A stretch of 64,000 nt of DNA, from assembly GCF_002161445.1 (NCBI RefSeq), contig NZ_NFHT01000002.1, positions 62,001-126,000 on the forward strand. The letters run 5' to 3'. This DNA comes from Alistipes sp. An66 (GTDB lineage: Bacteria; Bacteroidota; Bacteroidia; Bacteroidales; Rikenellaceae). Each line of letters starts with the position of its first letter. Within the stretch, counting starts at the first letter, position 1. Shown one piece after another: positions 1 to 64,000 of this stretch. The notes under the pieces are model-generated. The model made no database searches, had not been told where the DNA came from, and saw only the letters and a program-made list of their open reading frames with translations. A program made the translations under genes and the position numbers.

Positions 1-2358
<2,358 letters not shown>

Positions 2359-4676
2359 TTATTCGATGATGATTTCGTCCAGATAGAGTTTGGCAGACTG
2401 TCCCGGCCGGACGTGGTTCTCCGGACAGGGGCCGGCGTCACGCAGGCGCACCTGCACGTAGCGGGCCGTACGTCCGCCGAGGTCGAGCGTCAGATCCTCG
2501 ATGAAGGTCCCTTCGCGGAAGATCTCCGCCGGGGTGAACCGACGGGAGGCCGCCTCCGTGAAGGTGCGGTTGTCGTCCGAAAGCGCCACGGAGATCTGCG
2601 AGGGAAGGTGTACGGCCATGCCGTAGTTGGTGATGCAGCCCGCCGTGAAGCGGTGCAGCGTGTCGCACGCCCCGAGGTCGATCGTGAAGGAGACCTCCTT
2701 GCCCGGCTCCCACGTGCACCACTCCGAGTCGGTATATTTGTCGCTGCCCCGCAGGCCGTTGACCAGCACATAGCCGTTCGCACCAGCCCCGAGCACCGGA
2801 CATGCCGTCGCCTTGTTGAAGTCCAGCGGCAGTTCGAGCACCTCGCCCTCACGGCATCCGTCGCGGAACGTCGCGCATTTCACCGTCACGGGGCCCTCGA
2901 TGCGCAGCGGCTCCGCGTAGAGCGGCGAATCGGCCGCAGGCTCCGAGCCGTCGGTCGTGTAGCGGATCTCCACGTCGGGACGGATGCACGCCAACTCCAC
3001 GCGGAGCGCCCCGCCGTCGGGTTCGATCCGCTGCTGGATGTTGAACATCGAACGGGCATAGGTGACCCCCATGGCGTCGAGCCGCGGCAGGAACGTATCC
3101 AGCCGTTGCAGGAAGCCCGGCCAGTCCTTCGTGCCGCGCGGCTGCCAGGCCACCTCGGCCAGCGCCGCCAGACGCGGGAACAACAGATACTCGACATCCT
3201 CCGGCGTATCGCAGAACTCCGTCCACATCGAGGCCTGCACACCCATCAGCAGCGATTCATACTCCGGCGCCCAATCCTCCTGCACGGGTTCGTAGCCGTA
3301 GACATCCTGCAAGGTGTTGTTGCCGAAATAGGTCACCGGCTCGAAACGCTGCGGACCCTGGTAACGGATCAGGTAGAGGACGCGCGCCGGGGTCAGGATG
3401 AAGCGGTGCCCCTGCGCCGCGGCTTTCAGCGCGGCCTGTCCGTAGCCCTGCCACCCCTGGATGATAACGCCTTCGGGGAGGCGGCTGTTGGTCAGCTCGT
3501 CCCAGCCGATCACCTCGCGCCCCTTCGAACGCACATAGTCGCACACGCGGCGCATGAAGTAACCCTGCAACTCCTCGACCGAAGCCAGCTTCTCCCGGCG
3601 GATCCGGGCCTGGCACAGCGGACAGGTCTTCCAATGGGTCTTCCACGCCTCGTCGCCGCCCAGGTGGATGTAGCGCGACGGGAAGAGTTCCAGCACCTCG
3701 TCGAGGATGTTTTGCAGGAACCCGAAAACCTGCTCGTTGCCGGCACAGAAGATGATGTCGGCATTCCGGCCGCCCAGTCCGGGCAGCACGCCGATGTATC
3801 GGTTCACCACCGGGCAGGCATACTCCGGATAGGCCGCCAGCGCGGCGTTCGAGTGGGCCGGAACGTCGATCTCGGGAATCACCTCGATCTGCCGCTCCGC
3901 AGCGTAGGCGACGATCTCGCGGATGTCATCCTGCGTATAGAACCCCCCGACGGGCGTCGGTTCGCCCGGAGCCGGATTGCGCCGCGCCGGGAACGGAACC
4001 CCCGGACGGTCGACACGCCACGCCCCGACCTCCGTCAGACGCGGATAACGCTTGATTTCCAGTCGCCAGCCGTTATCGTCCGTCAGGTGCAGGTGCAGTT
4101 TGTTGAGTTTGAGCTGCGCCATGCACTCGATCAGCCGCAGCACGTGCTCCCGGGGCATGAAGAAGCGCGCCACGTCGAGGTGCATGCCCCGGTAGGCGAA
4201 GCGCGGCGCATCCTCGATCCGCACGGCCGGAACCCGCCATGCCGCATCGGCCGCCCGGCTGCCTTCGAGCGCCGCCGGCAGCAGCTGGCGCAGCGTCTGC
4301 ATGGCATAGAAGAAGCCGCTCCGGTCGGCAGCCCGGACCGTGATCCCCGTCGGGGTCACATGCAGGGCGTAGCTCTCGGCCGTGCGCGTCGTATCGGTCT
4401 CGAAGCGGATGTCGCCCGCAGCCGCCGGGTCTGTCGTCACACGGGGCGTGAAACCCGCCGGAACGGTGAAGAGCGCCGCAAACGCTTCGGCAACGGCCGC
4501 CTGTTCGTCATCGCCGACCGCGAAGGTCGTGCGTTCCGAAAATTCGAAGAAACCCGTCTCGGGAACGACGGTCGCCGGCTCCGGAACAACGTGCACCGGC
4601 ATCGGAGTCCGGTCGCCGCACGCCGTCAGGGCGCCCATGCAACCCAGCGTCAGGGTCAGAAGCAGAATCGGGCGTC

Positions 4677-4680
<4 letters not shown>
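2359..4680 (-). CDS. GH20 beta-N-acetylhexosaminidase lipoprotein
   Basis: Exo-acting hexosaminidase releasing terminal GlcNAc or GalNAc by substrate-assisted catalysis. It is 773 aa with a lipobox (LTAC, lipidated C21), so it is probably periplasmic or surface-anchored. The N-terminal GH20b-like domain spans about 28-155 and the TIM barrel about 160-510, with the catalytic pair D343-E344 in YIHLGGDEAW. A chitobiase C-terminal-like segment (YTTDGSEPAADSP) and an F5/8-type carbohydrate-binding-like tail follow. Its ATG overlaps the sulfatase stop by four bases (ATGA), so the two are translationally coupled. Coupling to a sulfatase suggests it acts after desulfation. Confidence 0.93.
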
Positions 4681-6263
<1,583 letters not shown>

Positions 6264-6315
6264 ATTGTCGGTGAGGTTTTTGAGGAATAGTGCCGGAAGC
6301 ACCGTTGTCTCCCGG

Positions 6316-6347
6316 TAAAATTAAGCATAAATTTCTGTTTCCGCAAG
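6316..6347 (-). promoter_or_regulatory. Candidate promoter for the sulfatase-GH20-GH2 unit
   Basis: On the minus strand a -7 element TAATTTTA (6316-6323; one mismatch to the Bacteroidetes TAnnTTTG) lies 20 bp after CTTG (6344-6347; consensus TTTG). The predicted start would leave a ~45-nt leader before the sulfatase ATG. With the terminator just upstream, it would let the exo-enzymes be transcribed separately from susCD-GH16. Confidence 0.4.
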
Positions 6348-6429
6348 CGTTCCCGGACCCGGAGGTCCCGTTCCGGATGCGAAAAGCGCCCGCGCGAGGC
6401 GGATGCCGTACCGGCACTCTCCTGAATCT

Positions 6430-6470
6430 GAAAAAGCCCGGACGGAGATGATCCCATCGTCCGCCCGGAC
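6430..6470 (-). terminator. Probable terminator after the GH16 gene
   Basis: Read on the minus strand, GTCCGGGCGGACG and CCGTCCGGGC form a hairpin, with an inner GATG-GGAT-CATC stem and a small bulge. A run of five T follows at 6435-6431. It sits about 32 bp after the GH16 stop and splits the PUL 1 series into two blocks. Confidence 0.6.
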
Positions 6471-6501
6471 CTGTCAACTGGCTGAATCGATATTCAGAAC
6501 A

Positions 6502-8424
6502 TCAGAAGAAGGCATTCTTCTCCGTGTTCATCGTATAGGGACCGCCGAAATCGTAGTTCTCGTTGATCCAGAGACGGATCCAGTCGATCTCCATCCGCGG
6601 GGTGTTCTCGTCGCTCTTCGTCTGTTCGTAGGTCAGGCTCAGGAACTCCGAGGCTGCCCATCCGCCGGCATTGACCTCTTCGAGCGACAGCGGACCGCAT
6701 TGCCACTCTCCGGCCAGACCTGCCGTCAGCAAGAGATGGAATCCCGTGGGATTCGCTTCATTGGTAAACGGCCAATCCTGGGCAAACCCGCCGAAATCAC
6801 CGCCGCTGCCGGGCGTGAACGTTGCGGTCGTCTTGCCGTTGATTCCCACATTGATCGTGTTCCCATCGACGATCTCCACCCAGTAGATGTTCCACTCCGA
6901 AGGCTGGATGGACTTGTTGACCGTCGGATTGGCATGGGACGCACCGTCTTCCGAAACATTTCCATAGTGCAACGTCTGATGTACCGTAGTACCCGTACCT
7001 ACGACCTTCCCTTGTGGATACTCCATGATGTCGATCTCACCGCAATAAGGCCACGTCTTGGTCGGAGCAACCTCGTTGCTGTTACCCATCATCCAGATCG
7101 CATAATTGAAACCGTATTGGGCGCCCCGGATACGGGCCCGCACCTCGATACGGGTACCCTCCCGGATGACGACGCTCTGGGGCACCGTGCTATTCTTGCC
7201 GATCTTGTTGGCGTAGAGTGCCGCAGCACCGAACGTCCGGGTCTTGTCCCCCGTACCTACCGTAACGGTTCCGGGATCATTGGCTGCCCACATGCGCAGG
7301 TAACCGTCGTCCGTTACGTTCGTGAACTTGTCGTTGTTCACATAGCAGGTCTCCTGAATGGTCTGCGTATCCTGCGCAGCCCAGCCGTTTGCCGTAAGCA
7401 ACGGACAGTTGCCATAGCTGTTCTTGGCCATACGGCTGTAAAGACGTCCTTCGATGGCGTGGAACTCATAGGCATTGAGCAGCGTCCACGTATCAGCCAG
7501 ATTGCGGTTGGGGTGCTTCGAGCCCTCGCCATAGACCGTGCTCTTGCCCATCAGCACATCGCCCTCCTTGTACGACGGGCAGGTCAGGTATTTGGCTGCC
7601 GTATTCGTCGAATAGAACGCCTGATCGGGGTTATCGTAAACCCAACGTTCGTCGAGCAGACGGTCGCCCTTGGCCAGGTCGGCGTCAATGCGCGTGATCG
7701 TGAAGGGCTTGACCGCATATTTGTCGTTTCCGACCGTTGCGGCGAAATTCCAGTCGTGATCCTCCTGCGTCTCGCCGTCGTCCCACGACACGGTGATCTC
7801 CGCACTCTCGGCCACCGTCTCACCCTTCGCAATGGTCAGCGTCGAGGGGAAATTCTCGAAATCTCCCTTCGCAGCTTCATTCTCGGGGGCAATCGCAATA
7901 TCCAGATCCGCCTGTGCCGGCTCGGCGATCTGCGCCTGCAACACAAACGTCCGACCCTCGACTACGTCCATCGACGTCGCGTCCTTCACCGATACCGTAA
8001 TATAATGATAGTCGCTCACCGTGATCGTCTGTGCGGCGCCCGTGATGGCACGCCCCTCGGCGCTCACCCACAGCTTCACCGTGTGCTCGCCCGTAAAGCC
8101 CGACTCCTTGATCGGGAAGTCGACCGTGATCTGCTCCTGATCCGCCGGGAAGGTCACCTCCGCGGGGAACTCGGCAAACAACTCGGAAGGCGCACCGTTT
8201 TCGAGCGACTCGAAATAGAGCTGGAAATCCTTCCGCTCCTCAACGGCATTCTCGTCCGTAGCGTCGAAACGGATCGTTGCCGTCAGCGTCTCACCCCGGC
8301 AGAGCGAGGTCGAATTGAGCGTCACTTCAAGCGGCGACCGCTGGCCGGAAAGAAGATCTTCGGTCTTGTCGTCGCTACATGCGACCATCCCGAAAAATCC
8401 CAGAAATATAAAGAGTTTTTTCAT
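6502..8424 (-). CDS. GH16 family endo-glycanase lipoprotein
   Basis: Endo-acting glycoside hydrolase of the laminarinase/endo-beta-galactosidase superfamily. It is 640 aa with a lipobox (MVAC, C16), so it is probably exposed at the cell surface. Two immunoglobulin-like segments occupy about 30-140 and 140-245. The beta-jelly-roll catalytic domain covers about 255-640, with the GH16 motif EIDIME at 463-468: E463 nucleophile, D465, E468 acid/base. W and Y residues around YGFNYAIWMM line the likely cleft. It lies 19 bp after susD. GH16 enzymes act on laminarin, agar, porphyran or poly-LacNAc. The GH20, GH2 and sulfatase neighbours favour poly-LacNAc/O-glycan cleavage, which is inference. Confidence 0.9.
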   Translation of the reverse strand: MKKLFIFLGFFGMVACSDDKTEDLLSGQRSPLEVTLNSTSLCRGETLTATIRFDATDENAVEERKDFQLYFESLENGAPSELFAEFPAEVTFPADQEQITVDFPIKESGFTGEHTVKLWVSAEGRAITGAAQTITVSDYHYITVSVKDATSMDVVEGRTFVLQAQIAEPAQADLDIAIAPENEAAKGDFENFPSTLTIAKGETVAESAEITVSWDDGETQEDHDWNFAATVGNDKYAVKPFTITRIDADLAKGDRLLDERWVYDNPDQAFYSTNTAAKYLTCPSYKEGDVLMGKSTVYGEGSKHPNRNLADTWTLLNAYEFHAIEGRLYSRMAKNSYGNCPLLTANGWAAQDTQTIQETCYVNNDKFTNVTDDGYLRMWAANDPGTVTVGTGDKTRTFGAAALYANKIGKNSTVPQSVVIREGTRIEVRARIRGAQYGFNYAIWMMGNSNEVAPTKTWPYCGEIDIMEYPQGKVVGTGTTVHQTLHYGNVSEDGASHANPTVNKSIQPSEWNIYWVEIVDGNTINVGINGKTTATFTPGSGGDFGGFAQDWPFTNEANPTGFHLLLTAGLAGEWQCGPLSLEEVNAGGWAASEFLSLTYEQTKSDENTPRMEIDWIRLWINENYDFGGPYTMNTEKNAFF

Positions 8425-8443
8425 GTTCCGTCGATATTAATTA

Positions 8444-10276
8444 TTAATAGCCGTAGTTGTTGTCCGCATTGGTAAGCGCGGAGTTCGCATCAATCTCGCT
8501 GCTCGGAATCGGCAACAGCAGATTCTTTTTCAGGAAGTGCTCCGAAAGCGCATCCTTCTGCCCGGAATCGAAGAGACGATCGGCAAAGTTGTTGGCATTC
8601 GTAGCGTAGTTGGCATCGGTCGCCGCCGTGATATTATGGTTGTTGTTCTTCAACAGCAGCAGCTCCATGTACTTCGTCCCGCGGATGCGCACCATGTCGT
8701 AGAGCGAAGGCTCGCCCATCAACTCGAACAGACGTTCGAAATAGAGTTTCTCGGTAACCTGCTCCTTCGTGAGCGACTTCGACCAGTCGGCCGGCTGCGA
8801 AGCCTCATAGCTCGTTGTGGAGTTCAGAGGTATCGACTTGCGGGCCCGGGCCAGCACCTCGTTCACCAGATCAATGGCTCTATCCTTCTGATCCAGCTCG
8901 TTGTACACATCGGCCATCAGCAGCAACATCTCCGCATAACGGAAGACAATCAGATGCTTGTGTGCATACTGCGCCGATTGTCCCTGATCGTAAAGCTTCG
9001 CCAGATAAGGCCATTTCTCGCTGTTGCCCACCTGCGTGAAATTGGTCCACATCCCCTTCACAATGTTCTGATAATCTCCCGTATAGTTGTTGAGCTCCGC
9101 CTGCGTGGGGTTGGTCTTGTCGGCAAAGAGTTCGTAGGGCAGCGTCAGCACGACGGCATCGGCATCCGTACCTCCCTCGGGCTTGTAGAGCCGTTTGGGA
9201 TAGGTGTAAACCGAGTCTCCCGGGCAAAGCTGACCGTCCGTACGGACCGGATCCTTGGGGTTGGGCTGGTTGTTGCTGCTGCGGGCACGCCACTGCGTCA
9301 GGAAGTTCGTCTCCACACGCGGGTCGCCCGGGTAGGTGCCGTAATGCAGGTCATAGGCATAGCGGGTCGCCCGGTAGGTTCCCCAGTTGATACCCGAAGT
9401 CGAGGCCTGCGGTGCGAAACGGTTGCTGCCGCGGTTGTAGCAGACGCCCGACTCGGCGTTGAAGTTGAGCTGGATGATCGCCTCCTTGCTGTTGGTCACG
9501 GCTCCGGCCTGGGTGTAGGGGACGAACAGGCTGTTGAGATTCGGTTCGAGTTCATAGTCGGCGTGTTCGTAAACGTCGTCGAACATCGTCTTCGCATTGT
9601 TCAGATTCGCAGCCCGGTCGATGTCGAGCATGGCCATCTTGTAGTAAACCTTGCCCAGGAAGGCCTTCGCCGCCCACGAATTCAGACGTCCTACCGACGA
9701 GGTGGCCGAGATGTTCGTTGCGGCTTTCAGGTCGTCGACGATCGTTCCGAAGATCGTCACCCGGTCCGTACGCGGCATGGCGATGCCGTCCGACGACGAG
9801 GCTACCAGTTTCAGGGGCACGTCGCCCCACAGCGAAACGAGGTTGTAGTAGGCGATGGCGCGCAGGAAACGGGCCTCGCCGAGTTTTTGCGTTTTGACGG
9901 TTTCGTCCAGACTGCTTGCCTCCATGCTTTCGATAAAGGCATTCACTTCGGCGATCACCTTGTACATGCCTTTCCAGGTCGACGACACCAGTCCGTTGCC
10001 GGGGACTACGGCCAGCGAGGCGAGTCCGTTCTCGTCGCCGCCGTTGCGCTGTCCCCAGGCCAGACCGCTGCCTACCAGGGGCACCTCCTGCCACATCTGG
10101 CCATAGGCGCCGTTCGCCGTCATGTAGCCGTAACATCCCAGCAGGGCCAGTTCGGCATTCTCCTCGTTAGAGAAGATGATCTTGCTGTTCTGCGAGTACT
10201 GGGGATCCTCGTCCAGACAGGAGGTCGTGAAGAGCCCTGCCGCCAGCAGCAGTATTCCGTATGCTATCTTTTTCAT
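8444..10276 (-). CDS. SusD/RagB-family glycan-binding lipoprotein (PUL 1)
   Basis: Surface glycan-binding partner that closes over the SusC pore. It is 610 aa with a lipobox (TTSC, C20). SusD features include the early repeat LALLGCYGYMTANG, the helical TPR-like region with AEMLLLMADVYNELDQ, and the C-terminal ILLPIPSSEIDANSAL block, where the family usually reads LWPIP..E. It starts 18 bp after susC and ends 19 bp before the GH16 gene. The ligand cannot be read from the sequence; context suggests a host O-glycan or keratan-sulfate oligosaccharide. Confidence 0.95.
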   Translation of the reverse strand: MKKIAYGILLLAAGLFTTSCLDEDPQYSQNSKIIFSNEENAELALLGCYGYMTANGAYGQMWQEVPLVGSGLAWGQRNGGDENGLASLAVVPGNGLVSSTWKGMYKVIAEVNAFIESMEASSLDETVKTQKLGEARFLRAIAYYNLVSLWGDVPLKLVASSSDGIAMPRTDRVTIFGTIVDDLKAATNISATSSVGRLNSWAAKAFLGKVYYKMAMLDIDRAANLNNAKTMFDDVYEHADYELEPNLNSLFVPYTQAGAVTNSKEAIIQLNFNAESGVCYNRGSNRFAPQASTSGINWGTYRATRYAYDLHYGTYPGDPRVETNFLTQWRARSSNNQPNPKDPVRTDGQLCPGDSVYTYPKRLYKPEGGTDADAVVLTLPYELFADKTNPTQAELNNYTGDYQNIVKGMWTNFTQVGNSEKWPYLAKLYDQGQSAQYAHKHLIVFRYAEMLLLMADVYNELDQKDRAIDLVNEVLARARKSIPLNSTTSYEASQPADWSKSLTKEQVTEKLYFERLFELMGEPSLYDMVRIRGTKYMELLLLKNNNHNITAATDANYATNANNFADRLFDSGQKDALSEHFLKKNLLLPIPSSEIDANSALTNADNNYGY

Positions 10277-10294
10277 TTCCGTGATTTTTTGCGA

Positions 10295-13200
10295 TTAGAA
10301 TGTGAGGTTGACACCGATGATGTACGAACGCGGCGTGGGGTAGGAACTCATGTCCACTCCGGGTCGCAGACCGTCGAAGGCAAAACTGTTGACCTCGGGA
10401 TCATAGCCGCTGTAATCGGTGATGATGAAGGCGTTCTTCACAGAGAACGACAGCGAGCAGTAGTTGAAACCGATCTTCTTCATCCAGCGCACCGGAAGCG
10501 AGTAGCTCAACGTCAGATCCGAGCAGCGCAGGTAACTGGCATCCTCGATATAACGGTCCATCGTGTAGTTGGCGACGTTGAACGTCGAGCTCGGATAACT
10601 GTTCGAATGGTTCGTCGGGGTCCACATGCCGAGGAAGGCCTCACGCGTAAGGTTGTTCGCACGCGTTCCGGGCGTATTGATGTAACGGTTGTTGGTGTTG
10701 AACCGGTCGATGCCTGACACGCCGTTGAACGAGGCCGAGAACGAAAGACGCCGGAAGGAGAGTTTCGTCGAGAAACCATAGGTGAAGTCGGGATTCGGGT
10801 CGCCGATGATCGTACGGTCGTTCTCGTCGATCTTGCCGTCACCGTTCGAATCGAAAAACTTGACATCTCCGGCACTCGGCGTGGCATTGTTGAACGTCGT
10901 GTAATAGCCGACCGTGCCGTCATCCTTGATGTACTTCACGCCCTGGTCCGTAATATCCTCGCTTTGAACGATACCCTGCGTGCGATAGCCGAAGAACTGT
11001 CCCGGAGCCTCGCCCGCCAGGAAGATATGCGCTACGCCGAAGTGGTCGCCCAGCGAGTTGCCGTAGAAACCGACGCGTTGACCCAGACAGCCGAAGTCCG
11101 AAGGTTCGAGACCCAGATCGGTGATCTTCGACTTGTTGAAGCCGATGTTACCGTTGACGCTCCATTTCCAGTCCTTGTTGTCGATGATCTGGGCATTCAA
11201 CGATACCTCGACACCCTGGTTGTCCAGACCGCCCTGGTTGTAGTAGGTCGAACCGAAGCCCGCCGAACCGGGCAGCGTGCGCGAGATGAGCAGGTCGCTC
11301 GTCTTCTTCTTGTAGATGTCCACCGTACCGCTCAACCGCGACTTGAAGAAGCCGAAATCAAGACCGACGTTCCACGAGGAGGTCTTCTCCCATTTCAGAC
11401 CGCTGTTCGAGAGGTTCGTCACGATCATCGTCGTCAGGGCATCGCCGTTCTGGTCGGCGTAGATCACGTCGCCCGACGAGTTCTGGCCGTACATCGAGAA
11501 GGTCGAGTAGGGGGCAATCGACTGGTTACCGGTCACACCGTAGCTGACACGGAGTTTCAACTGGTTGAGCCACGACACGTCGCGCAGGAACTCCTCCTGC
11601 TCGATACGCCAGGCCACCGATGCCGAGGGGAAATAGCCCCAGCGGTTACCCTTGGCGAACTTCGACGAACCGTCGGCTCGCATCGAGGCCGTCACCAGAT
11701 AGCGGTCCAGGAACGACAGGTTCACACGCGCCAGATACGAGAAGAGCTGGTAGTCCTTCTGTTCGGGTTGCGGGAACTCGGTCACACCGGCCTTGCTCAA
11801 ACCGTTCTCGCGCAGTTCGAAGAAGGAGAACTGACGACCGATCGTATTTTCATTCAGATAGTTATAATCGTCGTAAGTAACACCCAGCGTGGCGTCGATG
11901 CGGACCAGATCGCCGATCTTGCCGTTGTAGGTCACCAGATTCTCCACCGAATAGTTGTTGCGGTTGAGGTCCGAAATCGAGAGCAGACCATTGTTGTTCA
12001 TACCCTGATAGAGTTCCAGACCATACCAGCGCTTGCGGTTGTTGGTCGTCAGGTTGCCGCCCGTACGCAGGTTGTAGCGGAAATTCTTCGAGATGTCCCA
12101 CGTCAGGTTGAGGCTGGCGCCGAAGACGCGGTTGACGGCCTTGTCCACATAGTCGTTGAGCCAGCTCTGCACCGTCGTCTTGTTCTCGTCGGAGAAGCTC
12201 GGGTCCCCGTCCGGCATTTCGAACGGAGCATAGTCCAGAGCCGTACGCGACACGGCTCCCGTCGAACCGCCCAGCGTATTACCGCCGGCCATCATGTCGT
12301 TCTCGCGGATCGAGCCGTTGAGCAGCAGTTCGAGTTTCACGCTCCGCGCCAGCTGGGCCGAAAGGTTGGCCCGCAGGTCGCCCTGACGCAGTCCGGTCTG
12401 CTTGACCGTACCCTCAATATCCTTGAAGTTGGCCGAAATATAATAGGTTACCTTGTCCGAACCGCCGTCGACCGATACCGAGTAGTTCTGCGAGAAGGCC
12501 GACGTATAGATCTCCTTCTGCCAGTTGCGGTTCTTCACGAGCCTGTACGTCGACGGATCTCCCGGATCGTATTTCGACTCCGAGCCGCTGAACACGTAGC
12601 GGATCTCGTCACCCACCTTGTGGAAGGGATACTGCTGGATGTCGCTCACACGCGAATTGCGGTAGTCGGCATACTCCGAAAGGTTGATCATTTCGAGCAG
12701 GTTCGTCGGCTCGGCAATGGTGAAGGTCGCCGAGGCCCGCACGCGCGCTGCACCGGCCTGTCCGCGCTTGGTGGTGATCAGGATGACGCCGTTGGCACCG
12801 CGCGAACCGTAGATGGCCGTCGAGGAGGCATCCTTCAACACGGTGATGTCGACGATGTCCGCGGGGTTGAGCTGCGAGAGAGGATCCTGCTGGATCTGGA
12901 AGTCGCCGCCGATACCCGAGCTGGAAAATTCGCCGGTCGACGCCTGCGGAACGTTGTCGATCACATAGAGCGGCTGGTTGTCTCCGCGCAGCGAGTTCGC
13001 ACCACGGATCGTCACCGACGACGCGGCTCCGACGGCCGACGACGCCGAGCTCACGACCAGACCGGCGATCTTGCCTTCGAGCAGGCTGTTGACCGACGGC
13101 AGGGCAATATCCCCTTCCGAGGGCTTGATGTTGGTCAGGGCTCCCGTGACGTCCCCCTTGCGGGCCGTACCGTAAGCCACGACGACAACCTCGTCGAGCG

Positions 13201-13510
13201 TCTGCGCATCCTCCTTCAACTGAACGTCGATCAGAGTCTTCGCGCCCACGGGAATCTCCCGGGTCGTATATCCGATAAAGGAAAAGACCAGCACCGGATC
13301 ACTCCCGGAGACATTGAGCTGATATTTACCGTCGATGTCGGTCGTGGTACCGATCGTAGTCCCCTTGACATAGACGCTTACTCCGGGCATACCGATGCTT
13401 TTATCATCGGTAACGGTACCGCTTACACTCCGTTGCTGCGCAAAAACCTGGCTGCAACATGCAAGAATGCAGAATGCACCGAGAAGAACAATTTCGGAAA
13501 TTTTCTTCAT
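10295..13510 (-). CDS. SusC/RagA-family TonB-dependent receptor (PUL 1)
   Basis: Outer-membrane importer of oligosaccharides powered by TonB-ExbBD. It is 1071 aa with a signal peptide at 1-24. A carboxypeptidase-regulatory-like domain spans about 27-100 (GVSVYVKGTTIGT) and is followed by the conserved LDEVVVVAYGT segment at 105-115. The plug domain contains SSTAIYGSRGANGVILITTK, and the C-terminal beta-barrel ends in GVNLTF. It has no STN signalling domain, unlike the PUL 2 receptor, which fits control by the adjacent hybrid two-component regulator rather than by sigma/FecR. It is the first gene of the minus-strand unit. Confidence 0.96.
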   Translation of the reverse strand: MKKISEIVLLGAFCILACCSQVFAQQRSVSGTVTDDKSIGMPGVSVYVKGTTIGTTTDIDGKYQLNVSGSDPVLVFSFIGYTTREIPVGAKTLIDVQLKEDAQTLDEVVVVAYGTARKGDVTGALTNIKPSEGDIALPSVNSLLEGKIAGLVVSSASSAVGAASSVTIRGANSLRGDNQPLYVIDNVPQASTGEFSSSGIGGDFQIQQDPLSQLNPADIVDITVLKDASSTAIYGSRGANGVILITTKRGQAGAARVRASATFTIAEPTNLLEMINLSEYADYRNSRVSDIQQYPFHKVGDEIRYVFSGSESKYDPGDPSTYRLVKNRNWQKEIYTSAFSQNYSVSVDGGSDKVTYYISANFKDIEGTVKQTGLRQGDLRANLSAQLARSVKLELLLNGSIRENDMMAGGNTLGGSTGAVSRTALDYAPFEMPDGDPSFSDENKTTVQSWLNDYVDKAVNRVFGASLNLTWDISKNFRYNLRTGGNLTTNNRKRWYGLELYQGMNNNGLLSISDLNRNNYSVENLVTYNGKIGDLVRIDATLGVTYDDYNYLNENTIGRQFSFFELRENGLSKAGVTEFPQPEQKDYQLFSYLARVNLSFLDRYLVTASMRADGSSKFAKGNRWGYFPSASVAWRIEQEEFLRDVSWLNQLKLRVSYGVTGNQSIAPYSTFSMYGQNSSGDVIYADQNGDALTTMIVTNLSNSGLKWEKTSSWNVGLDFGFFKSRLSGTVDIYKKKTSDLLISRTLPGSAGFGSTYYNQGGLDNQGVEVSLNAQIIDNKDWKWSVNGNIGFNKSKITDLGLEPSDFGCLGQRVGFYGNSLGDHFGVAHIFLAGEAPGQFFGYRTQGIVQSEDITDQGVKYIKDDGTVGYYTTFNNATPSAGDVKFFDSNGDGKIDENDRTIIGDPNPDFTYGFSTKLSFRRLSFSASFNGVSGIDRFNTNNRYINTPGTRANNLTREAFLGMWTPTNHSNSYPSSTFNVANYTMDRYIEDASYLRCSDLTLSYSLPVRWMKKIGFNYCSLSFSVKNAFIITDYSGYDPEVNSFAFDGLRPGVDMSSYPTPRSYIIGVNLTF

Positions 13511-13573
13511 GGATGAAAGGTTTTAGGTTAATAGTTATTAAAAAATTTGCAAAATCCAGCATGGATTCCACGT

Positions 13574-13581
13574 CAAAATTA
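13574..13581 (-). promoter_or_regulatory. Candidate -7 box upstream of PUL 1 susC
   Basis: TAATTTTG on the minus strand is an exact TAnnTTTG match, 63 bp upstream of the susC ATG. No good TTTG -33 element stands at 19-21 bp, which is common for promoters that need an activator. The 224-bp divergent region 13511-13734 otherwise holds A+T-rich DNA and no gene. Confidence 0.4.
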
Positions 13582-13699
13582 AAAACCGTCGTCTTTTCGG
13601 ATGTTCGAAAATCGTCTTTCCGACTCCAAAAATTGTCCGAATGTAAAAAAACGCTCCGGGAAGGGCTTGGAGAAAGGGTCGGCGAAGGTGAAAATAAAA

Positions 13700-13730
13700 T
13701 TGGAAATTTCCCGCGGATTTCTTATTTTAG
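13700..13730 (+). promoter_or_regulatory. Candidate promoter of the hybrid two-component regulator
   Basis: TTGG (13700-13703), a 19-bp spacer and TATTTTAG (13723-13730) each have one mismatch to the TTTG-N19-TAnnTTTG consensus. If used, transcription would start at about 13737, so translation would begin at the ATG at 13744 rather than 13735. Confidence 0.35.
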
Positions 13731-13734
13731 AGGT

Positions 13735-16700
13735 ATGAAAAACATGAAATCCGGAATTCTCCTTTATTTATATATGGTCTGCGCCGGGCTCCTCTCCGCT
13801 TTCTGCAGGGCAACGGCCGGCGAACAGTACAACTACCGGCAGATCACGCCCCGAGACGGAATGCTCTCCAACGTCCGGTGCGTCCATGCCGAAAAACGGG
13901 GATTCGTCTGGATCGGCTCCTCGACGGAGGGACTGATGCGCTTCGACAACTACCTGCCCCGCCGCTACTCTTCGCACGACAAGGGCGAACACGCCCTGCC
14001 GGGCAACAACATCGCACAGATCGCCGAAGACAGCCTCGGACAAATCTGGGTGCTGACAAACAAGGGACTGGCCCGCTATCGTCCTGAAACAGACGATTTT
14101 TACATCCCGAAACAGCCGTCCGAGCCGGGGGGGGGAAATCTCATCGTCCACTGTGCCCGCCCGGTTGCGGGCGGCATGCTCTTCGGATCGCAGAACCAGA
14201 TCTTCCGCTATGACTATGCCGACGACAAGATCCGCCTGTTGCTGAACCTCCGCCGGGAGGAGCCCTACCCCATACATGCGCTGTATCCCCTGGAGGACGG
14301 GAATTTTCTCTGCTTCAACCGCTGGCGCGGAGTGCTGGTGGCGGACTCCCGAAGCGGCGAGACCCGGCAGCCGGCATTCGGAAGCCAGAAGGAGAATACG
14401 TCGATTCTGGTCGACTCACAAGGCAGGGTGTGGCTCTCGCCCTACAACCGGGGCATCGAGTGTTTCGATCCGGAAGGGCGTCGGATCGCGGTCTACAACA
14501 CCGGGAACTCGGCATTGAGCAACAACGTGGTTCTCTGCATGACCGAGCAGGAGGGCAAAATCTGGATCGGCACCGACGGCGGCGGCATCAACATCCTCGA
14601 CCCGCAGACGAAGAGGATCTCGGTATTGAAACACCTGCCCGGAAACCCGTACACCCTGCCGTGCAACTCCATCCGCTCGCTCCACGGCGATGCGAACGGC
14701 ACGATCTGGGCCGGACGGATCCGCGGCGGCCTGATCATCATCCGCAAATCGGACGTGAAGATCCATGTCGGCACGCAGCCGATGAGCCCCGACGGGTTGA
14801 GCGCCGAATCGGTACTCTGCCTCTACCAGGAACCGGGGTCCGAACAGGTATGGATCGGCACCGACGGCGGCGGCATCAACCGCTTCGATCCCCGCACCGA
14901 ACGCTTCACCCACTATCCGTCGACCTTCGGATACAAGATCGCCTCGATTGCAGGACTTTCGCGGCAGGAGCTCCTGCTGTCGATCTTCTCGAAGGGTCTT
15001 TACACGTTCGACAAACGATCCGGACGCCTCTCCGCCCTGAATTGCGAAGACAGCCTGCTCCGCTATCAGACGACGTACAGCGGGCAGTCGGTGAACCTGC
15101 TGCGGGAGAGCGACAGCACCATTCTGTTCTTCGCCAAACCCTCGTACCGCTACCATACGCGCACGAGACGCATGGAAAGGCTCGAAACGCCGGATTGGCT
15201 CCATGCCGGCTTCCCGATCGCGCATGAAAACGGGAAAAGCTACTTCCACGACCAATGGCACGTCTACGAAACGGAACTCGGTTCGAACCGGATCGAGACC
15301 CTTTTCGGAACCGGGCAGGATACGCTCATCAACAGCATCGCGCGCACTGCGGAGGGCGCCTTCTGGATCGCCACCGACAAGGGCGTCCTCCTCCGACAGC
15401 CCGGAGCGGCGCGCTGCGAGGAGATCCCGACCCCCTTCTTCCGGACGCTGCAAGCCGTCGTCTGCGACACCCGGGGACGGGTCTGGGCCGGGACCGACAA
15501 CGGCATCTTCGTCCGGCTGCCCGACGTCGGGCGCTTCATCCCGTTCGGCGAGTCGGAAGAGGACGCATGGAACGAATTCCAGCCGAAGGCGCGCCTCGCG
15601 ACCGGCGACGGCAGCGTCTATCTGGGCGGAACCGGAGGGCTGTTCCATGTGAGCGCCGTCCACACGCCGCCCCCGGCGGACGCCCCCGACATCGGGTTGA
15701 TGGACGCCGTTCTGGACGGCGAACGGGCCGCCAACCGGCCCCCCGACGAGGAGCTCCGGATCCCCTGGACCAACAAGACGCTCGTCATCCGGATCCGGGT
15801 GCAGGAGGACGACTTCTTCCGCAAACGCCTCTACCGGTTCCGCGTCACGGGCGACAACTACCGGGAGGAGTTCGACTCCAACAACCCGGAGCTGATGCTG
15901 CGGAACCTCGTGCCGGGGCACTACGTCATCGAGGCGACCTGCAACACCGCAGGCGGAGAGTGGGCCGCGTGGAAACCCGTATTGCGATGCGTGGTCAATC
16001 CCCCGTGGTACAGGAGCGGATGGTTCACGGCGCTGTGGATCCTCGCTGCGGCGGGGCTGATTCTGGGCCTCTTCTTCCTGCTCCTGCGCCGCAAGGAGCT
16101 CCGCATGCAGCGGGAACTCGACCGCCACAGGCAGCAGATCGCCGAGGACAAGGTGCGCTTCCTGATCAACATCAGCCACGAGCTGCGCACGCCGCTCACG
16201 TTGATCCTCGGACCGTTGGGACGGCTGATCCGAAGCGCCCCGGATGCCGTGACCGACCGTTCGCTGCTGAAAAAGATCTACAAGCAGGCACAGCGCATGA
16301 AGGAGCTGATCAACATGGTCCTCACGCTGCGCAAGATGGAAACCGGCGTCACGACGCTCCACCCCCAGTCCCGGGACGTGAACGAGTGGGTACGGGAGAT
16401 CGTGGAGGATTTCCGCCTCGAGGCCGACGACCGCGAGATCGAACTCCGGGTGGAGGAGGACCCGCAGGCGGGAGTCCGGAGTTTCGACACGGAAAAGTGC
16501 ATGATCGTGTTGAGCAATCTGTTGATCAACGCACTCAAACACAGCCCGGACCGAAGCCGGATCACCGTCCGGACGGAATACGAGGCCGCACGGAAACGGA
16601 TCCGGATCTCGGTGATCGACCGCGGCTGCGGCTTGGAGGGCGTGGATGTGGAGCGGCTGTTCACCCGCTTCTATCAGGGCGACAGCGAGCGGAGCGGTTC

Positions 16701-17691
16701 GGGAATCGGGCTTTCGTATGCGAAGATTCTGGTGGAGCAGCACGGCGGGACGATCGGTGCGGCCGAGAACCCCGAAGGCGGTGCAACGTTCCATTTCGAA
16801 TTGCCGGCGACGCTCTCCGGGGAGACGATCGAACACGCCCCCCGGAACTACCTCAACGAACTGCTCGAATCGGGTGCAGCCGAAAATACGGCGGGAGCGG
16901 AGCCCGACCTGTCGCAACTCTCGATGCTCGTCGTCGAAGACGACAAGGAGCTGGTGGGCTTCCTGAAAACGGAATTCGCACCCCGGACGAAACAGCTCTT
17001 CACGGCCCACGACGGAGTCGAAGCGCTGGAAATCCTCGAAAAGGCGCCGGTCGACATTATCGTCAGCGACGTGATGATGCCCCGGATGAACGGCTACGAA
17101 TTGTGCCGTCAGGTCAAGGAGCGCATCGACATCAGCCACATCCCGGTGATCCTGCTCACGGCGCGCAACGACGAACAGAGTCAGCTGCTCGGCTACAATT
17201 ACGGCGCGGACGGATACATGGCCAAACCCTTCGAAATCGAGATGCTGTCGGCAATGATCGCCAACCTGCTCCGCAACCGGAATCTGATCCGGGAGCGCTA
17301 TCGGCAGCAGAGCGTCATGCCGGCACCGGAAGAGACGGCATTCAGTTCGGCGGACGAACGGTTTCTGATCAAACTCCGCACGCTGGTGGAGGAGAATCTG
17401 CAACAGGTACAGTTCAACATTCCGTACCTGTGCCGCGAGATCGGCATGAGCCGCACGGTTCTCTACAACAAATTGAAGCAACTCACGGGACTGAACGTCA
17501 AGGAGTACGTAACGAAGATCCGCATCGAACGGGCCTGCCGGCTCATCCGGGAGACGGACATCTCGATCACGGAGGTTGCCGAACAGACGGGCTTCTCCTC
17601 ATCGCGTTATTTCAGCACGGCCTTCAAGCAGTATATGGGCGTAACGCCGTCGCAGTACAAGAGCGATCCGCAGGCGGAGCAGGAGTCGTAA
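13735..17691 (+). CDS. Hybrid two-component system sensor/regulator (HTCS) of PUL 1
   Basis: One-protein sensor that binds an oligosaccharide in the periplasm and activates its PUL. It is 1318 aa. A signal anchor is followed by beta-propeller repeats at about 35-690 (WIGTDGGGIN occurs twice), a Y_Y_Y domain at about 695-765, and a membrane helix at about 765-790 (ALWILAAAGLILGLFFLLLR). Next come the histidine kinase with H815 in NISHELRTPL and an ATPase domain (GSGIGLSYAKILVEQHGG). The receiver has D1112 in SDVMMPRMNG, and an AraC-type HTH is C-terminal. I used the ATG at 13735; the one at 13744 is equally possible, and earlier in-frame ATGs lie in non-coding-looking DNA. A nine-G tract at 14127-14135 encodes part of PGGGN. 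It diverges from susC. Confidence 0.95.
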   Translation: MKNMKSGILLYLYMVCAGLLSAFCRATAGEQYNYRQITPRDGMLSNVRCVHAEKRGFVWIGSSTEGLMRFDNYLPRRYSSHDKGEHALPGNNIAQIAEDSLGQIWVLTNKGLARYRPETDDFYIPKQPSEPGGGNLIVHCARPVAGGMLFGSQNQIFRYDYADDKIRLLLNLRREEPYPIHALYPLEDGNFLCFNRWRGVLVADSRSGETRQPAFGSQKENTSILVDSQGRVWLSPYNRGIECFDPEGRRIAVYNTGNSALSNNVVLCMTEQEGKIWIGTDGGGINILDPQTKRISVLKHLPGNPYTLPCNSIRSLHGDANGTIWAGRIRGGLIIIRKSDVKIHVGTQPMSPDGLSAESVLCLYQEPGSEQVWIGTDGGGINRFDPRTERFTHYPSTFGYKIASIAGLSRQELLLSIFSKGLYTFDKRSGRLSALNCEDSLLRYQTTYSGQSVNLLRESDSTILFFAKPSYRYHTRTRRMERLETPDWLHAGFPIAHENGKSYFHDQWHVYETELGSNRIETLFGTGQDTLINSIARTAEGAFWIATDKGVLLRQPGAARCEEIPTPFFRTLQAVVCDTRGRVWAGTDNGIFVRLPDVGRFIPFGESEEDAWNEFQPKARLATGDGSVYLGGTGGLFHVSAVHTPPPADAPDIGLMDAVLDGERAANRPPDEELRIPWTNKTLVIRIRVQEDDFFRKRLYRFRVTGDNYREEFDSNNPELMLRNLVPGHYVIEATCNTAGGEWAAWKPVLRCVVNPPWYRSGWFTALWILAAAGLILGLFFLLLRRKELRMQRELDRHRQQIAEDKVRFLINISHELRTPLTLILGPLGRLIRSAPDAVTDRSLLKKIYKQAQRMKELINMVLTLRKMETGVTTLHPQSRDVNEWVREIVEDFRLEADDREIELRVEEDPQAGVRSFDTEKCMIVLSNLLINALKHSPDRSRITVRTEYEAARKRIRISVIDRGCGLEGVDVERLFTRFYQGDSERSGSGIGLSYAKILVEQHGGTIGAAENPEGGATFHFELPATLSGETIEHAPRNYLNELLESGAAENTAGAEPDLSQLSMLVVEDDKELVGFLKTEFAPRTKQLFTAHDGVEALEILEKAPVDIIVSDVMMPRMNGYELCRQVKERIDISHIPVILLTARNDEQSQLLGYNYGADGYMAKPFEIEMLSAMIANLLRNRNLIRERYRQQSVMPAPEETAFSSADERFLIKLRTLVEENLQQVQFNIPYLCREIGMSRTVLYNKLKQLTGLNVKEYVTKIRIERACRLIRETDISITEVAEQTGFSSSRYFSTAFKQYMGVTPSQYKSDPQAEQES

Positions 17692-17842
17692 GGATCCTGC
17701 TCGCGCGGGAACCCGCAAAGGCCGGCAGAGAAGCGGAAAAGCGAAAAAAGACCGGACCGGCAGAACCGGACGAAAAGAGCGAACCGGACGAAAAGTCGGC
17801 CGGGAAGACAGAAAAGAGCCGGAAAGGCAAAACGCAGTCGGA
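17692..17842 (+). repeat. Purine-rich low-complexity stretch between convergent genes
   Basis: 151 bp between the regulator stop and the convergent sigma-factor stop. The plus strand is strongly A/G-rich, with a near-tandem word GAACCGGACGAAAAG (two copies near 17765-17800) and many GGAAAAGCG-like words. I see no clear hairpin terminator or gene. Similar DNA follows three other stop codons in this window. Confidence 0.6.
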
Positions 17843-18376
17843 TCAGAGCGTTTCCAGTTCCGCCTTCAACTCCCGGAGGGCCAGGACGATATGGTTGTTC
17901 ACCGTATTGATGCTCAAATTGAGGTGACGGGCGATCTCGCTGTTGGAATACCCCAGATAACGGCTCATCCGGAAAATCCGCTGCCGTTGAGGAGGCATGC
18001 GGTCGATGACCAGTTCGATCATCATCGCCAGATTCTCGGCATTGATCTGCTCGTCGATGCTGAACATCGTCCGGGCTTTCGCACTCTTCCGCTCATACTG
18101 CATCACGATCTTCTGATGCTCGTAGATGTCGAAGATCGCATTGCGCGCCGCCCGGAAAAGATAGCGGTCCAAAGATTCCACTTTCGGAATGATCTCCCGG
18201 TTCTCCCACAAACGCATGAAGACATTGTGCACGACATCGTCCGTAAGCAGATTGTCGTGCAACAACTTGCTCACAAAACAACGCATCTTCGGAGCAAACT
18301 CCTTGTAGATCTGCGCAAAAGCCTCGGTGTCTGCATCCTGTCCGGGGGAGGGTACGAGCCGTATTTTCTTCTGCAT
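17843..18376 (-). CDS. ECF-type RNA polymerase sigma factor (PUL 2 regulator)
   Basis: Extracytoplasmic-function sigma factor, 177 aa from the ATG at 18376. Sigma region 2 is at about 18-85 (DDVVHNVFMRLWENR, YLFRAARNAIFDIYEHQ). Region 4 is at about 115-172 (MPPQRQRIFRMSRYLGYSNSEIA, then a helix-turn-helix in LNLSINTVNNHI). An upstream in-frame ATG at 18388 exists, but a perfect -7 box at 18394-18401 would put the transcript start at about 18387, which excludes it. It diverges from fecR, whose product should hold it inactive; most Bacteroidetes pairs are co-directional. Its predicted target is the susC series to its right. Confidence 0.92.
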   Translation of the reverse strand: MQKKIRLVPSPGQDADTEAFAQIYKEFAPKMRCFVSKLLHDNLLTDDVVHNVFMRLWENREIIPKVESLDRYLFRAARNAIFDIYEHQKIVMQYERKSAKARTMFSIDEQINAENLAMMIELVIDRMPPQRQRIFRMSRYLGYSNSEIARHLNLSINTVNNHIVLALRELKAELETL

Positions 18377-18393
18377 CCGGGAAGGCATTTGCA

Positions 18394-18401
18394 CAAAAAT
18401 A
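18394..18401 (-). promoter_or_regulatory. -7 box of the ECF sigma gene
   Basis: TATTTTTG on the minus strand, an exact TAnnTTTG match, lies about 18 bp before the ATG at 18376. No convincing -33 element is visible. It decides the start codon chosen for the sigma factor. Confidence 0.45.
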
Positions 18402-18499
18402 GAAAAAAAATCCACGCTCCGACGCAGAAACGAAAAATATTCGAAATTCTGCAAATCGCATTGGTGAATCCCTTCGTCTGGACCGTCTTATAATAAAAA

Positions 18500-19507
18500 A
18501 TGGCAGAAAAAATGTCCGATCAAGAGTGCATAAAGCGAATTTTGGATTCGTTCACCCGCCGCGAAACCGGCGAAGAAGCCCGTCAGAAATTCCGCCAATG
18601 GATCACCGATCCGGAGGAGCGGAAGGAGAAGGACCAGGCGCTGGAAGCGCTGTGGAACGAAACCCGGGCTGATTTCACTGCCGCCGACGAGGCGGGCTGG
18701 GAGCGGCTCGCAACGGCGATCGCCGCCCGGAAGCGCCACGTTCGGCTCCGCCTGTGGCGCCGCACGGCTCTCGGAGCCGCCGCCGTCCTGATCCTCGGAC
18801 TCTTCGTCGCCCAGCATCTGCTGCTCTCGAAGCGGATCGAACGGGCCGAACAGGACCGGACGCTCTGCTACGTCACCTCGCCGGGAAGCAAGGGCGAATT
18901 CACACTGCCCGACGGCAGTTCGGTATGGCTCAACGGCAACAGCCGGCTGACGCTCTCCGAGCAGTTCGACGGGGCCCTGCGGAGCGTGAAACTCGAAGGC
19001 GAAGGATTCTTCGACGTCACCCGGAATCCCGAACGCCCCTTCATCGTCGAGATCGGGAAACGTCGGATCGAAGTGCTCGGCACGGCCTTCGATGTGAAGA
19101 GCTACGCCCATCTCGACTATCAGGAGGTGGTGCTGGTGCGCGGATCGGTAGACATCCGCTCGGAGAACGGACAGGTCGTCCGCCTGAAACCCAACGAACG
19201 CTACGTCGCCCAGACGCAGGGCGACGAAATGACGGTCTCGATGGTCAATGCCTCGGATTACAGCCACTGGATGGATCGTCTGCTGATCTTCGACAACAAG
19301 CCCTTCGGCAACATCCTCATCAGTCTCGAACGCTGGTACAACATGGAGTTCGACATCGCCCGCAACGTTGACCTCAAAGCCCACCTCTCGTTCAACGTCA
19401 AATACGAATCCGTGGACGAGATCCTGCGGGCCATCTCGCTGATCATTCCGATCCGCTACCATATCGACTATGTGAACAACCGCGTGCACATCGCAGCCAG
19501 GAAATGA
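18500..19507 (+). CDS. FecR-family anti-sigma factor
   Basis: Inner-membrane anti-sigma/signal transducer, 335 aa. The N-terminal cytoplasmic sigma-binding part is about 1-85, a single membrane helix about 89-109, and the periplasmic FecR domain about 120-235 (LPDGSSVWLNGNSRL, LEGEGFFDV). A C-terminal DUF4974-type domain spans about 260-335 (MEFDIARNVDLKAHLSFN). The downstream SusC carries an STN domain, the usual contact for FecR, so receptor, FecR and the divergent sigma factor form a trans-envelope signalling chain. The ATG at 18512 (M5) is an alternative start. Confidence 0.94.
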   Translation: MAEKMSDQECIKRILDSFTRRETGEEARQKFRQWITDPEERKEKDQALEALWNETRADFTAADEAGWERLATAIAARKRHVRLRLWRRTALGAAAVLILGLFVAQHLLLSKRIERAEQDRTLCYVTSPGSKGEFTLPDGSSVWLNGNSRLTLSEQFDGALRSVKLEGEGFFDVTRNPERPFIVEIGKRRIEVLGTAFDVKSYAHLDYQEVVLVRGSVDIRSENGQVVRLKPNERYVAQTQGDEMTVSMVNASDYSHWMDRLLIFDNKPFGNILISLERWYNMEFDIARNVDLKAHLSFNVKYESVDEILRAISLIIPIRYHIDYVNNRVHIAARK

Positions 19508-19570
19508 CCGGCAGCCGCCGCAACGAAACAACCGACCCAACCTGAATACGAACCTTAAACACACCTGCCC

Positions 19571-19622
19571 ATGAAACAGAGCCAACCCTGACCCAAAACA
19601 AACGGGCTCCCGAAAGAGCCCG
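19571..19622 (+). promoter_or_regulatory. Leader-like mini-ORF and hairpin before PUL 2 susC
   Basis: In the 191-bp gap between fecR and susC, a six-codon frame (ATG at 19571, stop TGA at 19589-19591, peptide MKQSQP) precedes a 7-bp hairpin, CGGGCTC (19603-19609) paired with GAGCCCG (19616-19622). No strong T run follows. It may be a weak terminator, an attenuator or chance. No consensus promoter is obvious before susC, which would fit use of the ECF sigma factor. Confidence 0.35.
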
Positions 19623-19698
19623 CTTGCGACTTTTCAAAGCCTTTTTGCGTAATGTCCGGCCAGATATTACCGCTAACTTCAAAAAATCTTTCAAATTT

Positions 19699-22600
19699 AT
19701 GGATAAAATTCGAAAAATTCAGGGTTTTATCAAAAAATGTGTCCCTGAATGCGGAATGATTGCCCTGACGGCGGTATTCCTGCTCTGCTCTCTGACCCTT
19801 TTCGCGCAGGATTCGAACAAAACGATCAAGATCGACGTCAAGAATGTCAGCGTCAAAGAGTTCCTGACCCGGATCGAGACCCAAAGCGACTATTCGTTCA
19901 TATATAAGGATGCCGACATCGACGCCTCGAAGGTCGTGACCCTCCAAGCCACCGGCACCGTCGAACAACTCGTCCGGCAGGTTCTTCCGGATTTCGCCAT
20001 GCGGATCGAGAACCGCATGATCATCCTCACCCGCAACACGGCGTCGTCCGACGTCGCCGCAGAGAAGGGCCGGATGCGGCAGATCAAGGGCGTCGTGGCC
20101 AGCGTCAACGGCGAAGCCATCGTCGGCGCCACAATCATGGTGAAAGGCAACAACTCGCTCGGAACCGTTACGGGCGAAGGCGGACGCTTCACGCTGTCGG
20201 TACCTCCCGGGACGACACTCGTCGCCTCGTTCATCGGCTACCAGACCGAAGAGGTCCCCGTCGGCACGCGCACGAACGTCGAGATCCGCATGGCCGAGGA
20301 TACGAAAGCCATCGACGAGGTGGTCGTGATGGGTTACGGCAGCCAGCGCAAGGTGACCCTGACCGGTTCGGTGGCCACGACCTCCGGCGAGTCGCTCGTC
20401 AAGAGTTCGTCGGTCAACCTCTCGCAGGGCCTCGCAGGACGTATCTCCGGCGTCATCGTCAACAACCGCTCGGGTGAGCCCGGACGCGACGACGCCGTGA
20501 TGTACATCCGCGGCCGCAGCACGCTCGGCGACAACTCGCCGCTGATCATCATCGACGGAATCGCAGGCCGCGGCGACGAGTTCAGCCGTCTGTCCGGCGA
20601 CGAGATCGAGAGCGTCACGGTTCTGAAAGACGCCTCGGCCGCCATCTACGGTTCGCGCTCGGCCAACGGCGTCATCCTCGTAACGACCAAGCGCGGGCAG
20701 ATGAACACCGCCCCGCGGATCACCTTCAACTACGACCTCGGTCTGCAACAGCCCACACGGCTCGTCGAAATGGCCGACGCCGTGCTCTATGCCGAATCCT
20801 ACAACGCCTCGAAGGCCATCGACGGAGGAGCCCCGATGTACACGCCCGAACAGATCCAGAAATACCGCGACGGTTCGGATCCCGTGCTCTACCCCAACAC
20901 CGACTGGTTCGACACCATCATCAAGACCCTCTCGGCACAGCACAAATACGGCGTGTCGGTGAGCGGCGGCACCCAGCGGCTGGGCTACTTCGTACAGGTC
21001 AACGGCCAGTACCAGGACGGTATCTACGAGAAGAGCGCCACGGAATACAAGCAGTACAGCGTCCGCTCGAACCTCGACATCCAGGTAACCAACAGCCTCA
21101 AAGTGGGCTTCGACCTCTCGGCCCGCGAGCAGCACAAGAACTACTCGGCCTTTCCGAGCGACGACTACGGAATCTTCTACATCGCCACGCGCATGAAGCC
21201 CACCAGCGGCGCCTATTACCCCAACGGCATGCTGCGCGGCGGCACCAACCCCGCCGTGCTGGTGCAGGACCTGACGGGCTACGACCGCACGAAGATCAAC
21301 ACCCTGAACTCGACCTTCACGGCCGAGTGGGACCTGGGGTGGCTCACCAAGGGGCTGTCGGTGAAGGGCAACCTCGCCTACGACGTCGTGTCGAACTTCC
21401 GCAAGAACTGGCAGCAGCCCTGGGAGTACTACTCCTACGACGAGGTGACCCAGCAGTATGAGAAGCATACGAGCTCCTACTGGACCACGCCCACGCTGCG
21501 CGAATACCAGACCCGGACCTCGAACCTCACGCTCAACGCCACGATCAACTACAACCGGGAGTTCAACGGCCACAACGTCGACGTCATGCTCGGCTTCGAG
21601 CAGAGCCAGTACCGCAAGGACTATCTCGCGGCTTCGCGGCTCAAATACGGCTCGGACGCCCTCGACGAACTTTTCGCCGGCGATGCCGACAAGAACTATT
21701 TCGACAACGACGGCTATGCCGCCGAGACGGCCCGCCGAAGCTACTTCGGACGATTCAGCTACGACTACCGGAGCAAATATCTGTTGCAGGTGATCATGCG
21801 TTACGACGGGTCGGAGAACTTCCCGAAGGACAACCGCTGGGGCTTCTTCCCCGGCGTGTCGGCCGGCTGGCGCATCTCCGAGGAGCCGTTCGTCAAGGAC
21901 AACCTCCTGTGGCTGACCAACCTCAAACTCCGCCTCTCCTACGGCGAGCAGGGTAACGACCAGATCGACGCCTTCCAGTACGTCACGACCTACGCCTACT
22001 CGGACTCGACGATCTACAAGACCAAGTACGACGACAAGGATGTCAACTTCATCATCCCGGGCACCACGCCCAACCCGTTCGTGACGTGGGAGGTCGCCAA
22101 GACCTGGAACCTCGGTCTCGACGGCGAGATCAAGGGCGGACTGCTCTCCTGGGAGCTGGAATACTTCCACACGCGGCGTGAGAATATCCTCTGCACGCGC
22201 AACGCCTCGATCCCCAACTATTCGGGACTGACCTCGCTGCCCGACGAGAACATCGGCATCGTCCAGAACAGCGGCGTCGAGTTCCAGCTGGCCCACCAGG
22301 GACGCTCGGCCGACGGCAACTTCCGCTACCGCATCGCCGGCAACTTCCTCTATGCCAAGAACAAGGTGATCTACATGGACGAGGCGCCCTGGCCCGAAGG
22401 CCACGACTACATGAAACTCGAAGGCCACCCGATGGGCTCGGGACTCTACTACCAGGTCATCGGCATCAACAAGACCGAGGAGGATCTGATGAAATACCCG
22501 CAGATGGCCGGAGCCACGCTCGGCGACTTCATCTATGCCGACCTCGACGGCGACGGCGAGATCACGAACCTCGACCGCAAGCGCTGCGACCTGACCACCG

Positions 22601-23067
22601 TGCCGCAGATCGTCTACGGCCTGAACTTCTCGGCCACCTACAAGAACTGGGACTTCATGGCGCTGTTCCAGGGTCAGGCCCGCGCCCGCTACTACTACGC
22701 TCCGTTGAAGGATCACGTCTCCGGGAACGTGGAACGCGAGGCCGCCGAAAAGGCCTGGACGCTCGACAACCGCGACTCGAACTACCCGCGCATGGGATCG
22801 AGCGTATCGAGCGCCAGCATCAACCGCAGTTCGTTCTACTACAAGAATGCCGCCTTCCTGCGCCTGAAAAACCTCGAAATCGGCTACACCTTCCCGCAAC
22901 GCTTCTTCGGCAAGTCGGGCATCAAGGGGCTGCGGCTCTATGTCGGCGGTTACAACCTCTTCACGATCGACCAGCTGAAAACCGTCGACCCCGAAACCAG
23001 CGACGAGGAGCTGCAAACCTATCCGCAGATGCGCATCTACAATGCAGGTGTTAAAATCATGTTCTAA
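19699..23067 (+). CDS. SusC-family TonB-dependent receptor with STN domain (PUL 2)
   Basis: Outer-membrane TonB-dependent importer, 1122 aa from the ATG at 19699, which is followed by a normal signal sequence (cleavage near LTLFAQ). In order: an STN signalling domain at about 42-112, a carboxypeptidase-regulatory-like domain at about 128-200, the conserved IDEVVVMGYGS at 205-215, a plug (AAIYGSRSANGVILVTTK), and a beta-barrel ending in AGVKIMF. The STN domain marks receptors that signal through FecR, matching the upstream gene. It is the first gene of a tightly spaced plus-strand series that runs to 41549. Aromatic-rich loops suggest a glycan or glycopeptide ligand, but specificity is not readable. 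Confidence 0.96.
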   Translation: MDKIRKIQGFIKKCVPECGMIALTAVFLLCSLTLFAQDSNKTIKIDVKNVSVKEFLTRIETQSDYSFIYKDADIDASKVVTLQATGTVEQLVRQVLPDFAMRIENRMIILTRNTASSDVAAEKGRMRQIKGVVASVNGEAIVGATIMVKGNNSLGTVTGEGGRFTLSVPPGTTLVASFIGYQTEEVPVGTRTNVEIRMAEDTKAIDEVVVMGYGSQRKVTLTGSVATTSGESLVKSSSVNLSQGLAGRISGVIVNNRSGEPGRDDAVMYIRGRSTLGDNSPLIIIDGIAGRGDEFSRLSGDEIESVTVLKDASAAIYGSRSANGVILVTTKRGQMNTAPRITFNYDLGLQQPTRLVEMADAVLYAESYNASKAIDGGAPMYTPEQIQKYRDGSDPVLYPNTDWFDTIIKTLSAQHKYGVSVSGGTQRLGYFVQVNGQYQDGIYEKSATEYKQYSVRSNLDIQVTNSLKVGFDLSAREQHKNYSAFPSDDYGIFYIATRMKPTSGAYYPNGMLRGGTNPAVLVQDLTGYDRTKINTLNSTFTAEWDLGWLTKGLSVKGNLAYDVVSNFRKNWQQPWEYYSYDEVTQQYEKHTSSYWTTPTLREYQTRTSNLTLNATINYNREFNGHNVDVMLGFEQSQYRKDYLAASRLKYGSDALDELFAGDADKNYFDNDGYAAETARRSYFGRFSYDYRSKYLLQVIMRYDGSENFPKDNRWGFFPGVSAGWRISEEPFVKDNLLWLTNLKLRLSYGEQGNDQIDAFQYVTTYAYSDSTIYKTKYDDKDVNFIIPGTTPNPFVTWEVAKTWNLGLDGEIKGGLLSWELEYFHTRRENILCTRNASIPNYSGLTSLPDENIGIVQNSGVEFQLAHQGRSADGNFRYRIAGNFLYAKNKVIYMDEAPWPEGHDYMKLEGHPMGSGLYYQVIGINKTEEDLMKYPQMAGATLGDFIYADLDGDGEITNLDRKRCDLTTVPQIVYGLNFSATYKNWDFMALFQGQARARYYYAPLKDHVSGNVEREAAEKAWTLDNRDSNYPRMGSSVSSASINRSSFYYKNAAFLRLKNLEIGYTFPQRFFGKSGIKGLRLYVGGYNLFTIDQLKTVDPETSDEELQTYPQMRIYNAGVKIMF

Positions 23068-23081
23068 AACCGACCATCCCC

Positions 23082-24962
23082 ATGAAAAAGATACTGTATA
23101 TCCTGACCGCCCTCACGCTGCTCGCGTGCAGTGACGACTTTCTGGACAAAAAGCCGTTGGACAAACTCTCCGAAGAGGATGTCTTCAACAACGACGCCCT
23201 GGCCGAGGCTTATGTCAATGCGCTGTACGTGGTTCTTCCCGACCCCTTCACCGAAGGGAACATCGGCTGCTGTTCCGACGAGGGGTTCTTCCGCTACGGC
23301 GGCACCTCGACCAACTACATCGCCCGCGGACAGATGACGCCCGACAACATCATGTACATGGAGGAGGGCGGGTCGGCCCACAACACCCGCACGACGTTCC
23401 TCAACATCTGGAACCGCGCCTATGAGTTCATCCGCAACATGAACGACTTCCTGGTGCGCATGGAGACCAACACGACGCTCTCGGAGGATGTCCGCACGCG
23501 GCTGACCGGCGAAGTCTACTTCCTGCGTGCGTGGGCCTACACGAACCTCGTGCAACGTTACGGCGGCGTGCCGATCATCAAAAAGGTCTACGGCATGAAC
23601 GACGAGTTCAACGCCACGCGCGACAAGTTCGACGACTGCGTGGATTTCATCCTCGAGGACCTCGCCGAAGCCAAAAAGTACCTTTCGGAGACCTCGGTGC
23701 TGGGACGCGTCAACAGCGACGTCTGCCTGGCGCTCGAATCGCGCATCACGCTCATTGCGGCCTCGCCGCTCTTCAACGACCCGGAGAACCCCACCGGTTC
23801 GATCTTCCGCGGACAATACAGCGCCGACAAGTGGGATCGGGCCCGGCAGGCCGCCAAGGCGATCGTGGACCGCGCCGATGTGGACGGAGCCTACGCGCTG
23901 GGAGCCACCTATGACGACTACTGGAAGAACATCAACTCCGACGAGGTGATCTGGGCGAAGTACTTCACCACCACCTCTGGCAACAAGGCCCAGTTGTTCT
24001 ACGCCCTGATCGACTACGAGGAGACGCTCAACGGATGGTCCTCGATGGAGCCCACCGAGGCGATGGTCCTCGACTACGAGATGGCCGCCACGGGCAAGAA
24101 GATCTTCGAGGAGGGTTCGGGCTACGATCCCGCGAATCCGTGGGAAGGCCGCGACCCGCGCTTCTACAAATCCATCGGACACCCCTACGGCGAGATCTGC
24201 GGATACAAGCTCGACAATGCGTTCTACTACGCCGCAGGCGTTACCGAGGCGGATTTCGCCGCCGGCAAAACCGCGCCGTCCTACGAATCGAAGGGCAAGC
24301 ACATGATCAACGAGAGCACGACGACAGGCTATGCCCTGCGCAAGTGGATCATCGAGGATGCGCCCGTCACCGAAAACGAGAACACGACGCTGATGTATCC
24401 GTGGTTCCGGCTGGCCGAGATGTACCTGAACTACGCCGAAGCGGCCTACATGTGCGGCGACGAGGAGACCTGCCGCCAGTACATCAACAAGGTCCGCGAC
24501 CGCGCCGACGTGAAGATGCCGCCCGTCACCGAATCGGGTTCGGCGCTCTTCGACCGGCTGGTCAACGAACGTCGCATCGAACTGGCCTTCGAGGCGTTCC
24601 GCTACTTCGACCTGCGCCGCTGGAAGCTGGCCCCGTTCTATGAGAACATCCCCATGGCCGGCACGCGCCTGATGGTGCTGACGCCCGACGCCGCCAAGCC
24701 CGACGAGAAGCAGAACCTGATCCGCACGGTCCGGGTTTACGACGCGTCGAAGAACGACAAGAGCTACTACACGCCGAACATGGTCTACGAGTACGAGTGG
24801 CTCGGCAAGAAATACAGGATCGACTACGGCGACTGCCTCTCGGCCTTCATGGCTCCGCAGAAGAACTTCCCCGAAAACGGAAGCCATTACCTGATGCCCA
24901 TCGGGCGCAACGAAATCACGAAGAGCCAGAATTCGATCGAGCAGAATCCCGGTTATATTTAA
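23082..24962 (+). CDS. SusD/RagB-family surface lipoprotein (PUL 2)
   Basis: Ligand-binding lid of the PUL 2 receptor, 626 aa, lipobox LLAC (C16). Typical SusD features include DDFLDKKPLDKLSEEDVF near the N-terminus, FLRAWAYTNLVQRYGGVPII, the TPR-like block RLAEMYLNYAEAAYM, NERRIELAFEAFRYFDLRRW, and a closing YLMPIGRNEI (family form LWPIP..E). It starts 14 bp after susC. Its ligand is inferred from the downstream enzymes to be a cell-wall or aminosugar-rich fragment. Confidence 0.95.
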   Translation: MKKILYILTALTLLACSDDFLDKKPLDKLSEEDVFNNDALAEAYVNALYVVLPDPFTEGNIGCCSDEGFFRYGGTSTNYIARGQMTPDNIMYMEEGGSAHNTRTTFLNIWNRAYEFIRNMNDFLVRMETNTTLSEDVRTRLTGEVYFLRAWAYTNLVQRYGGVPIIKKVYGMNDEFNATRDKFDDCVDFILEDLAEAKKYLSETSVLGRVNSDVCLALESRITLIAASPLFNDPENPTGSIFRGQYSADKWDRARQAAKAIVDRADVDGAYALGATYDDYWKNINSDEVIWAKYFTTTSGNKAQLFYALIDYEETLNGWSSMEPTEAMVLDYEMAATGKKIFEEGSGYDPANPWEGRDPRFYKSIGHPYGEICGYKLDNAFYYAAGVTEADFAAGKTAPSYESKGKHMINESTTTGYALRKWIIEDAPVTENENTTLMYPWFRLAEMYLNYAEAAYMCGDEETCRQYINKVRDRADVKMPPVTESGSALFDRLVNERRIELAFEAFRYFDLRRWKLAPFYENIPMAGTRLMVLTPDAAKPDEKQNLIRTVRVYDASKNDKSYYTPNMVYEYEWLGKKYRIDYGDCLSAFMAPQKNFPENGSHYLMPIGRNEITKSQNSIEQNPGYI

Positions 24963-25004
24963 CGGCAGGGCAAACGACTGACATTCAGCCGTCTGTCCCC
25001 GCAC

Positions 25005-25049
25005 ATTCCCGAAGCGGAGGAGTCCCGAAGACTCCTCCGCCGGGGGAAT
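25005..25049 (+). other. Strong intercistronic hairpin between susD and the enzyme genes
   Basis: GCGGAGGAGT (25014-25023) pairs perfectly with ACTCCTCCGC (25031-25040), and outer arms ATTCCC (25005-25010) and GGGAAT (25044-25049) extend it. There is no T run, so it looks like an RNA-processing or stability element that sets susCD levels apart from downstream genes rather than a full terminator. Confidence 0.55.
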
Positions 25050-25079
25050 CTCATACCGAACCTTTCAACCATTACAGCC

Positions 25080-26444
25080 ATGCGAGCCTATAACATACCG
25101 TTTTTCCGCATGCTGGCGGCATTGCTGGTCGTGCTGCTCTCCGGATGCCGGAGCGAACGGCTGACCTGCAACTACGCCTCCGCCGACATATCGACCAAAG
25201 AGGAGGAGCACGTCGTACTGGCGGGATTCGCCGCCCGGCACGGACTCTCGACCGGGATCCACCTTCCGTTGAAGACCCACTGCCTGGTGATCGCCAAAGG
25301 CACCGAAAAGGTGTGCATCGTCTCGAACGACCTGATGGAGGTCTCGCCGCGCGAAGCCGACCGCATGCGCACCGAGATCGCCAACCGCACGGGACTGCCT
25401 GTCAGCCACGTACTGCTGCACTGCATCCACACCCATTCGGCGCCGCGCATGGGCGGTGCCTCGGCCGTCGAGGGCGGCACGAACTACAACTACGCCACCC
25501 GTACGCTGCAAACCGTCATCGACTGTGCGGTCCGCACGGTGCTCGACGACGAGGGATTCCGTCCCTTCCGGCTCGAAATCGGCCGGAGTACGACCTCGAT
25601 CAACGGCAACCGCTGCGAGAAGGAGGGGCCCGTCGACCGCAGGGTCTATGTGGCCCGCTTCCTCGACGAACGGGACAATCCCATCGTCTCGATCGTCAAC
25701 CTCGCCTGCCATCCCGTCTGCATGGGCCCGGCAAGCCTGCTCGTCTCTCCCGACTACGCCGGCGTGGCGGCCCGGGAGTTGTGTGCGGACTGGGGCGGCG
25801 ACGTGATGCAGCTGACCGGCGCCAGCGGCAACATGAATCCCGTCTACGGCCCGAAGACGGTCGAATATGCCGAGGAGACCGGGCGCCTGCTGGCCGATTC
25901 GCTCAAAGGCATTCCCTTCACGCCGGTCCGCGAGCGCAACGTGCTGCGGGTGGCCGACGGAGTGGCCGAGCTTCCCTTCCGCATCGACTCCGTGACGCCC
26001 GAAGCGGTCGCAGCGCATGCCGACGAGATCGCAGCCTGGGACACCGCCGTGTCGTCTACCTGGAAGAGCGACGTAAGAAACTGGGAGCAGGAGATCCTCG
26101 CCCGGTTCGATGAGAAGGGAATCCCCAGCCGGCTGCCGTTCCGGATGACGGCCGTCAACATCGACGGCATCGTCTTCTTCTTCTCCCAGGGCGAGCCCTT
26201 CGTCGAATACCAGCAGGAGGCCCGCGATGCCTTCCCCGGGACGACGATCCTCTTCGCGGGATACACCAACGGCCAGAACTCCTACCTGCCCTCCGCCCAC
26301 GCCTTCGAGCACCGGAAGGGCTACGAATATGAGATCGACCAGATGCACGTCTACATCAAGGCGCCCTACCCGCTTTCCGACCGGATGCCGGAGTGCTACT
26401 CGCAGGCCGTCCGGGCGACCATCGAAGAGGCCCTTGTCGAATAA
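25080..26444 (+). CDS. Neutral/alkaline ceramidase-family lipoprotein (amidase-like)
   Basis: 454 aa with a lipobox (LLSGC, C23). Motifs match the N-terminal domain of neutral/alkaline non-lysosomal ceramidases: VSNDLMEVSP, HCIHTHSAPRMGG (H117, H119), NLACHPVCMG, SPDYAG and LTGASGNMNP. In that family the histidines bind zinc and the enzyme cleaves an amide. The protein lacks the C-terminal domain of true ceramidases, which are longer, and such short homologues are often in glycan loci with unknown substrates. Placed between susD and two GH20 genes, it may remove an N-acyl or peptide amide from an amino sugar. The family call is firm; the reaction is inferred. Confidence 0.8.
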   Translation: MRAYNIPFFRMLAALLVVLLSGCRSERLTCNYASADISTKEEEHVVLAGFAARHGLSTGIHLPLKTHCLVIAKGTEKVCIVSNDLMEVSPREADRMRTEIANRTGLPVSHVLLHCIHTHSAPRMGGASAVEGGTNYNYATRTLQTVIDCAVRTVLDDEGFRPFRLEIGRSTTSINGNRCEKEGPVDRRVYVARFLDERDNPIVSIVNLACHPVCMGPASLLVSPDYAGVAARELCADWGGDVMQLTGASGNMNPVYGPKTVEYAEETGRLLADSLKGIPFTPVRERNVLRVADGVAELPFRIDSVTPEAVAAHADEIAAWDTAVSSTWKSDVRNWEQEILARFDEKGIPSRLPFRMTAVNIDGIVFFFSQGEPFVEYQQEARDAFPGTTILFAGYTNGQNSYLPSAHAFEHRKGYEYEIDQMHVYIKAPYPLSDRMPECYSQAVRATIEEALVE

Positions 26445-26471
26445 ACCATTCCCATGACCCGAACAAGCACC

Positions 26472-28292
26472 ATGAAAAAACTCATCACCCTTCTGCTGGC
26501 GGGTTCGACGCTGGCTGCGGCGGCGGGCGTCCCGGCACGCTACGGGATCATCCCCGCACCCCGGAGCCTCGAACCCGCAGAAGGAGTCTTCACGCTGAAA
26601 AGCACCACGGCACTGACCGTCGAGGCCCGGGATACGCTCTTCCGGGAGGTGGCCGAGGATTTCGCCCGGCAGGTGCGCCGGACAACCGGCTACGCCATCC
26701 TGTCCGGCGCGGAACGCCCCCGCAGCCGCATCATCCTGCGGCAGGTCGACGGGCTGGGCGAAGAGGCCTACCGGCTGACGATCGCCCCGTCGGAGGTATG
26801 CGTGGAGGCCTCCGCCGCACACGGGGCCTTCTACGGCATCCAGACCCTCTGCCAGCTCCTGCCGGCCGAAATCTACGGCGACACGCGCGCCCGGGGCGTG
26901 CGCTGGCAGGCCCCCTGCTGCCGGATCGAGGACGAGCCCCGCTTCCCCTACCGCGGGATGATGCTCGACGTCGGGCGCTATTTCCTGCCCGCGGAGAGCG
27001 TCAAAAAGTTCATCGATCTGATGGCCATGCACAAGCAGAACATGTTCCACTGGCACCTGACCGAGGATCAGGGCTGGCGCATCGAGATCCGGAAGTATCC
27101 CCGGCTGACGGAGATCGGGTCGTGGCGCCGCGAGACGGCCGGCTACGCCGGGCGTGAGAAGAGCGACGGCACGCCCCACGGCGGATTCTACACGCAGGAC
27201 GACGTGCGCGAGATCGTCGAATACGCACGCCGCCGCTACGTGACCGTCATCCCCGAGATCGAGCTCCCGGGCCACTCGACGGCCGCCATCGCCGCCTATC
27301 CCGAACTGGCGTGCTTCCCCGACCGCAACTACGAGGTGGCGACGACCTGGGGCATCAAGAAGGACGTCTACTGTCCGAAGGGCTTCACGTTCCGTTTTCT
27401 CGAAGATGTCTTCACCGAACTGTTCGACCTCTTCCCGTCGCCCTACTACCACATCGGCGGCGACGAGTGCCCGAAGGAGCGCTGGAAGGAGTGTCCGCAC
27501 TGCCAGGAGCTGATGGAGATCCTCGGGCTCGACGACGAGGAGCAGTTGCAGACCTTCTTCGTGAAGCGCATCGACGGCTTCCTGCGCCAACACGGCAAGA
27601 CGGTGATCGGCTGGGACGAGATCCTCGACGGCGGGGCCGTCGAATCGACCGTCGCGCTCTCCTACCGCGGGCACGCCCCCGCGGCCCGGGCTTTGAGCCG
27701 CAACATGTACACCATCCTGGCTCCGAACCGCTGGTGCTACCTCGACTACAACCAGCAGGACATCGACGAGGGCGGACAGGGGCTGTTCCTGCCCCTGCGC
27801 AAGGTCTACGATTACTTCCCGAAGATCGACTCGATGCCCGACCGGAGCCGGAAATACATCCTCGGCCTGCAAGGCTGCGTCTGGGGCGAGTACATCCCGA
27901 CGTCCGAACGCATGGAGTACATGGCCTTCCCGCGGGCGCTGGCACTGGCCGAAGCCGGATGGTGCGACCTCCCGGACAAGGACTGGGAGTCGTTCCGCGT
28001 GCGGATGGAGAAGGGGCTCCGGCGTCTCGACGCCAAACGGGTCGGATACTGCCCGGCCTACTACAACGTTCTCTTCCTCTTCGACCGGGAGGCCCCCTAC
28101 CCGCGTGAGGTGGAGCTGGAACTCGACTATCCGGGAGCGGAGATCCGCTACACCACCGACGGTTCGGCACCCTCGCCCTCGTCGCCCCGCTACTCGGCGC
28201 CGCTCGCCGTGGAGAAGGGGACACGCATCCGCGCCTGCGGCTTCACGCCCGACGGCAAGGCCACAGGTTCCGCCGTCGAAAAAACCTTCTGA
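26472..28292 (+). CDS. GH20 beta-N-acetylhexosaminidase (PUL 2, first copy)
   Basis: Secreted exo-hexosaminidase, 606 aa from the ATG at 26472; an in-frame ATG at 26454 would spoil the signal peptide. GH20b-like domain about 24-150; TIM barrel about 155-510, catalytic D331-E332 in YYHIGGDECPKERW; C-terminal chitobiase-like segment (RYTTDGSAPSPSSP). The signal peptide ends near LAAAAGV with no lipobox, so it is probably a soluble periplasmic enzyme. It is a clear paralogue of the next gene, which starts 3 bp after this stop. Both share HIGGDECPK and WHLTEDQGWRIEI, which suggests tandem duplication followed by a split into soluble and lipidated forms. Confidence 0.94.
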   Translation: MKKLITLLLAGSTLAAAAGVPARYGIIPAPRSLEPAEGVFTLKSTTALTVEARDTLFREVAEDFARQVRRTTGYAILSGAERPRSRIILRQVDGLGEEAYRLTIAPSEVCVEASAAHGAFYGIQTLCQLLPAEIYGDTRARGVRWQAPCCRIEDEPRFPYRGMMLDVGRYFLPAESVKKFIDLMAMHKQNMFHWHLTEDQGWRIEIRKYPRLTEIGSWRRETAGYAGREKSDGTPHGGFYTQDDVREIVEYARRRYVTVIPEIELPGHSTAAIAAYPELACFPDRNYEVATTWGIKKDVYCPKGFTFRFLEDVFTELFDLFPSPYYHIGGDECPKERWKECPHCQELMEILGLDDEEQLQTFFVKRIDGFLRQHGKTVIGWDEILDGGAVESTVALSYRGHAPAARALSRNMYTILAPNRWCYLDYNQQDIDEGGQGLFLPLRKVYDYFPKIDSMPDRSRKYILGLQGCVWGEYIPTSERMEYMAFPRALALAEAGWCDLPDKDWESFRVRMEKGLRRLDAKRVGYCPAYYNVLFLFDREAPYPREVELELDYPGAEIRYTTDGSAPSPSSPRYSAPLAVEKGTRIRACGFTPDGKATGSAVEKTF

Positions 28293-28295
28293 CCC

Positions 28296-30140
28296 ATGAA
28301 AAACTTCGCAACACTTCCGATAACCGCCCTGCTGCTGACCCTGCTGACGGCCTGCTCCGCCCCGGAGCCGGACAACGGCGAGATCCGCATCATCCCCCGG
28401 CCCCGGCACGTCGAGCGCTACGAGGGGCGGCTCACCCTGACGGAGCAGTGCCCGATCGTCATCGACACGGCCGACAGCGACCTGCTCCGTATCGCGGGGT
28501 TCCTCAACGAACGCCTGCGCACGGCCGCGGGATTCGAACTGCCCGTCACGGCCGCGGACGACCGGGCTGCCGTCCGCTTCGTCCCGGTCGACGGGATGAA
28601 GTCCGAGGCCTACCTGCTGCAATCCGGACCCCGGGGCGTCCGGATCGAGTACTCCGATCCGGCCGGGGCCTTCTATGCGGTCCAGACGCTGCTGCAAATG
28701 CTCCCGCCGGCGATCTATGCCGACACCCGGCAGCGCGGCACCGAATGGACGATCCCCTATGCGCGGATCGAGGACGAACCCCGCTTCGCCTACCGCGGCA
28801 TGCACCTCGACGTGTGCAGCCACTTCTTCGGCACGGAGTACCTGAAACGCTACCTCGACCTGATGGCCATGCACAAGATCAACCGCTTCCACTGGCACCT
28901 GACCGAGGACCAGGGCTGGCGCATCGAGATCAAGCGCTACCCGCTGCTCACCGAGAAGGGATCCGTGCGCCGGGAGACGGTGATCGGCTCCTGCTTCTCG
29001 GGGTTCTACGACGGAAAGCCCTACGGCGGCTACTACACGCAGGAGGAGATCCGCGAGATCGTCCGCTATGCGGCCGAACGCTACATCACGGTGATTCCCG
29101 AGATCGAGATGCCGGGGCATGCGCTGGCGGCGATCTCCTGCTATCCCGAACTCTCGTGCGGATTGGAGGAGCACTACGAGCCCGCCACCAAATGGGGCGT
29201 CTTCCGGCAGGTCTACTGCCCGAAGGAGGAGACCTTCCGGTTCCTGGAAAACGTCCTGGACGAAGTCTTCGAACTCTTCCCCTCGCCGGTCATCCACATC
29301 GGCGGCGACGAGTGTCCGAAACAGAGCTGGAAGCAGTGCCCGCACTGCCAGGGGCTGATCCGCCGCATGGGGTTGAAGGACGAATTCGAGTTGCAGAGCT
29401 ACTTCATCCGCCGCATGGAGCGTTTCGTCAACTCGCGCGGACGGGAGATCATCGGCTGGGACGAGATCCTGCAAGGCGGTCTGGCCCCCAACGCCAAGGT
29501 CATGTCCTGGCTCGGCGAGGAGGGCGGCATCGAGGCCGCACGGCAGGGGCACGAAGCTGTCATGGCACCCCACTCGCGCTACTACCTCGACTACTATCAG
29601 GCCGACCCCGACACGGAGGCGATCTGCATGGGGCACCTGGTCCCGCTGCGCACGATGTACGACTACAACCCCGTTCCGGAGGTGCTGACCGACGACGAGA
29701 AACGCTTCATCATCGGCGTCGAGGGGTGCGTCTGGACCGAGTACATGCCCGACGCCGCACGGGTCGAATACATGGCGTGGCCCCGCATGACGGCCATCGC
29801 CGAGACGGCATGGAGCCCCGCGGCAAAGGACTGGGAGGGGTTCACCCGACGGCTGGAATACCACTTCGGACGGCTGGACGCCCTGCACGTCGGCTACTGC
29901 CGGGCCTTCTACGACCCGCTCATCCAGCTGCACAAGGACAGCGCCTACACGCGCATCGCCACCATCGAGGTCGACGCCCCCGACGCCGAGATCCGCTACA
30001 CGCTCGACGGCTCCGAGCCGACGGCCGCCTCGACGCGCTACACGCAGCCCTTCGTCGTCAACCGCTCGCAGCGGATCCGCGCCGCGGCCTTCCGCGACGG
30101 GAAGCCGATCGGAGCGACAACCTCCAAACAAATGAACTGA
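28296..30140 (+). CDS. GH20 beta-N-acetylhexosaminidase lipoprotein (PUL 2, second copy)
   Basis: 614 aa with a lipobox (LTAC, C20), so it is membrane-anchored. GH20b-like domain about 30-155; TIM barrel about 160-520, catalytic D338-E339 in VIHIGGDECPKQSW; chitobiase-like C-terminal domain (YTLDGSEPTAAS). It follows its paralogue after 3 bp. In a cell-wall reading of the locus it would release GlcNAc from GlcNAc-(N-acetylhexosaminuronic acid) or GlcNAc-MurNAc units, the job done by GH3 NagZ elsewhere. No GH3 gene is present here. Confidence 0.94.
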   Translation: MKNFATLPITALLLTLLTACSAPEPDNGEIRIIPRPRHVERYEGRLTLTEQCPIVIDTADSDLLRIAGFLNERLRTAAGFELPVTAADDRAAVRFVPVDGMKSEAYLLQSGPRGVRIEYSDPAGAFYAVQTLLQMLPPAIYADTRQRGTEWTIPYARIEDEPRFAYRGMHLDVCSHFFGTEYLKRYLDLMAMHKINRFHWHLTEDQGWRIEIKRYPLLTEKGSVRRETVIGSCFSGFYDGKPYGGYYTQEEIREIVRYAAERYITVIPEIEMPGHALAAISCYPELSCGLEEHYEPATKWGVFRQVYCPKEETFRFLENVLDEVFELFPSPVIHIGGDECPKQSWKQCPHCQGLIRRMGLKDEFELQSYFIRRMERFVNSRGREIIGWDEILQGGLAPNAKVMSWLGEEGGIEAARQGHEAVMAPHSRYYLDYYQADPDTEAICMGHLVPLRTMYDYNPVPEVLTDDEKRFIIGVEGCVWTEYMPDAARVEYMAWPRMTAIAETAWSPAAKDWEGFTRRLEYHFGRLDALHVGYCRAFYDPLIQLHKDSAYTRIATIEVDAPDAEIRYTLDGSEPTAASTRYTQPFVVNRSQRIRAAAFRDGKPIGATTSKQMN

Positions 30141-30177
30141 TCCGAAAATACACATTTCAAAAATCCGATTTACTGTC

Positions 30178-31002
30178 ATGAGACTAACCGAACAACCGTC
30201 GCTGTACGACGATTTGGAGAAGAAATCCGTCGAGGAGCTGCTCCGCGACATCAACGAGGAGGACAAGAAGGTTCCTCTGGCCATCGAAAAGGTGCTGCCC
30301 GACCTGACGCGGCTGGTCAGCGCCATCGAACATCAGCTGCGCAACGGCGGCCGCATGTTCTACCTCGGCTGCGGCACGGGAGGGCGCCTCTCGGTCCTCG
30401 ACGCCATCGAGCTGCCGAACACCTACGGCATCGACCCGGAGATGATCCAGTGCGTGCTGGCCGGCGGTGTCGAGAACCTCGTGCTGGCGCTCGAAGAGCG
30501 TGAGGACGACGTCGAGGAGGGGTGGCGCACGCTGCAAGAGCGCAACATCTCGCCCAAGGACATCGTCGTCGGCATCTCGGCCAGCGGCACCACACCGTTC
30601 GTGCTCGCCGCCCTGCGCCAGTGCCGCGAGCACGGCATCCCCACCGGATCGTTCGTCAACAACCCCAACTCGCCGATCTCGGAATACTCCGACTACCCGG
30701 TCGAGGTCGTTACCGGCCCGGAGTTCGTCACCGGCAGCACCCGGATGAAGTGCGGCACCACGCAGAAACTCATCTGCGACATGATCAGCACGACGGTGCT
30801 CATCCGTCTGGGGCGCGTCGAGGGCAACCGCATGGTCAACGTGCGGCTGATCAACGACAAGGTCGTCGACCGCTCGGTGCGCATGCTCATGGACCGCAAC
30901 CCCGCACTGACGGACTACGAGTTCTGCAAACAGGCGATCATCCGATGCGGCAACGTCAAGAAGACGGAACAGTACCTGCACGAACAGGGCATCCTCCGAT
31001 AA
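30178..31002 (+). CDS. murQ: N-acetylmuramic acid 6-phosphate etherase
   Basis: SIS-domain lyase that removes the D-lactyl ether from MurNAc-6-phosphate, giving GlcNAc-6-phosphate and D-lactate in the cytoplasm. 274 aa, somewhat shorter than the usual ~300. The family signature GSTRMKCGT is at 186-194. GCGTGGRLSVLDAIELPNTYG carries the conserved glutamate E78, and a second acidic cluster (EERED, 106-110) sits where MurQ has its other catalytic glutamate. With the BadF-type kinase and MFS transporter 4-5 kb downstream it recalls the murT-murK-murQ set of Tannerella. It is direct evidence that MurNAc, or a close relative, is a product of this locus. Confidence 0.9.
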   Translation: MRLTEQPSLYDDLEKKSVEELLRDINEEDKKVPLAIEKVLPDLTRLVSAIEHQLRNGGRMFYLGCGTGGRLSVLDAIELPNTYGIDPEMIQCVLAGGVENLVLALEEREDDVEEGWRTLQERNISPKDIVVGISASGTTPFVLAALRQCREHGIPTGSFVNNPNSPISEYSDYPVEVVTGPEFVTGSTRMKCGTTQKLICDMISTTVLIRLGRVEGNRMVNVRLINDKVVDRSVRMLMDRNPALTDYEFCKQAIIRCGNVKKTEQYLHEQGILR

Positions 31003-31038
31003 CCGAAAAACCAACCATCAACTCAAAACCGACCCATT

Positions 31039-32988
31039 ATGAAAAAGTTTCTTTCCTGGTTGACCGTCGGGAGCCTTCTCACCACGCTCCTCTCCGCCGG
31101 CTGCAACACCGCGGACGACGATGATTTCGAAATCATCACCAAACCGGTCATCAAATTCGAGACGGGGACCGACGCCAGTGCGGTCAAGGCCGTCATCACC
31201 TCCGACATCGACCTCAAATCGGTCGTCGTCACCACAAGCTGGGGCTCGGGCGCCGACGCCGGGAGCGAGACCGTAGCCACGATCACCTCGTTTGCGGACC
31301 CCCACTCCTATGTCTATGAGAAGAGCTTCACGGCGCCCCAGGGCTATCTGGAAATGACCGTGAGCGTCAAGGCCGAGAACACGCGGAACCTCTCGACGAC
31401 GGTTTCGACGAAGGTCAAGGGCGAAGTCGTCATCACGATGGACGATGTCATTGACGCCCTGTCCGCCGCCTATGAGGAGTGGGAGCGCACCGGATCGATG
31501 CCCGACAAGATCTCCATCCAGGGCTTCTCGTTCCCCAAAGTGCAGTATTTCGAATATGCGGCCCAGACCTTCTTCAACCTCTATGCTGGGAAGAGCAACA
31601 ATCCGGTGGTTACGGGCACCTATCTGGATGCCGAAGACAACACGGTTGCGGACACCTTCGCACAGGAGGAGATCTCGAAGGAGCTGCTCAACAATGCACT
31701 GACGAGGATCGTGAACTACGCCGCCACCAACGGCCACTACCCCAACTACGCATCCTATCCCGGCACTTATGAGGATCCCGCCGGCATCGTCTACGAGGGG
31801 AACTTCACCTTCCGCCGTGCCGTGGTCTGCGTGGCCCGCATCCTCGACGCCTACAAGGAGACCAACCAGCTGCCCGCGACCCTTTCGGCCGAGTACCAGA
31901 ACCTCACGCCCTATGAACCCGGCGTGGTCGGGACCTTCACGAAGAGCGCGCTGGTCGACGCCCTTGCGGCAGCCTACGCCGAGTGGGAATCCGCCGGCGC
32001 CATGCCCGAAAGCATCACCGTCGACGCCGCAACCCTCGACAAGGTGCAGTACTTCCACGCCGCCATCCGGGTGCTGCTGAACGCCCGGGCGAGCGACGAC
32101 TCCGACATCGAGGTGCTCACCTACCTGATGCCCTCCAACCCCTCCCGCGACACCTATGACAAGGAGACCGTCAACGTCTTCAACGGCGCGGCGAGCGGCT
32201 CCGACACGGAGGATCTGGCCAACATCGCCCAGCGCATGCTCGACTATGCAGGCTCGATGACCGCAGGAAACGGTCTCTTCCCGAACAGCGTCTCCTTCGC
32301 CCGTCAGGATGGCTCCGTGGAGTTCTCGTTCAACCGGGCGCTGGTCAGCTTCGCACGGGCCGTCGCAGGCTTCAAGACCGACAGTTCGTGGCCCGAGAGC
32401 GTATCGACGGAGTATCTGACCGCCGCCAGCGCCACCCTGCGCGACTTTGCCGGGCAGTTCATCGGGATCCTGACCGTCTGGGAGAACACGACCGGCGACA
32501 TCCAGGTTACCGACGGCGACAAGTTCGAGGATGTACGCTACGTTCCCGCCGACACCAAGATCACCGTCAACGGGGTCGAGTACGACAAGACCTCCATGTA
32601 CGAGATCGCCATCCGCGGTCTGAAAGCCCTCGCCGAGCAGAACGCGACGCTCGACGCCGCCCTGCCGGCCATCACGACCTACCCGTGGGCAGCCAACCCC
32701 TACAACGAGGGACAGGGCAACGGCGGCCCGCTCACGCCCGAAGAGGCGACGCTGGAATTCCTGCTCAACTATGCCGGACGGCAGCTCACCTGGGCGGGCA
32801 ACAACAACGTCTGGTCGAACTTCTGCGGATACACCGGCAATCAGGTGGCCGGCTACGGCGGCGTCTGCTGTCTGGAACGCAACCTGCTGACGATGGCCCG
32901 CTTCTACAAGTACCTGCTCGACAACAACATCTCGAACAACATCGCCACGGCCTGCGCCGACGTGAAATTCGACGCCACGCTGTATTAG
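31039..32988 (+). CDS. Lipoprotein of three tandem modules resembling pseudomurein-binding repeats
   Basis: 649 aa with a lipobox (LLSAGC, C22) and an Ig-like segment at about 30-130. The rest is three diverged ~165-residue modules, each with an A and a B part. A parts: about 135-180 (EEWERTGSMPDKISIQGF), about 303-350 (AEWESAGAMPESITVDAAT), and a weaker one at about 485-535 (VPADTKITVNGVEYDK). B parts: about 213-285, 390-455 and 570-640. The recurring pattern is helix, then a [LM]P-x-x-[IV]-x-V turn, then a second helix with aromatic residues. By eye this is the layout of pseudomurein-binding repeats (PF09373). No catalytic motif is visible; I infer a surface wall-binding protein. The same module is in the next gene. 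Confidence 0.6.
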   Translation: MKKFLSWLTVGSLLTTLLSAGCNTADDDDFEIITKPVIKFETGTDASAVKAVITSDIDLKSVVVTTSWGSGADAGSETVATITSFADPHSYVYEKSFTAPQGYLEMTVSVKAENTRNLSTTVSTKVKGEVVITMDDVIDALSAAYEEWERTGSMPDKISIQGFSFPKVQYFEYAAQTFFNLYAGKSNNPVVTGTYLDAEDNTVADTFAQEEISKELLNNALTRIVNYAATNGHYPNYASYPGTYEDPAGIVYEGNFTFRRAVVCVARILDAYKETNQLPATLSAEYQNLTPYEPGVVGTFTKSALVDALAAAYAEWESAGAMPESITVDAATLDKVQYFHAAIRVLLNARASDDSDIEVLTYLMPSNPSRDTYDKETVNVFNGAASGSDTEDLANIAQRMLDYAGSMTAGNGLFPNSVSFARQDGSVEFSFNRALVSFARAVAGFKTDSSWPESVSTEYLTAASATLRDFAGQFIGILTVWENTTGDIQVTDGDKFEDVRYVPADTKITVNGVEYDKTSMYEIAIRGLKALAEQNATLDAALPAITTYPWAANPYNEGQGNGGPLTPEEATLEFLLNYAGRQLTWAGNNNVWSNFCGYTGNQVAGYGGVCCLERNLLTMARFYKYLLDNNISNNIATACADVKFDATLY

Positions 32989-32999
32989 TCCGAACCCGT

Positions 33000-33029
33000 C
33001 CGTTCCGGCGGCTGCGGCCGCCGGAACGG
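33000..33029 (+). other. Very stable 13-bp hairpin with a UNCG-type tetraloop
   Basis: CCGTTCCGGCGGC (33000-33012) and GCCGCCGGAACGG (33017-33029) pair perfectly around TGCG, giving the C(UNCG)G loop class known for high stability. It fills the 60-bp gap before the transglutaminase gene and has no T run. It probably acts in RNA processing or stability. Confidence 0.55.
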
Positions 33030-33048
33030 ATCCTTTACCCGAACCGAC

Positions 33049-34077
33049 ATGAAAAAACTCTTCTGGATACTGGCCGGCATCGCGCTCTGCGCGTGCGATT
33101 CCGGCTCCGGCTCCGAGCCCCCGAAAACGGAGGGCGGATCCGGATTCGAACCCTCGACCCGCAACGGAAGGATCGTCTGCGCGCTGGCCGACGCCTATGC
33201 GGAGTTCGAGTCGACGGACAAACTGCCGTCGTCCATCGAGGTCGACGGAGAGACGCTCGACAAGGGCGCCTGGTGGGAAGCCGCCGCACGGCTGCTGCTG
33301 CTCATGACCAATGCGGAGAGCGGCTGGGAGGAGACGGAACTGACGCTCGAAGGCTACGCCGCACCGGCCGAACCGACGAAATTCGACACCTTCCCCGCCG
33401 ATGAGATGCCGATCGGCGCGCTGTGCTACCAGTCGGAGGCGCAGCTGAACTTCGCCTCCGGGCGGGGGACCTTCGCCAACTACTGCACCTTCTCGAAGAC
33501 GGGCTACACCGCACCCGACGGCACGACCTACGAAGGACAGATGTCGTTCGACCGGGCCGCCGTGATCTTCATGCGGGCCTTCGCCCATTACAAGGAGCAC
33601 GGGCAGCTGCCCGAACGCCTCTCCTCGTGGCCGAGCGACTTCCTGCACCCGACGCTCAACTGCGACCCGTCCGACGCGACCGTCACCGCAGCTCTGGCCG
33701 GGGCCGTGGCGGGGAAGAGCACCCTGCGCGAGAAGGCCGAGGCGATCTTCCTCTACGTGCGCGACCACGTCGAGTACGAGTATTACGAAAACACCTCCTA
33801 CGGAGCAGCCGGGACGCTCTCCGGCGGCAAGGGCAACTGCTGCGACCACGCGCATGCGGTCATCGCCATGGCGCGTGCAGCCGGCATCCCGACGCGCTAC
33901 GTGCACGCCGAGGCGACCTATCCGAGCGGCACGGTCTATGGACACGTATGGGCCGAGCTGTATCTCGACGGCGTGTGGTATCTCTGCGACGCCACGGGCA
34001 AGGAGAACACCTTCGGGAACCACGAGAACTGGGTTTCGTTCGTCCTGAACAGCAAACTGGCCGAACTGACCTTCTAA
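33049..34077 (+). CDS. Lipoprotein with one repeat module and a Cys-His-Asp transglutaminase-type domain
   Basis: 342 aa, lipobox LCAC (C16). Residues about 38-90 (AEFESTDKLPSSIEVDGETL) and 135-195 (YKEHGQLPERLSS) repeat the A and B parts of the preceding protein. The C-terminal domain, about 205-342, has a complete papain/transglutaminase triad: C264 in KGNCCDHAHA, H299 in YGHVWAELYL and D314 in YLCDATG. Repeats followed by such a domain is the architecture of the pseudomurein endoisopeptidases PeiW/PeiP (peptidase family C71), which cut the Ala-Lys isopeptide link in methanogen walls. I infer a cell-wall peptidase. The triad is seen directly; the substrate is not. Confidence 0.7.
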   Translation: MKKLFWILAGIALCACDSGSGSEPPKTEGGSGFEPSTRNGRIVCALADAYAEFESTDKLPSSIEVDGETLDKGAWWEAAARLLLLMTNAESGWEETELTLEGYAAPAEPTKFDTFPADEMPIGALCYQSEAQLNFASGRGTFANYCTFSKTGYTAPDGTTYEGQMSFDRAAVIFMRAFAHYKEHGQLPERLSSWPSDFLHPTLNCDPSDATVTAALAGAVAGKSTLREKAEAIFLYVRDHVEYEYYENTSYGAAGTLSGGKGNCCDHAHAVIAMARAAGIPTRYVHAEATYPSGTVYGHVWAELYLDGVWYLCDATGKENTFGNHENWVSFVLNSKLAELTF

Positions 34078-34090
34078 AATTCCGAACACC

Positions 34091-35428
34091 ATGAAAACGA
34101 CCAAAACGCTTCTCGCCCTGCTGCTCGGCGCGCTGCTGCTCCCCGGATGCAAGGACTCTTCCAACGAGAACTACCCTTCGGCCGAGCAGCTCGCGGGCGT
34201 CGTTGTCAACGAGGTGTGCGGCTGTCTGGACGCGGACGACGACAGCTGGATCGAGATCTTCAACACCGCCGACCGGACCATCGATCTGAAAGGCGTCCGG
34301 TTCTTCCTCACCGACGACGACCGCTACCGGACGTGTATCGGCATCCTCCCGCAGCGGAGCATCGCTCCCGGCGGACATCTGGTCCTCGGAGTCCGCACGG
34401 GAGAGATCGATACGGGGATTCCGGCCGCCACGGTGCGGGAGATCTACATGACCGCGGCCGACGGTTCGGAGATCGACCACTTCGTACGGGCCTCGGACCT
34501 CACCCGTCCCGACGCCCACGCCGCGGGCGGGAGTTTCTCGCGCCTTCCGGACGGAACGGGGTCGTGGTACACGACGACCACCGCCACACGGGGTGCGGCC
34601 AACATCGGATACACCAGCCGGGCGGGATTCTGGCTGTGGAGTTCCTCGCTGAACAGCATCTCCTTCGAGACGCTGGCCGCAAAGGGCTACGGACACGTCA
34701 TCCTCCACGAGCAGGCCTTCAAGTCCTACCCGCAGGAGACGGTGCTCGGCCGCATCGCCGAAGCCGAAGCTCTCGGCATGACGGTCCACATCTGGATGCA
34801 GTGCTTCTACGAGAACAGCACCTGGGTCAGCCCCGTGGACGACGCGAACAAGCGGTACGACCAGGAGCTCTACGACCGGATCCTCACCCGCGCCGAAGGG
34901 TATCTCGACCTGGGCATCCGGGCCATCCACTTCGACTACATCCGTTTCGGCGGCACGGCCTACAAGCACAACTTCCCCGAAGCGGGCGTCACGGGCGAAG
35001 GGGCCATCACGGAGTTCTGCCGGCAGGCCGCGGAGCGCCTCCGGGCACAGAATCCGCAGGTCATCCTCTCGGCGGCGCTCATGGCCGAACGCGAGGGCAT
35101 CTACTACTACGGGCAGAACCCCGCACAGATGGGCCAATACCTCGACATTCTGATCCCGATGATCTACCGCTACTCCGAGACCGGCGGCGCCGACCGCGAC
35201 GGCACCTGGGCCTGCAACATGGCCGACTACTTCGCGGAGAAGGCCGGAGGCGCCGAGGTGTGGGCCGGGACGCAGACCTACCGCTATACGTCGGGTTCGG
35301 CCGTCGGACTCGCGCAGGAGCAGCTGCGGAGCGACTGCGCGGACTTCACGCAGTCGAAAGCCGCGGGAATCTTCCTCTTCCGCTACGGGCTGGGCAACTT
35401 CCCCGACGTCAACGACCTCTGGAACTAA
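34091..35428 (+). CDS. Lipoprotein with lamin-tail domain and TIM-barrel glycosidase-like domain
   Basis: 445 aa, lipobox LLPGC (C20). About 35-150 resembles a lamin-tail domain (VVNEVCGC, DDSWIEIFNTADRTIDLKGV). About 155-445 looks like a TIM barrel of the putative glycosyl hydrolase-like type, as in DUF4015/GHL10 proteins: VHIWMQCFY, LGIRAIHFDYIRFGG, VILSAALMAE, LDILIPMIYRY and IFLFRYG at the expected strand ends. D and E in HFDYIR and LMAERE are candidate catalytic acids. It is not in a family whose reaction I can name. Its place after the repeat proteins makes it the best candidate in this locus for an endo-glycosidase acting on the wall backbone. Confidence 0.6.
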   Translation: MKTTKTLLALLLGALLLPGCKDSSNENYPSAEQLAGVVVNEVCGCLDADDDSWIEIFNTADRTIDLKGVRFFLTDDDRYRTCIGILPQRSIAPGGHLVLGVRTGEIDTGIPAATVREIYMTAADGSEIDHFVRASDLTRPDAHAAGGSFSRLPDGTGSWYTTTTATRGAANIGYTSRAGFWLWSSSLNSISFETLAAKGYGHVILHEQAFKSYPQETVLGRIAEAEALGMTVHIWMQCFYENSTWVSPVDDANKRYDQELYDRILTRAEGYLDLGIRAIHFDYIRFGGTAYKHNFPEAGVTGEGAITEFCRQAAERLRAQNPQVILSAALMAEREGIYYYGQNPAQMGQYLDILIPMIYRYSETGGADRDGTWACNMADYFAEKAGGAEVWAGTQTYRYTSGSAVGLAQEQLRSDCADFTQSKAAGIFLFRYGLGNFPDVNDLWN

Positions 35429-35443
35429 ATCCGCACCGAAACC

Positions 35444-36292
35444 ATGATACTCATTGCCGACAGCGGCTCGACAAAGACCGATTGGGCGTGCATCCCGTGC
35501 GACGGGAGCCGCCCGCAGGGCTTCACGAGCCAGGGGTACAACCCGAACTACATCACGCAGGAGCAGATGCGCGAGGATATCCTCCACGCGCTGCCTGCGG
35601 GATTCCCCCGCGAGGCGATCCGCGAGATCCACTTCTACGGCGCCGGGGTCACGGAGCTGCAATACGGATTCGTGCGCAGCGTGCTGCGCGGAATCTTCCC
35701 CAACGCCGAACCGATCGCCGTGGCCATGGACCTGCTGGCCGCCGCCCGTGCCCTGCTGGGGCGCGGGAGCGGCTTCGCGGCGATCCTCGGCACGGGGACC
35801 AACTCCTGCCTCTACGACGGAGAGCGCATCACGCTGAACATCGACTCGCTGGGCTTCATCCTCGGCGACGAAGGGAGCGGGGGCTACCTCGGCAAGCGGC
35901 TGATCCGCGACTTCATCCGCGGCGACATGCCCGAAGGAGCACGGCAGCTCACTGCCGCGGAGCTCGGGCTCTCGGGCGACGAGCTGATCGACCGCATCTA
36001 CACGCGGCCCTTCCCGAACCGGTTCTGTGCGCAGTACAGCCGTTTCGTCGGCAAGAACCTGCACACGGATCCCTATTTCCACCAGTTGGTGGCCGACTCC
36101 TTCCGGGACTTCTTCCGCAACATCGTCAGCCACTACCCCGACTACCGCAGCTACCGTTTCAACTGCGTCGGATCGGTCGGATACGCCTACCGCGACCTGC
36201 TGCTCTCCGTGGCCGGGGAGTTCGGCATGGCGCCCGGGCGCATCATCCGGGCCCCGATGGAGGGTTTGATCGACTATCACACGAACCGCTAA
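35444..36292 (+). CDS. BadF/BadG-family amino-sugar kinase (GlcNAc/MurNAc kinase)
   Basis: ATP-dependent sugar kinase of the ASKHA fold, 282 aa, cytoplasmic. The phosphate-1 motif is ADSGSTKTDW at the N-terminus. GTGTNSCLYDG forms phosphate-2, and GDEGSGGYLGKRLI is the family hallmark. NAGK-like enzymes phosphorylate GlcNAc. Tannerella MurK, in the same family, phosphorylates MurNAc and GlcNAc and feeds MurQ. MurQ upstream and an MFS transporter 15 bp downstream support the MurK role, but GlcNAc kinase alone is equally compatible with the sequence. Confidence 0.85.
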   Translation: MILIADSGSTKTDWACIPCDGSRPQGFTSQGYNPNYITQEQMREDILHALPAGFPREAIREIHFYGAGVTELQYGFVRSVLRGIFPNAEPIAVAMDLLAAARALLGRGSGFAAILGTGTNSCLYDGERITLNIDSLGFILGDEGSGGYLGKRLIRDFIRGDMPEGARQLTAAELGLSGDELIDRIYTRPFPNRFCAQYSRFVGKNLHTDPYFHQLVADSFRDFFRNIVSHYPDYRSYRFNCVGSVGYAYRDLLLSVAGEFGMAPGRIIRAPMEGLIDYHTNR

Positions 36293-36307
36293 AACACGTC
36301 AAAAACC

Positions 36308-37507
36308 ATGACTCGAAAAGACAACTACCTGCTGCCGCTGGCCTTCATCGGGCTGATGTTCTTCACCGTGGGGTTCGCGCTGGGCATCAACAGCTATCTG
36401 GTGCCGCTGTTGCAAGCGACGCTCGACGTCTCGTCGGGCGAATCGTACCTGATCCTCGCGGCGACCTTCTCGGCCTTCCTGATTTTCAGCTACCCCACGG
36501 CGCAGATCATCCGCCGGATCGGATACCGCCGGACCATGGCGCTCTCGTTCGTGATCTTCGCCGCAGGGTTCCTGCTCTTCGTGCCGTCGGCCCGGACGGA
36601 GAGCCTGGGGCTGTTCCTGCTGGCCTCGTTCATCTGCGGCGTGGGCAACACCGTCCTGCAAGCGGCCATCAACCCCTACATCACCATTCTGGGACCCATC
36701 GAGAGCGCCGCGCGGCGCATCAGCATCATGGGCATCTGCAACAAGCTGGCGTGGCCCGTGGCGCCGATCTTCCTGGCGGCCGTCATCGGCAAGGAGGTCA
36801 GCCAGGCCGTGCTGACGGACATCGACCTGCCGTTCTACATCATCGTGGGCATCTTCCTTCTGCTGGGCGTGCTGATGCTCTTCGCACCGTTGGAGGAGAT
36901 CAAGGCCACGGGCGAGGACGAGGCCGAAGCCGCCGACTGCCCCTATGCGACGGGGAAAAGCTCCATCCGACAGTTTCCCCACCTCATTCTGGGCGCCATC
37001 GCCCTGTTCCTCTACGTCGGGGTCGAGACCCTGGCGCTGGCCACCACGGTGGACTACGCCGCCAGCCTCGGACTCCCCGACCCGCAGGACTACGCCGTCT
37101 GGCCCAGCATCGGGCTCGTCGTCGGATACGTGGCCGGCATCCTGCTGATCCCGAAGCGGCTCGATCAGGCCGCGGCGTTGAAAATCTGCTGCTGGACGGG
37201 CGTGATCGGCACCCTGCTGATCGTCTTCACGCCGGCGGAGATCTCCGTATGGTCGGTGTCGCTCATCGCGCTGGCCTGCTCGCTGATCTGGCCGGCGATC
37301 TGGCCGCTGGCCATGGCCGACCTGGGGCGCTTCACCAAGACGGGAGCTTCGCTGCTCGTGGCCTCGATCGTCGGCGGGGCAGTTATTCCGCTGCTCTTCG
37401 GGTTCCTCAAGGACGCCGTCGGCAACCAGCAGGCCTACTGGATCTGCCTGCCCTGTTACCTTTTCATGTTGTACTATGCCTGCTACGGCTGCAAAATCCG
37501 TCGTTGA
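36308..37507 (+). CDS. MFS sugar transporter (FucP/GluP-like), probable amino-sugar importer
   Basis: 399 aa with about twelve hydrophobic helices and no signal peptide, an inner-membrane proton symporter. Family features include GINSYLVPLLQATLDVS in the first helix pair, FICGVGNTVLQAAINPYITI, and the second-half GAVIPLLFGFLKDAVG. It starts 15 bp after the kinase. By position it corresponds to MurT of Tannerella. The likely cargo is MurNAc, GlcNAc or another wall amino sugar. Confidence 0.85.
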   Translation: MTRKDNYLLPLAFIGLMFFTVGFALGINSYLVPLLQATLDVSSGESYLILAATFSAFLIFSYPTAQIIRRIGYRRTMALSFVIFAAGFLLFVPSARTESLGLFLLASFICGVGNTVLQAAINPYITILGPIESAARRISIMGICNKLAWPVAPIFLAAVIGKEVSQAVLTDIDLPFYIIVGIFLLLGVLMLFAPLEEIKATGEDEAEAADCPYATGKSSIRQFPHLILGAIALFLYVGVETLALATTVDYAASLGLPDPQDYAVWPSIGLVVGYVAGILLIPKRLDQAAALKICCWTGVIGTLLIVFTPAEISVWSVSLIALACSLIWPAIWPLAMADLGRFTKTGASLLVASIVGGAVIPLLFGFLKDAVGNQQAYWICLPCYLFMLYYACYGCKIRR

Positions 37508-37510
37508 GCG

Positions 37511-38776
37511 ATGAAAGGAATCCTTTTCCCGGCCGCACTCCTCCTGACACTCCTCGCCTTCGTCAAGGCGGAGGCCTGCACGACGGCCGTCATCCCGGCC
37601 AGCGCCAGCCGCACGGGGCGTCCGCTGCTCTGGAAGCAGCGCGACACCTCGGAGGAGGCGAACCATCTGGCCCACTTCCGGGGCGAGCGGTACGCCTTCA
37701 CGGGGCTGGTCGACACGGCCGACACGCTGCTGGAAAGCGTCTGGTGCGGCGCCAACGAGGCGGGCTTCGCCATTGCGAACAACGTCTCCTACAACCTCCG
37801 CCCCGACTCGTTGGAGAACAAACCCTACGAAGGGCTGGTGATGAAACGCGCACTGGGATGCTGCGCCACGGTGGATGATTTCGAACGAATGCTGCGCGAG
37901 ATGCCGCACCCGAACGGACTGGAAACCAACTACGGTGTGATCGACGCCGCGGGCGGAGCCGCCTATTTCGAGGTCTGGGACTACGGATACACGCGCTACG
38001 ACGCCGCCGATACGCCGGAGGGCTACCTCTGGCGCACGAACTTCTCGCTCTCGGGACGCCCCGACGAGGGACGCGGCTATACGCGCTACGCCACGGCCGA
38101 AGAGACGATGGCGGCCGAGGCCGCGGAGAAGTTCTCGCCGGAGTGGCTTCTGGACTCCCTGGGACGGTCGTTCCGCAACGCCGTCCTCGGCACGGACCTC
38201 ATGCAGGAGCCCCTGCCGGCAAGCGGGCTGGTGCTCGACGTGGACTACATCCCGCGCTACACGACCACGGCGAGCATCGTCATCGAAGGGGTGGCCGCCG
38301 GTGAGGCGCCGAACTCCGCGGTGCTGTGGTGCGCGCCGGGCTACACGCCCTGTTGCTACGCCATTCCCGTCTGGGTGGCCGCCGGCGACCGGATCCCCGC
38401 CATCCTGACGCTTCCCGCCGGGAATCCCGAAGCGATCGAAGCGGCCGGGAAGGCCAAGAAGTCCGAAAAGGCAGGGACAACCGGAGCCGTCGGGAAGAAG
38501 ACCCCGGCCAACGCCACGGCGCAGCAGCTCCAACAGAGCCTCTACCCGCTCGACCGCGACGGCGGGCACGTCTATCTCGACATGCGGCGGCTGCGGGAGG
38601 GCATTCTCCCGGAGGTCCGGCGTGCCGAGGCCCTCGAATTCGAGGAGGGGAAGGAGTTGGACCGGAAATTGCGCCGCACGGGATTCGATCCCGAAGCGGT
38701 CGCGGCCTACAATGAACGCGCCTGTGAACGCTTCCGCCAATACAGAGAACGAATCATCCAATTCCTGCAACCATGA
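37511..38776 (+). CDS. Secreted Ntn hydrolase of the C45/C69-like group
   Basis: 421 aa. A signal-like N-terminus ends in VKAEACTTAV, placing C23 as the presumed N-terminal nucleophile after processing. RPLLWKQRDTSE, NEAGFAIANN, LETNYGVIDAAGGAAYFEVWDY and LWRTNFSLSG follow the Ntn-hydrolase order seen in acyl-CoA:6-aminopenicillanate acyltransferase-like and dipeptidase relatives. These enzymes cut amide bonds. It begins 3 bp after the transporter and overlaps the next gene by four bases. In this locus it probably trims N-acyl or peptide amides in the periplasm. The exact bond is unknown. Confidence 0.75.
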   Translation: MKGILFPAALLLTLLAFVKAEACTTAVIPASASRTGRPLLWKQRDTSEEANHLAHFRGERYAFTGLVDTADTLLESVWCGANEAGFAIANNVSYNLRPDSLENKPYEGLVMKRALGCCATVDDFERMLREMPHPNGLETNYGVIDAAGGAAYFEVWDYGYTRYDAADTPEGYLWRTNFSLSGRPDEGRGYTRYATAEETMAAEAAEKFSPEWLLDSLGRSFRNAVLGTDLMQEPLPASGLVLDVDYIPRYTTTASIVIEGVAAGEAPNSAVLWCAPGYTPCCYAIPVWVAAGDRIPAILTLPAGNPEAIEAAGKAKKSEKAGTTGAVGKKTPANATAQQLQQSLYPLDRDGGHVYLDMRRLREGILPEVRRAEALEFEEGKELDRKLRRTGFDPEAVAAYNERACERFRQYRERIIQFLQP

Positions 38777-40110
38777 ACTTCACCCCCTGGACCCTGCTGA
38801 TCGACGTGGGCATCATCTCCGCGCTGCTGCTGCTCGGCAAGCTGGCGCGGGCCCGCCTGCCCTTCATCCAACGGCTCTTCATTCCTCCGAGTCTGCTGGC
38901 GGGTTTCTGCGCCCTGCTGCTGGGCCCCGAGGTGCTGGGGTGGCTGCCCCTCTCGAACAACACGGGGACCTATGCCGGAATCCTCATCGCACTGGTCTTC
39001 GGGGCCCTGCCCCTGACCTCGACGCGCCAGACCCGAAAGGGCGGCGACCACATCGGACGCATGTGGGCCTACGCCCAGGCGGGGCTCCTACTGCAATGGG
39101 CCCTGGGCGGCTTCGCAGGGCTTCTGCTGCTGGGGATGATCTGGCCGCTGAACGACGCCTTCGGACTCGCCATGCCGAGCGGTTTCTGCGGCGGCCACGG
39201 CACCGCGGCGGCCATCGGCGAGGCCTTCGCCAAATACGGCATGGAGGAGATGCTGTCGCTGGCCATGACAGCGGCGACGGTCGGGATCATCGCGGCGGTC
39301 GTCATCGGGCTGTGGCTCATCAAATGGGGCTCGGCACACGGCCAGACGACCTTCCTGAACAAGTTCACGGACCTGCCCGAAGAGCTGCAAACCGGCATCG
39401 TCCCGAAGGAGAAGCGCAGCAGCATGGGCGAAGCGTCGTTTTCGGCCATCTCGCTCGACTCGATGACCTTCAACTTCGGGGTCATCGCCCTGATCGCGCT
39501 CTGCGGCTACGGGATCAGCCAGCTCATCGCCCGCTTCTACCCGGCGCTGATGCTGCCCGTATTCAGCTGCGCCTTCATCGTGGGGCTGCTCCTGCGTCGG
39601 GCCTTCGACCTCACGCATACCCGCCAATACCTCTCGCCGAAGGTGATCGGGCACCTCTGCGGCGCCTTCACGGACTATCTGGTGGCCTTCGGCGTCGCGT
39701 CGATCAAACTCACCGTCGTGGCCCGCTACGTCGTGCCGCTCGCGCTGCTGCTCGGCATCGGGCTGCTCTGCACACTGGGCTACGTGCTCTGGATCGGGCG
39801 GCGCATCCACCGCACCTGCTGGTTCGAGAAGGCGATCTTCACCTGGGGATGGTTCACCGGGACGATGGCCATGAGCATCGCCCTGCTGCGCATCGTCGAC
39901 CCCGACACGCGCAGCCGCTGTCTGGACGACTACGCCTACGCCTATATCTATATCGCACCGGTCGAAATCGCCCTCGTGACCTTCGCTCCCGTGGCCTTTG
40001 CGAACGGCTTCGGCGGCGGCTTCCTGACCCTTTGTGCCGCAGCCGGCGGAGCGATCCTGCTCTTCGCCGTGCTGAAAGGCTGGCTCACGAAAAAAACGGC
40101 GAAACCATGA
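38773..40110 (+). CDS. gltS: Sodium/glutamate symporter, GltS type
   Basis: Inner-membrane Na+-coupled glutamate transporter, 445 aa, two inverted repeats of membrane helices. Family signatures include PSLLAGFCALLLGPEVLGWL in the first half, SGFCGGHGTAAAIGEAF as the first re-entrant loop, and ANGFGGGFLTLCAAAGG as the second, both glycine-rich as expected. ATGA overlaps join it to the genes on both sides, so it is co-translated with the two hydrolases. A glutamate importer coupled to two amidohydrolases implies that glutamate is a major product of the substrate peptide. Confidence 0.88.
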   Translation: MNFTPWTLLIDVGIISALLLLGKLARARLPFIQRLFIPPSLLAGFCALLLGPEVLGWLPLSNNTGTYAGILIALVFGALPLTSTRQTRKGGDHIGRMWAYAQAGLLLQWALGGFAGLLLLGMIWPLNDAFGLAMPSGFCGGHGTAAAIGEAFAKYGMEEMLSLAMTAATVGIIAAVVIGLWLIKWGSAHGQTTFLNKFTDLPEELQTGIVPKEKRSSMGEASFSAISLDSMTFNFGVIALIALCGYGISQLIARFYPALMLPVFSCAFIVGLLLRRAFDLTHTRQYLSPKVIGHLCGAFTDYLVAFGVASIKLTVVARYVVPLALLLGIGLLCTLGYVLWIGRRIHRTCWFEKAIFTWGWFTGTMAMSIALLRIVDPDTRSRCLDDYAYAYIYIAPVEIALVTFAPVAFANGFGGGFLTLCAAAGGAILLFAVLKGWLTKKTAKP

Positions 40111-41549
40111 GAAAAACGCTCCCGATCCTGCTTCTTGCACTGCTGCTTCCGGTCGTCGCGGCGTCGGCGAAACCGCCGCGTCAGCTCCGGAAAAATGCGG
40201 GCCTGCACTACCTCGACGACCATTTTCTGCGTTACGACTCCCTGCAAAAGCAACTCCACGGACTCGCCGAAACCGGCTACCGGGAGTTCCGGAGCGCCGA
40301 ACTGCTGTGCCGCCACCTCGAACAGCACGGATTCCGCGTCGAGCGCGGCGTGGCGGGGATTCCGACGGCCTTCATCGCCGCCTTCGGCGAGGGCGGCCCG
40401 GTGATCGGCGTCATGGCCGAATACGACGCCCTGCCGGGCATGGCCCAGGATACCGTTCCCTTCCGCCGGGCGCCGGCAGGCGGCGGCGCCGGGCACGGCT
40501 GCGGCCACAACCTCCTCGGCACGGGCTCCGTGGCGGGGGCCGTCGCCGTCTCGAAGTGGCTTGCCGAAGGGCACCGCGGCACGATCCGGCTCTTCGGATG
40601 CCCGGCCGAGGAGGGCGGCGGAGGCAAGGCCTACCTGATGCGCGAAGGGTGCTTCGAGGGGCTCGACGCCATGCTCGACTGGCACCCCGACACGCGCAAC
40701 ACGGTGAACACCCAAACCGGGCTGGCCAACGTGCAGGTGCGCTTCACCTTCCACGGACGTTCGGCGCACGCCTCGGGGGCTCCCGAGCAGGGCCGTTCGG
40801 CCCTCGACGCCGTCGAGGCGTTCGACTTCATGATGAACCTCCTGCGCGAACACGTGCCGCAGACGACGCGCATCCACTACGTCATCACCGACGGCGGGCG
40901 TGCGCCGAACGTCGTACCCGACCGTGCCGAGGTGCTCTACTACCTGCGCAGTCCGCAGCGGACGGTGGTCGGCGAGCTGCTCGACCGGGCGTTGAAGGCC
41001 GCCGAAGGGGCCGCGCTCGGAACCGGCACGACTTTCGAACACGAAATCATCTCCGGGAACTACGAGCGACTGCCGAACCGGACCCTCTCGGAACTCCTCT
41101 ACCGGAATCTCGAATGCCTCGGCGGCATCCGCTACGACGCCCGCGAGCGGGCCTTCGCCGTGGAGATGCTGCGCAACTCGGGGATTACCGACACGGCGTG
41201 TCTGGCCCGCGTCTCGCGGGTCGAGCCGCCCTCCGACGAGGGGCTTGCGGCGTGGGTGTCGAGCGACGTGGGCAACGTGACGTGGGGCGTCCCGACGGGG
41301 AGTCTCCGCATCGCCTCGTTCGTCCCGGCCGGGAGCGGGCATTGCTGGCAGCAGACGGCCAGCGGCGGCACGACCATCGGTACGAAGGGAGCCATGCAGG
41401 CCGCGCGGGTGATCTGTCTCACGGCCTGCACGCTCTACACCGATCCGGCGACGCTCGCGCGGATCCGGGCCGAATTTCTCGAACGCCGGGGTCCGGATTT
41501 CCGGTTCGAGCCGCTGATGGGCGACCGCACCCCACCCCTTCCCCTTTAA
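40107..41549 (+). CDS. Secreted M20-family amidohydrolase (AbgB-like)
   Basis: 480 aa with a signal peptide (about 1-21). Metallopeptidase M20 ligands are visible: D107 in EYDALPG, H134 in GHGCGHNLLGTG, E168-E169 in PAEEGGGG and H193 in DWHPD. SSDVGNVTWGVPT and HCWQQTASGGTTIGTKG resemble the AbgB subunit that frees glutamate from p-aminobenzoyl-glutamate. Its ATG overlaps the gltS stop (ATGA). Unlike cytoplasmic AbgB it is exported, so it should release glutamate or another amine in the periplasm for the adjacent symporter. It is the last gene of PUL 2. Confidence 0.85.
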   Translation: MRKTLPILLLALLLPVVAASAKPPRQLRKNAGLHYLDDHFLRYDSLQKQLHGLAETGYREFRSAELLCRHLEQHGFRVERGVAGIPTAFIAAFGEGGPVIGVMAEYDALPGMAQDTVPFRRAPAGGGAGHGCGHNLLGTGSVAGAVAVSKWLAEGHRGTIRLFGCPAEEGGGGKAYLMREGCFEGLDAMLDWHPDTRNTVNTQTGLANVQVRFTFHGRSAHASGAPEQGRSALDAVEAFDFMMNLLREHVPQTTRIHYVITDGGRAPNVVPDRAEVLYYLRSPQRTVVGELLDRALKAAEGAALGTGTTFEHEIISGNYERLPNRTLSELLYRNLECLGGIRYDARERAFAVEMLRNSGITDTACLARVSRVEPPSDEGLAAWVSSDVGNVTWGVPTGSLRIASFVPAGSGHCWQQTASGGTTIGTKGAMQAARVICLTACTLYTDPATLARIRAEFLERRGPDFRFEPLMGDRTPPLPL

Positions 41550-41569
41550 GAAAGGAGATTTGTGGGCTG

Positions 41570-41980
41570 CGGAGCCTTATTGGGGTTTCCGGGCCTTTTA
41601 CCCGCATCGGCCGCCGCCGTGTTTTGGCACTTTTTGGATCGGCAAAAAGCCCCCCGGTTAAGAACCGGGTTCTATGGGCTGCGGGACCTCACGAGGTTTC
41701 CGACCCGGTTCCGCGCCTTGACGGTCGAAGCGCGGAATTGCTGCGGAAACCCCACAAAGGTTCCTTCGCCCATAGAACCGGTCTTTTAGACCGGCGCACT
41801 TTGCTTTTCGCGGAAAAAGAATCTTCGGAATTCCGAGCGCCCGGAACGGGAGGCTGTAAAGGCTTGATCTTACTGCACCCGTTCAGCGAGGAGTTCCGAA
41901 GATTCCCGCGAAAAGCAACTTGCGGCTGGTTTTGGTGGTACCTTTTGCCATCAAAAGGTACCGGTTTAAGAAACCGGTTT
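41570..41980. repeat. Cluster of nested hairpins, probable interspersed repeat element
   Basis: The ~600 bp after PUL 2 hold no convincing gene up to 42151 but many perfect dyads. Short hairpins: CTTTTTG/CAAAAAG (41630-41649), CCCGGTT/AACCGGG (41653-41669), CCGGTCT/AGACCGG (41778-41794), GGTACCTTTTG/CAAAAGGTACC (41937-41962) and CCGGTTT/AAACCGG (41961-41977). Longer-range arms: GTTCTATGGGC (41669-41679) with its complement at 41768-41778, TTGCTTTTCGCG (41801-41812) with 41907-41918, and GAATCTTCGGAA (41819-41830) with 41894-41905. Two units repeat the same order: a T-run hairpin, then a CCGGTT-aag-AACCGG hairpin. Confidence 0.65.
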
Positions 41981-42063
41981 CAGGGGCGGAGGTATCAATG
42001 AAGGGTTCCCGAAGCATTTCTGCGCTTCAATTCAAAAAGGGATTTTCATTTGCAACAACGTCA

Positions 42064-42140
42064 CCCAGTTATTACTGGGCATTGATTGTGTATACACAAG
42101 CATTCCGTTCTACAAGTTCCATAGTTTTACATTGTAAAAC
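42064..42140 (+). promoter_or_regulatory. Three dyads upstream of the XRE gene pair, operator candidates
   Basis: In an A+T-richer stretch, CCCAGT-tatt-ACTGGG (42064-42079), the 14-bp perfect palindrome TTGTGTATACACAA (42086-42099) and GTTTTAC-att-GTAAAAC (42124-42140) lie within 90 bp of the first XRE start. The last ends 10 bp before it. Autorepression by the XRE proteins is the simple reading. Confidence 0.5.
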
Positions 42141-42150
42141 AGAACGAATT

Positions 42151-42378
42151 GTGATATACCCGATCGACCAATATATTATCGACGCCGTTCGCAAAGAGAG
42201 GAAACGGCAAAATATCTCCCAAGCCTTGCTGGCTTATGGGATCGGCGTATCCAAAAGTTTCATCGGACAGGTTGAAAGTCCCAAGTATAACATCAAATAC
42301 AATCCACACCATATCAACGAAATCGCCAAATACCTCGGTTGCTCGCCCCGCGATTTCCTGCCCGAAAAACCGCTTTAA
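42151..42378 (+). CDS. Small XRE-family HTH regulator (first of a tandem pair)
   Basis: 75 aa from the GTG at 42151, the only plausible start near the conserved domain; the frame is open further upstream to an ATG at 41998, but that part looks non-coding. One helix-turn-helix: SQALLAYGIGVSKSFIGQVE, followed by HINEIAKYLGCSPRDFLPE. The next gene is a paralogue sharing GIGVS, QVESPK and LGCSPRDFLPE. Upstream dyads suggest it binds its own promoter. Base composition at the 5' end is lower in G+C than the surroundings, a possible sign of transfer. No toxin or phage gene is adjacent. Confidence 0.75.
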   Translation: MIYPIDQYIIDAVRKERKRQNISQALLAYGIGVSKSFIGQVESPKYNIKYNPHHINEIAKYLGCSPRDFLPEKPL

Positions 42379-42406
42379 TTTATCCCCAAAGGGCTTAAAC
42401 TCTCCT

Positions 42407-42640
42407 GTGAAACTGAAAAGCGAATTCGATCAGTATGTCAGCGCAGCAGTCCGCCAAAAGCGGATCGCTCATGACATCACACAAGCCGATTTGGCCATCG
42501 GGATCGGAGTGAGCGACGGTTTCATCAGTCAGGTGGAGAGCCCCAAAAGCCCTTCCAAATACAACCTCAACCATCTGAACAAAATCGCAAAGTTCCTCGG
42601 CTGCTCGCCCCGGGACTTCCTGCCCGAAAATCCCCTTTAA
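42407..42640 (+). CDS. Small XRE-family HTH regulator (second of a tandem pair)
   Basis: 77 aa from the GTG at 42407, 28 bp after the first copy. The HTH reads TQADLAIGIGVSDGFISQVE, with HLNKIAKFLGCSPRDFLPE at the C-terminus. About half the residues match its neighbour, so the pair arose by tandem duplication and has since diverged, mostly in the recognition-helix flank (SKSF versus SDGF). The two may form heterodimers or bind different operators. It ends 14 bp before the next gene, which may be co-transcribed. Confidence 0.75.
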   Translation: MKLKSEFDQYVSAAVRQKRIAHDITQADLAIGIGVSDGFISQVESPKSPSKYNLNHLNKIAKFLGCSPRDFLPENPL

Positions 42641-42654
42641 CCCGTCAGCCGCCC

Positions 42655-43470
42655 ATGTCGCGTCCGCTGTCGATCTTCGCAATCCTCATACTGGCAACCC
42701 TTGCCGCCGCGGCCAGAAACTCCGTCGGCATCGCCTTCTATGACGTCGACCGCATCTACGACACCATCCCGGCACTCTTCTACGACGACTCCGACTATAC
42801 GCCCGACGGGCGTTACGGCTGGAACACGGAACGCTACACGCGCAAAATCCAAAACACGGCCGCCGTCCTCGACTCCATGGCGCTCGACATCGTCGCGCTG
42901 TGGGGCGTGGAGAACGAACAGGTCGTCCGCGACCTCGCCGCCGCATGCCGCGAAGGCTACTCCTACCTCCACCGCACGCTCAATACGCTCGACGGCATGG
43001 ACTTTGCCCTGCTCTACTACGGCGACCGCTTCTACCCCGAACGGGTCGAAACCGGACGCCGCTACCTCTACGTGGAGGGCGAATGCGCGGGACAGACCAT
43101 CGGGTTGGCCCTCTGCGGCGATGTCCGCACGGCCGAATGGCTCGTCGCGGACCTCCGCGAGGAGCATCCCGGCGTTCCGCTTGTCGTGCTCGGGAGGGTC
43201 GGAAGGCTCCCCGCCGCGGCGTTCGGACTGCACGACGCCACGGCCCGCGCCGAAAAGGCCGGACGCGGCAACATCCGCCGTGCGGGAGGCTGGGAGATGA
43301 GGGACCGCATTCTCGTGGACACGGCGCTGAACTGCCGCGGAGGGGATGTCTACGCCCGCCGCTATCTGGTTGACCAAAAGACCGGTAGCCCGTTGCGGAC
43401 CTACGACCGCGGAGTCTATCGCGGCGGTTACGGCTATTCGCTTCCGGTGTTCGCATATATCCGGCCGTGA
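42655..43470 (+). CDS. Endonuclease/exonuclease/phosphatase-fold protein lacking catalytic residues
   Basis: 271 aa with an N-terminal signal segment (1-20). The frame follows secreted EEP-family proteins: FYDVDRIYDT (family FYNVENLFDT), TPDGRYGWNTERYTRKIQN, GVENEQVVRDLA and DGMDFALLYYGDRFYPERV. Key positions are lost. The metal glutamate of EVEN is G84. The D-x-N of GDFND is replaced by GRVGR at about 180-184. The C-terminal SDH-x-PV is YSLPVF, with the catalytic histidine gone. The reading frame is intact, so this looks like a pseudoenzyme rather than a decaying gene. Its function is unknown. Confidence 0.7.
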   Translation: MSRPLSIFAILILATLAAAARNSVGIAFYDVDRIYDTIPALFYDDSDYTPDGRYGWNTERYTRKIQNTAAVLDSMALDIVALWGVENEQVVRDLAAACREGYSYLHRTLNTLDGMDFALLYYGDRFYPERVETGRRYLYVEGECAGQTIGLALCGDVRTAEWLVADLREEHPGVPLVVLGRVGRLPAAAFGLHDATARAEKAGRGNIRRAGGWEMRDRILVDTALNCRGGDVYARRYLVDQKTGSPLRTYDRGVYRGGYGYSLPVFAYIRP

Positions 43471-43636
43471 GATTTGGATTTCCCGAAAATTTTTCCTATT
43501 TTCGCATTCCCTCCGAGCGAAAATAGCCTTTTGCAACGCGGTCGAAAAGTCGTAACCGCGATTTTTTCGGGTCCGGGGGATTGAATTTGTGAAATTTTAT
43601 TTATTTTTATAGATACAATCCAAAAATCAGAAAACT

Positions 43637-46366
<2,730 letters not shown>

Positions 46367-46389
46367 TCCGGGCCTTGCCCGTCGTTCGG

Positions 46390-46417
46390 AAAACCCGCGG
46401 TTTCGGCTGCGGGTTTT
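46390..46417 (+). terminator. Rho-independent terminator of ppdK
   Basis: AAAACCCGC (46390-46398) pairs with GCGGGTTTT (46409-46417), followed by TCC and TTTT. It lies 23 bp after the ppdK stop. Confidence 0.85.
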
Positions 46418-46480
46418 TCCTTTTGGTCGACAAATACACCGGATTCGTTGAATTTATTACCAGGAATCGGTATTTTTTAT

Positions 46481-46488
46481 TATATTTG
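46481..46488 (+). promoter_or_regulatory. -7 box of the small outer-membrane protein gene
   Basis: TATATTTG is an exact TAnnTTTG match, 48 bp before the ATG at 46537, giving a leader of about 40 nt. The -33 region has no clear TTTG. Confidence 0.55.
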
Positions 46489-46536
46489 TTCTTGGCAAAC
46501 AATTTGAAAGATTCGTTCACAAATATCAACAGAACC

Positions 46537-46998
46537 ATGAAAAAGTTTTTATTCTCGGCGATTGCCGCACTGTTTGCGGTAACGGCAGCATCGGCACAGG
46601 ATGCAGGTAGCTGGGCAGTGGGCCCGCGCATGAACATCTACACCAACACGGGGGATGCCGTAGTCGGACTGGGTGCCTATGGCCGTTACAGTTTCGATGG
46701 CAACTGGCGCATCGAGCCTTCGTTGATGGCATTGTTGCACGAGCACTGCTCGCTCGACATCAGCTGCGATGCCCAATATGTCTTCCATGTAGGCAGCGGC
46801 TGGCATCTCTATCCGGCAGCCGGTATTACGATCAATGATATCGGCCGTTGGGCCGCAGGTCTGAACATCGGCGGCGGGTTCGACGTCGAAGTTGCACAGA
46901 ACTGGGATATCTCCGCCGGCTTGAAGTGGCAGCCCATGTTCGACGATATACGCAAGAATCCGGTCGTCATCAGCGTCGGAGCCAGCTACAAGTTCTGA
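46537..46998 (+). CDS. Small outer-membrane beta-barrel protein
   Basis: 153 aa with a signal peptide cleaved after TAASAQ. Alternating polar/hydrophobic strands with aromatic girdles (WAVGPRMNIYT, VVGLGAYGRYSF, WRIEPSLMALL, AGLNIGGGFDVEV) and a terminal aromatic (SYKF) are typical of an eight-stranded OmpW/OmpX-size barrel. There is no lipobox. The start is fixed by the signal peptide and by the -7 box. Its function is not readable; small barrels of this size are often structural or stress-related. A nine-G tract at 47002-47010 follows the stop. Confidence 0.75.
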   Translation: MKKFLFSAIAALFAVTAASAQDAGSWAVGPRMNIYTNTGDAVVGLGAYGRYSFDGNWRIEPSLMALLHEHCSLDISCDAQYVFHVGSGWHLYPAAGITINDIGRWAAGLNIGGGFDVEVAQNWDISAGLKWQPMFDDIRKNPVVISVGASYKF

Positions 46999-47012
46999 TC
47001 CGGGGGGGGGCC

Positions 47013-47125
47013 GGCAGAGAGAAGAGGAGTGAGGAGTGAGGAGTGAAGAGTGAGGAGTGAAGAGAGAGGAGTGAGGAGAGAGGAGTGAGGAGAGAGGAAT
47101 AAGGAGAGAGGAGAGCGAAGAGATA
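47013..47125 (+). repeat. Purine-rich repeat after the outer-membrane protein gene
   Basis: Almost pure A/G on the plus strand, built from GAGGAGTGA and GAAGAGTGAGGA words in irregular tandem. It lies between the barrel gene and a bidirectional terminator. The 12-mer GAAGAGTGAGGA (47045-47056) also occurs twice at 57619-57644. Confidence 0.75.
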
Positions 47126-47145
47126 CAGGCCCGAAAGAGATCCCT

Positions 47146-47187
47146 GAAAAAACACCCCGTCACCTTATCGGTGACGGGGTATTTTTT
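47146..47187. terminator. Bidirectional rho-independent terminator
   Basis: ACCCCGTCACC (47154-47164) pairs with GGTGACGGGGT (47170-47180) around TTATC. It has an A run on the left and ATTTTTT on the right, so it works for convergent genes on both strands. The right arm's T run reaches the stop codon of the minus-strand gene. Confidence 0.85.
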
Positions 47188-47822
47188 CAGCGGGCCTCGT
47201 TCACACGAATCATCTCGAAGATCCGACAACCGATCGGCGCATAGGAACGCCAAGCGGAACGCTTGACGCGATAGACCCGCGACTGCCCGCCGACATGAAG
47301 CGTCACCTCGGGCAGAGCCGTCTCGTCGAAGAATCCGCACAGAAGCAAAGCGTCGACCTCAAACGTATAACGGTGCTTCCAACCCCGCTTTTCGGGTTCG
47401 AGATAGATCTTCGCAACCGGCCCGGCCATCACCGTACGCCCCGACACGAACCGAACCGAATCCACCGGAACGGACTCATCCGAATAACAGGTGAAATTCA
47501 GCGTTGCACGTCCCGTCCGATGCTCCTTGTAGGTGATGTCGAAGGTCAGGTCGCCCGCCTCCGGATGCTCGAACAACGTCACCGGAAAGGTGTGGTAAAT
47601 CGTACCGTCAGCCTCGGCCTTCGAGACGTAGTGCGGGCGGATATTCTGCCCGGCAGCCGTCGACACGACTCCGACGGCAAAAAACCCCGCCAGAAACAGT
47701 CTCCCGATCCATGAGGCCCGACCTGCCGCAGCTGCCCACGAGTGCAGCCCGGATTCAATCTCCCGCCGTTCCCGGTCAGTCGCCGTAGACGATGATCGTA
47801 TAGATCGTGTAAACCCCCACAT
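47187..47822 (-). CDS. Putative secreted protein of unknown function, start uncertain
   Basis: The C-terminal ~165 residues look like a real secreted beta-rich protein: a hydrophobic signal (LFLAGFFAVGVVSTAAGQ), then strands such as VTLFEHPEAGDLTFDITY, ATLNFTCYSDESVPV and YTFEVDALLLCGFFDE. The difficulty is the start. Between the upstream gene's stop and the signal peptide there is no in-frame ATG, GTG or TTG. The nearest ATG, at 47822, lies 47 bp inside the TRL gene and would add a long charged leader (211 aa in total). An ATT or CTG start at about 47740, or a sequencing or real frameshift (an out-of-frame ATG lies near 47711), are alternatives. I do not recognise the family. Confidence 0.5.
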   Translation of the reverse strand: MWGFTRSIRSSSTATDRERREIESGLHSWAAAAGRASWIGRLFLAGFFAVGVVSTAAGQNIRPHYVSKAEADGTIYHTFPVTLFEHPEAGDLTFDITYKEHRTGRATLNFTCYSDESVPVDSVRFVSGRTVMAGPVAKIYLEPEKRGWKHRYTFEVDALLLCGFFDETALPEVTLHVGGQSRVYRVKRSAWRSYAPIGCRIFEMIRVNEAR

Positions 47823-48084
47823 AGGATTTGGTCTGATAGTCCACGTGGTGGATCCGCGTGATGCCGGCCTCACGGGCAGCGGTCTGGATGCTCGCATCGC
47901 CGAGCGCCACCAGTCCGACATAACCCTTGACCTCGGCGGTGCCGACCTTGCTCGATCCGGCATTGCCCGTGACGGCCAGTCCGTCCTTCACATCGGTGTA
48001 GATGCCGCCCACGACCGGCGACTTGGCGCAGCCGACACTCAACAACGCGGCGCACGCAAAAATGCCTGCAAGCAACTTTTTCAT
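47776..48084 (-). CDS. TRL-like family small lipoprotein
   Basis: 102 aa with a lipobox (LLSVGC, C19). SPVVGGIYTDVKDGLAVTGN and SSKVGTAEVKGYVGLVALGDASI match the TRL-like family, named after proteins near tRNA-Leu genes in spirochaetes. The role is unknown; probably a periplasmic envelope protein. It begins 1 bp after def ends and overlaps the following unknown gene's long form by 47 bp. Confidence 0.8.
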   Translation of the reverse strand: MKKLLAGIFACAALLSVGCAKSPVVGGIYTDVKDGLAVTGNAGSSKVGTAEVKGYVGLVALGDASIQTAAREAGITRIHHVDYQTKSYVGVYTIYTIIVYGD

Positions 48085-48085
48085 G

Positions 48086-48631
48086 TTATCGGGTTTTATA
48101 GGCGCAACGGTACTTACCCTTGGCCAGATTCAACAGTTTTCCTTTGAGCAGCTGACGCCGCAGGGGCGAGATACGGTCGGTGAAGACCTTGCCCTGGATG
48201 TGGTCGTACTCGTGCTGGATGACCCACGCTTTGAGGCCCGTGAACTCCTCGTCGTGCTCCACGAAGTCCGTATCGAGGTAGCGCATCCGGATCGAGAGCG
48301 AGCGCGGCACGTCGGCGTAGATCCCCGGGAAGGAGAGACACCCCTCGCTGTACGTCTTCGTCTCTTCGGAGTATTCGTAGATCTCGGCATTCACGAAGGC
48401 GCGCTTGTAGTCGGCACACGCAGGATCCTCCTCGGCCCAGGGCGTGCAGTCGACGATGAAGAAGCGGAGGTTCTTGCCGACCTGCGGGGCGGCAAGCCCC
48501 ACACCGCCGGCCTCCTCCAGGGTGAGGAACATGTCCTCCTCGAACTTTTTGACGTCGAGGGTCTCGGGCGTGACGGGCGCGCAGGGTTTCCGCAGCACCT
48601 CGTCACCGTATATGACAATCGGGTATATCAT
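48086..48631 (-). CDS. def: Peptide deformylase
   Basis: Cytoplasmic Fe/Zn hydrolase that removes the formyl group from nascent N-terminal methionine. 181 aa with all three motifs: GGVGLAAPQVG at 42-52, EGCLSFP with metal ligand C98, and QHEYDH with ligands H140 and H144 and catalytic E141. Its ATG overlaps the ruvX stop by four bases, so the pair is co-translated, a common Bacteroidetes arrangement. Confidence 0.97.
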   Translation of the reverse strand: MIYPIVIYGDEVLRKPCAPVTPETLDVKKFEEDMFLTLEEAGGVGLAAPQVGKNLRFFIVDCTPWAEEDPACADYKRAFVNAEIYEYSEETKTYSEGCLSFPGIYADVPRSLSIRMRYLDTDFVEHDEEFTGLKAWVIQHEYDHIQGKVFTDRISPLRRQLLKGKLLNLAKGKYRCAYKTR

Positions 48632-49041
48632 CGGTTGAATTCCATGTAACTTTGTAAAATAATCGTCGCGGAGATCTTGTCCACCAGCGCCTTGTCGCGG
48701 CGTGCCATGCGTCCGATGCCGCTTTCGAGCATCGTGCGGTGGGCCATCACCGAGGTGAAGCGTTCATCGTGGAAGACCACCTCCTTGTCGGGCCAGGCCC
48801 GTTGCAGACGTCGGGCCAGCGGCTCAACGAAACGCCACGTATCGGAGGGCGTGCCGTCCATCCGCATGGGTTTCCCCAGCACGATGGTCGAGACCTCCTC
48901 CCGGGCGAAGTAGTCGGCCAGCCAGTGTTCCAGCTCCTTCGTGGGGACGGTTTCCAACCCTCCGGCAATCAACCGCAGAGGATCGCTCACCGCGATCCCC
49001 GTGCGTTTCGTGCCGTAGTCGATGGCCAGAATGCGTCCCAT
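48628..49041 (-). CDS. ruvX: Putative pre-16S rRNA nuclease / Holliday-junction resolvase-like YqgF
   Basis: RNase H-fold nuclease, 137 aa. The first catalytic Asp is in AIDYGTKRTGIAVSDP, VLGKPMRMDGT is the YqgF signature, and DERFTS and DKISATIILQ complete it. YqgF is linked to 16S rRNA 5'-end maturation and has also been annotated as RuvX. It forms an ATGA overlap with def. Confidence 0.95.
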   Translation of the reverse strand: MGRILAIDYGTKRTGIAVSDPLRLIAGGLETVPTKELEHWLADYFAREEVSTIVLGKPMRMDGTPSDTWRFVEPLARRLQRAWPDKEVVFHDERFTSVMAHRTMLESGIGRMARRDKALVDKISATIILQSYMEFNR

Positions 49042-49063
49042 GCCGGAGCTTCCGAAAACCCGC

Positions 49064-50608
49064 TTACAGGTTCAGTTTGCGGAACAGCTTGCGGTAGGAG
49101 CACTCCTCGTCGACCAGTGCCGGAAGGGCCTCGATCTTCACGCGCTCCTGCGCCATCGTGTCGCGGTGACGGACGGTGACGGTGCCGTCTTCGAGCGTCT
49201 GGCCGTCGACCGTGACGCAGAACGGCGTACCGATGGCATCCTGACGGCGGTAGCGCTTGCCGACCGAATCCTTCTCGTCGTAGACGACGTTGTAGTCGTA
49301 TTTCAGCAGGTCGACGATCTTCTGGGCCACCTCGGGCATGCCGTCCTTCCTGACGAGCGGCAGCACGGCCACCTTCACCGGAGCAAGCGCCGCCGGGAAG
49401 CGCAGCACGACACGCGAGTCGCCGCCTTCGAGCGTCTCCTCGGTGTAGGCCGCCGACATCACTTGCAGGAACATGCGGTCGACGCCGATCGACGTCTCCA
49501 CGACATACGGAACATAGCTCTCGCCCGTCTCGGGATCGAAGTACTGCATCTTCTTGCCCGAATATTTCTGGTGGTTGCCCAGGTCGAAGTCCGTACGCGA
49601 GTGGATACCCTCGACCTCCTTGAATCCGAACGGGAAGTTGTACTCGATGTCGGTGGCGGCGTTGGCGTAGTGGGCCAGCTTCTCATGGTCGTGGAAGCGG
49701 TAGTTGTCGTCGCCGAAGCCCAGGGCGCGGTGCCAGGCCATACGGGTGTTGCGCCACTCGTTCCACCACTGCATCTCGGTGCCGGGGCGCACGAAGAACT
49801 GCATCTCCATCTGCTCGAATTCACGCATGCGGAAGATGAACTGACGGGCCACGATCTCGTTGCGGAAGGCCTTGCCGATCTGTGCGATACCGAACGGGAG
49901 TTTCATGCGTCCGGTCTTCTGGACATTCAGGAAGTTCACGAAGATACCCTGCGCCGTCTCGGGACGCAGGTAGATCGTCGAGGCGCCCTCGGCCGTGGAA
50001 CCCATCTGCGTCGAGAACATCAGGTTGAACTGACGCACCTCGGTCCAGTTGCGCGTTCCGGAGATCGGACAGGCGATCTCGCAGTCGAGGATGATCTGCC
50101 GCAGTTCCACAAGGTCGTTGGCATTCATCGCCGCAGCGAACCGGCTGTGCACCTCGTCGCGTTTGGCAGCCGTCTCGGCCACGCGGGGCGACGTTTCGCG
50201 GTATTTCGCCTCGTCGAAGTCGGCGCCGAAGCGTTTGCGGGCCTTTTCGACCTCCTTCTCGATCTTCTCGTCCTGCTTGGCGAGCCAATCCTCGATAAGC
50301 ACGTCGGCACGGTAACGCTTCTTCGAGTCCTTGTTGTCGATCAGCGGGTCGTTGAAGGCGGCCACGTGTCCCGAAGCCTCCCACGTCCTGGGGTGCATGA
50401 AGATCGCGGCGTCGATGCCGACGATGTTCTCATGCAGCTTGACCATCGAGTCCCACCAGTAGCGTTTGATGTTGTTCTTCAACTCCACGCCGTTCTGGCC
50501 GTAATCGTAGACCGCACCCAGACCGTCGTAGATCTCGCTCGAAGGGAATACGAACCCGTACTCCTTGCAGTGAGCGACCAGCTTCTTGAAAAGTTCTTCC
50601 TGCGTCAT
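49064..50608 (-). CDS. glyS: Glycyl-tRNA synthetase, single-subunit (alpha2) type
   Basis: Class II synthetase that charges tRNA-Gly, 514 aa, of the one-chain archaeal/eukaryotic-like type rather than the alpha2beta2 GlyQ/GlyS. Motif 1 region: PSSEIYDGLGAVYDYGQNGV. Motif 2: RPETAQGIFVNF and FRNEIVARQFIFRMREFEQ. Motif 3: SIGVDRMFLQV. The C-terminal anticodon-binding domain begins at about 400 (ALAPVKVAVLPL). The A+T-rich leader carries a -7 box at 50640-50647. Confidence 0.97.
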   Translation of the reverse strand: MTQEELFKKLVAHCKEYGFVFPSSEIYDGLGAVYDYGQNGVELKNNIKRYWWDSMVKLHENIVGIDAAIFMHPRTWEASGHVAAFNDPLIDNKDSKKRYRADVLIEDWLAKQDEKIEKEVEKARKRFGADFDEAKYRETSPRVAETAAKRDEVHSRFAAAMNANDLVELRQIILDCEIACPISGTRNWTEVRQFNLMFSTQMGSTAEGASTIYLRPETAQGIFVNFLNVQKTGRMKLPFGIAQIGKAFRNEIVARQFIFRMREFEQMEMQFFVRPGTEMQWWNEWRNTRMAWHRALGFGDDNYRFHDHEKLAHYANAATDIEYNFPFGFKEVEGIHSRTDFDLGNHQKYSGKKMQYFDPETGESYVPYVVETSIGVDRMFLQVMSAAYTEETLEGGDSRVVLRFPAALAPVKVAVLPLVRKDGMPEVAQKIVDLLKYDYNVVYDEKDSVGKRYRRQDAIGTPFCVTVDGQTLEDGTVTVRHRDTMAQERVKIEALPALVDEECSYRKLFRKLNL

Positions 50609-50639
50609 CGTATTCTGTTTTTACTGATTTTCCAAAAGG

Positions 50640-50647
50640 CAAATGTA
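50640..50647 (-). promoter_or_regulatory. -7 box of glyS
   Basis: TACATTTG on the minus strand, an exact TAnnTTTG match, 31 bp upstream of the ATG. No clear -33 element stands at 19-21 bp. Confidence 0.5.
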
Positions 50648-50805
50648 CAAAAAAATAGGAAACCTGGGCCCGCACTCCGATTTTATTTCCACATTTAGGG
50701 GATCCGGGAGATTTTCCGGCGGGAAAATGGTTCGAAAAAACCGGGTACGTCTGGTATGGCACGCGATACCGCCGGAAGCATGTCCTCCGGTCCGCGCTTT
50801 CCCGC

Positions 50806-51030
50806 ACGCTCCTTGCAGCCCGCCTCCGCTCGGATCTTCTTGCGGCCCGGTTCTTCCAGCCCGCCTCCGCTCGGGTCTTCTTGCAGCCCGGTCCTTCCAG
50901 TCCCTCCCCGGCCCTTCCAGTCCCTCCCTGGCCCTTTCAGGCCCTCCCCGGTCCTTCCAGCTCCTCCCTGGCCCTTTCAGGCCCTCCCGGTCCTTCCAGC
51001 TCCGCCCGGCCCTTTCAGACCCTCCCGGTC
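50806..51030 (-). repeat. Tandem ~20-bp repeats between radC and glyS
   Basis: The 436-bp radC-glyS gap has no gene. From 50888 to about 51030 run about seven ~20-bp units, on the plus strand alternating CCGGTCCTTCCAGTCCCTCC-like and CTGGCCCTTTCAGGCCCTCC-like forms. Before them, at about 50806-50887, CCCGCCTCCGCTCGG-plus-TCTTCTTGC is duplicated. On the minus strand, downstream of radC, the repeats are purine-rich (GGAGGG, GGAAGGA), as at three other loci here. Confidence 0.8.
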
Positions 51031-51044
51031 CGCGACGGCCGCTC

Positions 51045-51680
51045 CTACCCGATCAGCCCCTCGCGTCGGAACGAGAAATCGCCGTCCCGCGCAATGATCA
51101 GGTGATCCAGCAGCCGGATGTCGAACAGCGCCGCAGCTTTGGCGATACGTTCGGTCAGGAGTTTGTCCTGCGCACTCGCCTCGGGAGTTCCCGACGGATG
51201 GTTGTGAATCAGGATGAGTTGTGTGGCGAGCAACTCCAACGCCCGTTTCACGATCAGCCGATGGTCGACGACCGTTCCCGTCACACCCCCCTGACTGACC
51301 CGCTGGCGTTCGATGATCCGGTTCGACGAGGTGAGATAGACCACCCAGCACTCCTCGTGGGTCAGCCGTTCGAGCCGGGGCCGGAACAGGCGGACCACAT
51401 CGTCGCTCGTCGCCACGAAATCGGACTCCGCAACTCCGGCTGCCGCCACGCGGCGTCCGAATTCCGCCGCCGTCAGCAACATCCGGGCCCGTTTCAGCCC
51501 GAGGCCGCCGATCATCCGCAGCCGGGCTTCGGGTTCGGCAGCCAGTCGGGACAACGAGCCGCCGCATGACTCCCAAAGCACCCCGGCCAACGCCTCGTCC
51601 TCGACCAGCAACGACAACAACTCCCGGTCGTCGAGTGCTTCGACGCCCCGGGAGGCCATTTTATTACGGATATTCTGCAT
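51045..51680 (-). CDS. radC: RadC family protein (JAB/MPN domain)
   Basis: 211 aa from the ATG at 51680; an upstream in-frame start at 51782 would overlap rnc. An N-terminal helix-hairpin-helix-like region at about 1-85 precedes the JAB metalloprotease-like domain with LILIHNHPSGTPEAS and a distal D in LLDHLIIARDGDFSF. The cellular role of RadC is unsettled despite the DNA-repair name. It is the last gene of the acpP-fabF-rnc-radC run and is followed by the tandem repeats. Confidence 0.92.
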   Translation of the reverse strand: MQNIRNKMASRGVEALDDRELLSLLVEDEALAGVLWESCGGSLSRLAAEPEARLRMIGGLGLKRARMLLTAAEFGRRVAAAGVAESDFVATSDDVVRLFRPRLERLTHEECWVVYLTSSNRIIERQRVSQGGVTGTVVDHRLIVKRALELLATQLILIHNHPSGTPEASAQDKLLTERIAKAAALFDIRLLDHLIIARDGDFSFRREGLIG

Positions 51681-51732
51681 GGGTTTCGGTAAAATCGGGT
51701 GAAAAGACCCGGACAACGGCCCGGAACTCCGG

Positions 51733-52506
51733 TCACCGGGACATCCGGTCGACCTTGTCCAGCAACGAGGCGCACTGCTCATCGGTCATGTACTGCGACA
51801 CCGAGAAGGCGGCATGCTGTTCAGCCTCCTTCTTCGAATCCCCGGCACCGTGGCCGACCTCCATGTCGTCGACCAGCACCGTACAGTAAAAAACCGGATG
51901 GTTGGGCGAAGTACCTTTTTCGGACTCCGTGCGGAAGTGGACCCGATGGCGGTTCTTCTGACACCATTCGATCAACCGGCTCTTGAAATCGGTCTCCGAA
52001 TGGGTCAGTTCGTCCAGATTCAGATAGCGGTAATAGATCCGGTTGATCAGCAACCGGTTGACGAAGTCGTACCCCTGATCGAGATAGACCGCCCCCATCA
52101 TGGCCTCGAACGCATCTCCGTAGATGTGTTTCTGAGCGATTCCGGCCCCGCCGTTCGAAATGACGTGGCGGTCCAGTCCGAGGTTCACGGCCAGGGCGTT
52201 GAGCGACTGCCGCGAGACGATCTTCGAGCGCAACTGGGTCATGAACCCCTCGTCGCGATCGGGATATTCGATGAAAATGTAGTCGGAGGTCACGGCCTCG
52301 ATCACGGCATCGCCGAGGTATTCGAGCCGTTCGTTGTTGATGGCCCGGCCATCCTCCAAAACCAAAGAAGCTGACTTGTGAATCAAAGCCAGCTTGTAGA
52401 GTTCGACGTTGTGCGGGACGAACCCGAACAGATCGTCGACGATTCTGTAATAGAATTTGTCACGTCCGAAATTCCGCCGCAGCGGACGCAGAAGGAAGTC
52501 GATCAC
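51733..52506 (-). CDS. rnc: Ribonuclease III
   Basis: Double-strand-specific endoribonuclease for rRNA and mRNA processing, 257 aa. Catalytic signature NNERLEYLGDAV at 57-68 (E and D bind Mg2+), second acidic site in DAFEAMMGAVYLDQG, and a C-terminal dsRNA-binding domain at about 175-245. It lies 24 bp after fabF, the usual Bacteroidetes acpP-fabF-rnc order. Confidence 0.96.
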   Translation of the reverse strand: MIDFLLRPLRRNFGRDKFYYRIVDDLFGFVPHNVELYKLALIHKSASLVLEDGRAINNERLEYLGDAVIEAVTSDYIFIEYPDRDEGFMTQLRSKIVSRQSLNALAVNLGLDRHVISNGGAGIAQKHIYGDAFEAMMGAVYLDQGYDFVNRLLINRIYYRYLNLDELTHSETDFKSRLIEWCQKNRHRVHFRTESEKGTSPNHPVFYCTVLVDDMEVGHGAGDSKKEAEQHAAFSVSQYMTDEQCASLLDKVDRMSR

Positions 52507-52530
52507 GGCGCGGGGACGTTGACAAACGGG

Positions 52531-53778
52531 TTAGAGTTTGCGGAAGATCACCGTCGAGTTGTGACCGCCGAAACCGAAGGTATTGCTCAACGCGCACTTG
52601 ACCTCGCGTTTTTGAGCCTCGTTCAACGTCAGGTTCAACTTCGGATCGATGGCCGGATCGAGCGTCTGACAGTTGATCGTGGGAGGCACCACGCCGTGGG
52701 TCATGGCGAAGATGCAGGCCAGGGCCTCGACGGCGCCGGCGGCACCCAGCAGGTGTCCGGTCATGGATTTCGTCGACGAGATGTTGACGTTGTAGACGTG
52801 TTCGCCCAGCACTTCGGCAACGGCCTTCAATTCGGGGAGGTCGCCGGCGGGCGTCGACGTACCGTGTACGTTGACGTAGTCGATCTCCTCGGGACGGATT
52901 CCGGCGTCCTTGATGGCGTCGCGCATGGCCTTGATGGCGCCCTTTCCTTCGGGATGGGGAGCCGTGAAGTGGTAGGCGTCGGCCGAAGCTCCCCCGCCGA
53001 TGATCTCGCAATAGATCTTTGCACCGCGGGCCTTTGCGTGCTCGTACTCCTCGAGGACGAGGGCGCCGGCGCCTTCACCGATGACGAAGCCGTCACGATC
53101 CACGTCGAAGGGGCGCGAAGCGTGCTGGGGGTCGTCGTTGCGGGTCGAGAGGGCCTGCATGGAGTTGAAACCTCCGACAGCCGGTTCGTTGACCGCAGCC
53201 TCGGAGCCGCCCGTCACCATGACATCGGCCTTGCCGTAGCGGATGGCGTCGAAAGCGGCGATCATGCCGTGGTTCGACGATGCGCAGGCCGAGACCGTGC
53301 AGTAGTTGGGGCCCATGAAGCCGTACTTCATGGAGATGAATCCGGCGGCGATGTCGGCGATCATGCGGGGGATGAAGAAGGGGCTAAACCGCGGGGTTCC
53401 ATCCCCAGCGGCATAGCCCAGACATTCGTCGAAGAACGATTTGAGTCCTCCGATACCCGAGCTCCAAATGACTCCGACCTGCTCCTTGTCGATGGTTTCG
53501 AGATCGAGCGCCGAGTCCTCGACGGCCTGCGTCGCCGCGATCAGGGCATACTGCGTGAAGAGGTCGTACTTGCGGACCTCCTTGCGGTCGAAATATTGTG
53601 CCGGGTCGTAATTTTTTACTTCACAGGCAAATTTGGTCTTAAATTTTTCAGCATCGAAATGAGTAATGGGTGCGGCACCGCTGACTCCCTTCTCCAAATT
53701 CGAAAAATACTCTTCAATATTATTGCCGAGCGGGTTGATCGTCCCGATGCCCGTAACAACTACTCTTCTTTCAGTCAT
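52531..53778 (-). CDS. fabF: Beta-ketoacyl-ACP synthase II
   Basis: Condensing enzyme of fatty-acid elongation using malonyl-ACP, 415 aa, cytoplasmic. The Cys-His-His triad is complete: C165 in TVSACASSNHG, a His in VNVHGTSTPAGD, and a His in KSMTGHLLGAAG. It starts 44 bp after acpP, its substrate carrier, and is followed by rnc. Confidence 0.98.
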   Translation of the reverse strand: MTERRVVVTGIGTINPLGNNIEEYFSNLEKGVSGAAPITHFDAEKFKTKFACEVKNYDPAQYFDRKEVRKYDLFTQYALIAATQAVEDSALDLETIDKEQVGVIWSSGIGGLKSFFDECLGYAAGDGTPRFSPFFIPRMIADIAAGFISMKYGFMGPNYCTVSACASSNHGMIAAFDAIRYGKADVMVTGGSEAAVNEPAVGGFNSMQALSTRNDDPQHASRPFDVDRDGFVIGEGAGALVLEEYEHAKARGAKIYCEIIGGGASADAYHFTAPHPEGKGAIKAMRDAIKDAGIRPEEIDYVNVHGTSTPAGDLPELKAVAEVLGEHVYNVNISSTKSMTGHLLGAAGAVEALACIFAMTHGVVPPTINCQTLDPAIDPKLNLTLNEAQKREVKCALSNTFGFGGHNSTVIFRKL

Positions 53779-53822
53779 AAATTCAAGACTCTTGCCGTGA
53801 ACAAAAAATTCCTGCGAAAAAA

Positions 53823-54059
53823 TTATTTCTTGTGCTCCTCGATGTACTTGACAGCGTCACCTACGGTAGCGATCTTCTCAGCGTCCTCATCCGGGATCTG
53901 GATATCGAAAGCCTTTTCGAACTCCATGATCAGCTCTACGGTGTCGAGCGAGTCTGCGCCCAGGTGGTTGGTGAAGCTGGCTTCGGGAACTACCTCCGAC
54001 TCCTTGACACCCAGTTTATCGACGATGATCTCGACAACTTTTGATTGAACTTCTGACAT
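53823..54059 (-). CDS. acpP: Acyl carrier protein
   Basis: 78 aa, acidic. The phosphopantetheine-bearing serine is S37 in [10 protein letters not shown]. It is first in the acpP-fabF-rnc-radC run and has a good promoter upstream. Confidence 0.98.
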
Positions 54060-54125
54060 AATCTTTAAGTTTTTAGTTAAACAATTATTGGAAACAGTTC
54101 AGTACATTTCCAGGGTAATTTTGCG

Positions 54126-54159
54126 CAAAAGTAACACTTTTTTTATTACTTTTGACAAA
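54126..54159 (-). promoter_or_regulatory. Promoter of the acpP operon
   Basis: On the minus strand, TTTG (54159-54156), a 22-bp A+T-rich spacer and TACTTTTG (54133-54126, exact TAnnTTTG). The leader would be about 60 nt. The remainder of the 177-bp divergent gap to pepE shows no other clear element. Confidence 0.65.
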
Positions 54160-54236
54160 AGAACGTGATTTTTTATTCACAACTTTTTCGACATTTAGCA
54201 CAAAATCGTCTGTAACAAACTAAATATCACTCGATT

Positions 54237-54938
54237 ATGAAATTGCTCCTGATCTCGAATTCGACCAATGCCGGTGAAGAATACCTGCGCTACCCGCTCC
54301 CGGAAATCGGGCGCTTTCTGGCCGGCATCCACGAGATCGCCTTCGTTCCCTACGCCGCCGTGACCTTCTCCTACGCCGAGTACGAGCGGAAAGTCCAGGC
54401 GCGCTTCGCCGAACTCGGCATCCGGGTCCGCTCGGTCCACCGGACAAAGGACCCCGCAGCGATGATCCGCACGGCCGAGGCAATCTGCGTGGGCGGCGGG
54501 AACACCTTCGCCCTGGCGCGGAAGATGCAGCAACAGGGGCTCATGCAGGCCATCCTGCGCCGGATCAAGGCCGGAACGCCCTACGTGGGGTGGTCGGCCG
54601 GAAGCAACGTCTGCTGTCCGACGATCTCGACGACGAACGACATGCCGATCGTCGAGCCCGAATCGTTCCGTGCCATCGGAGCCGTGAAATTCCAGATCAA
54701 TCCCCACTACCTCGACGCCAATCCGGCCGGACACGCCGGGGAGACGCGCGAGCAGCGCATCCTCGAATTCATCGAGGCCAATCCGCGGCGGTGGGTCGCC
54801 GGACTGCGCGAGGGGTGCATGCTGCGGCTCGAAGGGGAGCGGCTGGAACTGATCGGCAACCGTCCGATGCGTCTGTTCCGCAAAGGCGTCGAGACCTTCG
54901 AGGTGCAGCCGGGCGACGATCTGTCGTTCCTATTATAA
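54237..54938 (+). CDS. pepE: Dipeptidase E (alpha-aspartyl dipeptidase)
   Basis: Cytoplasmic serine peptidase of family S51, 233 aa, hydrolysing Asp-X dipeptides. The nucleophile is S120 in GWSAGSNV; CVGGGNTFAL and INPHYLDANPAGHAGETRE (candidate His) are also typical. Length matches PepE (about 230 aa). It stands alone, divergent from acpP, with 85 bp to tyrA. Confidence 0.93.
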   Translation: MKLLLISNSTNAGEEYLRYPLPEIGRFLAGIHEIAFVPYAAVTFSYAEYERKVQARFAELGIRVRSVHRTKDPAAMIRTAEAICVGGGNTFALARKMQQQGLMQAILRRIKAGTPYVGWSAGSNVCCPTISTTNDMPIVEPESFRAIGAVKFQINPHYLDANPAGHAGETREQRILEFIEANPRRWVAGLREGCMLRLEGERLELIGNRPMRLFRKGVETFEVQPGDDLSFLL

Positions 54939-55023
54939 ATATAGGTAACCCGCCCGCGGGAAGCCGCATACGGCGGACGAAGGCGGATGGGAGTTTGCAA
55001 ACGCATAAATTCAGAAGATAGTC

Positions 55024-55866
55024 ATGAAAGTATTGATCGTCGGACTGGGACTGATCGGAGGATCCTTTGCCCTGGCGTTGCGCGACCATGAACTCGCCGA
55101 CGAGATCCTCGGGGTCGAGAACTCCGAGGAGCATGCCGTCGAAGCGCTCCGGCTGAGGCTTGCCGACCGGCTGGTGACGTTCGAGGAGGGGATTCCCGAG
55201 GCCGACCTGATCGTGCTGGCCACGCCCGTAGATACCATTCCGCTGCTGGCCGTCAAGGCGCTCAACCGGGTGAACGACCGGCAAATCGTCATCGACATGG
55301 GCTCGATCAAGAGCGAGTTGTGCGAGGTGATCTCGATGCACGCCCGCCGCGGGCGCTTCGTGGCCGTGCATCCGATGTGGGGCACGGAGTACAGCGGTCC
55401 GAAAGCCGCACAGCGCGGCGCCTTCACGGGCCGCAACGTCGTCTTCTGCGACACGATGCGCAGCGATCGCGACGCCCTGCACGCCGTGGAGCGGATCTTC
55501 CGCACGTTGAACTGCCCGGCCGTCTACATGGACCCCGAAGAGCACGACCTGCATGCCGCCTACGTGTCGCACATCTCCCACGTCACGTCGTTCGCACTGG
55601 CGCTCACCGTTCTGGAAAAGGAGCGTGAGGAGCGGCACATCTTCGACCTGGCGGGCGGCGGATTCGAGAGCACGGTACGTCTGGCGAAGAGTGCTGCGGC
55701 GACATGGGTCCCGATCCTGCTGCGCAACAAGTACAACGTGCTGGACGTTCTGCGCGAGCACATCCACCAGTTGCAGATCCTGCGCAAGATGCTCGAACGC
55801 GACGATGCCGAGGGGCTGAAAGCCGCCATGGAGAAGGCCAACACCATCCAACGGATCCTGCACTGA
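55024..55866 (+). CDS. tyrA: Prephenate dehydrogenase
   Basis: Tyrosine-pathway enzyme, prephenate to 4-hydroxyphenylpyruvate with NAD(P)+. 280 aa. The Rossmann motif is VGLGLIGGSFALAL at the start; ATPVDTIPLL, DMGSIKSELCEV, HPMWGTEYSGP and the C-terminal helical domain follow. There is no fused chorismate mutase. Its stop shares one base with the next start (TGATG). Confidence 0.94.
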   Translation: MKVLIVGLGLIGGSFALALRDHELADEILGVENSEEHAVEALRLRLADRLVTFEEGIPEADLIVLATPVDTIPLLAVKALNRVNDRQIVIDMGSIKSELCEVISMHARRGRFVAVHPMWGTEYSGPKAAQRGAFTGRNVVFCDTMRSDRDALHAVERIFRTLNCPAVYMDPEEHDLHAAYVSHISHVTSFALALTVLEKEREERHIFDLAGGGFESTVRLAKSAAATWVPILLRNKYNVLDVLREHIHQLQILRKMLERDDAEGLKAAMEKANTIQRILH

Positions 55867-56228
55867 TGACCACGGCCGAGACGGGTGCGGCCGGGGAACG
55901 TGCCGCTGCCGAGTATCTCCGCAAGGCGGGGTACCGGCTTTTGGAGCGGAACTGGCGACGGGGGAACTACGAGTTGGACCTGGTGGTCACGGATGGCGAG
56001 GTGCTGCACATCGTGGAGGTCAAGACGCGGCATGCGGGGGCGTTGACGCCGCCCGAAGCGGCAGCCACGCGGCGCAAGTTCCGGGCATTGACGCGGGCGG
56101 CTGCGGCATATCTCCGGGAGACGGGGTGGACGGGCGAGGTACAGTTCGACGTGGCGGCGGTCGAGGTTGCGGCAGACGGAACGATGCGCGTGGAATGGAT
56201 TGAAAATGCGTGGGAATACAACTGGTAA
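55866..56228 (+). CDS. YraN/UPF0102 family nuclease-fold protein
   Basis: 120 aa, PD-(D/E)XK-type fold: GAAGERAAAEYLRKAGYRLLERNWR, YELDLVV with an Asp, and LHIVEVKTRH with the E-x-K pair. The function of this conserved family is not established. The start at 55866 is fixed by the TGATG overlap with tyrA. Confidence 0.92.
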   Translation: MTTAETGAAGERAAAEYLRKAGYRLLERNWRRGNYELDLVVTDGEVLHIVEVKTRHAGALTPPEAAATRRKFRALTRAAAAYLRETGWTGEVQFDVAAVEVAADGTMRVEWIENAWEYNW

Positions 56229-56229
56229 T

Positions 56230-56260
56230 TTTGCTTTTACGACAAATTATGCTATCTTTG
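56230..56260 (+). promoter_or_regulatory. Promoter of waaA, full consensus
   Basis: TTTG (56230-56233), exactly 19 bp of spacer, then TATCTTTG (56253-56260): a perfect match to the Bacteroidetes primary-sigma consensus. It begins just after the yraN stop and would give a leader of about 95 nt. Confidence 0.8.
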
Positions 56261-56362
56261 TCGAACCAAAAAAACAGCCCTTCCGGAAAGTAGGTTGCGA
56301 GCGGGAGGAGGGGGCAAGTCAAAAGATTCGATATTGAACAATTTCAACACCATAGACTGCTG

Positions 56363-57589
56363 ATGTGGTTCTATAATCTCGGCCTGCTGCTTTACGTATG
56401 GGCCATCCGTCTCGTGGCGCCGCGCCACCGGAAAGCCCGGCTTTGGCTCGAAGGGCGCAAGGACCTCTTCCGCCGTATGCGGGAGGCCATCGACCCGGCA
56501 GCCCGGGTTGTGTGGATCCATGTGGCATCCCTCGGAGAGTTCGAGCAGGGGCGTCCCATCATCGAACATCTCCGCAAGACTCATCCCGAGTACAAGATCC
56601 TGCTGACCTTCTTCTCTCCTTCGGGTTACGAAATCCGCAAGGACTACAAGGGTGCCGACTATATCTTCTACCTGCCGCTCGACACGCCGCGCAATGCCCG
56701 GCGGTTCCTCGATGCGGCGCATCCCGAAATTGCCGTCTTCGTCAAATACGAATACTGGCTCAACCTGTTGCGGGAGTTGCGGCGCCGCAAGATCCGCACC
56801 TATGTCGTCTCGGCGATTTTCCGCCGCGATTCGATCTTCTTCCGTCCCTACGGCGGGATGTGGCGACAGGCGTTGGAGTCCTTCGACGTGATGTTCGTCC
56901 AGAACGAGGAGTCGAAGAAACTGCTCGCCACGCTGGGATTCGACAACGTGCTGGTGGCCGGGGACACACGTTTCGACCGCGTGGCGGAGATCGCCCGTTC
57001 GGCCAAACATGTCGACATCGTGGAGCGCTTCAAGGGCGACGCGCGGTTGTTCGTGGCCGGATCGACCTGGGGGCCCGACGAGGAGCTGCTCATCCGGCTG
57101 ATCAACGACAACCCGGAGGTGAAATTCATCATTGCCCCGCACGAAATGGACGAAAGCCGCATCGCCCGCCTCATCGAGGAGACGAAAGGCGGTGCGCTGC
57201 GCTATACGCAGTGCACCCCGCGCACGGGATACGGATCGCGCCAGGTGCTGATTCTCGACACGGTGGGACTGCTTGCATCGGTCTACGGCTACGCCACATG
57301 GAGCTACATCGGCGGCGGATTCGGGGTCGGCATCCACAACACGCTGGAAGCCGCGACATTCGGTCTGCCGGTCGCCTTCGGGCCCAACTATCACAAGTTC
57401 AAGGAGGCGCGGGATCTCGTCACGCTCGGGGCCGCGCGGTCGATATCGAACTACGAGGAGTTGCAGCACTGGTTCATTCCCTTGCGCGACAACGAGGAGT
57501 TCCTGCAAAAGACCTCCCGCATTGCCAAGGACTACACGACACGTCATCAGGGGGCCACGAACATCATCGTAAAGACCATCTTCCACTGA
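56363..57589 (+). CDS. waaA: 3-deoxy-D-manno-octulosonic acid (Kdo) transferase
   Basis: Inner-membrane-associated GT30 glycosyltransferase that adds Kdo to lipid A precursor. 408 aa. N-terminal hydrophobic segment NLGLLLYVWAIRLV; VWIHVASLGEFEQGRP is the GT30 signature with the catalytic Glu; FFSPSGYEI, VAGSTWGPDEELL, and GGGFGVGIHNTLEAATFGLPVAFGPN lies in the C-terminal nucleotide-binding domain. It is monocistronic, with its own promoter and a terminator behind the purine repeat. Confidence 0.97.
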   Translation: MWFYNLGLLLYVWAIRLVAPRHRKARLWLEGRKDLFRRMREAIDPAARVVWIHVASLGEFEQGRPIIEHLRKTHPEYKILLTFFSPSGYEIRKDYKGADYIFYLPLDTPRNARRFLDAAHPEIAVFVKYEYWLNLLRELRRRKIRTYVVSAIFRRDSIFFRPYGGMWRQALESFDVMFVQNEESKKLLATLGFDNVLVAGDTRFDRVAEIARSAKHVDIVERFKGDARLFVAGSTWGPDEELLIRLINDNPEVKFIIAPHEMDESRIARLIEETKGGALRYTQCTPRTGYGSRQVLILDTVGLLASVYGYATWSYIGGGFGVGIHNTLEAATFGLPVAFGPNYHKFKEARDLVTLGAARSISNYEELQHWFIPLRDNEEFLQKTSRIAKDYTTRHQGATNIIVKTIFH

Positions 57590-57609
57590 TCCTGCGAGGG
57601 GTGGGCCGG

Positions 57610-57790
57610 AAGAGGGACGAAGAGTGAGGACCGAAGAGTGAGGACCGAGAGAGGGCGGAGAACGGATGAAGTGAGGGCCGGAGAGAGGACGAAAAAGGGA
57701 CGGAGAAGAGGAACGGAAGAGGACGGAAGAGGACGGAAGAGGACGGAAGAGGACGGAAGAGGACGGAAGAGGGGAGGGAAACGGAGGATG
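57610..57790 (+). repeat. Purine-rich tandem repeat after waaA
   Basis: A/G-rich plus strand between waaA and the convergent desulfidase gene. It includes five exact tandem copies of the 10-bp unit GGACGGAAGA (57721-57770) plus one imperfect copy (57711-57720). GAAGAGTGAGGA occurs at 57619 and 57633, as in the repeat at 47045. No gene is supported here. Confidence 0.85.
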
Positions 57791-57825
57791 GGGGTGAGAG
57801 CCGGATTCCCGACCGACGAAATACG

Positions 57826-57858
57826 AAAAACCCGGAACCTGTACGGCTCCGGGTTTTT
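57826..57858. terminator. Bidirectional terminator between waaA and the desulfidase gene
   Basis: AAAAACCCGGA (57826-57836) pairs with TCCGGGTTTTT (57848-57858), giving A and T runs on both sides. It serves both convergent genes. Confidence 0.85.
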
Positions 57859-57876
57859 CAATTATTCGGAAAACGG

Positions 57877-59163
57877 TTACTCCTTGTGGGTCATGATATC
57901 GAGAACGAGACGGTCGGTTTCATCCATACCGTCGCGGCCGATGGTCGTGAGATTGCGGATGCAGCGGTCCACATCCTCCTCGATGATCCCCTCCACGGAG
58001 CTGACGCAACGCCCGTCCATGGCCATCATCGCCGACAACACGGCCGTCGAGACACCGCTCATGAGTTTCATGGCACAACTCGGCTTCGCACCGTCGCAGA
58101 TCATGCCCGTCAGATTGGCGATCATGTTCTTCACGGCGGCCGCAGCCCGATCATAATCCCCGCCCATCAGATAGGTGATGCCGCAGCTCGACCCCGTGGC
58201 CGCCACGACACACCCGCACAGGGCCGACAGACGCCCCAGACTCTGCTTGATGTAGACGACCGTCAGATGGCTCAACGTCAAGGCGCGGATCGTCTGCTCC
58301 TCCGACGCGCCCGTCTCCCGGGCATAGACGGCAACGGGCAGCGTGGCGGCGATTCCCTGATTGCCGCTGCCGGAGTTGCTCATCACGGGAACCATCTCTC
58401 CGGCCATCCGGGCGTCGCACGCCGCCGACGTATAGGAGAGAATCCGCGTGAAGAGGCTGTCGCCCATCACCTTCCGCTCCCGGTCGCAGCGCAGCGTCCG
58501 GCCCACGCAGTGGCCGTATTCGCCCGTGAAGGCGTGCTCCGCGGCAGCCATGTTCAGACGCCGCGATTCGAGAATGAAGCGGATCTCGTCGAGCGGTGTG
58601 GTCATGGCGAACTCCCACACGCGGCGCAGCGTCAGCGGGACCTCCGTTTCGGACTCTTCCGCACCCATCGCCGCCCGCCTGTCGAACAGCGCCTCGCCGT
58701 CGCGGTCGAGATAGACGAAATCGGTGTGTCCTCCGGCAATGATCGCCAGCGCCTTATGGCCGCCGGCCTCAACCTCCGCTTCAATATATAGTTTTTCGGT
58801 GATATCCTCTTTCAGGGCAATGGAGATGCGTTTTTCGTCGATCATCCGACGGCCCTGCTCCACGGCTTCGGGCGTCACGTCACGCAGCACTTCGAGCTGA
58901 TACGCCGAACGGCCGATCAGCGCCCCGAGCGCCACGGCGATCGGAAGGCCGATCATCCCCGTGCCGGGAATCCCCACGCCCATGGCGTTTTTCAGAATAT
59001 TTGCACTCAACCGGACCGCAATCCGTTCGGGCACTTCGCCGAGCGTCTCCTTCGCACGCGCCACACACAACGCCACGGCAATCGGTTCCGTGCATCCGAT
59101 CGCCGGAATGACTTCCCTCCGGATCAAATCGATGATCCCCTTTCGTTCACTTTCCGGTAGCAT
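57877..59163 (-). CDS. L-cysteine desulfidase / serine dehydratase-like protein (UPF0597, YhaM/CyuA type)
   Basis: 428 aa, cytoplasmic. Iron-sulfur enzyme family that degrades L-cysteine to pyruvate, ammonia and sulfide. Conserved cysteines stand in AIGCTEPIAVAL (C24), GCVVAATGSSCGITYLMGG and MICDGAKPSCAMKL; SNSGSGNQGIAATLPV is the family glycine-rich loop. In gut anaerobes it would give H2S from cysteine. A back-to-back promoter pair separates it from the NUDIX gene. Confidence 0.88.
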   Translation of the reverse strand: MLPESERKGIIDLIRREVIPAIGCTEPIAVALCVARAKETLGEVPERIAVRLSANILKNAMGVGIPGTGMIGLPIAVALGALIGRSAYQLEVLRDVTPEAVEQGRRMIDEKRISIALKEDITEKLYIEAEVEAGGHKALAIIAGGHTDFVYLDRDGEALFDRRAAMGAEESETEVPLTLRRVWEFAMTTPLDEIRFILESRRLNMAAAEHAFTGEYGHCVGRTLRCDRERKVMGDSLFTRILSYTSAACDARMAGEMVPVMSNSGSGNQGIAATLPVAVYARETGASEEQTIRALTLSHLTVVYIKQSLGRLSALCGCVVAATGSSCGITYLMGGDYDRAAAAVKNMIANLTGMICDGAKPSCAMKLMSGVSTAVLSAMMAMDGRCVSSVEGIIEEDVDRCIRNLTTIGRDGMDETDRLVLDIMTHKE

Positions 59164-59191
59164 GATTCTGGCTGTTTTGATCTCTGGTCAA

Positions 59192-59199
59192 CAAAGATA
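59192..59199 (-). promoter_or_regulatory. -7 box of the desulfidase gene
   Basis: TATCTTTG on the minus strand, an exact TAnnTTTG match, 28 bp before the ATG at 59163. No -33 consensus was found. Confidence 0.5.
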
Positions 59200-59211
59200 C
59201 GAAAATTTCAC

Positions 59212-59219
59212 TACATTTG
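59212..59219 (+). promoter_or_regulatory. -7 box of the NUDIX gene
   Basis: TACATTTG, an exact TAnnTTTG match, 21 bp before the ATG at 59241. It lies only 12 bp from the opposite-strand box, so the two polymerase sites overlap and may compete. Confidence 0.5.
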
Positions 59220-59240
59220 TGAGAGAAGAACGACCAAGCC

Positions 59241-59828
59241 ATGAAAAAGCCGAAAAACCGCCCCTGGAAGGTGCTGACCAGCGAATACCTGGCCCGCAGG
59301 CCGTGGTTCACCGTGCGGCACGAGCGACTCGAACTCCCCGACGGGCAACGGGTTCCGGACTACTACGTCTTCGAATACCCGGACTGGATCAACATCACGG
59401 CCATCACGCGCGACGGCCGGTTCGTACTGATCGACCAGTACCGACACGGTCTCGGAGAAACGGACTACGAGATTCCGGCCGGAGTTTCCGAGCCGACGGA
59501 TGCCTCGATGCTGGCGGCAGCGCAGCGCGAGCTGGCCGAGGAGACGGGCTACGGCGGCGGCGAATGGCAGCTGCTCACGGTCGTGGCGCCCAACCCTGCG
59601 ACGCAGAACAACCTCACCCACTGTTTCCTCGCCACGGGCGTAGAACGGATCGGCGAACAGCACCCCGACCCGACCGAAGACCTGCGGGTACACCTGATGA
59701 CGCGCCGCGAGGTGCTCGACCTGCTGCGCCGCAACGAGATCCGGCAGGCGTTGATGGCGGCGCCGCTGTGGCGTTATTTCGCCGAGCACCCCGATCCGGA
59801 GGATCGGCTTCCGGCACAGGAATCCTGA
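59241..59828 (+). CDS. NUDIX hydrolase, ADP-ribose pyrophosphatase-like
   Basis: 195 aa. The NUDIX box is present as REL-x-EE-TGY in QRELAEETGYGG, preceded by AGVSEPTDASM; relative to G-x5-E-x7-REUxEExGU it has Asp for the first Glu and one extra residue, a mild deviation. YYVFEYPDWINITAITRDG and VLIDQYRHGLGETDYEIPAG match the ADP-ribose pyrophosphatase subgroup. It probably clears nucleoside-diphosphate derivatives. It ends 19 bp before the next gene. Confidence 0.88.
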   Translation: MKKPKNRPWKVLTSEYLARRPWFTVRHERLELPDGQRVPDYYVFEYPDWINITAITRDGRFVLIDQYRHGLGETDYEIPAGVSEPTDASMLAAAQRELAEETGYGGGEWQLLTVVAPNPATQNNLTHCFLATGVERIGEQHPDPTEDLRVHLMTRREVLDLLRRNEIRQALMAAPLWRYFAEHPDPEDRLPAQES

Positions 59829-59847
59829 ACCCAGCCACCCGACAACC

Positions 59848-60702
59848 ATGAAAAAACACGATTCGATCCGCACGATCATCTTTTCACCGACCGGGACCTC
59901 GAAGAGAATCGCCGAGGCCATCACCCGGGGGATTGCCGCGCCGGACAGCAGTGCCTCCCCGACCCTCACCGCGCAAACGCTCGACCTGACGCATGCCGCC
60001 GCTCCGGAAACGACGGTTCCGGAGGAGTGCATCGCCGTCATTGCCGTGCCCGTCTACGGCGGGCACATCGCCCCGGCGGCGGCCGAACGGCTCCGGAACA
60101 TCCGCGGGTCGGGCGGTCCGGCGGTCGTCGTGGCCGTGTACGGCAACCGGGCCTTCGAGCATGCCGTCACGGAGCTGGCCGCGTGGGCCTGCCGGCAGGG
60201 ATTCGTACCGGTAGCCGCCGGAGCCTTCGTCGGCGAACACTCCTACTCCACACCGGAGACACCGATCGCCGCCGGACGTCCCGATGCGCAGGACCTCACC
60301 GCCGCTGCCGTCTTCGGACAGGCCGTCCGGCGAAAACTCGATGCCGGCGACACCTCGCCGGTCGACGCCTCGCAGTTGAAAGACCGCCGTGCGCCAAGTC
60401 TCTCGACGCTGCGCTTCATCCGCTTTGTCCTGCGCTACCGACGCCAACAGAAGAAACACCCCGTGGTCTACCTGCCCGAAGGCGATGCAGAATGCTGCAC
60501 CCATTGCGGACGCTGTGCGGCGATCTGCCCCGTCGGAGCCATTCCGCGCGGCGACGAGACCCGCACCGATCCGGCGCGCTGCATCCGCTGCTGCGCCTGC
60601 GTCAAGGGGTGTCCGGTCGGTGCGCGGACGTTCCACACCCCCTTTGCCGCGGCCCTCGCCCGCAACTTCGCTCGGCGCAAGGAGCCCGTCACCCTCCTGT
60701 GA
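59848..60702 (+). CDS. EFR1-type flavodoxin-like/ferredoxin protein
   Basis: 284 aa. The N-terminal half is flavodoxin-like (FSPTGTSKRIAEAI, the FMN-phosphate loop form; VPVYGGHIAP). The C-terminal half binds two 4Fe-4S clusters: C217-x2-C220-x2-C223-x3-C227 and C245-x2-C248-x2-C251-x3-C255. This is the EFR1 architecture of anaerobes, whose electron partners are mostly unknown. It lies close behind the NUDIX gene. Confidence 0.88.
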   Translation: MKKHDSIRTIIFSPTGTSKRIAEAITRGIAAPDSSASPTLTAQTLDLTHAAAPETTVPEECIAVIAVPVYGGHIAPAAAERLRNIRGSGGPAVVVAVYGNRAFEHAVTELAAWACRQGFVPVAAGAFVGEHSYSTPETPIAAGRPDAQDLTAAAVFGQAVRRKLDAGDTSPVDASQLKDRRAPSLSTLRFIRFVLRYRRQQKKHPVVYLPEGDAECCTHCGRCAAICPVGAIPRGDETRTDPARCIRCCACVKGCPVGARTFHTPFAAALARNFARRKEPVTLL

Positions 60703-60857
60703 CCGAATGGTTTCCGGCCCCGCACCATGCCACCCCGGCGCGTTCACCACGCTTTGGGAGCAGCGGAGTCTATGAACGGACGGGATTCCGCATCATCGGA
60801 CGCGACGACCTCGATCCGTCGGGCAAACCCTGCCCCATCCTGCATCCGGGGATGTGA
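60703..60857 (+). pseudogene. C-terminal remnant of a GNAT-family acetyltransferase
   Basis: Right after the ferredoxin stop, a plus-strand frame ending at the TGA at 60855-60857 reads SGVYERTGFRIIGRDDLD, then PSGKPCPILHPGM. This is the shape of a GNAT C-terminus (a YERxGF beta-bulge helix and a closing strand). No acetyl-CoA-binding segment or start codon precedes it, so it is a 5'-deleted fragment. A complete-looking GNAT start occurs at 63813. Confidence 0.45.
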
Positions 60858-60880
60858 CGGTTCGGAGCAGCGCATACGAA

Positions 60881-60914
60881 AAAGGCGGGCATCCTTCCCG
60901 GGACACCCGCCTTT
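60881..60914. terminator. Bidirectional terminator
   Basis: AAAGGCGGG (60881-60889) pairs with CCCGCCTTT (60906-60914), with extra A on the left. It ends both the plus-strand ferredoxin region and the minus-strand transglutaminase-like gene. Confidence 0.8.
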
Positions 60915-60963
60915 CCTATTCCGTCCGCAGCGGCTCGGATCCCTCCGCCCGCACGGGTCCGGA

Positions 60964-62157
60964 TCACTCCATGTAACCCACGACCGCAAGCGGCTCCTCG
61001 CCTACCTCGACCGTCACCTCCGTCAGCTCGCCCCGCGCATTCTCGTAGCGGAACGTACAACGCGACCCCTTTTCGAGCAGGAAGCGCAGCGCATCGTTCA
61101 TGTCCTGCTGCGGACCCGAAGTGCGGCCTCCGCCCACCTGCTCCGTACCGCAGAAGACATCGACATTCGCCGGCGTGCGTCCGGCCGAGGTCCCCTCGAC
61201 CGCGGCGTTGCGGTACATCGTGAAGGTCACCGGCACGTGGGTCCCGCTGGCCAGCCGTTCGTCGAACAGCTTCCGGCTGACCTCCCGGTAGCGGCGCGTC
61301 ACCTCGACGGCATGGACCTCGCGCGAATCCTCGCTCCACACCATCGGGAACCAGTCGCCCGCAGGGCGGAACGACACGGCATAGATCGCATGCTCCCGGT
61401 CGCCTTCGATCGCCTGTCCGGCGTCGGCCAGGAACCACGCACGGTCGAAACCGACGAAATTATACTCCGTGAAGTGCCATTCTCCGTCGCACCACACCTC
61501 CGTCCAGCTGTGGTTGCCGCGGTTGTCGTGCCAGGCCGCCGTCCCGACGAACCGCGCCGGGATCCCCACGGCCCGCAGGGCATCGACCAGCAGCACCGAA
61601 AGCCCCGTACAGGAGGCCATGCCCTGACGCATCGACTCCGCAGGGCTCTGGTTGGTCTTCTCGCGCAGCGTGTTGTACTCGACGCCGACCCGTCGGGCGA
61701 TCTCCCGGTTCACGGCCTCGGCCGCCTCGCGCATCGTCCGACACCCCTCCACGCAGGGGGCGAAGCGATCGAGGAAGTCGGCCCGCCAGGCGTCGCGCAC
61801 CTCGTCGACCACGGCATAGGGCAGCACATCGTTCAGGAAAACGGAGTCGGGCAGCGCCCGGGTCCAGGCATAGCGCTCGCGGGCCCGGAAGGCGCAGGTC
61901 ACGTTCTCGCGCAGCAGGCCGAGCCGCATCGTATCGCGGTCGCCGCGCGGCATCCAGGCAATCAGGAAAGCCATCGCCTCGCGTTCGGCGCGCGGCGTCT
62001 CGCGCAGCAGCATCCGCAGGCTGTCGGCCCGCGGGCACTCGGCAAGGGCCGCATCGAGCAGCGGGTCATAGGATTCGGGAATGCCGCTTCCGTAGCGGCT
62101 GCCGCCGCAGGCACACAGCCCGAGGCACATCAAGAGGGTCAGCAGTCGTATCATCAT
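60964..62157 (-). CDS. Transglutaminase-like lipoprotein
   Basis: 397 aa from the ATG at 62157, fixed by an ATGA overlap with the cutC stop; lipobox LCAC (C17). The core has the nucleophile C183 in GMASCTGLSVLL and H216 in NHSWTEVW. The usual third Asp is not obvious, the equivalent stretch reading HFTEYNFVG. A helical N-terminal region at about 25-165 and a C-terminal beta-sandwich-like part at about 290-397 flank it. It is probably a periplasmic peptidase or amidase. It is unrelated in domain layout to the PUL 2 transglutaminase protein and has no repeat module. Confidence 0.8.
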   Translation of the reverse strand: MMIRLLTLLMCLGLCACGGSRYGSGIPESYDPLLDAALAECPRADSLRMLLRETPRAEREAMAFLIAWMPRGDRDTMRLGLLRENVTCAFRARERYAWTRALPDSVFLNDVLPYAVVDEVRDAWRADFLDRFAPCVEGCRTMREAAEAVNREIARRVGVEYNTLREKTNQSPAESMRQGMASCTGLSVLLVDALRAVGIPARFVGTAAWHDNRGNHSWTEVWCDGEWHFTEYNFVGFDRAWFLADAGQAIEGDREHAIYAVSFRPAGDWFPMVWSEDSREVHAVEVTRRYREVSRKLFDERLASGTHVPVTFTMYRNAAVEGTSAGRTPANVDVFCGTEQVGGGRTSGPQQDMNDALRFLLEKGSRCTFRYENARGELTEVTVEVGEEPLAVVGYME

Positions 62158-62885
62158 TCGAGTTCTTTGAGGATTTTTCGGACCAGCGTCTCGTCGGCGC
62201 ACATCGTGGCGTATTCGGGGACCTCCCCGACGCCGCCCATCGAGACATTCGGATTGCGGAAGCGCATGCGGCTCTCGCGCCACCCCCGGGCGCTGAAATG
62301 CAGAGCATCGACCCCCGCGTCGGCCAGCAGCCGGGCATTCGCGGCATTCACGCCGCTGCCGGCCATGATCTCAATCCGCCCGGCAGCCCGCACGACCAGT
62401 TCGCGGAGCGTATCGATCCCCTCCACGGCGGTGTTGCGCCCGCCGGAGGTGAGGATCCGGCGGCACCCGCAGCCGATGACCGTTTCGAGCGCCGAGAGCG
62501 GATCGCGCGTCATGTCGAAGGCGCGGTGGAAGGTCACCTCCAAACCGCCGGCTTCGGAAACCAGCGCCGCCGTCCGGGCGGCATCGACCTCGCCGTCGGG
62601 CGTCAGCACCCCCAGCACTACGCCGTCGACGCCGCACGAACGGGCAAAACGGATCTCCCCGGCCATCTGCTCCAATTCCGGATCGGAGTAGCAGAAGTCG
62701 CCGCCGCGCGGGCGGATCATCACTTGCAGCCGGATGCCCGGGATGCGGCGGGCCAGGCGGATCGTCGCCGCCGAAGGGGTCGTTCCGCCCTCCCAGGGCG
62801 AAGCGCACAGCTCGACGCGCGTCACCCCGGCCCGGGAGGCCACGAGGCACGCATCGACGGAATAGGCACAAAGTTCGGTTGTCAT
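62154..62885 (-). CDS. cutC: CutC family protein
   Basis: TIM-barrel protein historically linked to copper homeostasis; the biochemical role is unsettled. 243 aa from the ATG at 62885, chosen because TTELCAYSVDACLVASRAG aligns with the usual CutC N-terminus; an ATG at 62903 adds six residues. Other family blocks are RVELCASPWEGGTTPS, MIRPRGGDFCYSDPE, FHRAFD and ILTSGG. It overlaps the downstream lipoprotein gene by four bases. Confidence 0.92.
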   Translation of the reverse strand: MTTELCAYSVDACLVASRAGVTRVELCASPWEGGTTPSAATIRLARRIPGIRLQVMIRPRGGDFCYSDPELEQMAGEIRFARSCGVDGVVLGVLTPDGEVDAARTAALVSEAGGLEVTFHRAFDMTRDPLSALETVIGCGCRRILTSGGRNTAVEGIDTLRELVVRAAGRIEIMAGSGVNAANARLLADAGVDALHFSARGWRESRMRFRNPNVSMGGVGEVPEYATMCADETLVRKILKELE

Positions 62886-63056
62886 GGTTTGCGTATGGTT
62901 CATATTGCGGCGGGACTTCCGGGCTTCGGGGCGCATATATCCACGACAGCCCCTCCGCCATCCCGCTCCTGTTTTTTGGGTTCCCCAAAGATAACCGTTT
63001 TTTCCATTCGCCGCTCCGTCCGGGGTGCGTTTTACCCGCCGAAACACAAAAAAAGA

Positions 63057-63084
63057 GGAGAATCCCGCCCATGCAGGATTCTCC
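63057..63084 (-). terminator. Terminator of the Hsp20 gene
   Basis: On the minus strand GGAGAATCC (63084-63076) pairs with GGATTCTCC (63065-63057), followed by TCTTTTTTT. It lies 22 bp after the hsp20 stop. Confidence 0.85.
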
Positions 63085-63105
63085 CCGGATCCGGCTGTCA
63101 ACCGA

Positions 63106-63543
63106 TTATTTGATCTCGATCTGCCGTGCAGCCGATGCGGTCTCCGTCACCTTCTTCTTCGGGATGTCGATGCTCATCACACCGTGCTCGACCTTCGCGG
63201 AGATCTTGTCCCGCTCGACATTGTCCGGAAGCAGCAGGCTCTGCTGGAACTGCGTGTAGGAGAATTCACGCCGCAGATACGTGCCCTTGTGCTTCTTGTC
63301 CTCCTCCTTCTCCTCGCTGCGCTTCTCCATCGAGATGATCAGTTCGTTGTCCTCGTTGATATGGACCTTGAAGTCCTCCCGGGTCATACCCGGAGCGGCG
63401 ACCTCGATCTTGTACTCGTCGTCGTTCTCGATGATGTTCACGGCAGGGGCCGTCGTATTGCGGCGTTCCATCAGCCAGTCGTTGGTCAGAAAATCGTTGA
63501 AAATGCTCGGCAGCCAGTTTTGATTCCGTCTTACAGGTACCAT
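63106..63543 (-). CDS. Small heat-shock protein, Hsp20 family
   Basis: ATP-independent chaperone, 145 aa. Alpha-crystallin domain at about 40-130: NIIENDDEYKIEVAAPGM, EDFKVHINEDNELIIS, YLRREFSYTQFQQSLLLPD, ISAKVEHGVMSIDIPKK. An N-terminal arm and a short tail (RQIEIK) complete it. It is preceded by a rare strong Shine-Dalgarno site and divergent from a GNAT gene. Confidence 0.95.
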   Translation of the reverse strand: MVPVRRNQNWLPSIFNDFLTNDWLMERRNTTAPAVNIIENDDEYKIEVAAPGMTREDFKVHINEDNELIISMEKRSEEKEEDKKHKGTYLRREFSYTQFQQSLLLPDNVERDKISAKVEHGVMSIDIPKKKVTETASAARQIEIK

Positions 63544-63550
63544 AGTTTTG

Positions 63551-63558
63551 TCCTCCTT
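63551..63558 (-). promoter_or_regulatory. Strong Shine-Dalgarno site of hsp20
   Basis: AAGGAGGA on the minus strand with a 7-nt spacer to the ATG. It is near-perfect, while most genes in the window lack such a site, as is usual in Bacteroidetes. Confidence 0.7.
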
Positions 63559-63659
63559 GTTTTATTTTGGTTTAACATTTTTTCTTCGTCCCGCCCCCTC
63601 CGGAGCGGGTTCATCCGGAATCGGTCAAATCCTGTGCCACAACCCGAAATCGGAAAAAT

Positions 63660-63674
63660 TGTCACAAATTGACA
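63660..63674. promoter_or_regulatory. Inverted repeat in the hsp20-GNAT divergent region
   Basis: TGTCA-caaat-TGACA, a perfect 5-5-5 dyad, near the middle of the 269-bp divergent gap. A possible operator for stress control of hsp20. Nothing else but the elements listed here is seen in this gap. Confidence 0.35.
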
Positions 63675-63744
63675 TAATCAAAGACAATTCATGACAAAAA
63701 GCCGCCAGAATGTCCTGCCACGACGACAGATACAGATCTTTTCC

Positions 63745-63752
63745 TATTTTTG
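63745..63752 (+). promoter_or_regulatory. -7 box of the GNAT gene
   Basis: TATTTTTG, an exact TAnnTTTG match, 60 bp before the ATG at 63813. A nine-G tract (63776-63784) lies in the resulting leader. Confidence 0.5.
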
Positions 63753-63812
63753 CAGCAGTCCGGAGGCCGTTCAGCGGGGGGGGGAGCAGACTGACGATTC
63801 ACACAAAAGCCT

Positions 63813-64000
63813 ATGAAAAACTACCGATTCCGACCGGCGACGTCCGACGACGTGCCGCGCATCCTGCAAATCATCGCCCAGGCCCAACGCCGCATGGCTG
63901 CGGCGGGCAGCGGGCAGTGGCAGAACGGCTACCCCGCATTGGGCAACATCGTCTCCGACCTCGGTCGCGGCTACGGGCATGTCCTCTGCTGCGACGCGGA
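63813..64000 (+). CDS. GNAT-family N-acetyltransferase, 3' end outside the window
   Basis: First 62 codons only. The start reads YRFRPATSDDVPRILQIIAQ, the usual GNAT N-terminal strand and helix (R-x-A-x-x-xD), followed by GQWQNGYPALGNIVSDL. The substrate is unknown. The acetyl-CoA-binding motif lies beyond the window edge. Confidence 0.8.
   Translation, partial: MKNYRFRPATSDDVPRILQIIAQAQRRMAAAGSGQWQNGYPALGNIVSDLGRGYGHVLCCDA

What the first reader, a model, noticed from the sequence alone, without database searches (positions are those of the whole stretch)
17843..41549. A PUL that appears dedicated to eating cell walls, possibly those of methanogenic archaea
One sigma/FecR-controlled series joins SusC/SusD to two GH20 hexosaminidases, MurQ, an amino-sugar kinase and sugar transporter, two lipoproteins with pseudomurein-binding-like repeats (one carrying a Cys-His-Asp peptidase-type domain), a putative TIM-barrel glycosidase, two amide hydrolases, and a glutamate importer coupled to an M20 hydrolase. 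This covers binding, peptide cutting, backbone cutting, sugar salvage and glutamate salvage of a peptide-linked aminosugar polymer. Pseudomurein (GlcNAc plus N-acetyltalosaminuronic acid, with Glu/Ala/Lys peptides) fits the repeats, the GH20 pair and the glutamate module. Bacterial murein fits MurQ. I know of no described PUL with this content.
Basis: partly seen in the sequence, partly recalled or inferred. Interest (0 to 1): 0.93.

Follow-up and report, generated by a model that had tools for sequence, protein, structure and literature searches.

The report
Bacterial kit for eating methanogen walls
A bacterium of the Bacteroidales type carries a gene cluster that is predicted to let it feed on the cell walls of methane-making archaea, built on relatives of the wall-binding and likely wall-cutting modules that methanogens fuse into single proteins.

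Summary
The gene set is real, and comparison points to pseudomurein rather than bacterial murein. Three adjacent lipoproteins carry the kit. P0001 and the N-terminus of P0002 are homologous to archaeal pseudomurein-binding modules (hhalign 98.4%, E 9e-15; decoys far lower). Foldseek's first PDB hit for P0002 is the pseudomurein endoisopeptidase PeiP, across both domains. P0003's GH18-like barrel family matches 108 of 120 genomes of a Methanobacteriaceae genome's order but, strongly, only 1 of 393 of the window genome's order. Eight archaeal proteins fuse barrel, PMBR and transglutaminase; two viral proteins fuse barrel and PMBR. A rumen Bacteroidales contig keeps SusD, ceramidase-like, GH20, GH20, MurQ-like, followed by the same three modules. 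The MurQ-like enzyme is a divergent paralogue (75% identical to the rumen copy, 49% to the genome's ordinary MurQ). Against: PMB domains also bind bacterial spheroplasts; a related Riflebacteria transglutaminase carries a murein-binding domain; a Methanopyri genome lacks the barrel; P0002 misses Pfam's C71 model; MurQ has no known role in pseudomurein. No biochemistry exists. Best reading: a PUL for methanogen walls with a candidate pseudomurein glycosidase. Confidence 0.77.

The parts
17843..18454 (-). ECF-type sigma factor, divergent from FecR
   Evidence: Sigma70_r4_2 55.4 bits, Sigma70_r2 31.3 bits
18500..19507 (+). FecR anti-sigma
   Evidence: FecR 57.9 bits, FecR_C 55.1 bits
19624..23067 (+). 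SusC-like TonB-dependent transporter
   Evidence: Plug 55.7 bits, CarbopepD_reg_2 58.3 bits
23082..24962 (+). SusD-like lipoprotein
   Evidence: SusD_RagB 167 bits; 49% identical to the rumen locus
25080..26444 (+). P0004, ceramidase-like lipoprotein (candidate amide hydrolase)
   Evidence: Ceramidase_alk 34.8 bits against 32.1; 51% and 69% to the two pieces in the rumen locus
26454..28292 (+). GH20 beta-hexosaminidase a
   Evidence: Pfam 368 bits; 55% to the rumen locus
28296..30140 (+). GH20 beta-hexosaminidase b
   Evidence: Pfam 408 bits; 63% to the rumen locus
30178..31002 (+). P0009, MurQ-like etherase, divergent paralogue
   Evidence: NCBIfam PRK05441 309.5 bits, TIGR00274 260 under 302; 49% to own canonical MurQ, 75% to rumen copy
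31039..32988 (+). P0001, lipoprotein with three pseudomurein-binding-like modules (residues 136-284, 303-456, 494-627)
   Evidence: PF09373 24.0 bits; module matches; hhalign to archaeal PMBR E 9.4e-15
33049..34077 (+). P0002, lipoprotein: one PMBR-like module (36-196) plus transglutaminase-fold hydrolase (197-342), triad Cys264-His299-Asp314
   Evidence: Transglut_core 83.9 bits; triad invariant in 14 aligned sequences; PeiP is Foldseek's top PDB match
34091..35428 (+). P0003, lipoprotein: lamin-tail-like domain plus GH18-like barrel (DUF4015), candidate pseudomurein glycosidase
   Evidence: DUF4015 40.2 bits; archaeal homologues; fold
35444..36292 (+). P0005, BadF-type sugar kinase (likely GlcNAc or MurNAc kinase)
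   Evidence: BadF 17.5 bits under cut-off, NagK_SO3507 20 bits
36308..37507 (+). P0006, MFS sugar transporter of GluP/NagP type
   Evidence: TIGR01272 226 bits over 202; NagP 284 under 625
37511..38776 (+). P0007, C45/AAT Ntn-hydrolase-like amidase
   Evidence: AAT 26.6 bits over 23.2; C45_proenzyme 47 bits under 85
38773..40110 (+). P0010, sodium/glutamate symporter
   Evidence: Glt_symporter 65 bits
40107..41549 (+). P0008, M20 amidohydrolase
   Evidence: TIGR01891 236 bits over 154

Best explanation
This is a Bacteroidales-type polysaccharide utilization locus that likely degrades and imports pseudomurein, the peptide-linked amino-sugar wall of methanogenic archaea, with modules homologous to those that methanogens carry fused on single proteins. 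Proposed working: divergent ECF sigma and FecR switch the locus on. The surface lipoprotein P0001 would hold wall fragments with its three PMBR-like modules. P0002 (PMBR-like module plus transglutaminase-fold Cys-His-Asp hydrolase) would cut the Ala-epsilon-Lys cross-bridge as PeiP does. P0003 (GH18-like DUF4015 barrel) would cut the glycan. SusC/SusD would import the pieces; the two GH20 enzymes would free GlcNAc or GalNAc; the ceramidase-like, C45 and M20 hydrolases would trim amide bonds; the MFS transporter, BadF kinase and glutamate symporter would salvage amino sugar and glutamate. The MurQ-like paralogue would process the wall sugar: MurQ breaks an ether at C3 of a reducing-end amino sugar, and C3 is also where GlcNAc sits on N-acetyltalosaminuronic acid, so it may have been re-tooled for that position. 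Shown here: homology, gene order, distribution, archaeal fusions. Inferred: substrate, bonds cut, localisation, pathway order.
For: (1) Repeats: 16 Bacteroidales modules against 30 archaeal or viral PMBR modules, hhalign 98.4%, E 9.4e-15, score 90.7 over 123 columns; 60 column-shuffled decoys at most 15.3, reversed decoy 16.1, four unrelated windows at most 12.7. (2) P0002: tblastn against 50,697 phage records matches 7 records at E 1 or better; best is Methanobacterium virus Drs3's 'pseudomurein-binding repeat protein' (E 3e-12, two records), then a Methanobacteriales virus (1e-4, two records); the other three records are weaker than 0.01. Of the 8 genome loci found, one is a rumen Bacteroidales, five archaeal (two Methanobacteriaceae, an unclassified archaeon, a Euryarchaeota MAG, Methanopyri) and two Riflebacteria. 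Foldseek's top PDB hit is PeiP 8z4f (E 8e-10, 321 columns with gaps) with PeiW at 3e-5; triad invariant. (3) P0003: blastp E 7e-17 to one archaeal protein that also holds PMBR and the transglutaminase; family found in 108 of 120 genomes of that archaeon's order, barrel alone in 132 of 149 of its phylum, but strongly only in the window's own genome among 393 of its order (up to 6 candidates scored per genome; six others at most 28 bits). (4) Fusions: of 51 archaeal ORFs with the barrel (50 distinct, 23 cut by a locus edge), 18 carry PMBR and 8 of these the transglutaminase too; two of five viral ORFs carry barrel plus PMBR over the Pfam cut-off, near integrase (both) and tail (one) genes. (5) Synteny with a water-buffalo rumen Bacteroidales contig incl. 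a PMBR-like plus barrel fusion. (6) MurQ paralogue specific to the two loci among those sampled. (7) No lysozyme-like, NlpC/P60 or muramoyl-amidase model is among the Pfam matches of the locus's genes.
Confidence: 0.77

Rival explanations
1. The locus scavenges bacterial murein (muropeptides): MurQ and the BadF kinase turn MurNAc into GlcNAc-6-phosphate, GH20 frees GlcNAc, and the archaeal-type modules were re-purposed for murein.
For: MurQ subfamily match with conserved glutamates; Riflebacteria relative with PG_binding_1; PMB domain binds bacterial spheroplasts (PMC3124540).
Against: The MurQ differs from the 10 ordinary MurQs of its family that were printed (12 of 14 loci printed, two of them PUL copies) at the loop and next to the first glutamate, and the genome keeps an ordinary MurQ elsewhere. 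No murein-specific lytic model among the locus's Pfam matches. Barrel family in most sampled genomes of a Methanobacteriaceae's order and nearly absent from the window genome's order.
Confidence: 0.13
2. The locus degrades a host or dietary amino-sugar glycan (mucin O-glycan, chitin), with GH20 as the core; the repeat and transglutaminase lipoproteins are passengers or general adhesins.
For: Two GH20 and a NagP/GluP-like transporter are common in such loci (general knowledge); the neighbouring PUL at 2359-17691 has GH20 and a sulfatase.
Against: The archaeal-type kit is kept together with the GH20 pair in a second genome, and one rumen protein fuses the repeats to the barrel.
Confidence: 0.06
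3. The kit is a weapon rather than a feeding system: surface lipoproteins lyse competing methanogens and nutrient gain is secondary.
For: The likely lytic modules resemble proteins of methanogen viruses.
Against: SusC/SusD, GH20, kinase, transporters and amidases in one run of genes point to uptake and use.
Confidence: 0.04

Closest known systems
Pseudomurein endoisopeptidases PeiW and PeiP (phages psiM100, psiM1/M2)
   Same: N-terminal PMBR modules, C-terminal transglutaminase-fold Cys-His-Asp domain; PeiP is Foldseek's top match of P0002 across both domains.
   Different: P0002 misses Pfam PF12386, is a lipoprotein in a bacterium, and is closer in sequence to archaeal Transglut_core proteins and virus Drs3 than to PeiW (TG HMM 24.9 bits for PeiW against 129.6 for Drs3).
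Methanobrevibacter and Methanosphaera surface proteins with PMBR and transglutaminase (adhesin-like proteins group III of PMC11532034, passages seen)
   Same: PMBR next to a C-terminal transglutaminase; eight archaeal proteins found here add the barrel.
   Different: There one long archaeal chain; here split over three lipoproteins in a PUL.
Tannerella forsythia-type MurNAc salvage (murT-murK-murQ; recalled, no call)
   Same: MurQ-type etherase, BadF-type kinase, sugar transporter.
   Different: Here with SusC/SusD, GH20 and archaeal-type wall modules; MurQ is a divergent paralogue.
Cwp19 of Clostridioides difficile, PgaB (GH153), GH18 chitinases, SleL
   Different: 8-16% identity; no bond specificity follows from the fold.

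Membership tests
Bacteroidota polysaccharide utilization locus | Adjacent SusC/SusD pair with co-directional glycan enzymes | tested here: met
   14 genes on one strand from SusC, gaps -4 to 117 bases
Bacteroidota polysaccharide utilization locus | Linked regulator | tested here: met
   FecR and divergent ECF sigma
Bacteroidota polysaccharide utilization locus | Induction by its glycan | not testable with these tools
   No expression data
Pseudomurein endoisopeptidase (MEROPS C71 / PF12386) | Match to the Pfam Peptidase_C71 model | tested here: not met
   P0002 matches only PF01841; Drs3 itself scores 20.7 under 22
Pseudomurein endoisopeptidase (MEROPS C71 / PF12386) | C-terminal transglutaminase fold with Cys-His-Asp triad | tested here: met
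   Cys264, His299, Asp314 invariant in 14 sequences; fold matches
Pseudomurein endoisopeptidase (MEROPS C71 / PF12386) | N-terminal PMBR modules | tested here: met
   By profile-profile comparison; not by Pfam's own model on P0002
Pseudomurein endoisopeptidase (MEROPS C71 / PF12386) | Cleavage of Ala-epsilon-Lys in pseudomurein | not testable with these tools
   Needs enzyme assay
PMBR, PF09373 | Score at or over the gathering cut-off 24.9 | tested here: not met
   P0001 24.0 bits, E 3.9e-5; homology shown otherwise, so filed as a relative, not a Pfam member
DUF4015, PF13200 | Score over cut-off 27 | tested here: met
   P0003 40.2 bits
GH18 | DxxDxDxE catalytic motif (recalled) | tested here: not met
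   P0003 reads GIRAIHFDYIR there (read by eye); GH18-like fold only
MurQ, MurNAc-6-phosphate etherase | NCBIfam equivalog TIGR00274, cut-off 302 | tested here: not met
   260.3 bits
MurQ, MurNAc-6-phosphate etherase | Two catalytic glutamates (positions recalled) | tested here: met
   Aligned Glu in DAIE and ALEERED against 4s12 and 4lzj
MurQ, MurNAc-6-phosphate etherase | GTSGRL / DASE / PPT(F/Y)G signature of the ordinary enzymes of the family | tested here: not met
   GTGGRL / DAIE / PNTYG; 10 of 10 ordinary ones printed keep the signature
Bacterial murein-degrading locus | A murein-specific lytic domain (lysozyme-like, NlpC/P60, muramoyl amidase) | tested here: not met
   None among Pfam matches of the locus's genes

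The most novel reading that the evidence does not exclude
Gut Bacteroidales eat methanogens' walls. They run a complete pseudomurein pathway whose front end was exchanged with Methanobacteriales, including the first pseudomurein-cutting glycosidase family (the DUF4015 clade of P0003, shared with methanogen autolysin-like proteins and viral lysins), and a MurQ re-tooled to break the C3 linkage of N-acetyltalosaminuronic acid.
Probability: 0.5. Interest if true: 0.94.

Novelty: new variant of a known kind. Interest (0 to 1): 0.88.

Why it matters
In the listings, abstracts and passages I saw, the enzymes described as attacking pseudomurein cut its peptides and come from viruses or prophages (PeiW, PeiP, PeiR); no pseudomurein glycosidase and no bacterial feeding pathway turned up (open-licence papers only). 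If right, gut bacteria can recycle or prey on methanogens, which bears on methane in ruminants and humans. P0003 and its archaeal kin would be first candidates for cutting the pseudomurein glycan, useful for wall chemistry, DNA extraction, transformation of methanogens and methane control. It makes a concrete question testable: what happens to methanogen walls in the gut?

Tried and rejected
Rejected: the plus-strand ORF 17891-18493 as sigma (no Pfam match; the sigma is on the other strand). Rejected as too weak alone: PF09373 run on the whole genome (best 13.2 bits there; with max_evalue 10 it rang in 11 of 14 control genomes, so it is noise at that setting). The archaeal-phylum search was no negative control: 144 of 149 genomes sampled have PMBR over the cut-off (0 of 14 control genomes), so I tested no archaeon known to lack pseudomurein; the two archaeal MAGs without a barrel match (G662 Euryarchaeota, G663 Methanopyri) count, if anything, against the barrel being needed for pseudomurein. 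The scans with the P0002 family matched 209 of 393 and 10 of 268 genomes, but the listed matches outside the window's genome cover only the transglutaminase part and its approach (at most 52.7 bits). The PHROGs search named no lysin for the viral barrel proteins. A search with the enlarged alignment A4 gave 13 hits, none with an archaeal name. The MurQ loop script printed 12 of 14 loci. The archaeal GH loci L076-L105 are the best-scoring ones, not a random sample; 23 of the 51 archaeal barrel ORFs are cut by a locus edge and one gene is counted twice; the PMBR HMM includes L011 and L069, which therefore match by construction. In the transglutaminase tree the genome's other transglutaminase (L004) falls among the P0002 family on a very long branch, probably an artefact.
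Full report
What is there. The window lies in a 3.05 Mb, 53-contig genome of 99.9% completeness. From SusC (19624) to an M20 amidohydrolase (ending 41549) run 14 genes on one strand with gaps of -4 to 117 bases, preceded by FecR and a divergently oriented ECF sigma factor. The genes and scores are in 'parts'. GC content (0.60-0.69 from FecR on) is like that of the neighbouring PUL (0.58-0.66), so nothing marks the core as a recent arrival.

The repeats. P0001 (31039-32988) has three modules of about 130-155 residues and P0002 (33049-34077) has one. Pfam's pseudomurein-binding repeat model reaches 24.0 bits on P0001 against a cut-off of 24.9. Profile against profile, 16 Bacteroidales modules and 30 archaeal or viral PMBR modules align over 123 columns with 98.4% probability, E 9.4e-15 and score 90.7; 60 column-shuffled decoys reach at most 15.3, the reversed profile 16.1, four unrelated windows at most 12.7. 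Sequence-level HMMs are weaker: an archaeal-only model finds P0001 (E 2.6e-5), P0017 (2.4e-5) and a rumen repeat lipoprotein (2e-6), but not P0002 itself.

The Rosetta proteins. L011:8411-10588, one 726-residue Methanobacteriaceae protein, holds the barrel, three PMBR and the transglutaminase in a row; Pfam calls the last two, while the barrel rests on blastp to P0003 (E 7e-17) and on the family HMM. Of 32 archaeal barrel proteins scanned, 31 hit DUF4015, 16 PMBR, 8 Transglut_core and 3 Peptidase_C71. With the session's HMMs, 18 of 51 archaeal barrel ORFs carry PMBR and 8 of those the transglutaminase (top-scoring loci, 23 cut by an edge, one gene counted twice). Two of five viral barrel ORFs, L146 and L148, carry PMBR over the Pfam cut-off (43.5 and 45.2 bits), near integrase genes and in L146 a tail gene. 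P0001, P0002 and P0003 are thus relatives of the same modules, split over three bacterial lipoproteins (lipobox cysteines read by eye, recalled rule).

Conserved locus. On contig G656:C129 of a water-buffalo rumen Bacteroidales MAG the order is SusD (49% identity), ceramidase-like (51% and 69%, interrupted by an in-frame stop), GH20 (55%), GH20 (63%), MurQ-like (75%), lamin-tail barrel (38%), repeat lipoprotein (35%), a repeat-plus-barrel fusion, another repeat-like lipoprotein, the transglutaminase (40%) and a further large protein. Kinase, MFS, C45, GltS and M20 have no match on the contig, both strands.

MurQ. The genome has an ordinary MurQ elsewhere (49% identity to the PUL copy). In 120 genomes of the family, 25 have a match and none outside the window's genome exceeds 53% identity. 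The PUL copies share GTGG(R/K)L, D(A/T)(I/L)E and PNTYG where 10 of 10 ordinary copies printed have GTSGRL, DASE and PPT(F/Y)G. The catalytic glutamates (positions recalled) are kept. I infer a changed substrate. One idea: MurQ opens the C3-O bond of a reducing-end amino sugar (recalled), and in pseudomurein C3 of N-acetyltalosaminuronic acid carries GlcNAc while C6 is a carboxylate; this is untested.

Murein or pseudomurein. Pseudomurein differs by N-acetyltalosaminuronic acid, beta-1,3 bonds, L-amino acids and isopeptide bonds (PMC4592898, passages read). Evidence for murein: MurQ, a Riflebacteria relative with PG_binding_1, and binding of PMB domains to bacterial spheroplasts (PMC3124540, passages read). 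The Methanopyri MAG lacks the barrel although Methanopyri make pseudomurein. Evidence for pseudomurein: the three core modules are the methanogens' own set, the barrel is nearly absent from the sampled genomes of the window genome's order, and no murein-specific lytic model is among the locus's Pfam matches. A survey of archaeal peptidoglycan hydrolases found only two homologues in 117 genomes of pseudomurein makers (PMC12352652, passages read), so those archaea are not rich in known murein hydrolases. PMC3124540 states that most enzymes cutting murein's glycosidic bonds fail on pseudomurein and names Pei enzymes as specific for it (passages read).

Print. Searches for pseudomurein with Bacteroid, glycosidase, polysaccharide utilization, Alistipes or endolysin plus glycosid; for pseudomurein endoisopeptidase; for degradation terms; for DUF4015; for talosaminuronic plus catabolism; and for pseudopeptidoglycan plus glycoside hydrolase listed no title or abstract that describes such a locus or a pseudomurein glycosidase (listings and starts of abstracts seen, open-licence papers only). 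Passages of PMC12596118 and PMC13135261 named none either. PMC11532034 (passages) lists PMBR and transglutaminase in M. smithii and M. stadtmanae adhesin-like proteins and one 'putative glycosyl hydrolase domain', without linking them to wall cutting in the passages I saw.

Noticed in passing
window 2359-17691: A second PUL, mostly on the other strand: GH20 with F5/8-like domain, sulfatase (SGSH-like), SusD, SusC and a hybrid two-component regulator; ORFs 229-2358 and 6403-8475 have no Pfam match. Looks like a sulfated amino-sugar glycan locus.
   Followed up: no
window 61465-61875 (minus strand): Another transglutaminase-domain protein in the same window, only distantly related to P0002 (32.8-39.5 bits).
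   Followed up: no
window 42178-42640: Two short tandem helix-turn-helix-like ORFs with near-repeated sequence downstream of the locus (read by eye).
   Followed up: no
L146:4968-6734, L148:4938-6752: IMG/VR viral contigs carry a barrel-plus-PMBR protein near integrase genes: candidate glycosidase lysins of methanogen viruses.
   Followed up: partly
L012:9608-10507 and L015:9470-10354: Riflebacteria have relatives of the transglutaminase, one with PG_binding_1; they may be a second bacterial group with a Pei-like enzyme.
   Followed up: partly
L010:4289-7315: Rumen Bacteroidales protein fusing two PMBR-like modules to the DUF4015 barrel.
   Followed up: yes
L152:1611-2957: The ceramidase-like gene of the rumen MAG is interrupted by one in-frame stop (pieces 51% and 69% identical to P0004); assembly error or real break.
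   Followed up: partly
393 genomes of the window genome's order: Lamin-tail-like domains similar to P0003's N-terminus are common: 113 other genomes matched, and the matches listed lie mainly in that domain.
   Followed up: no
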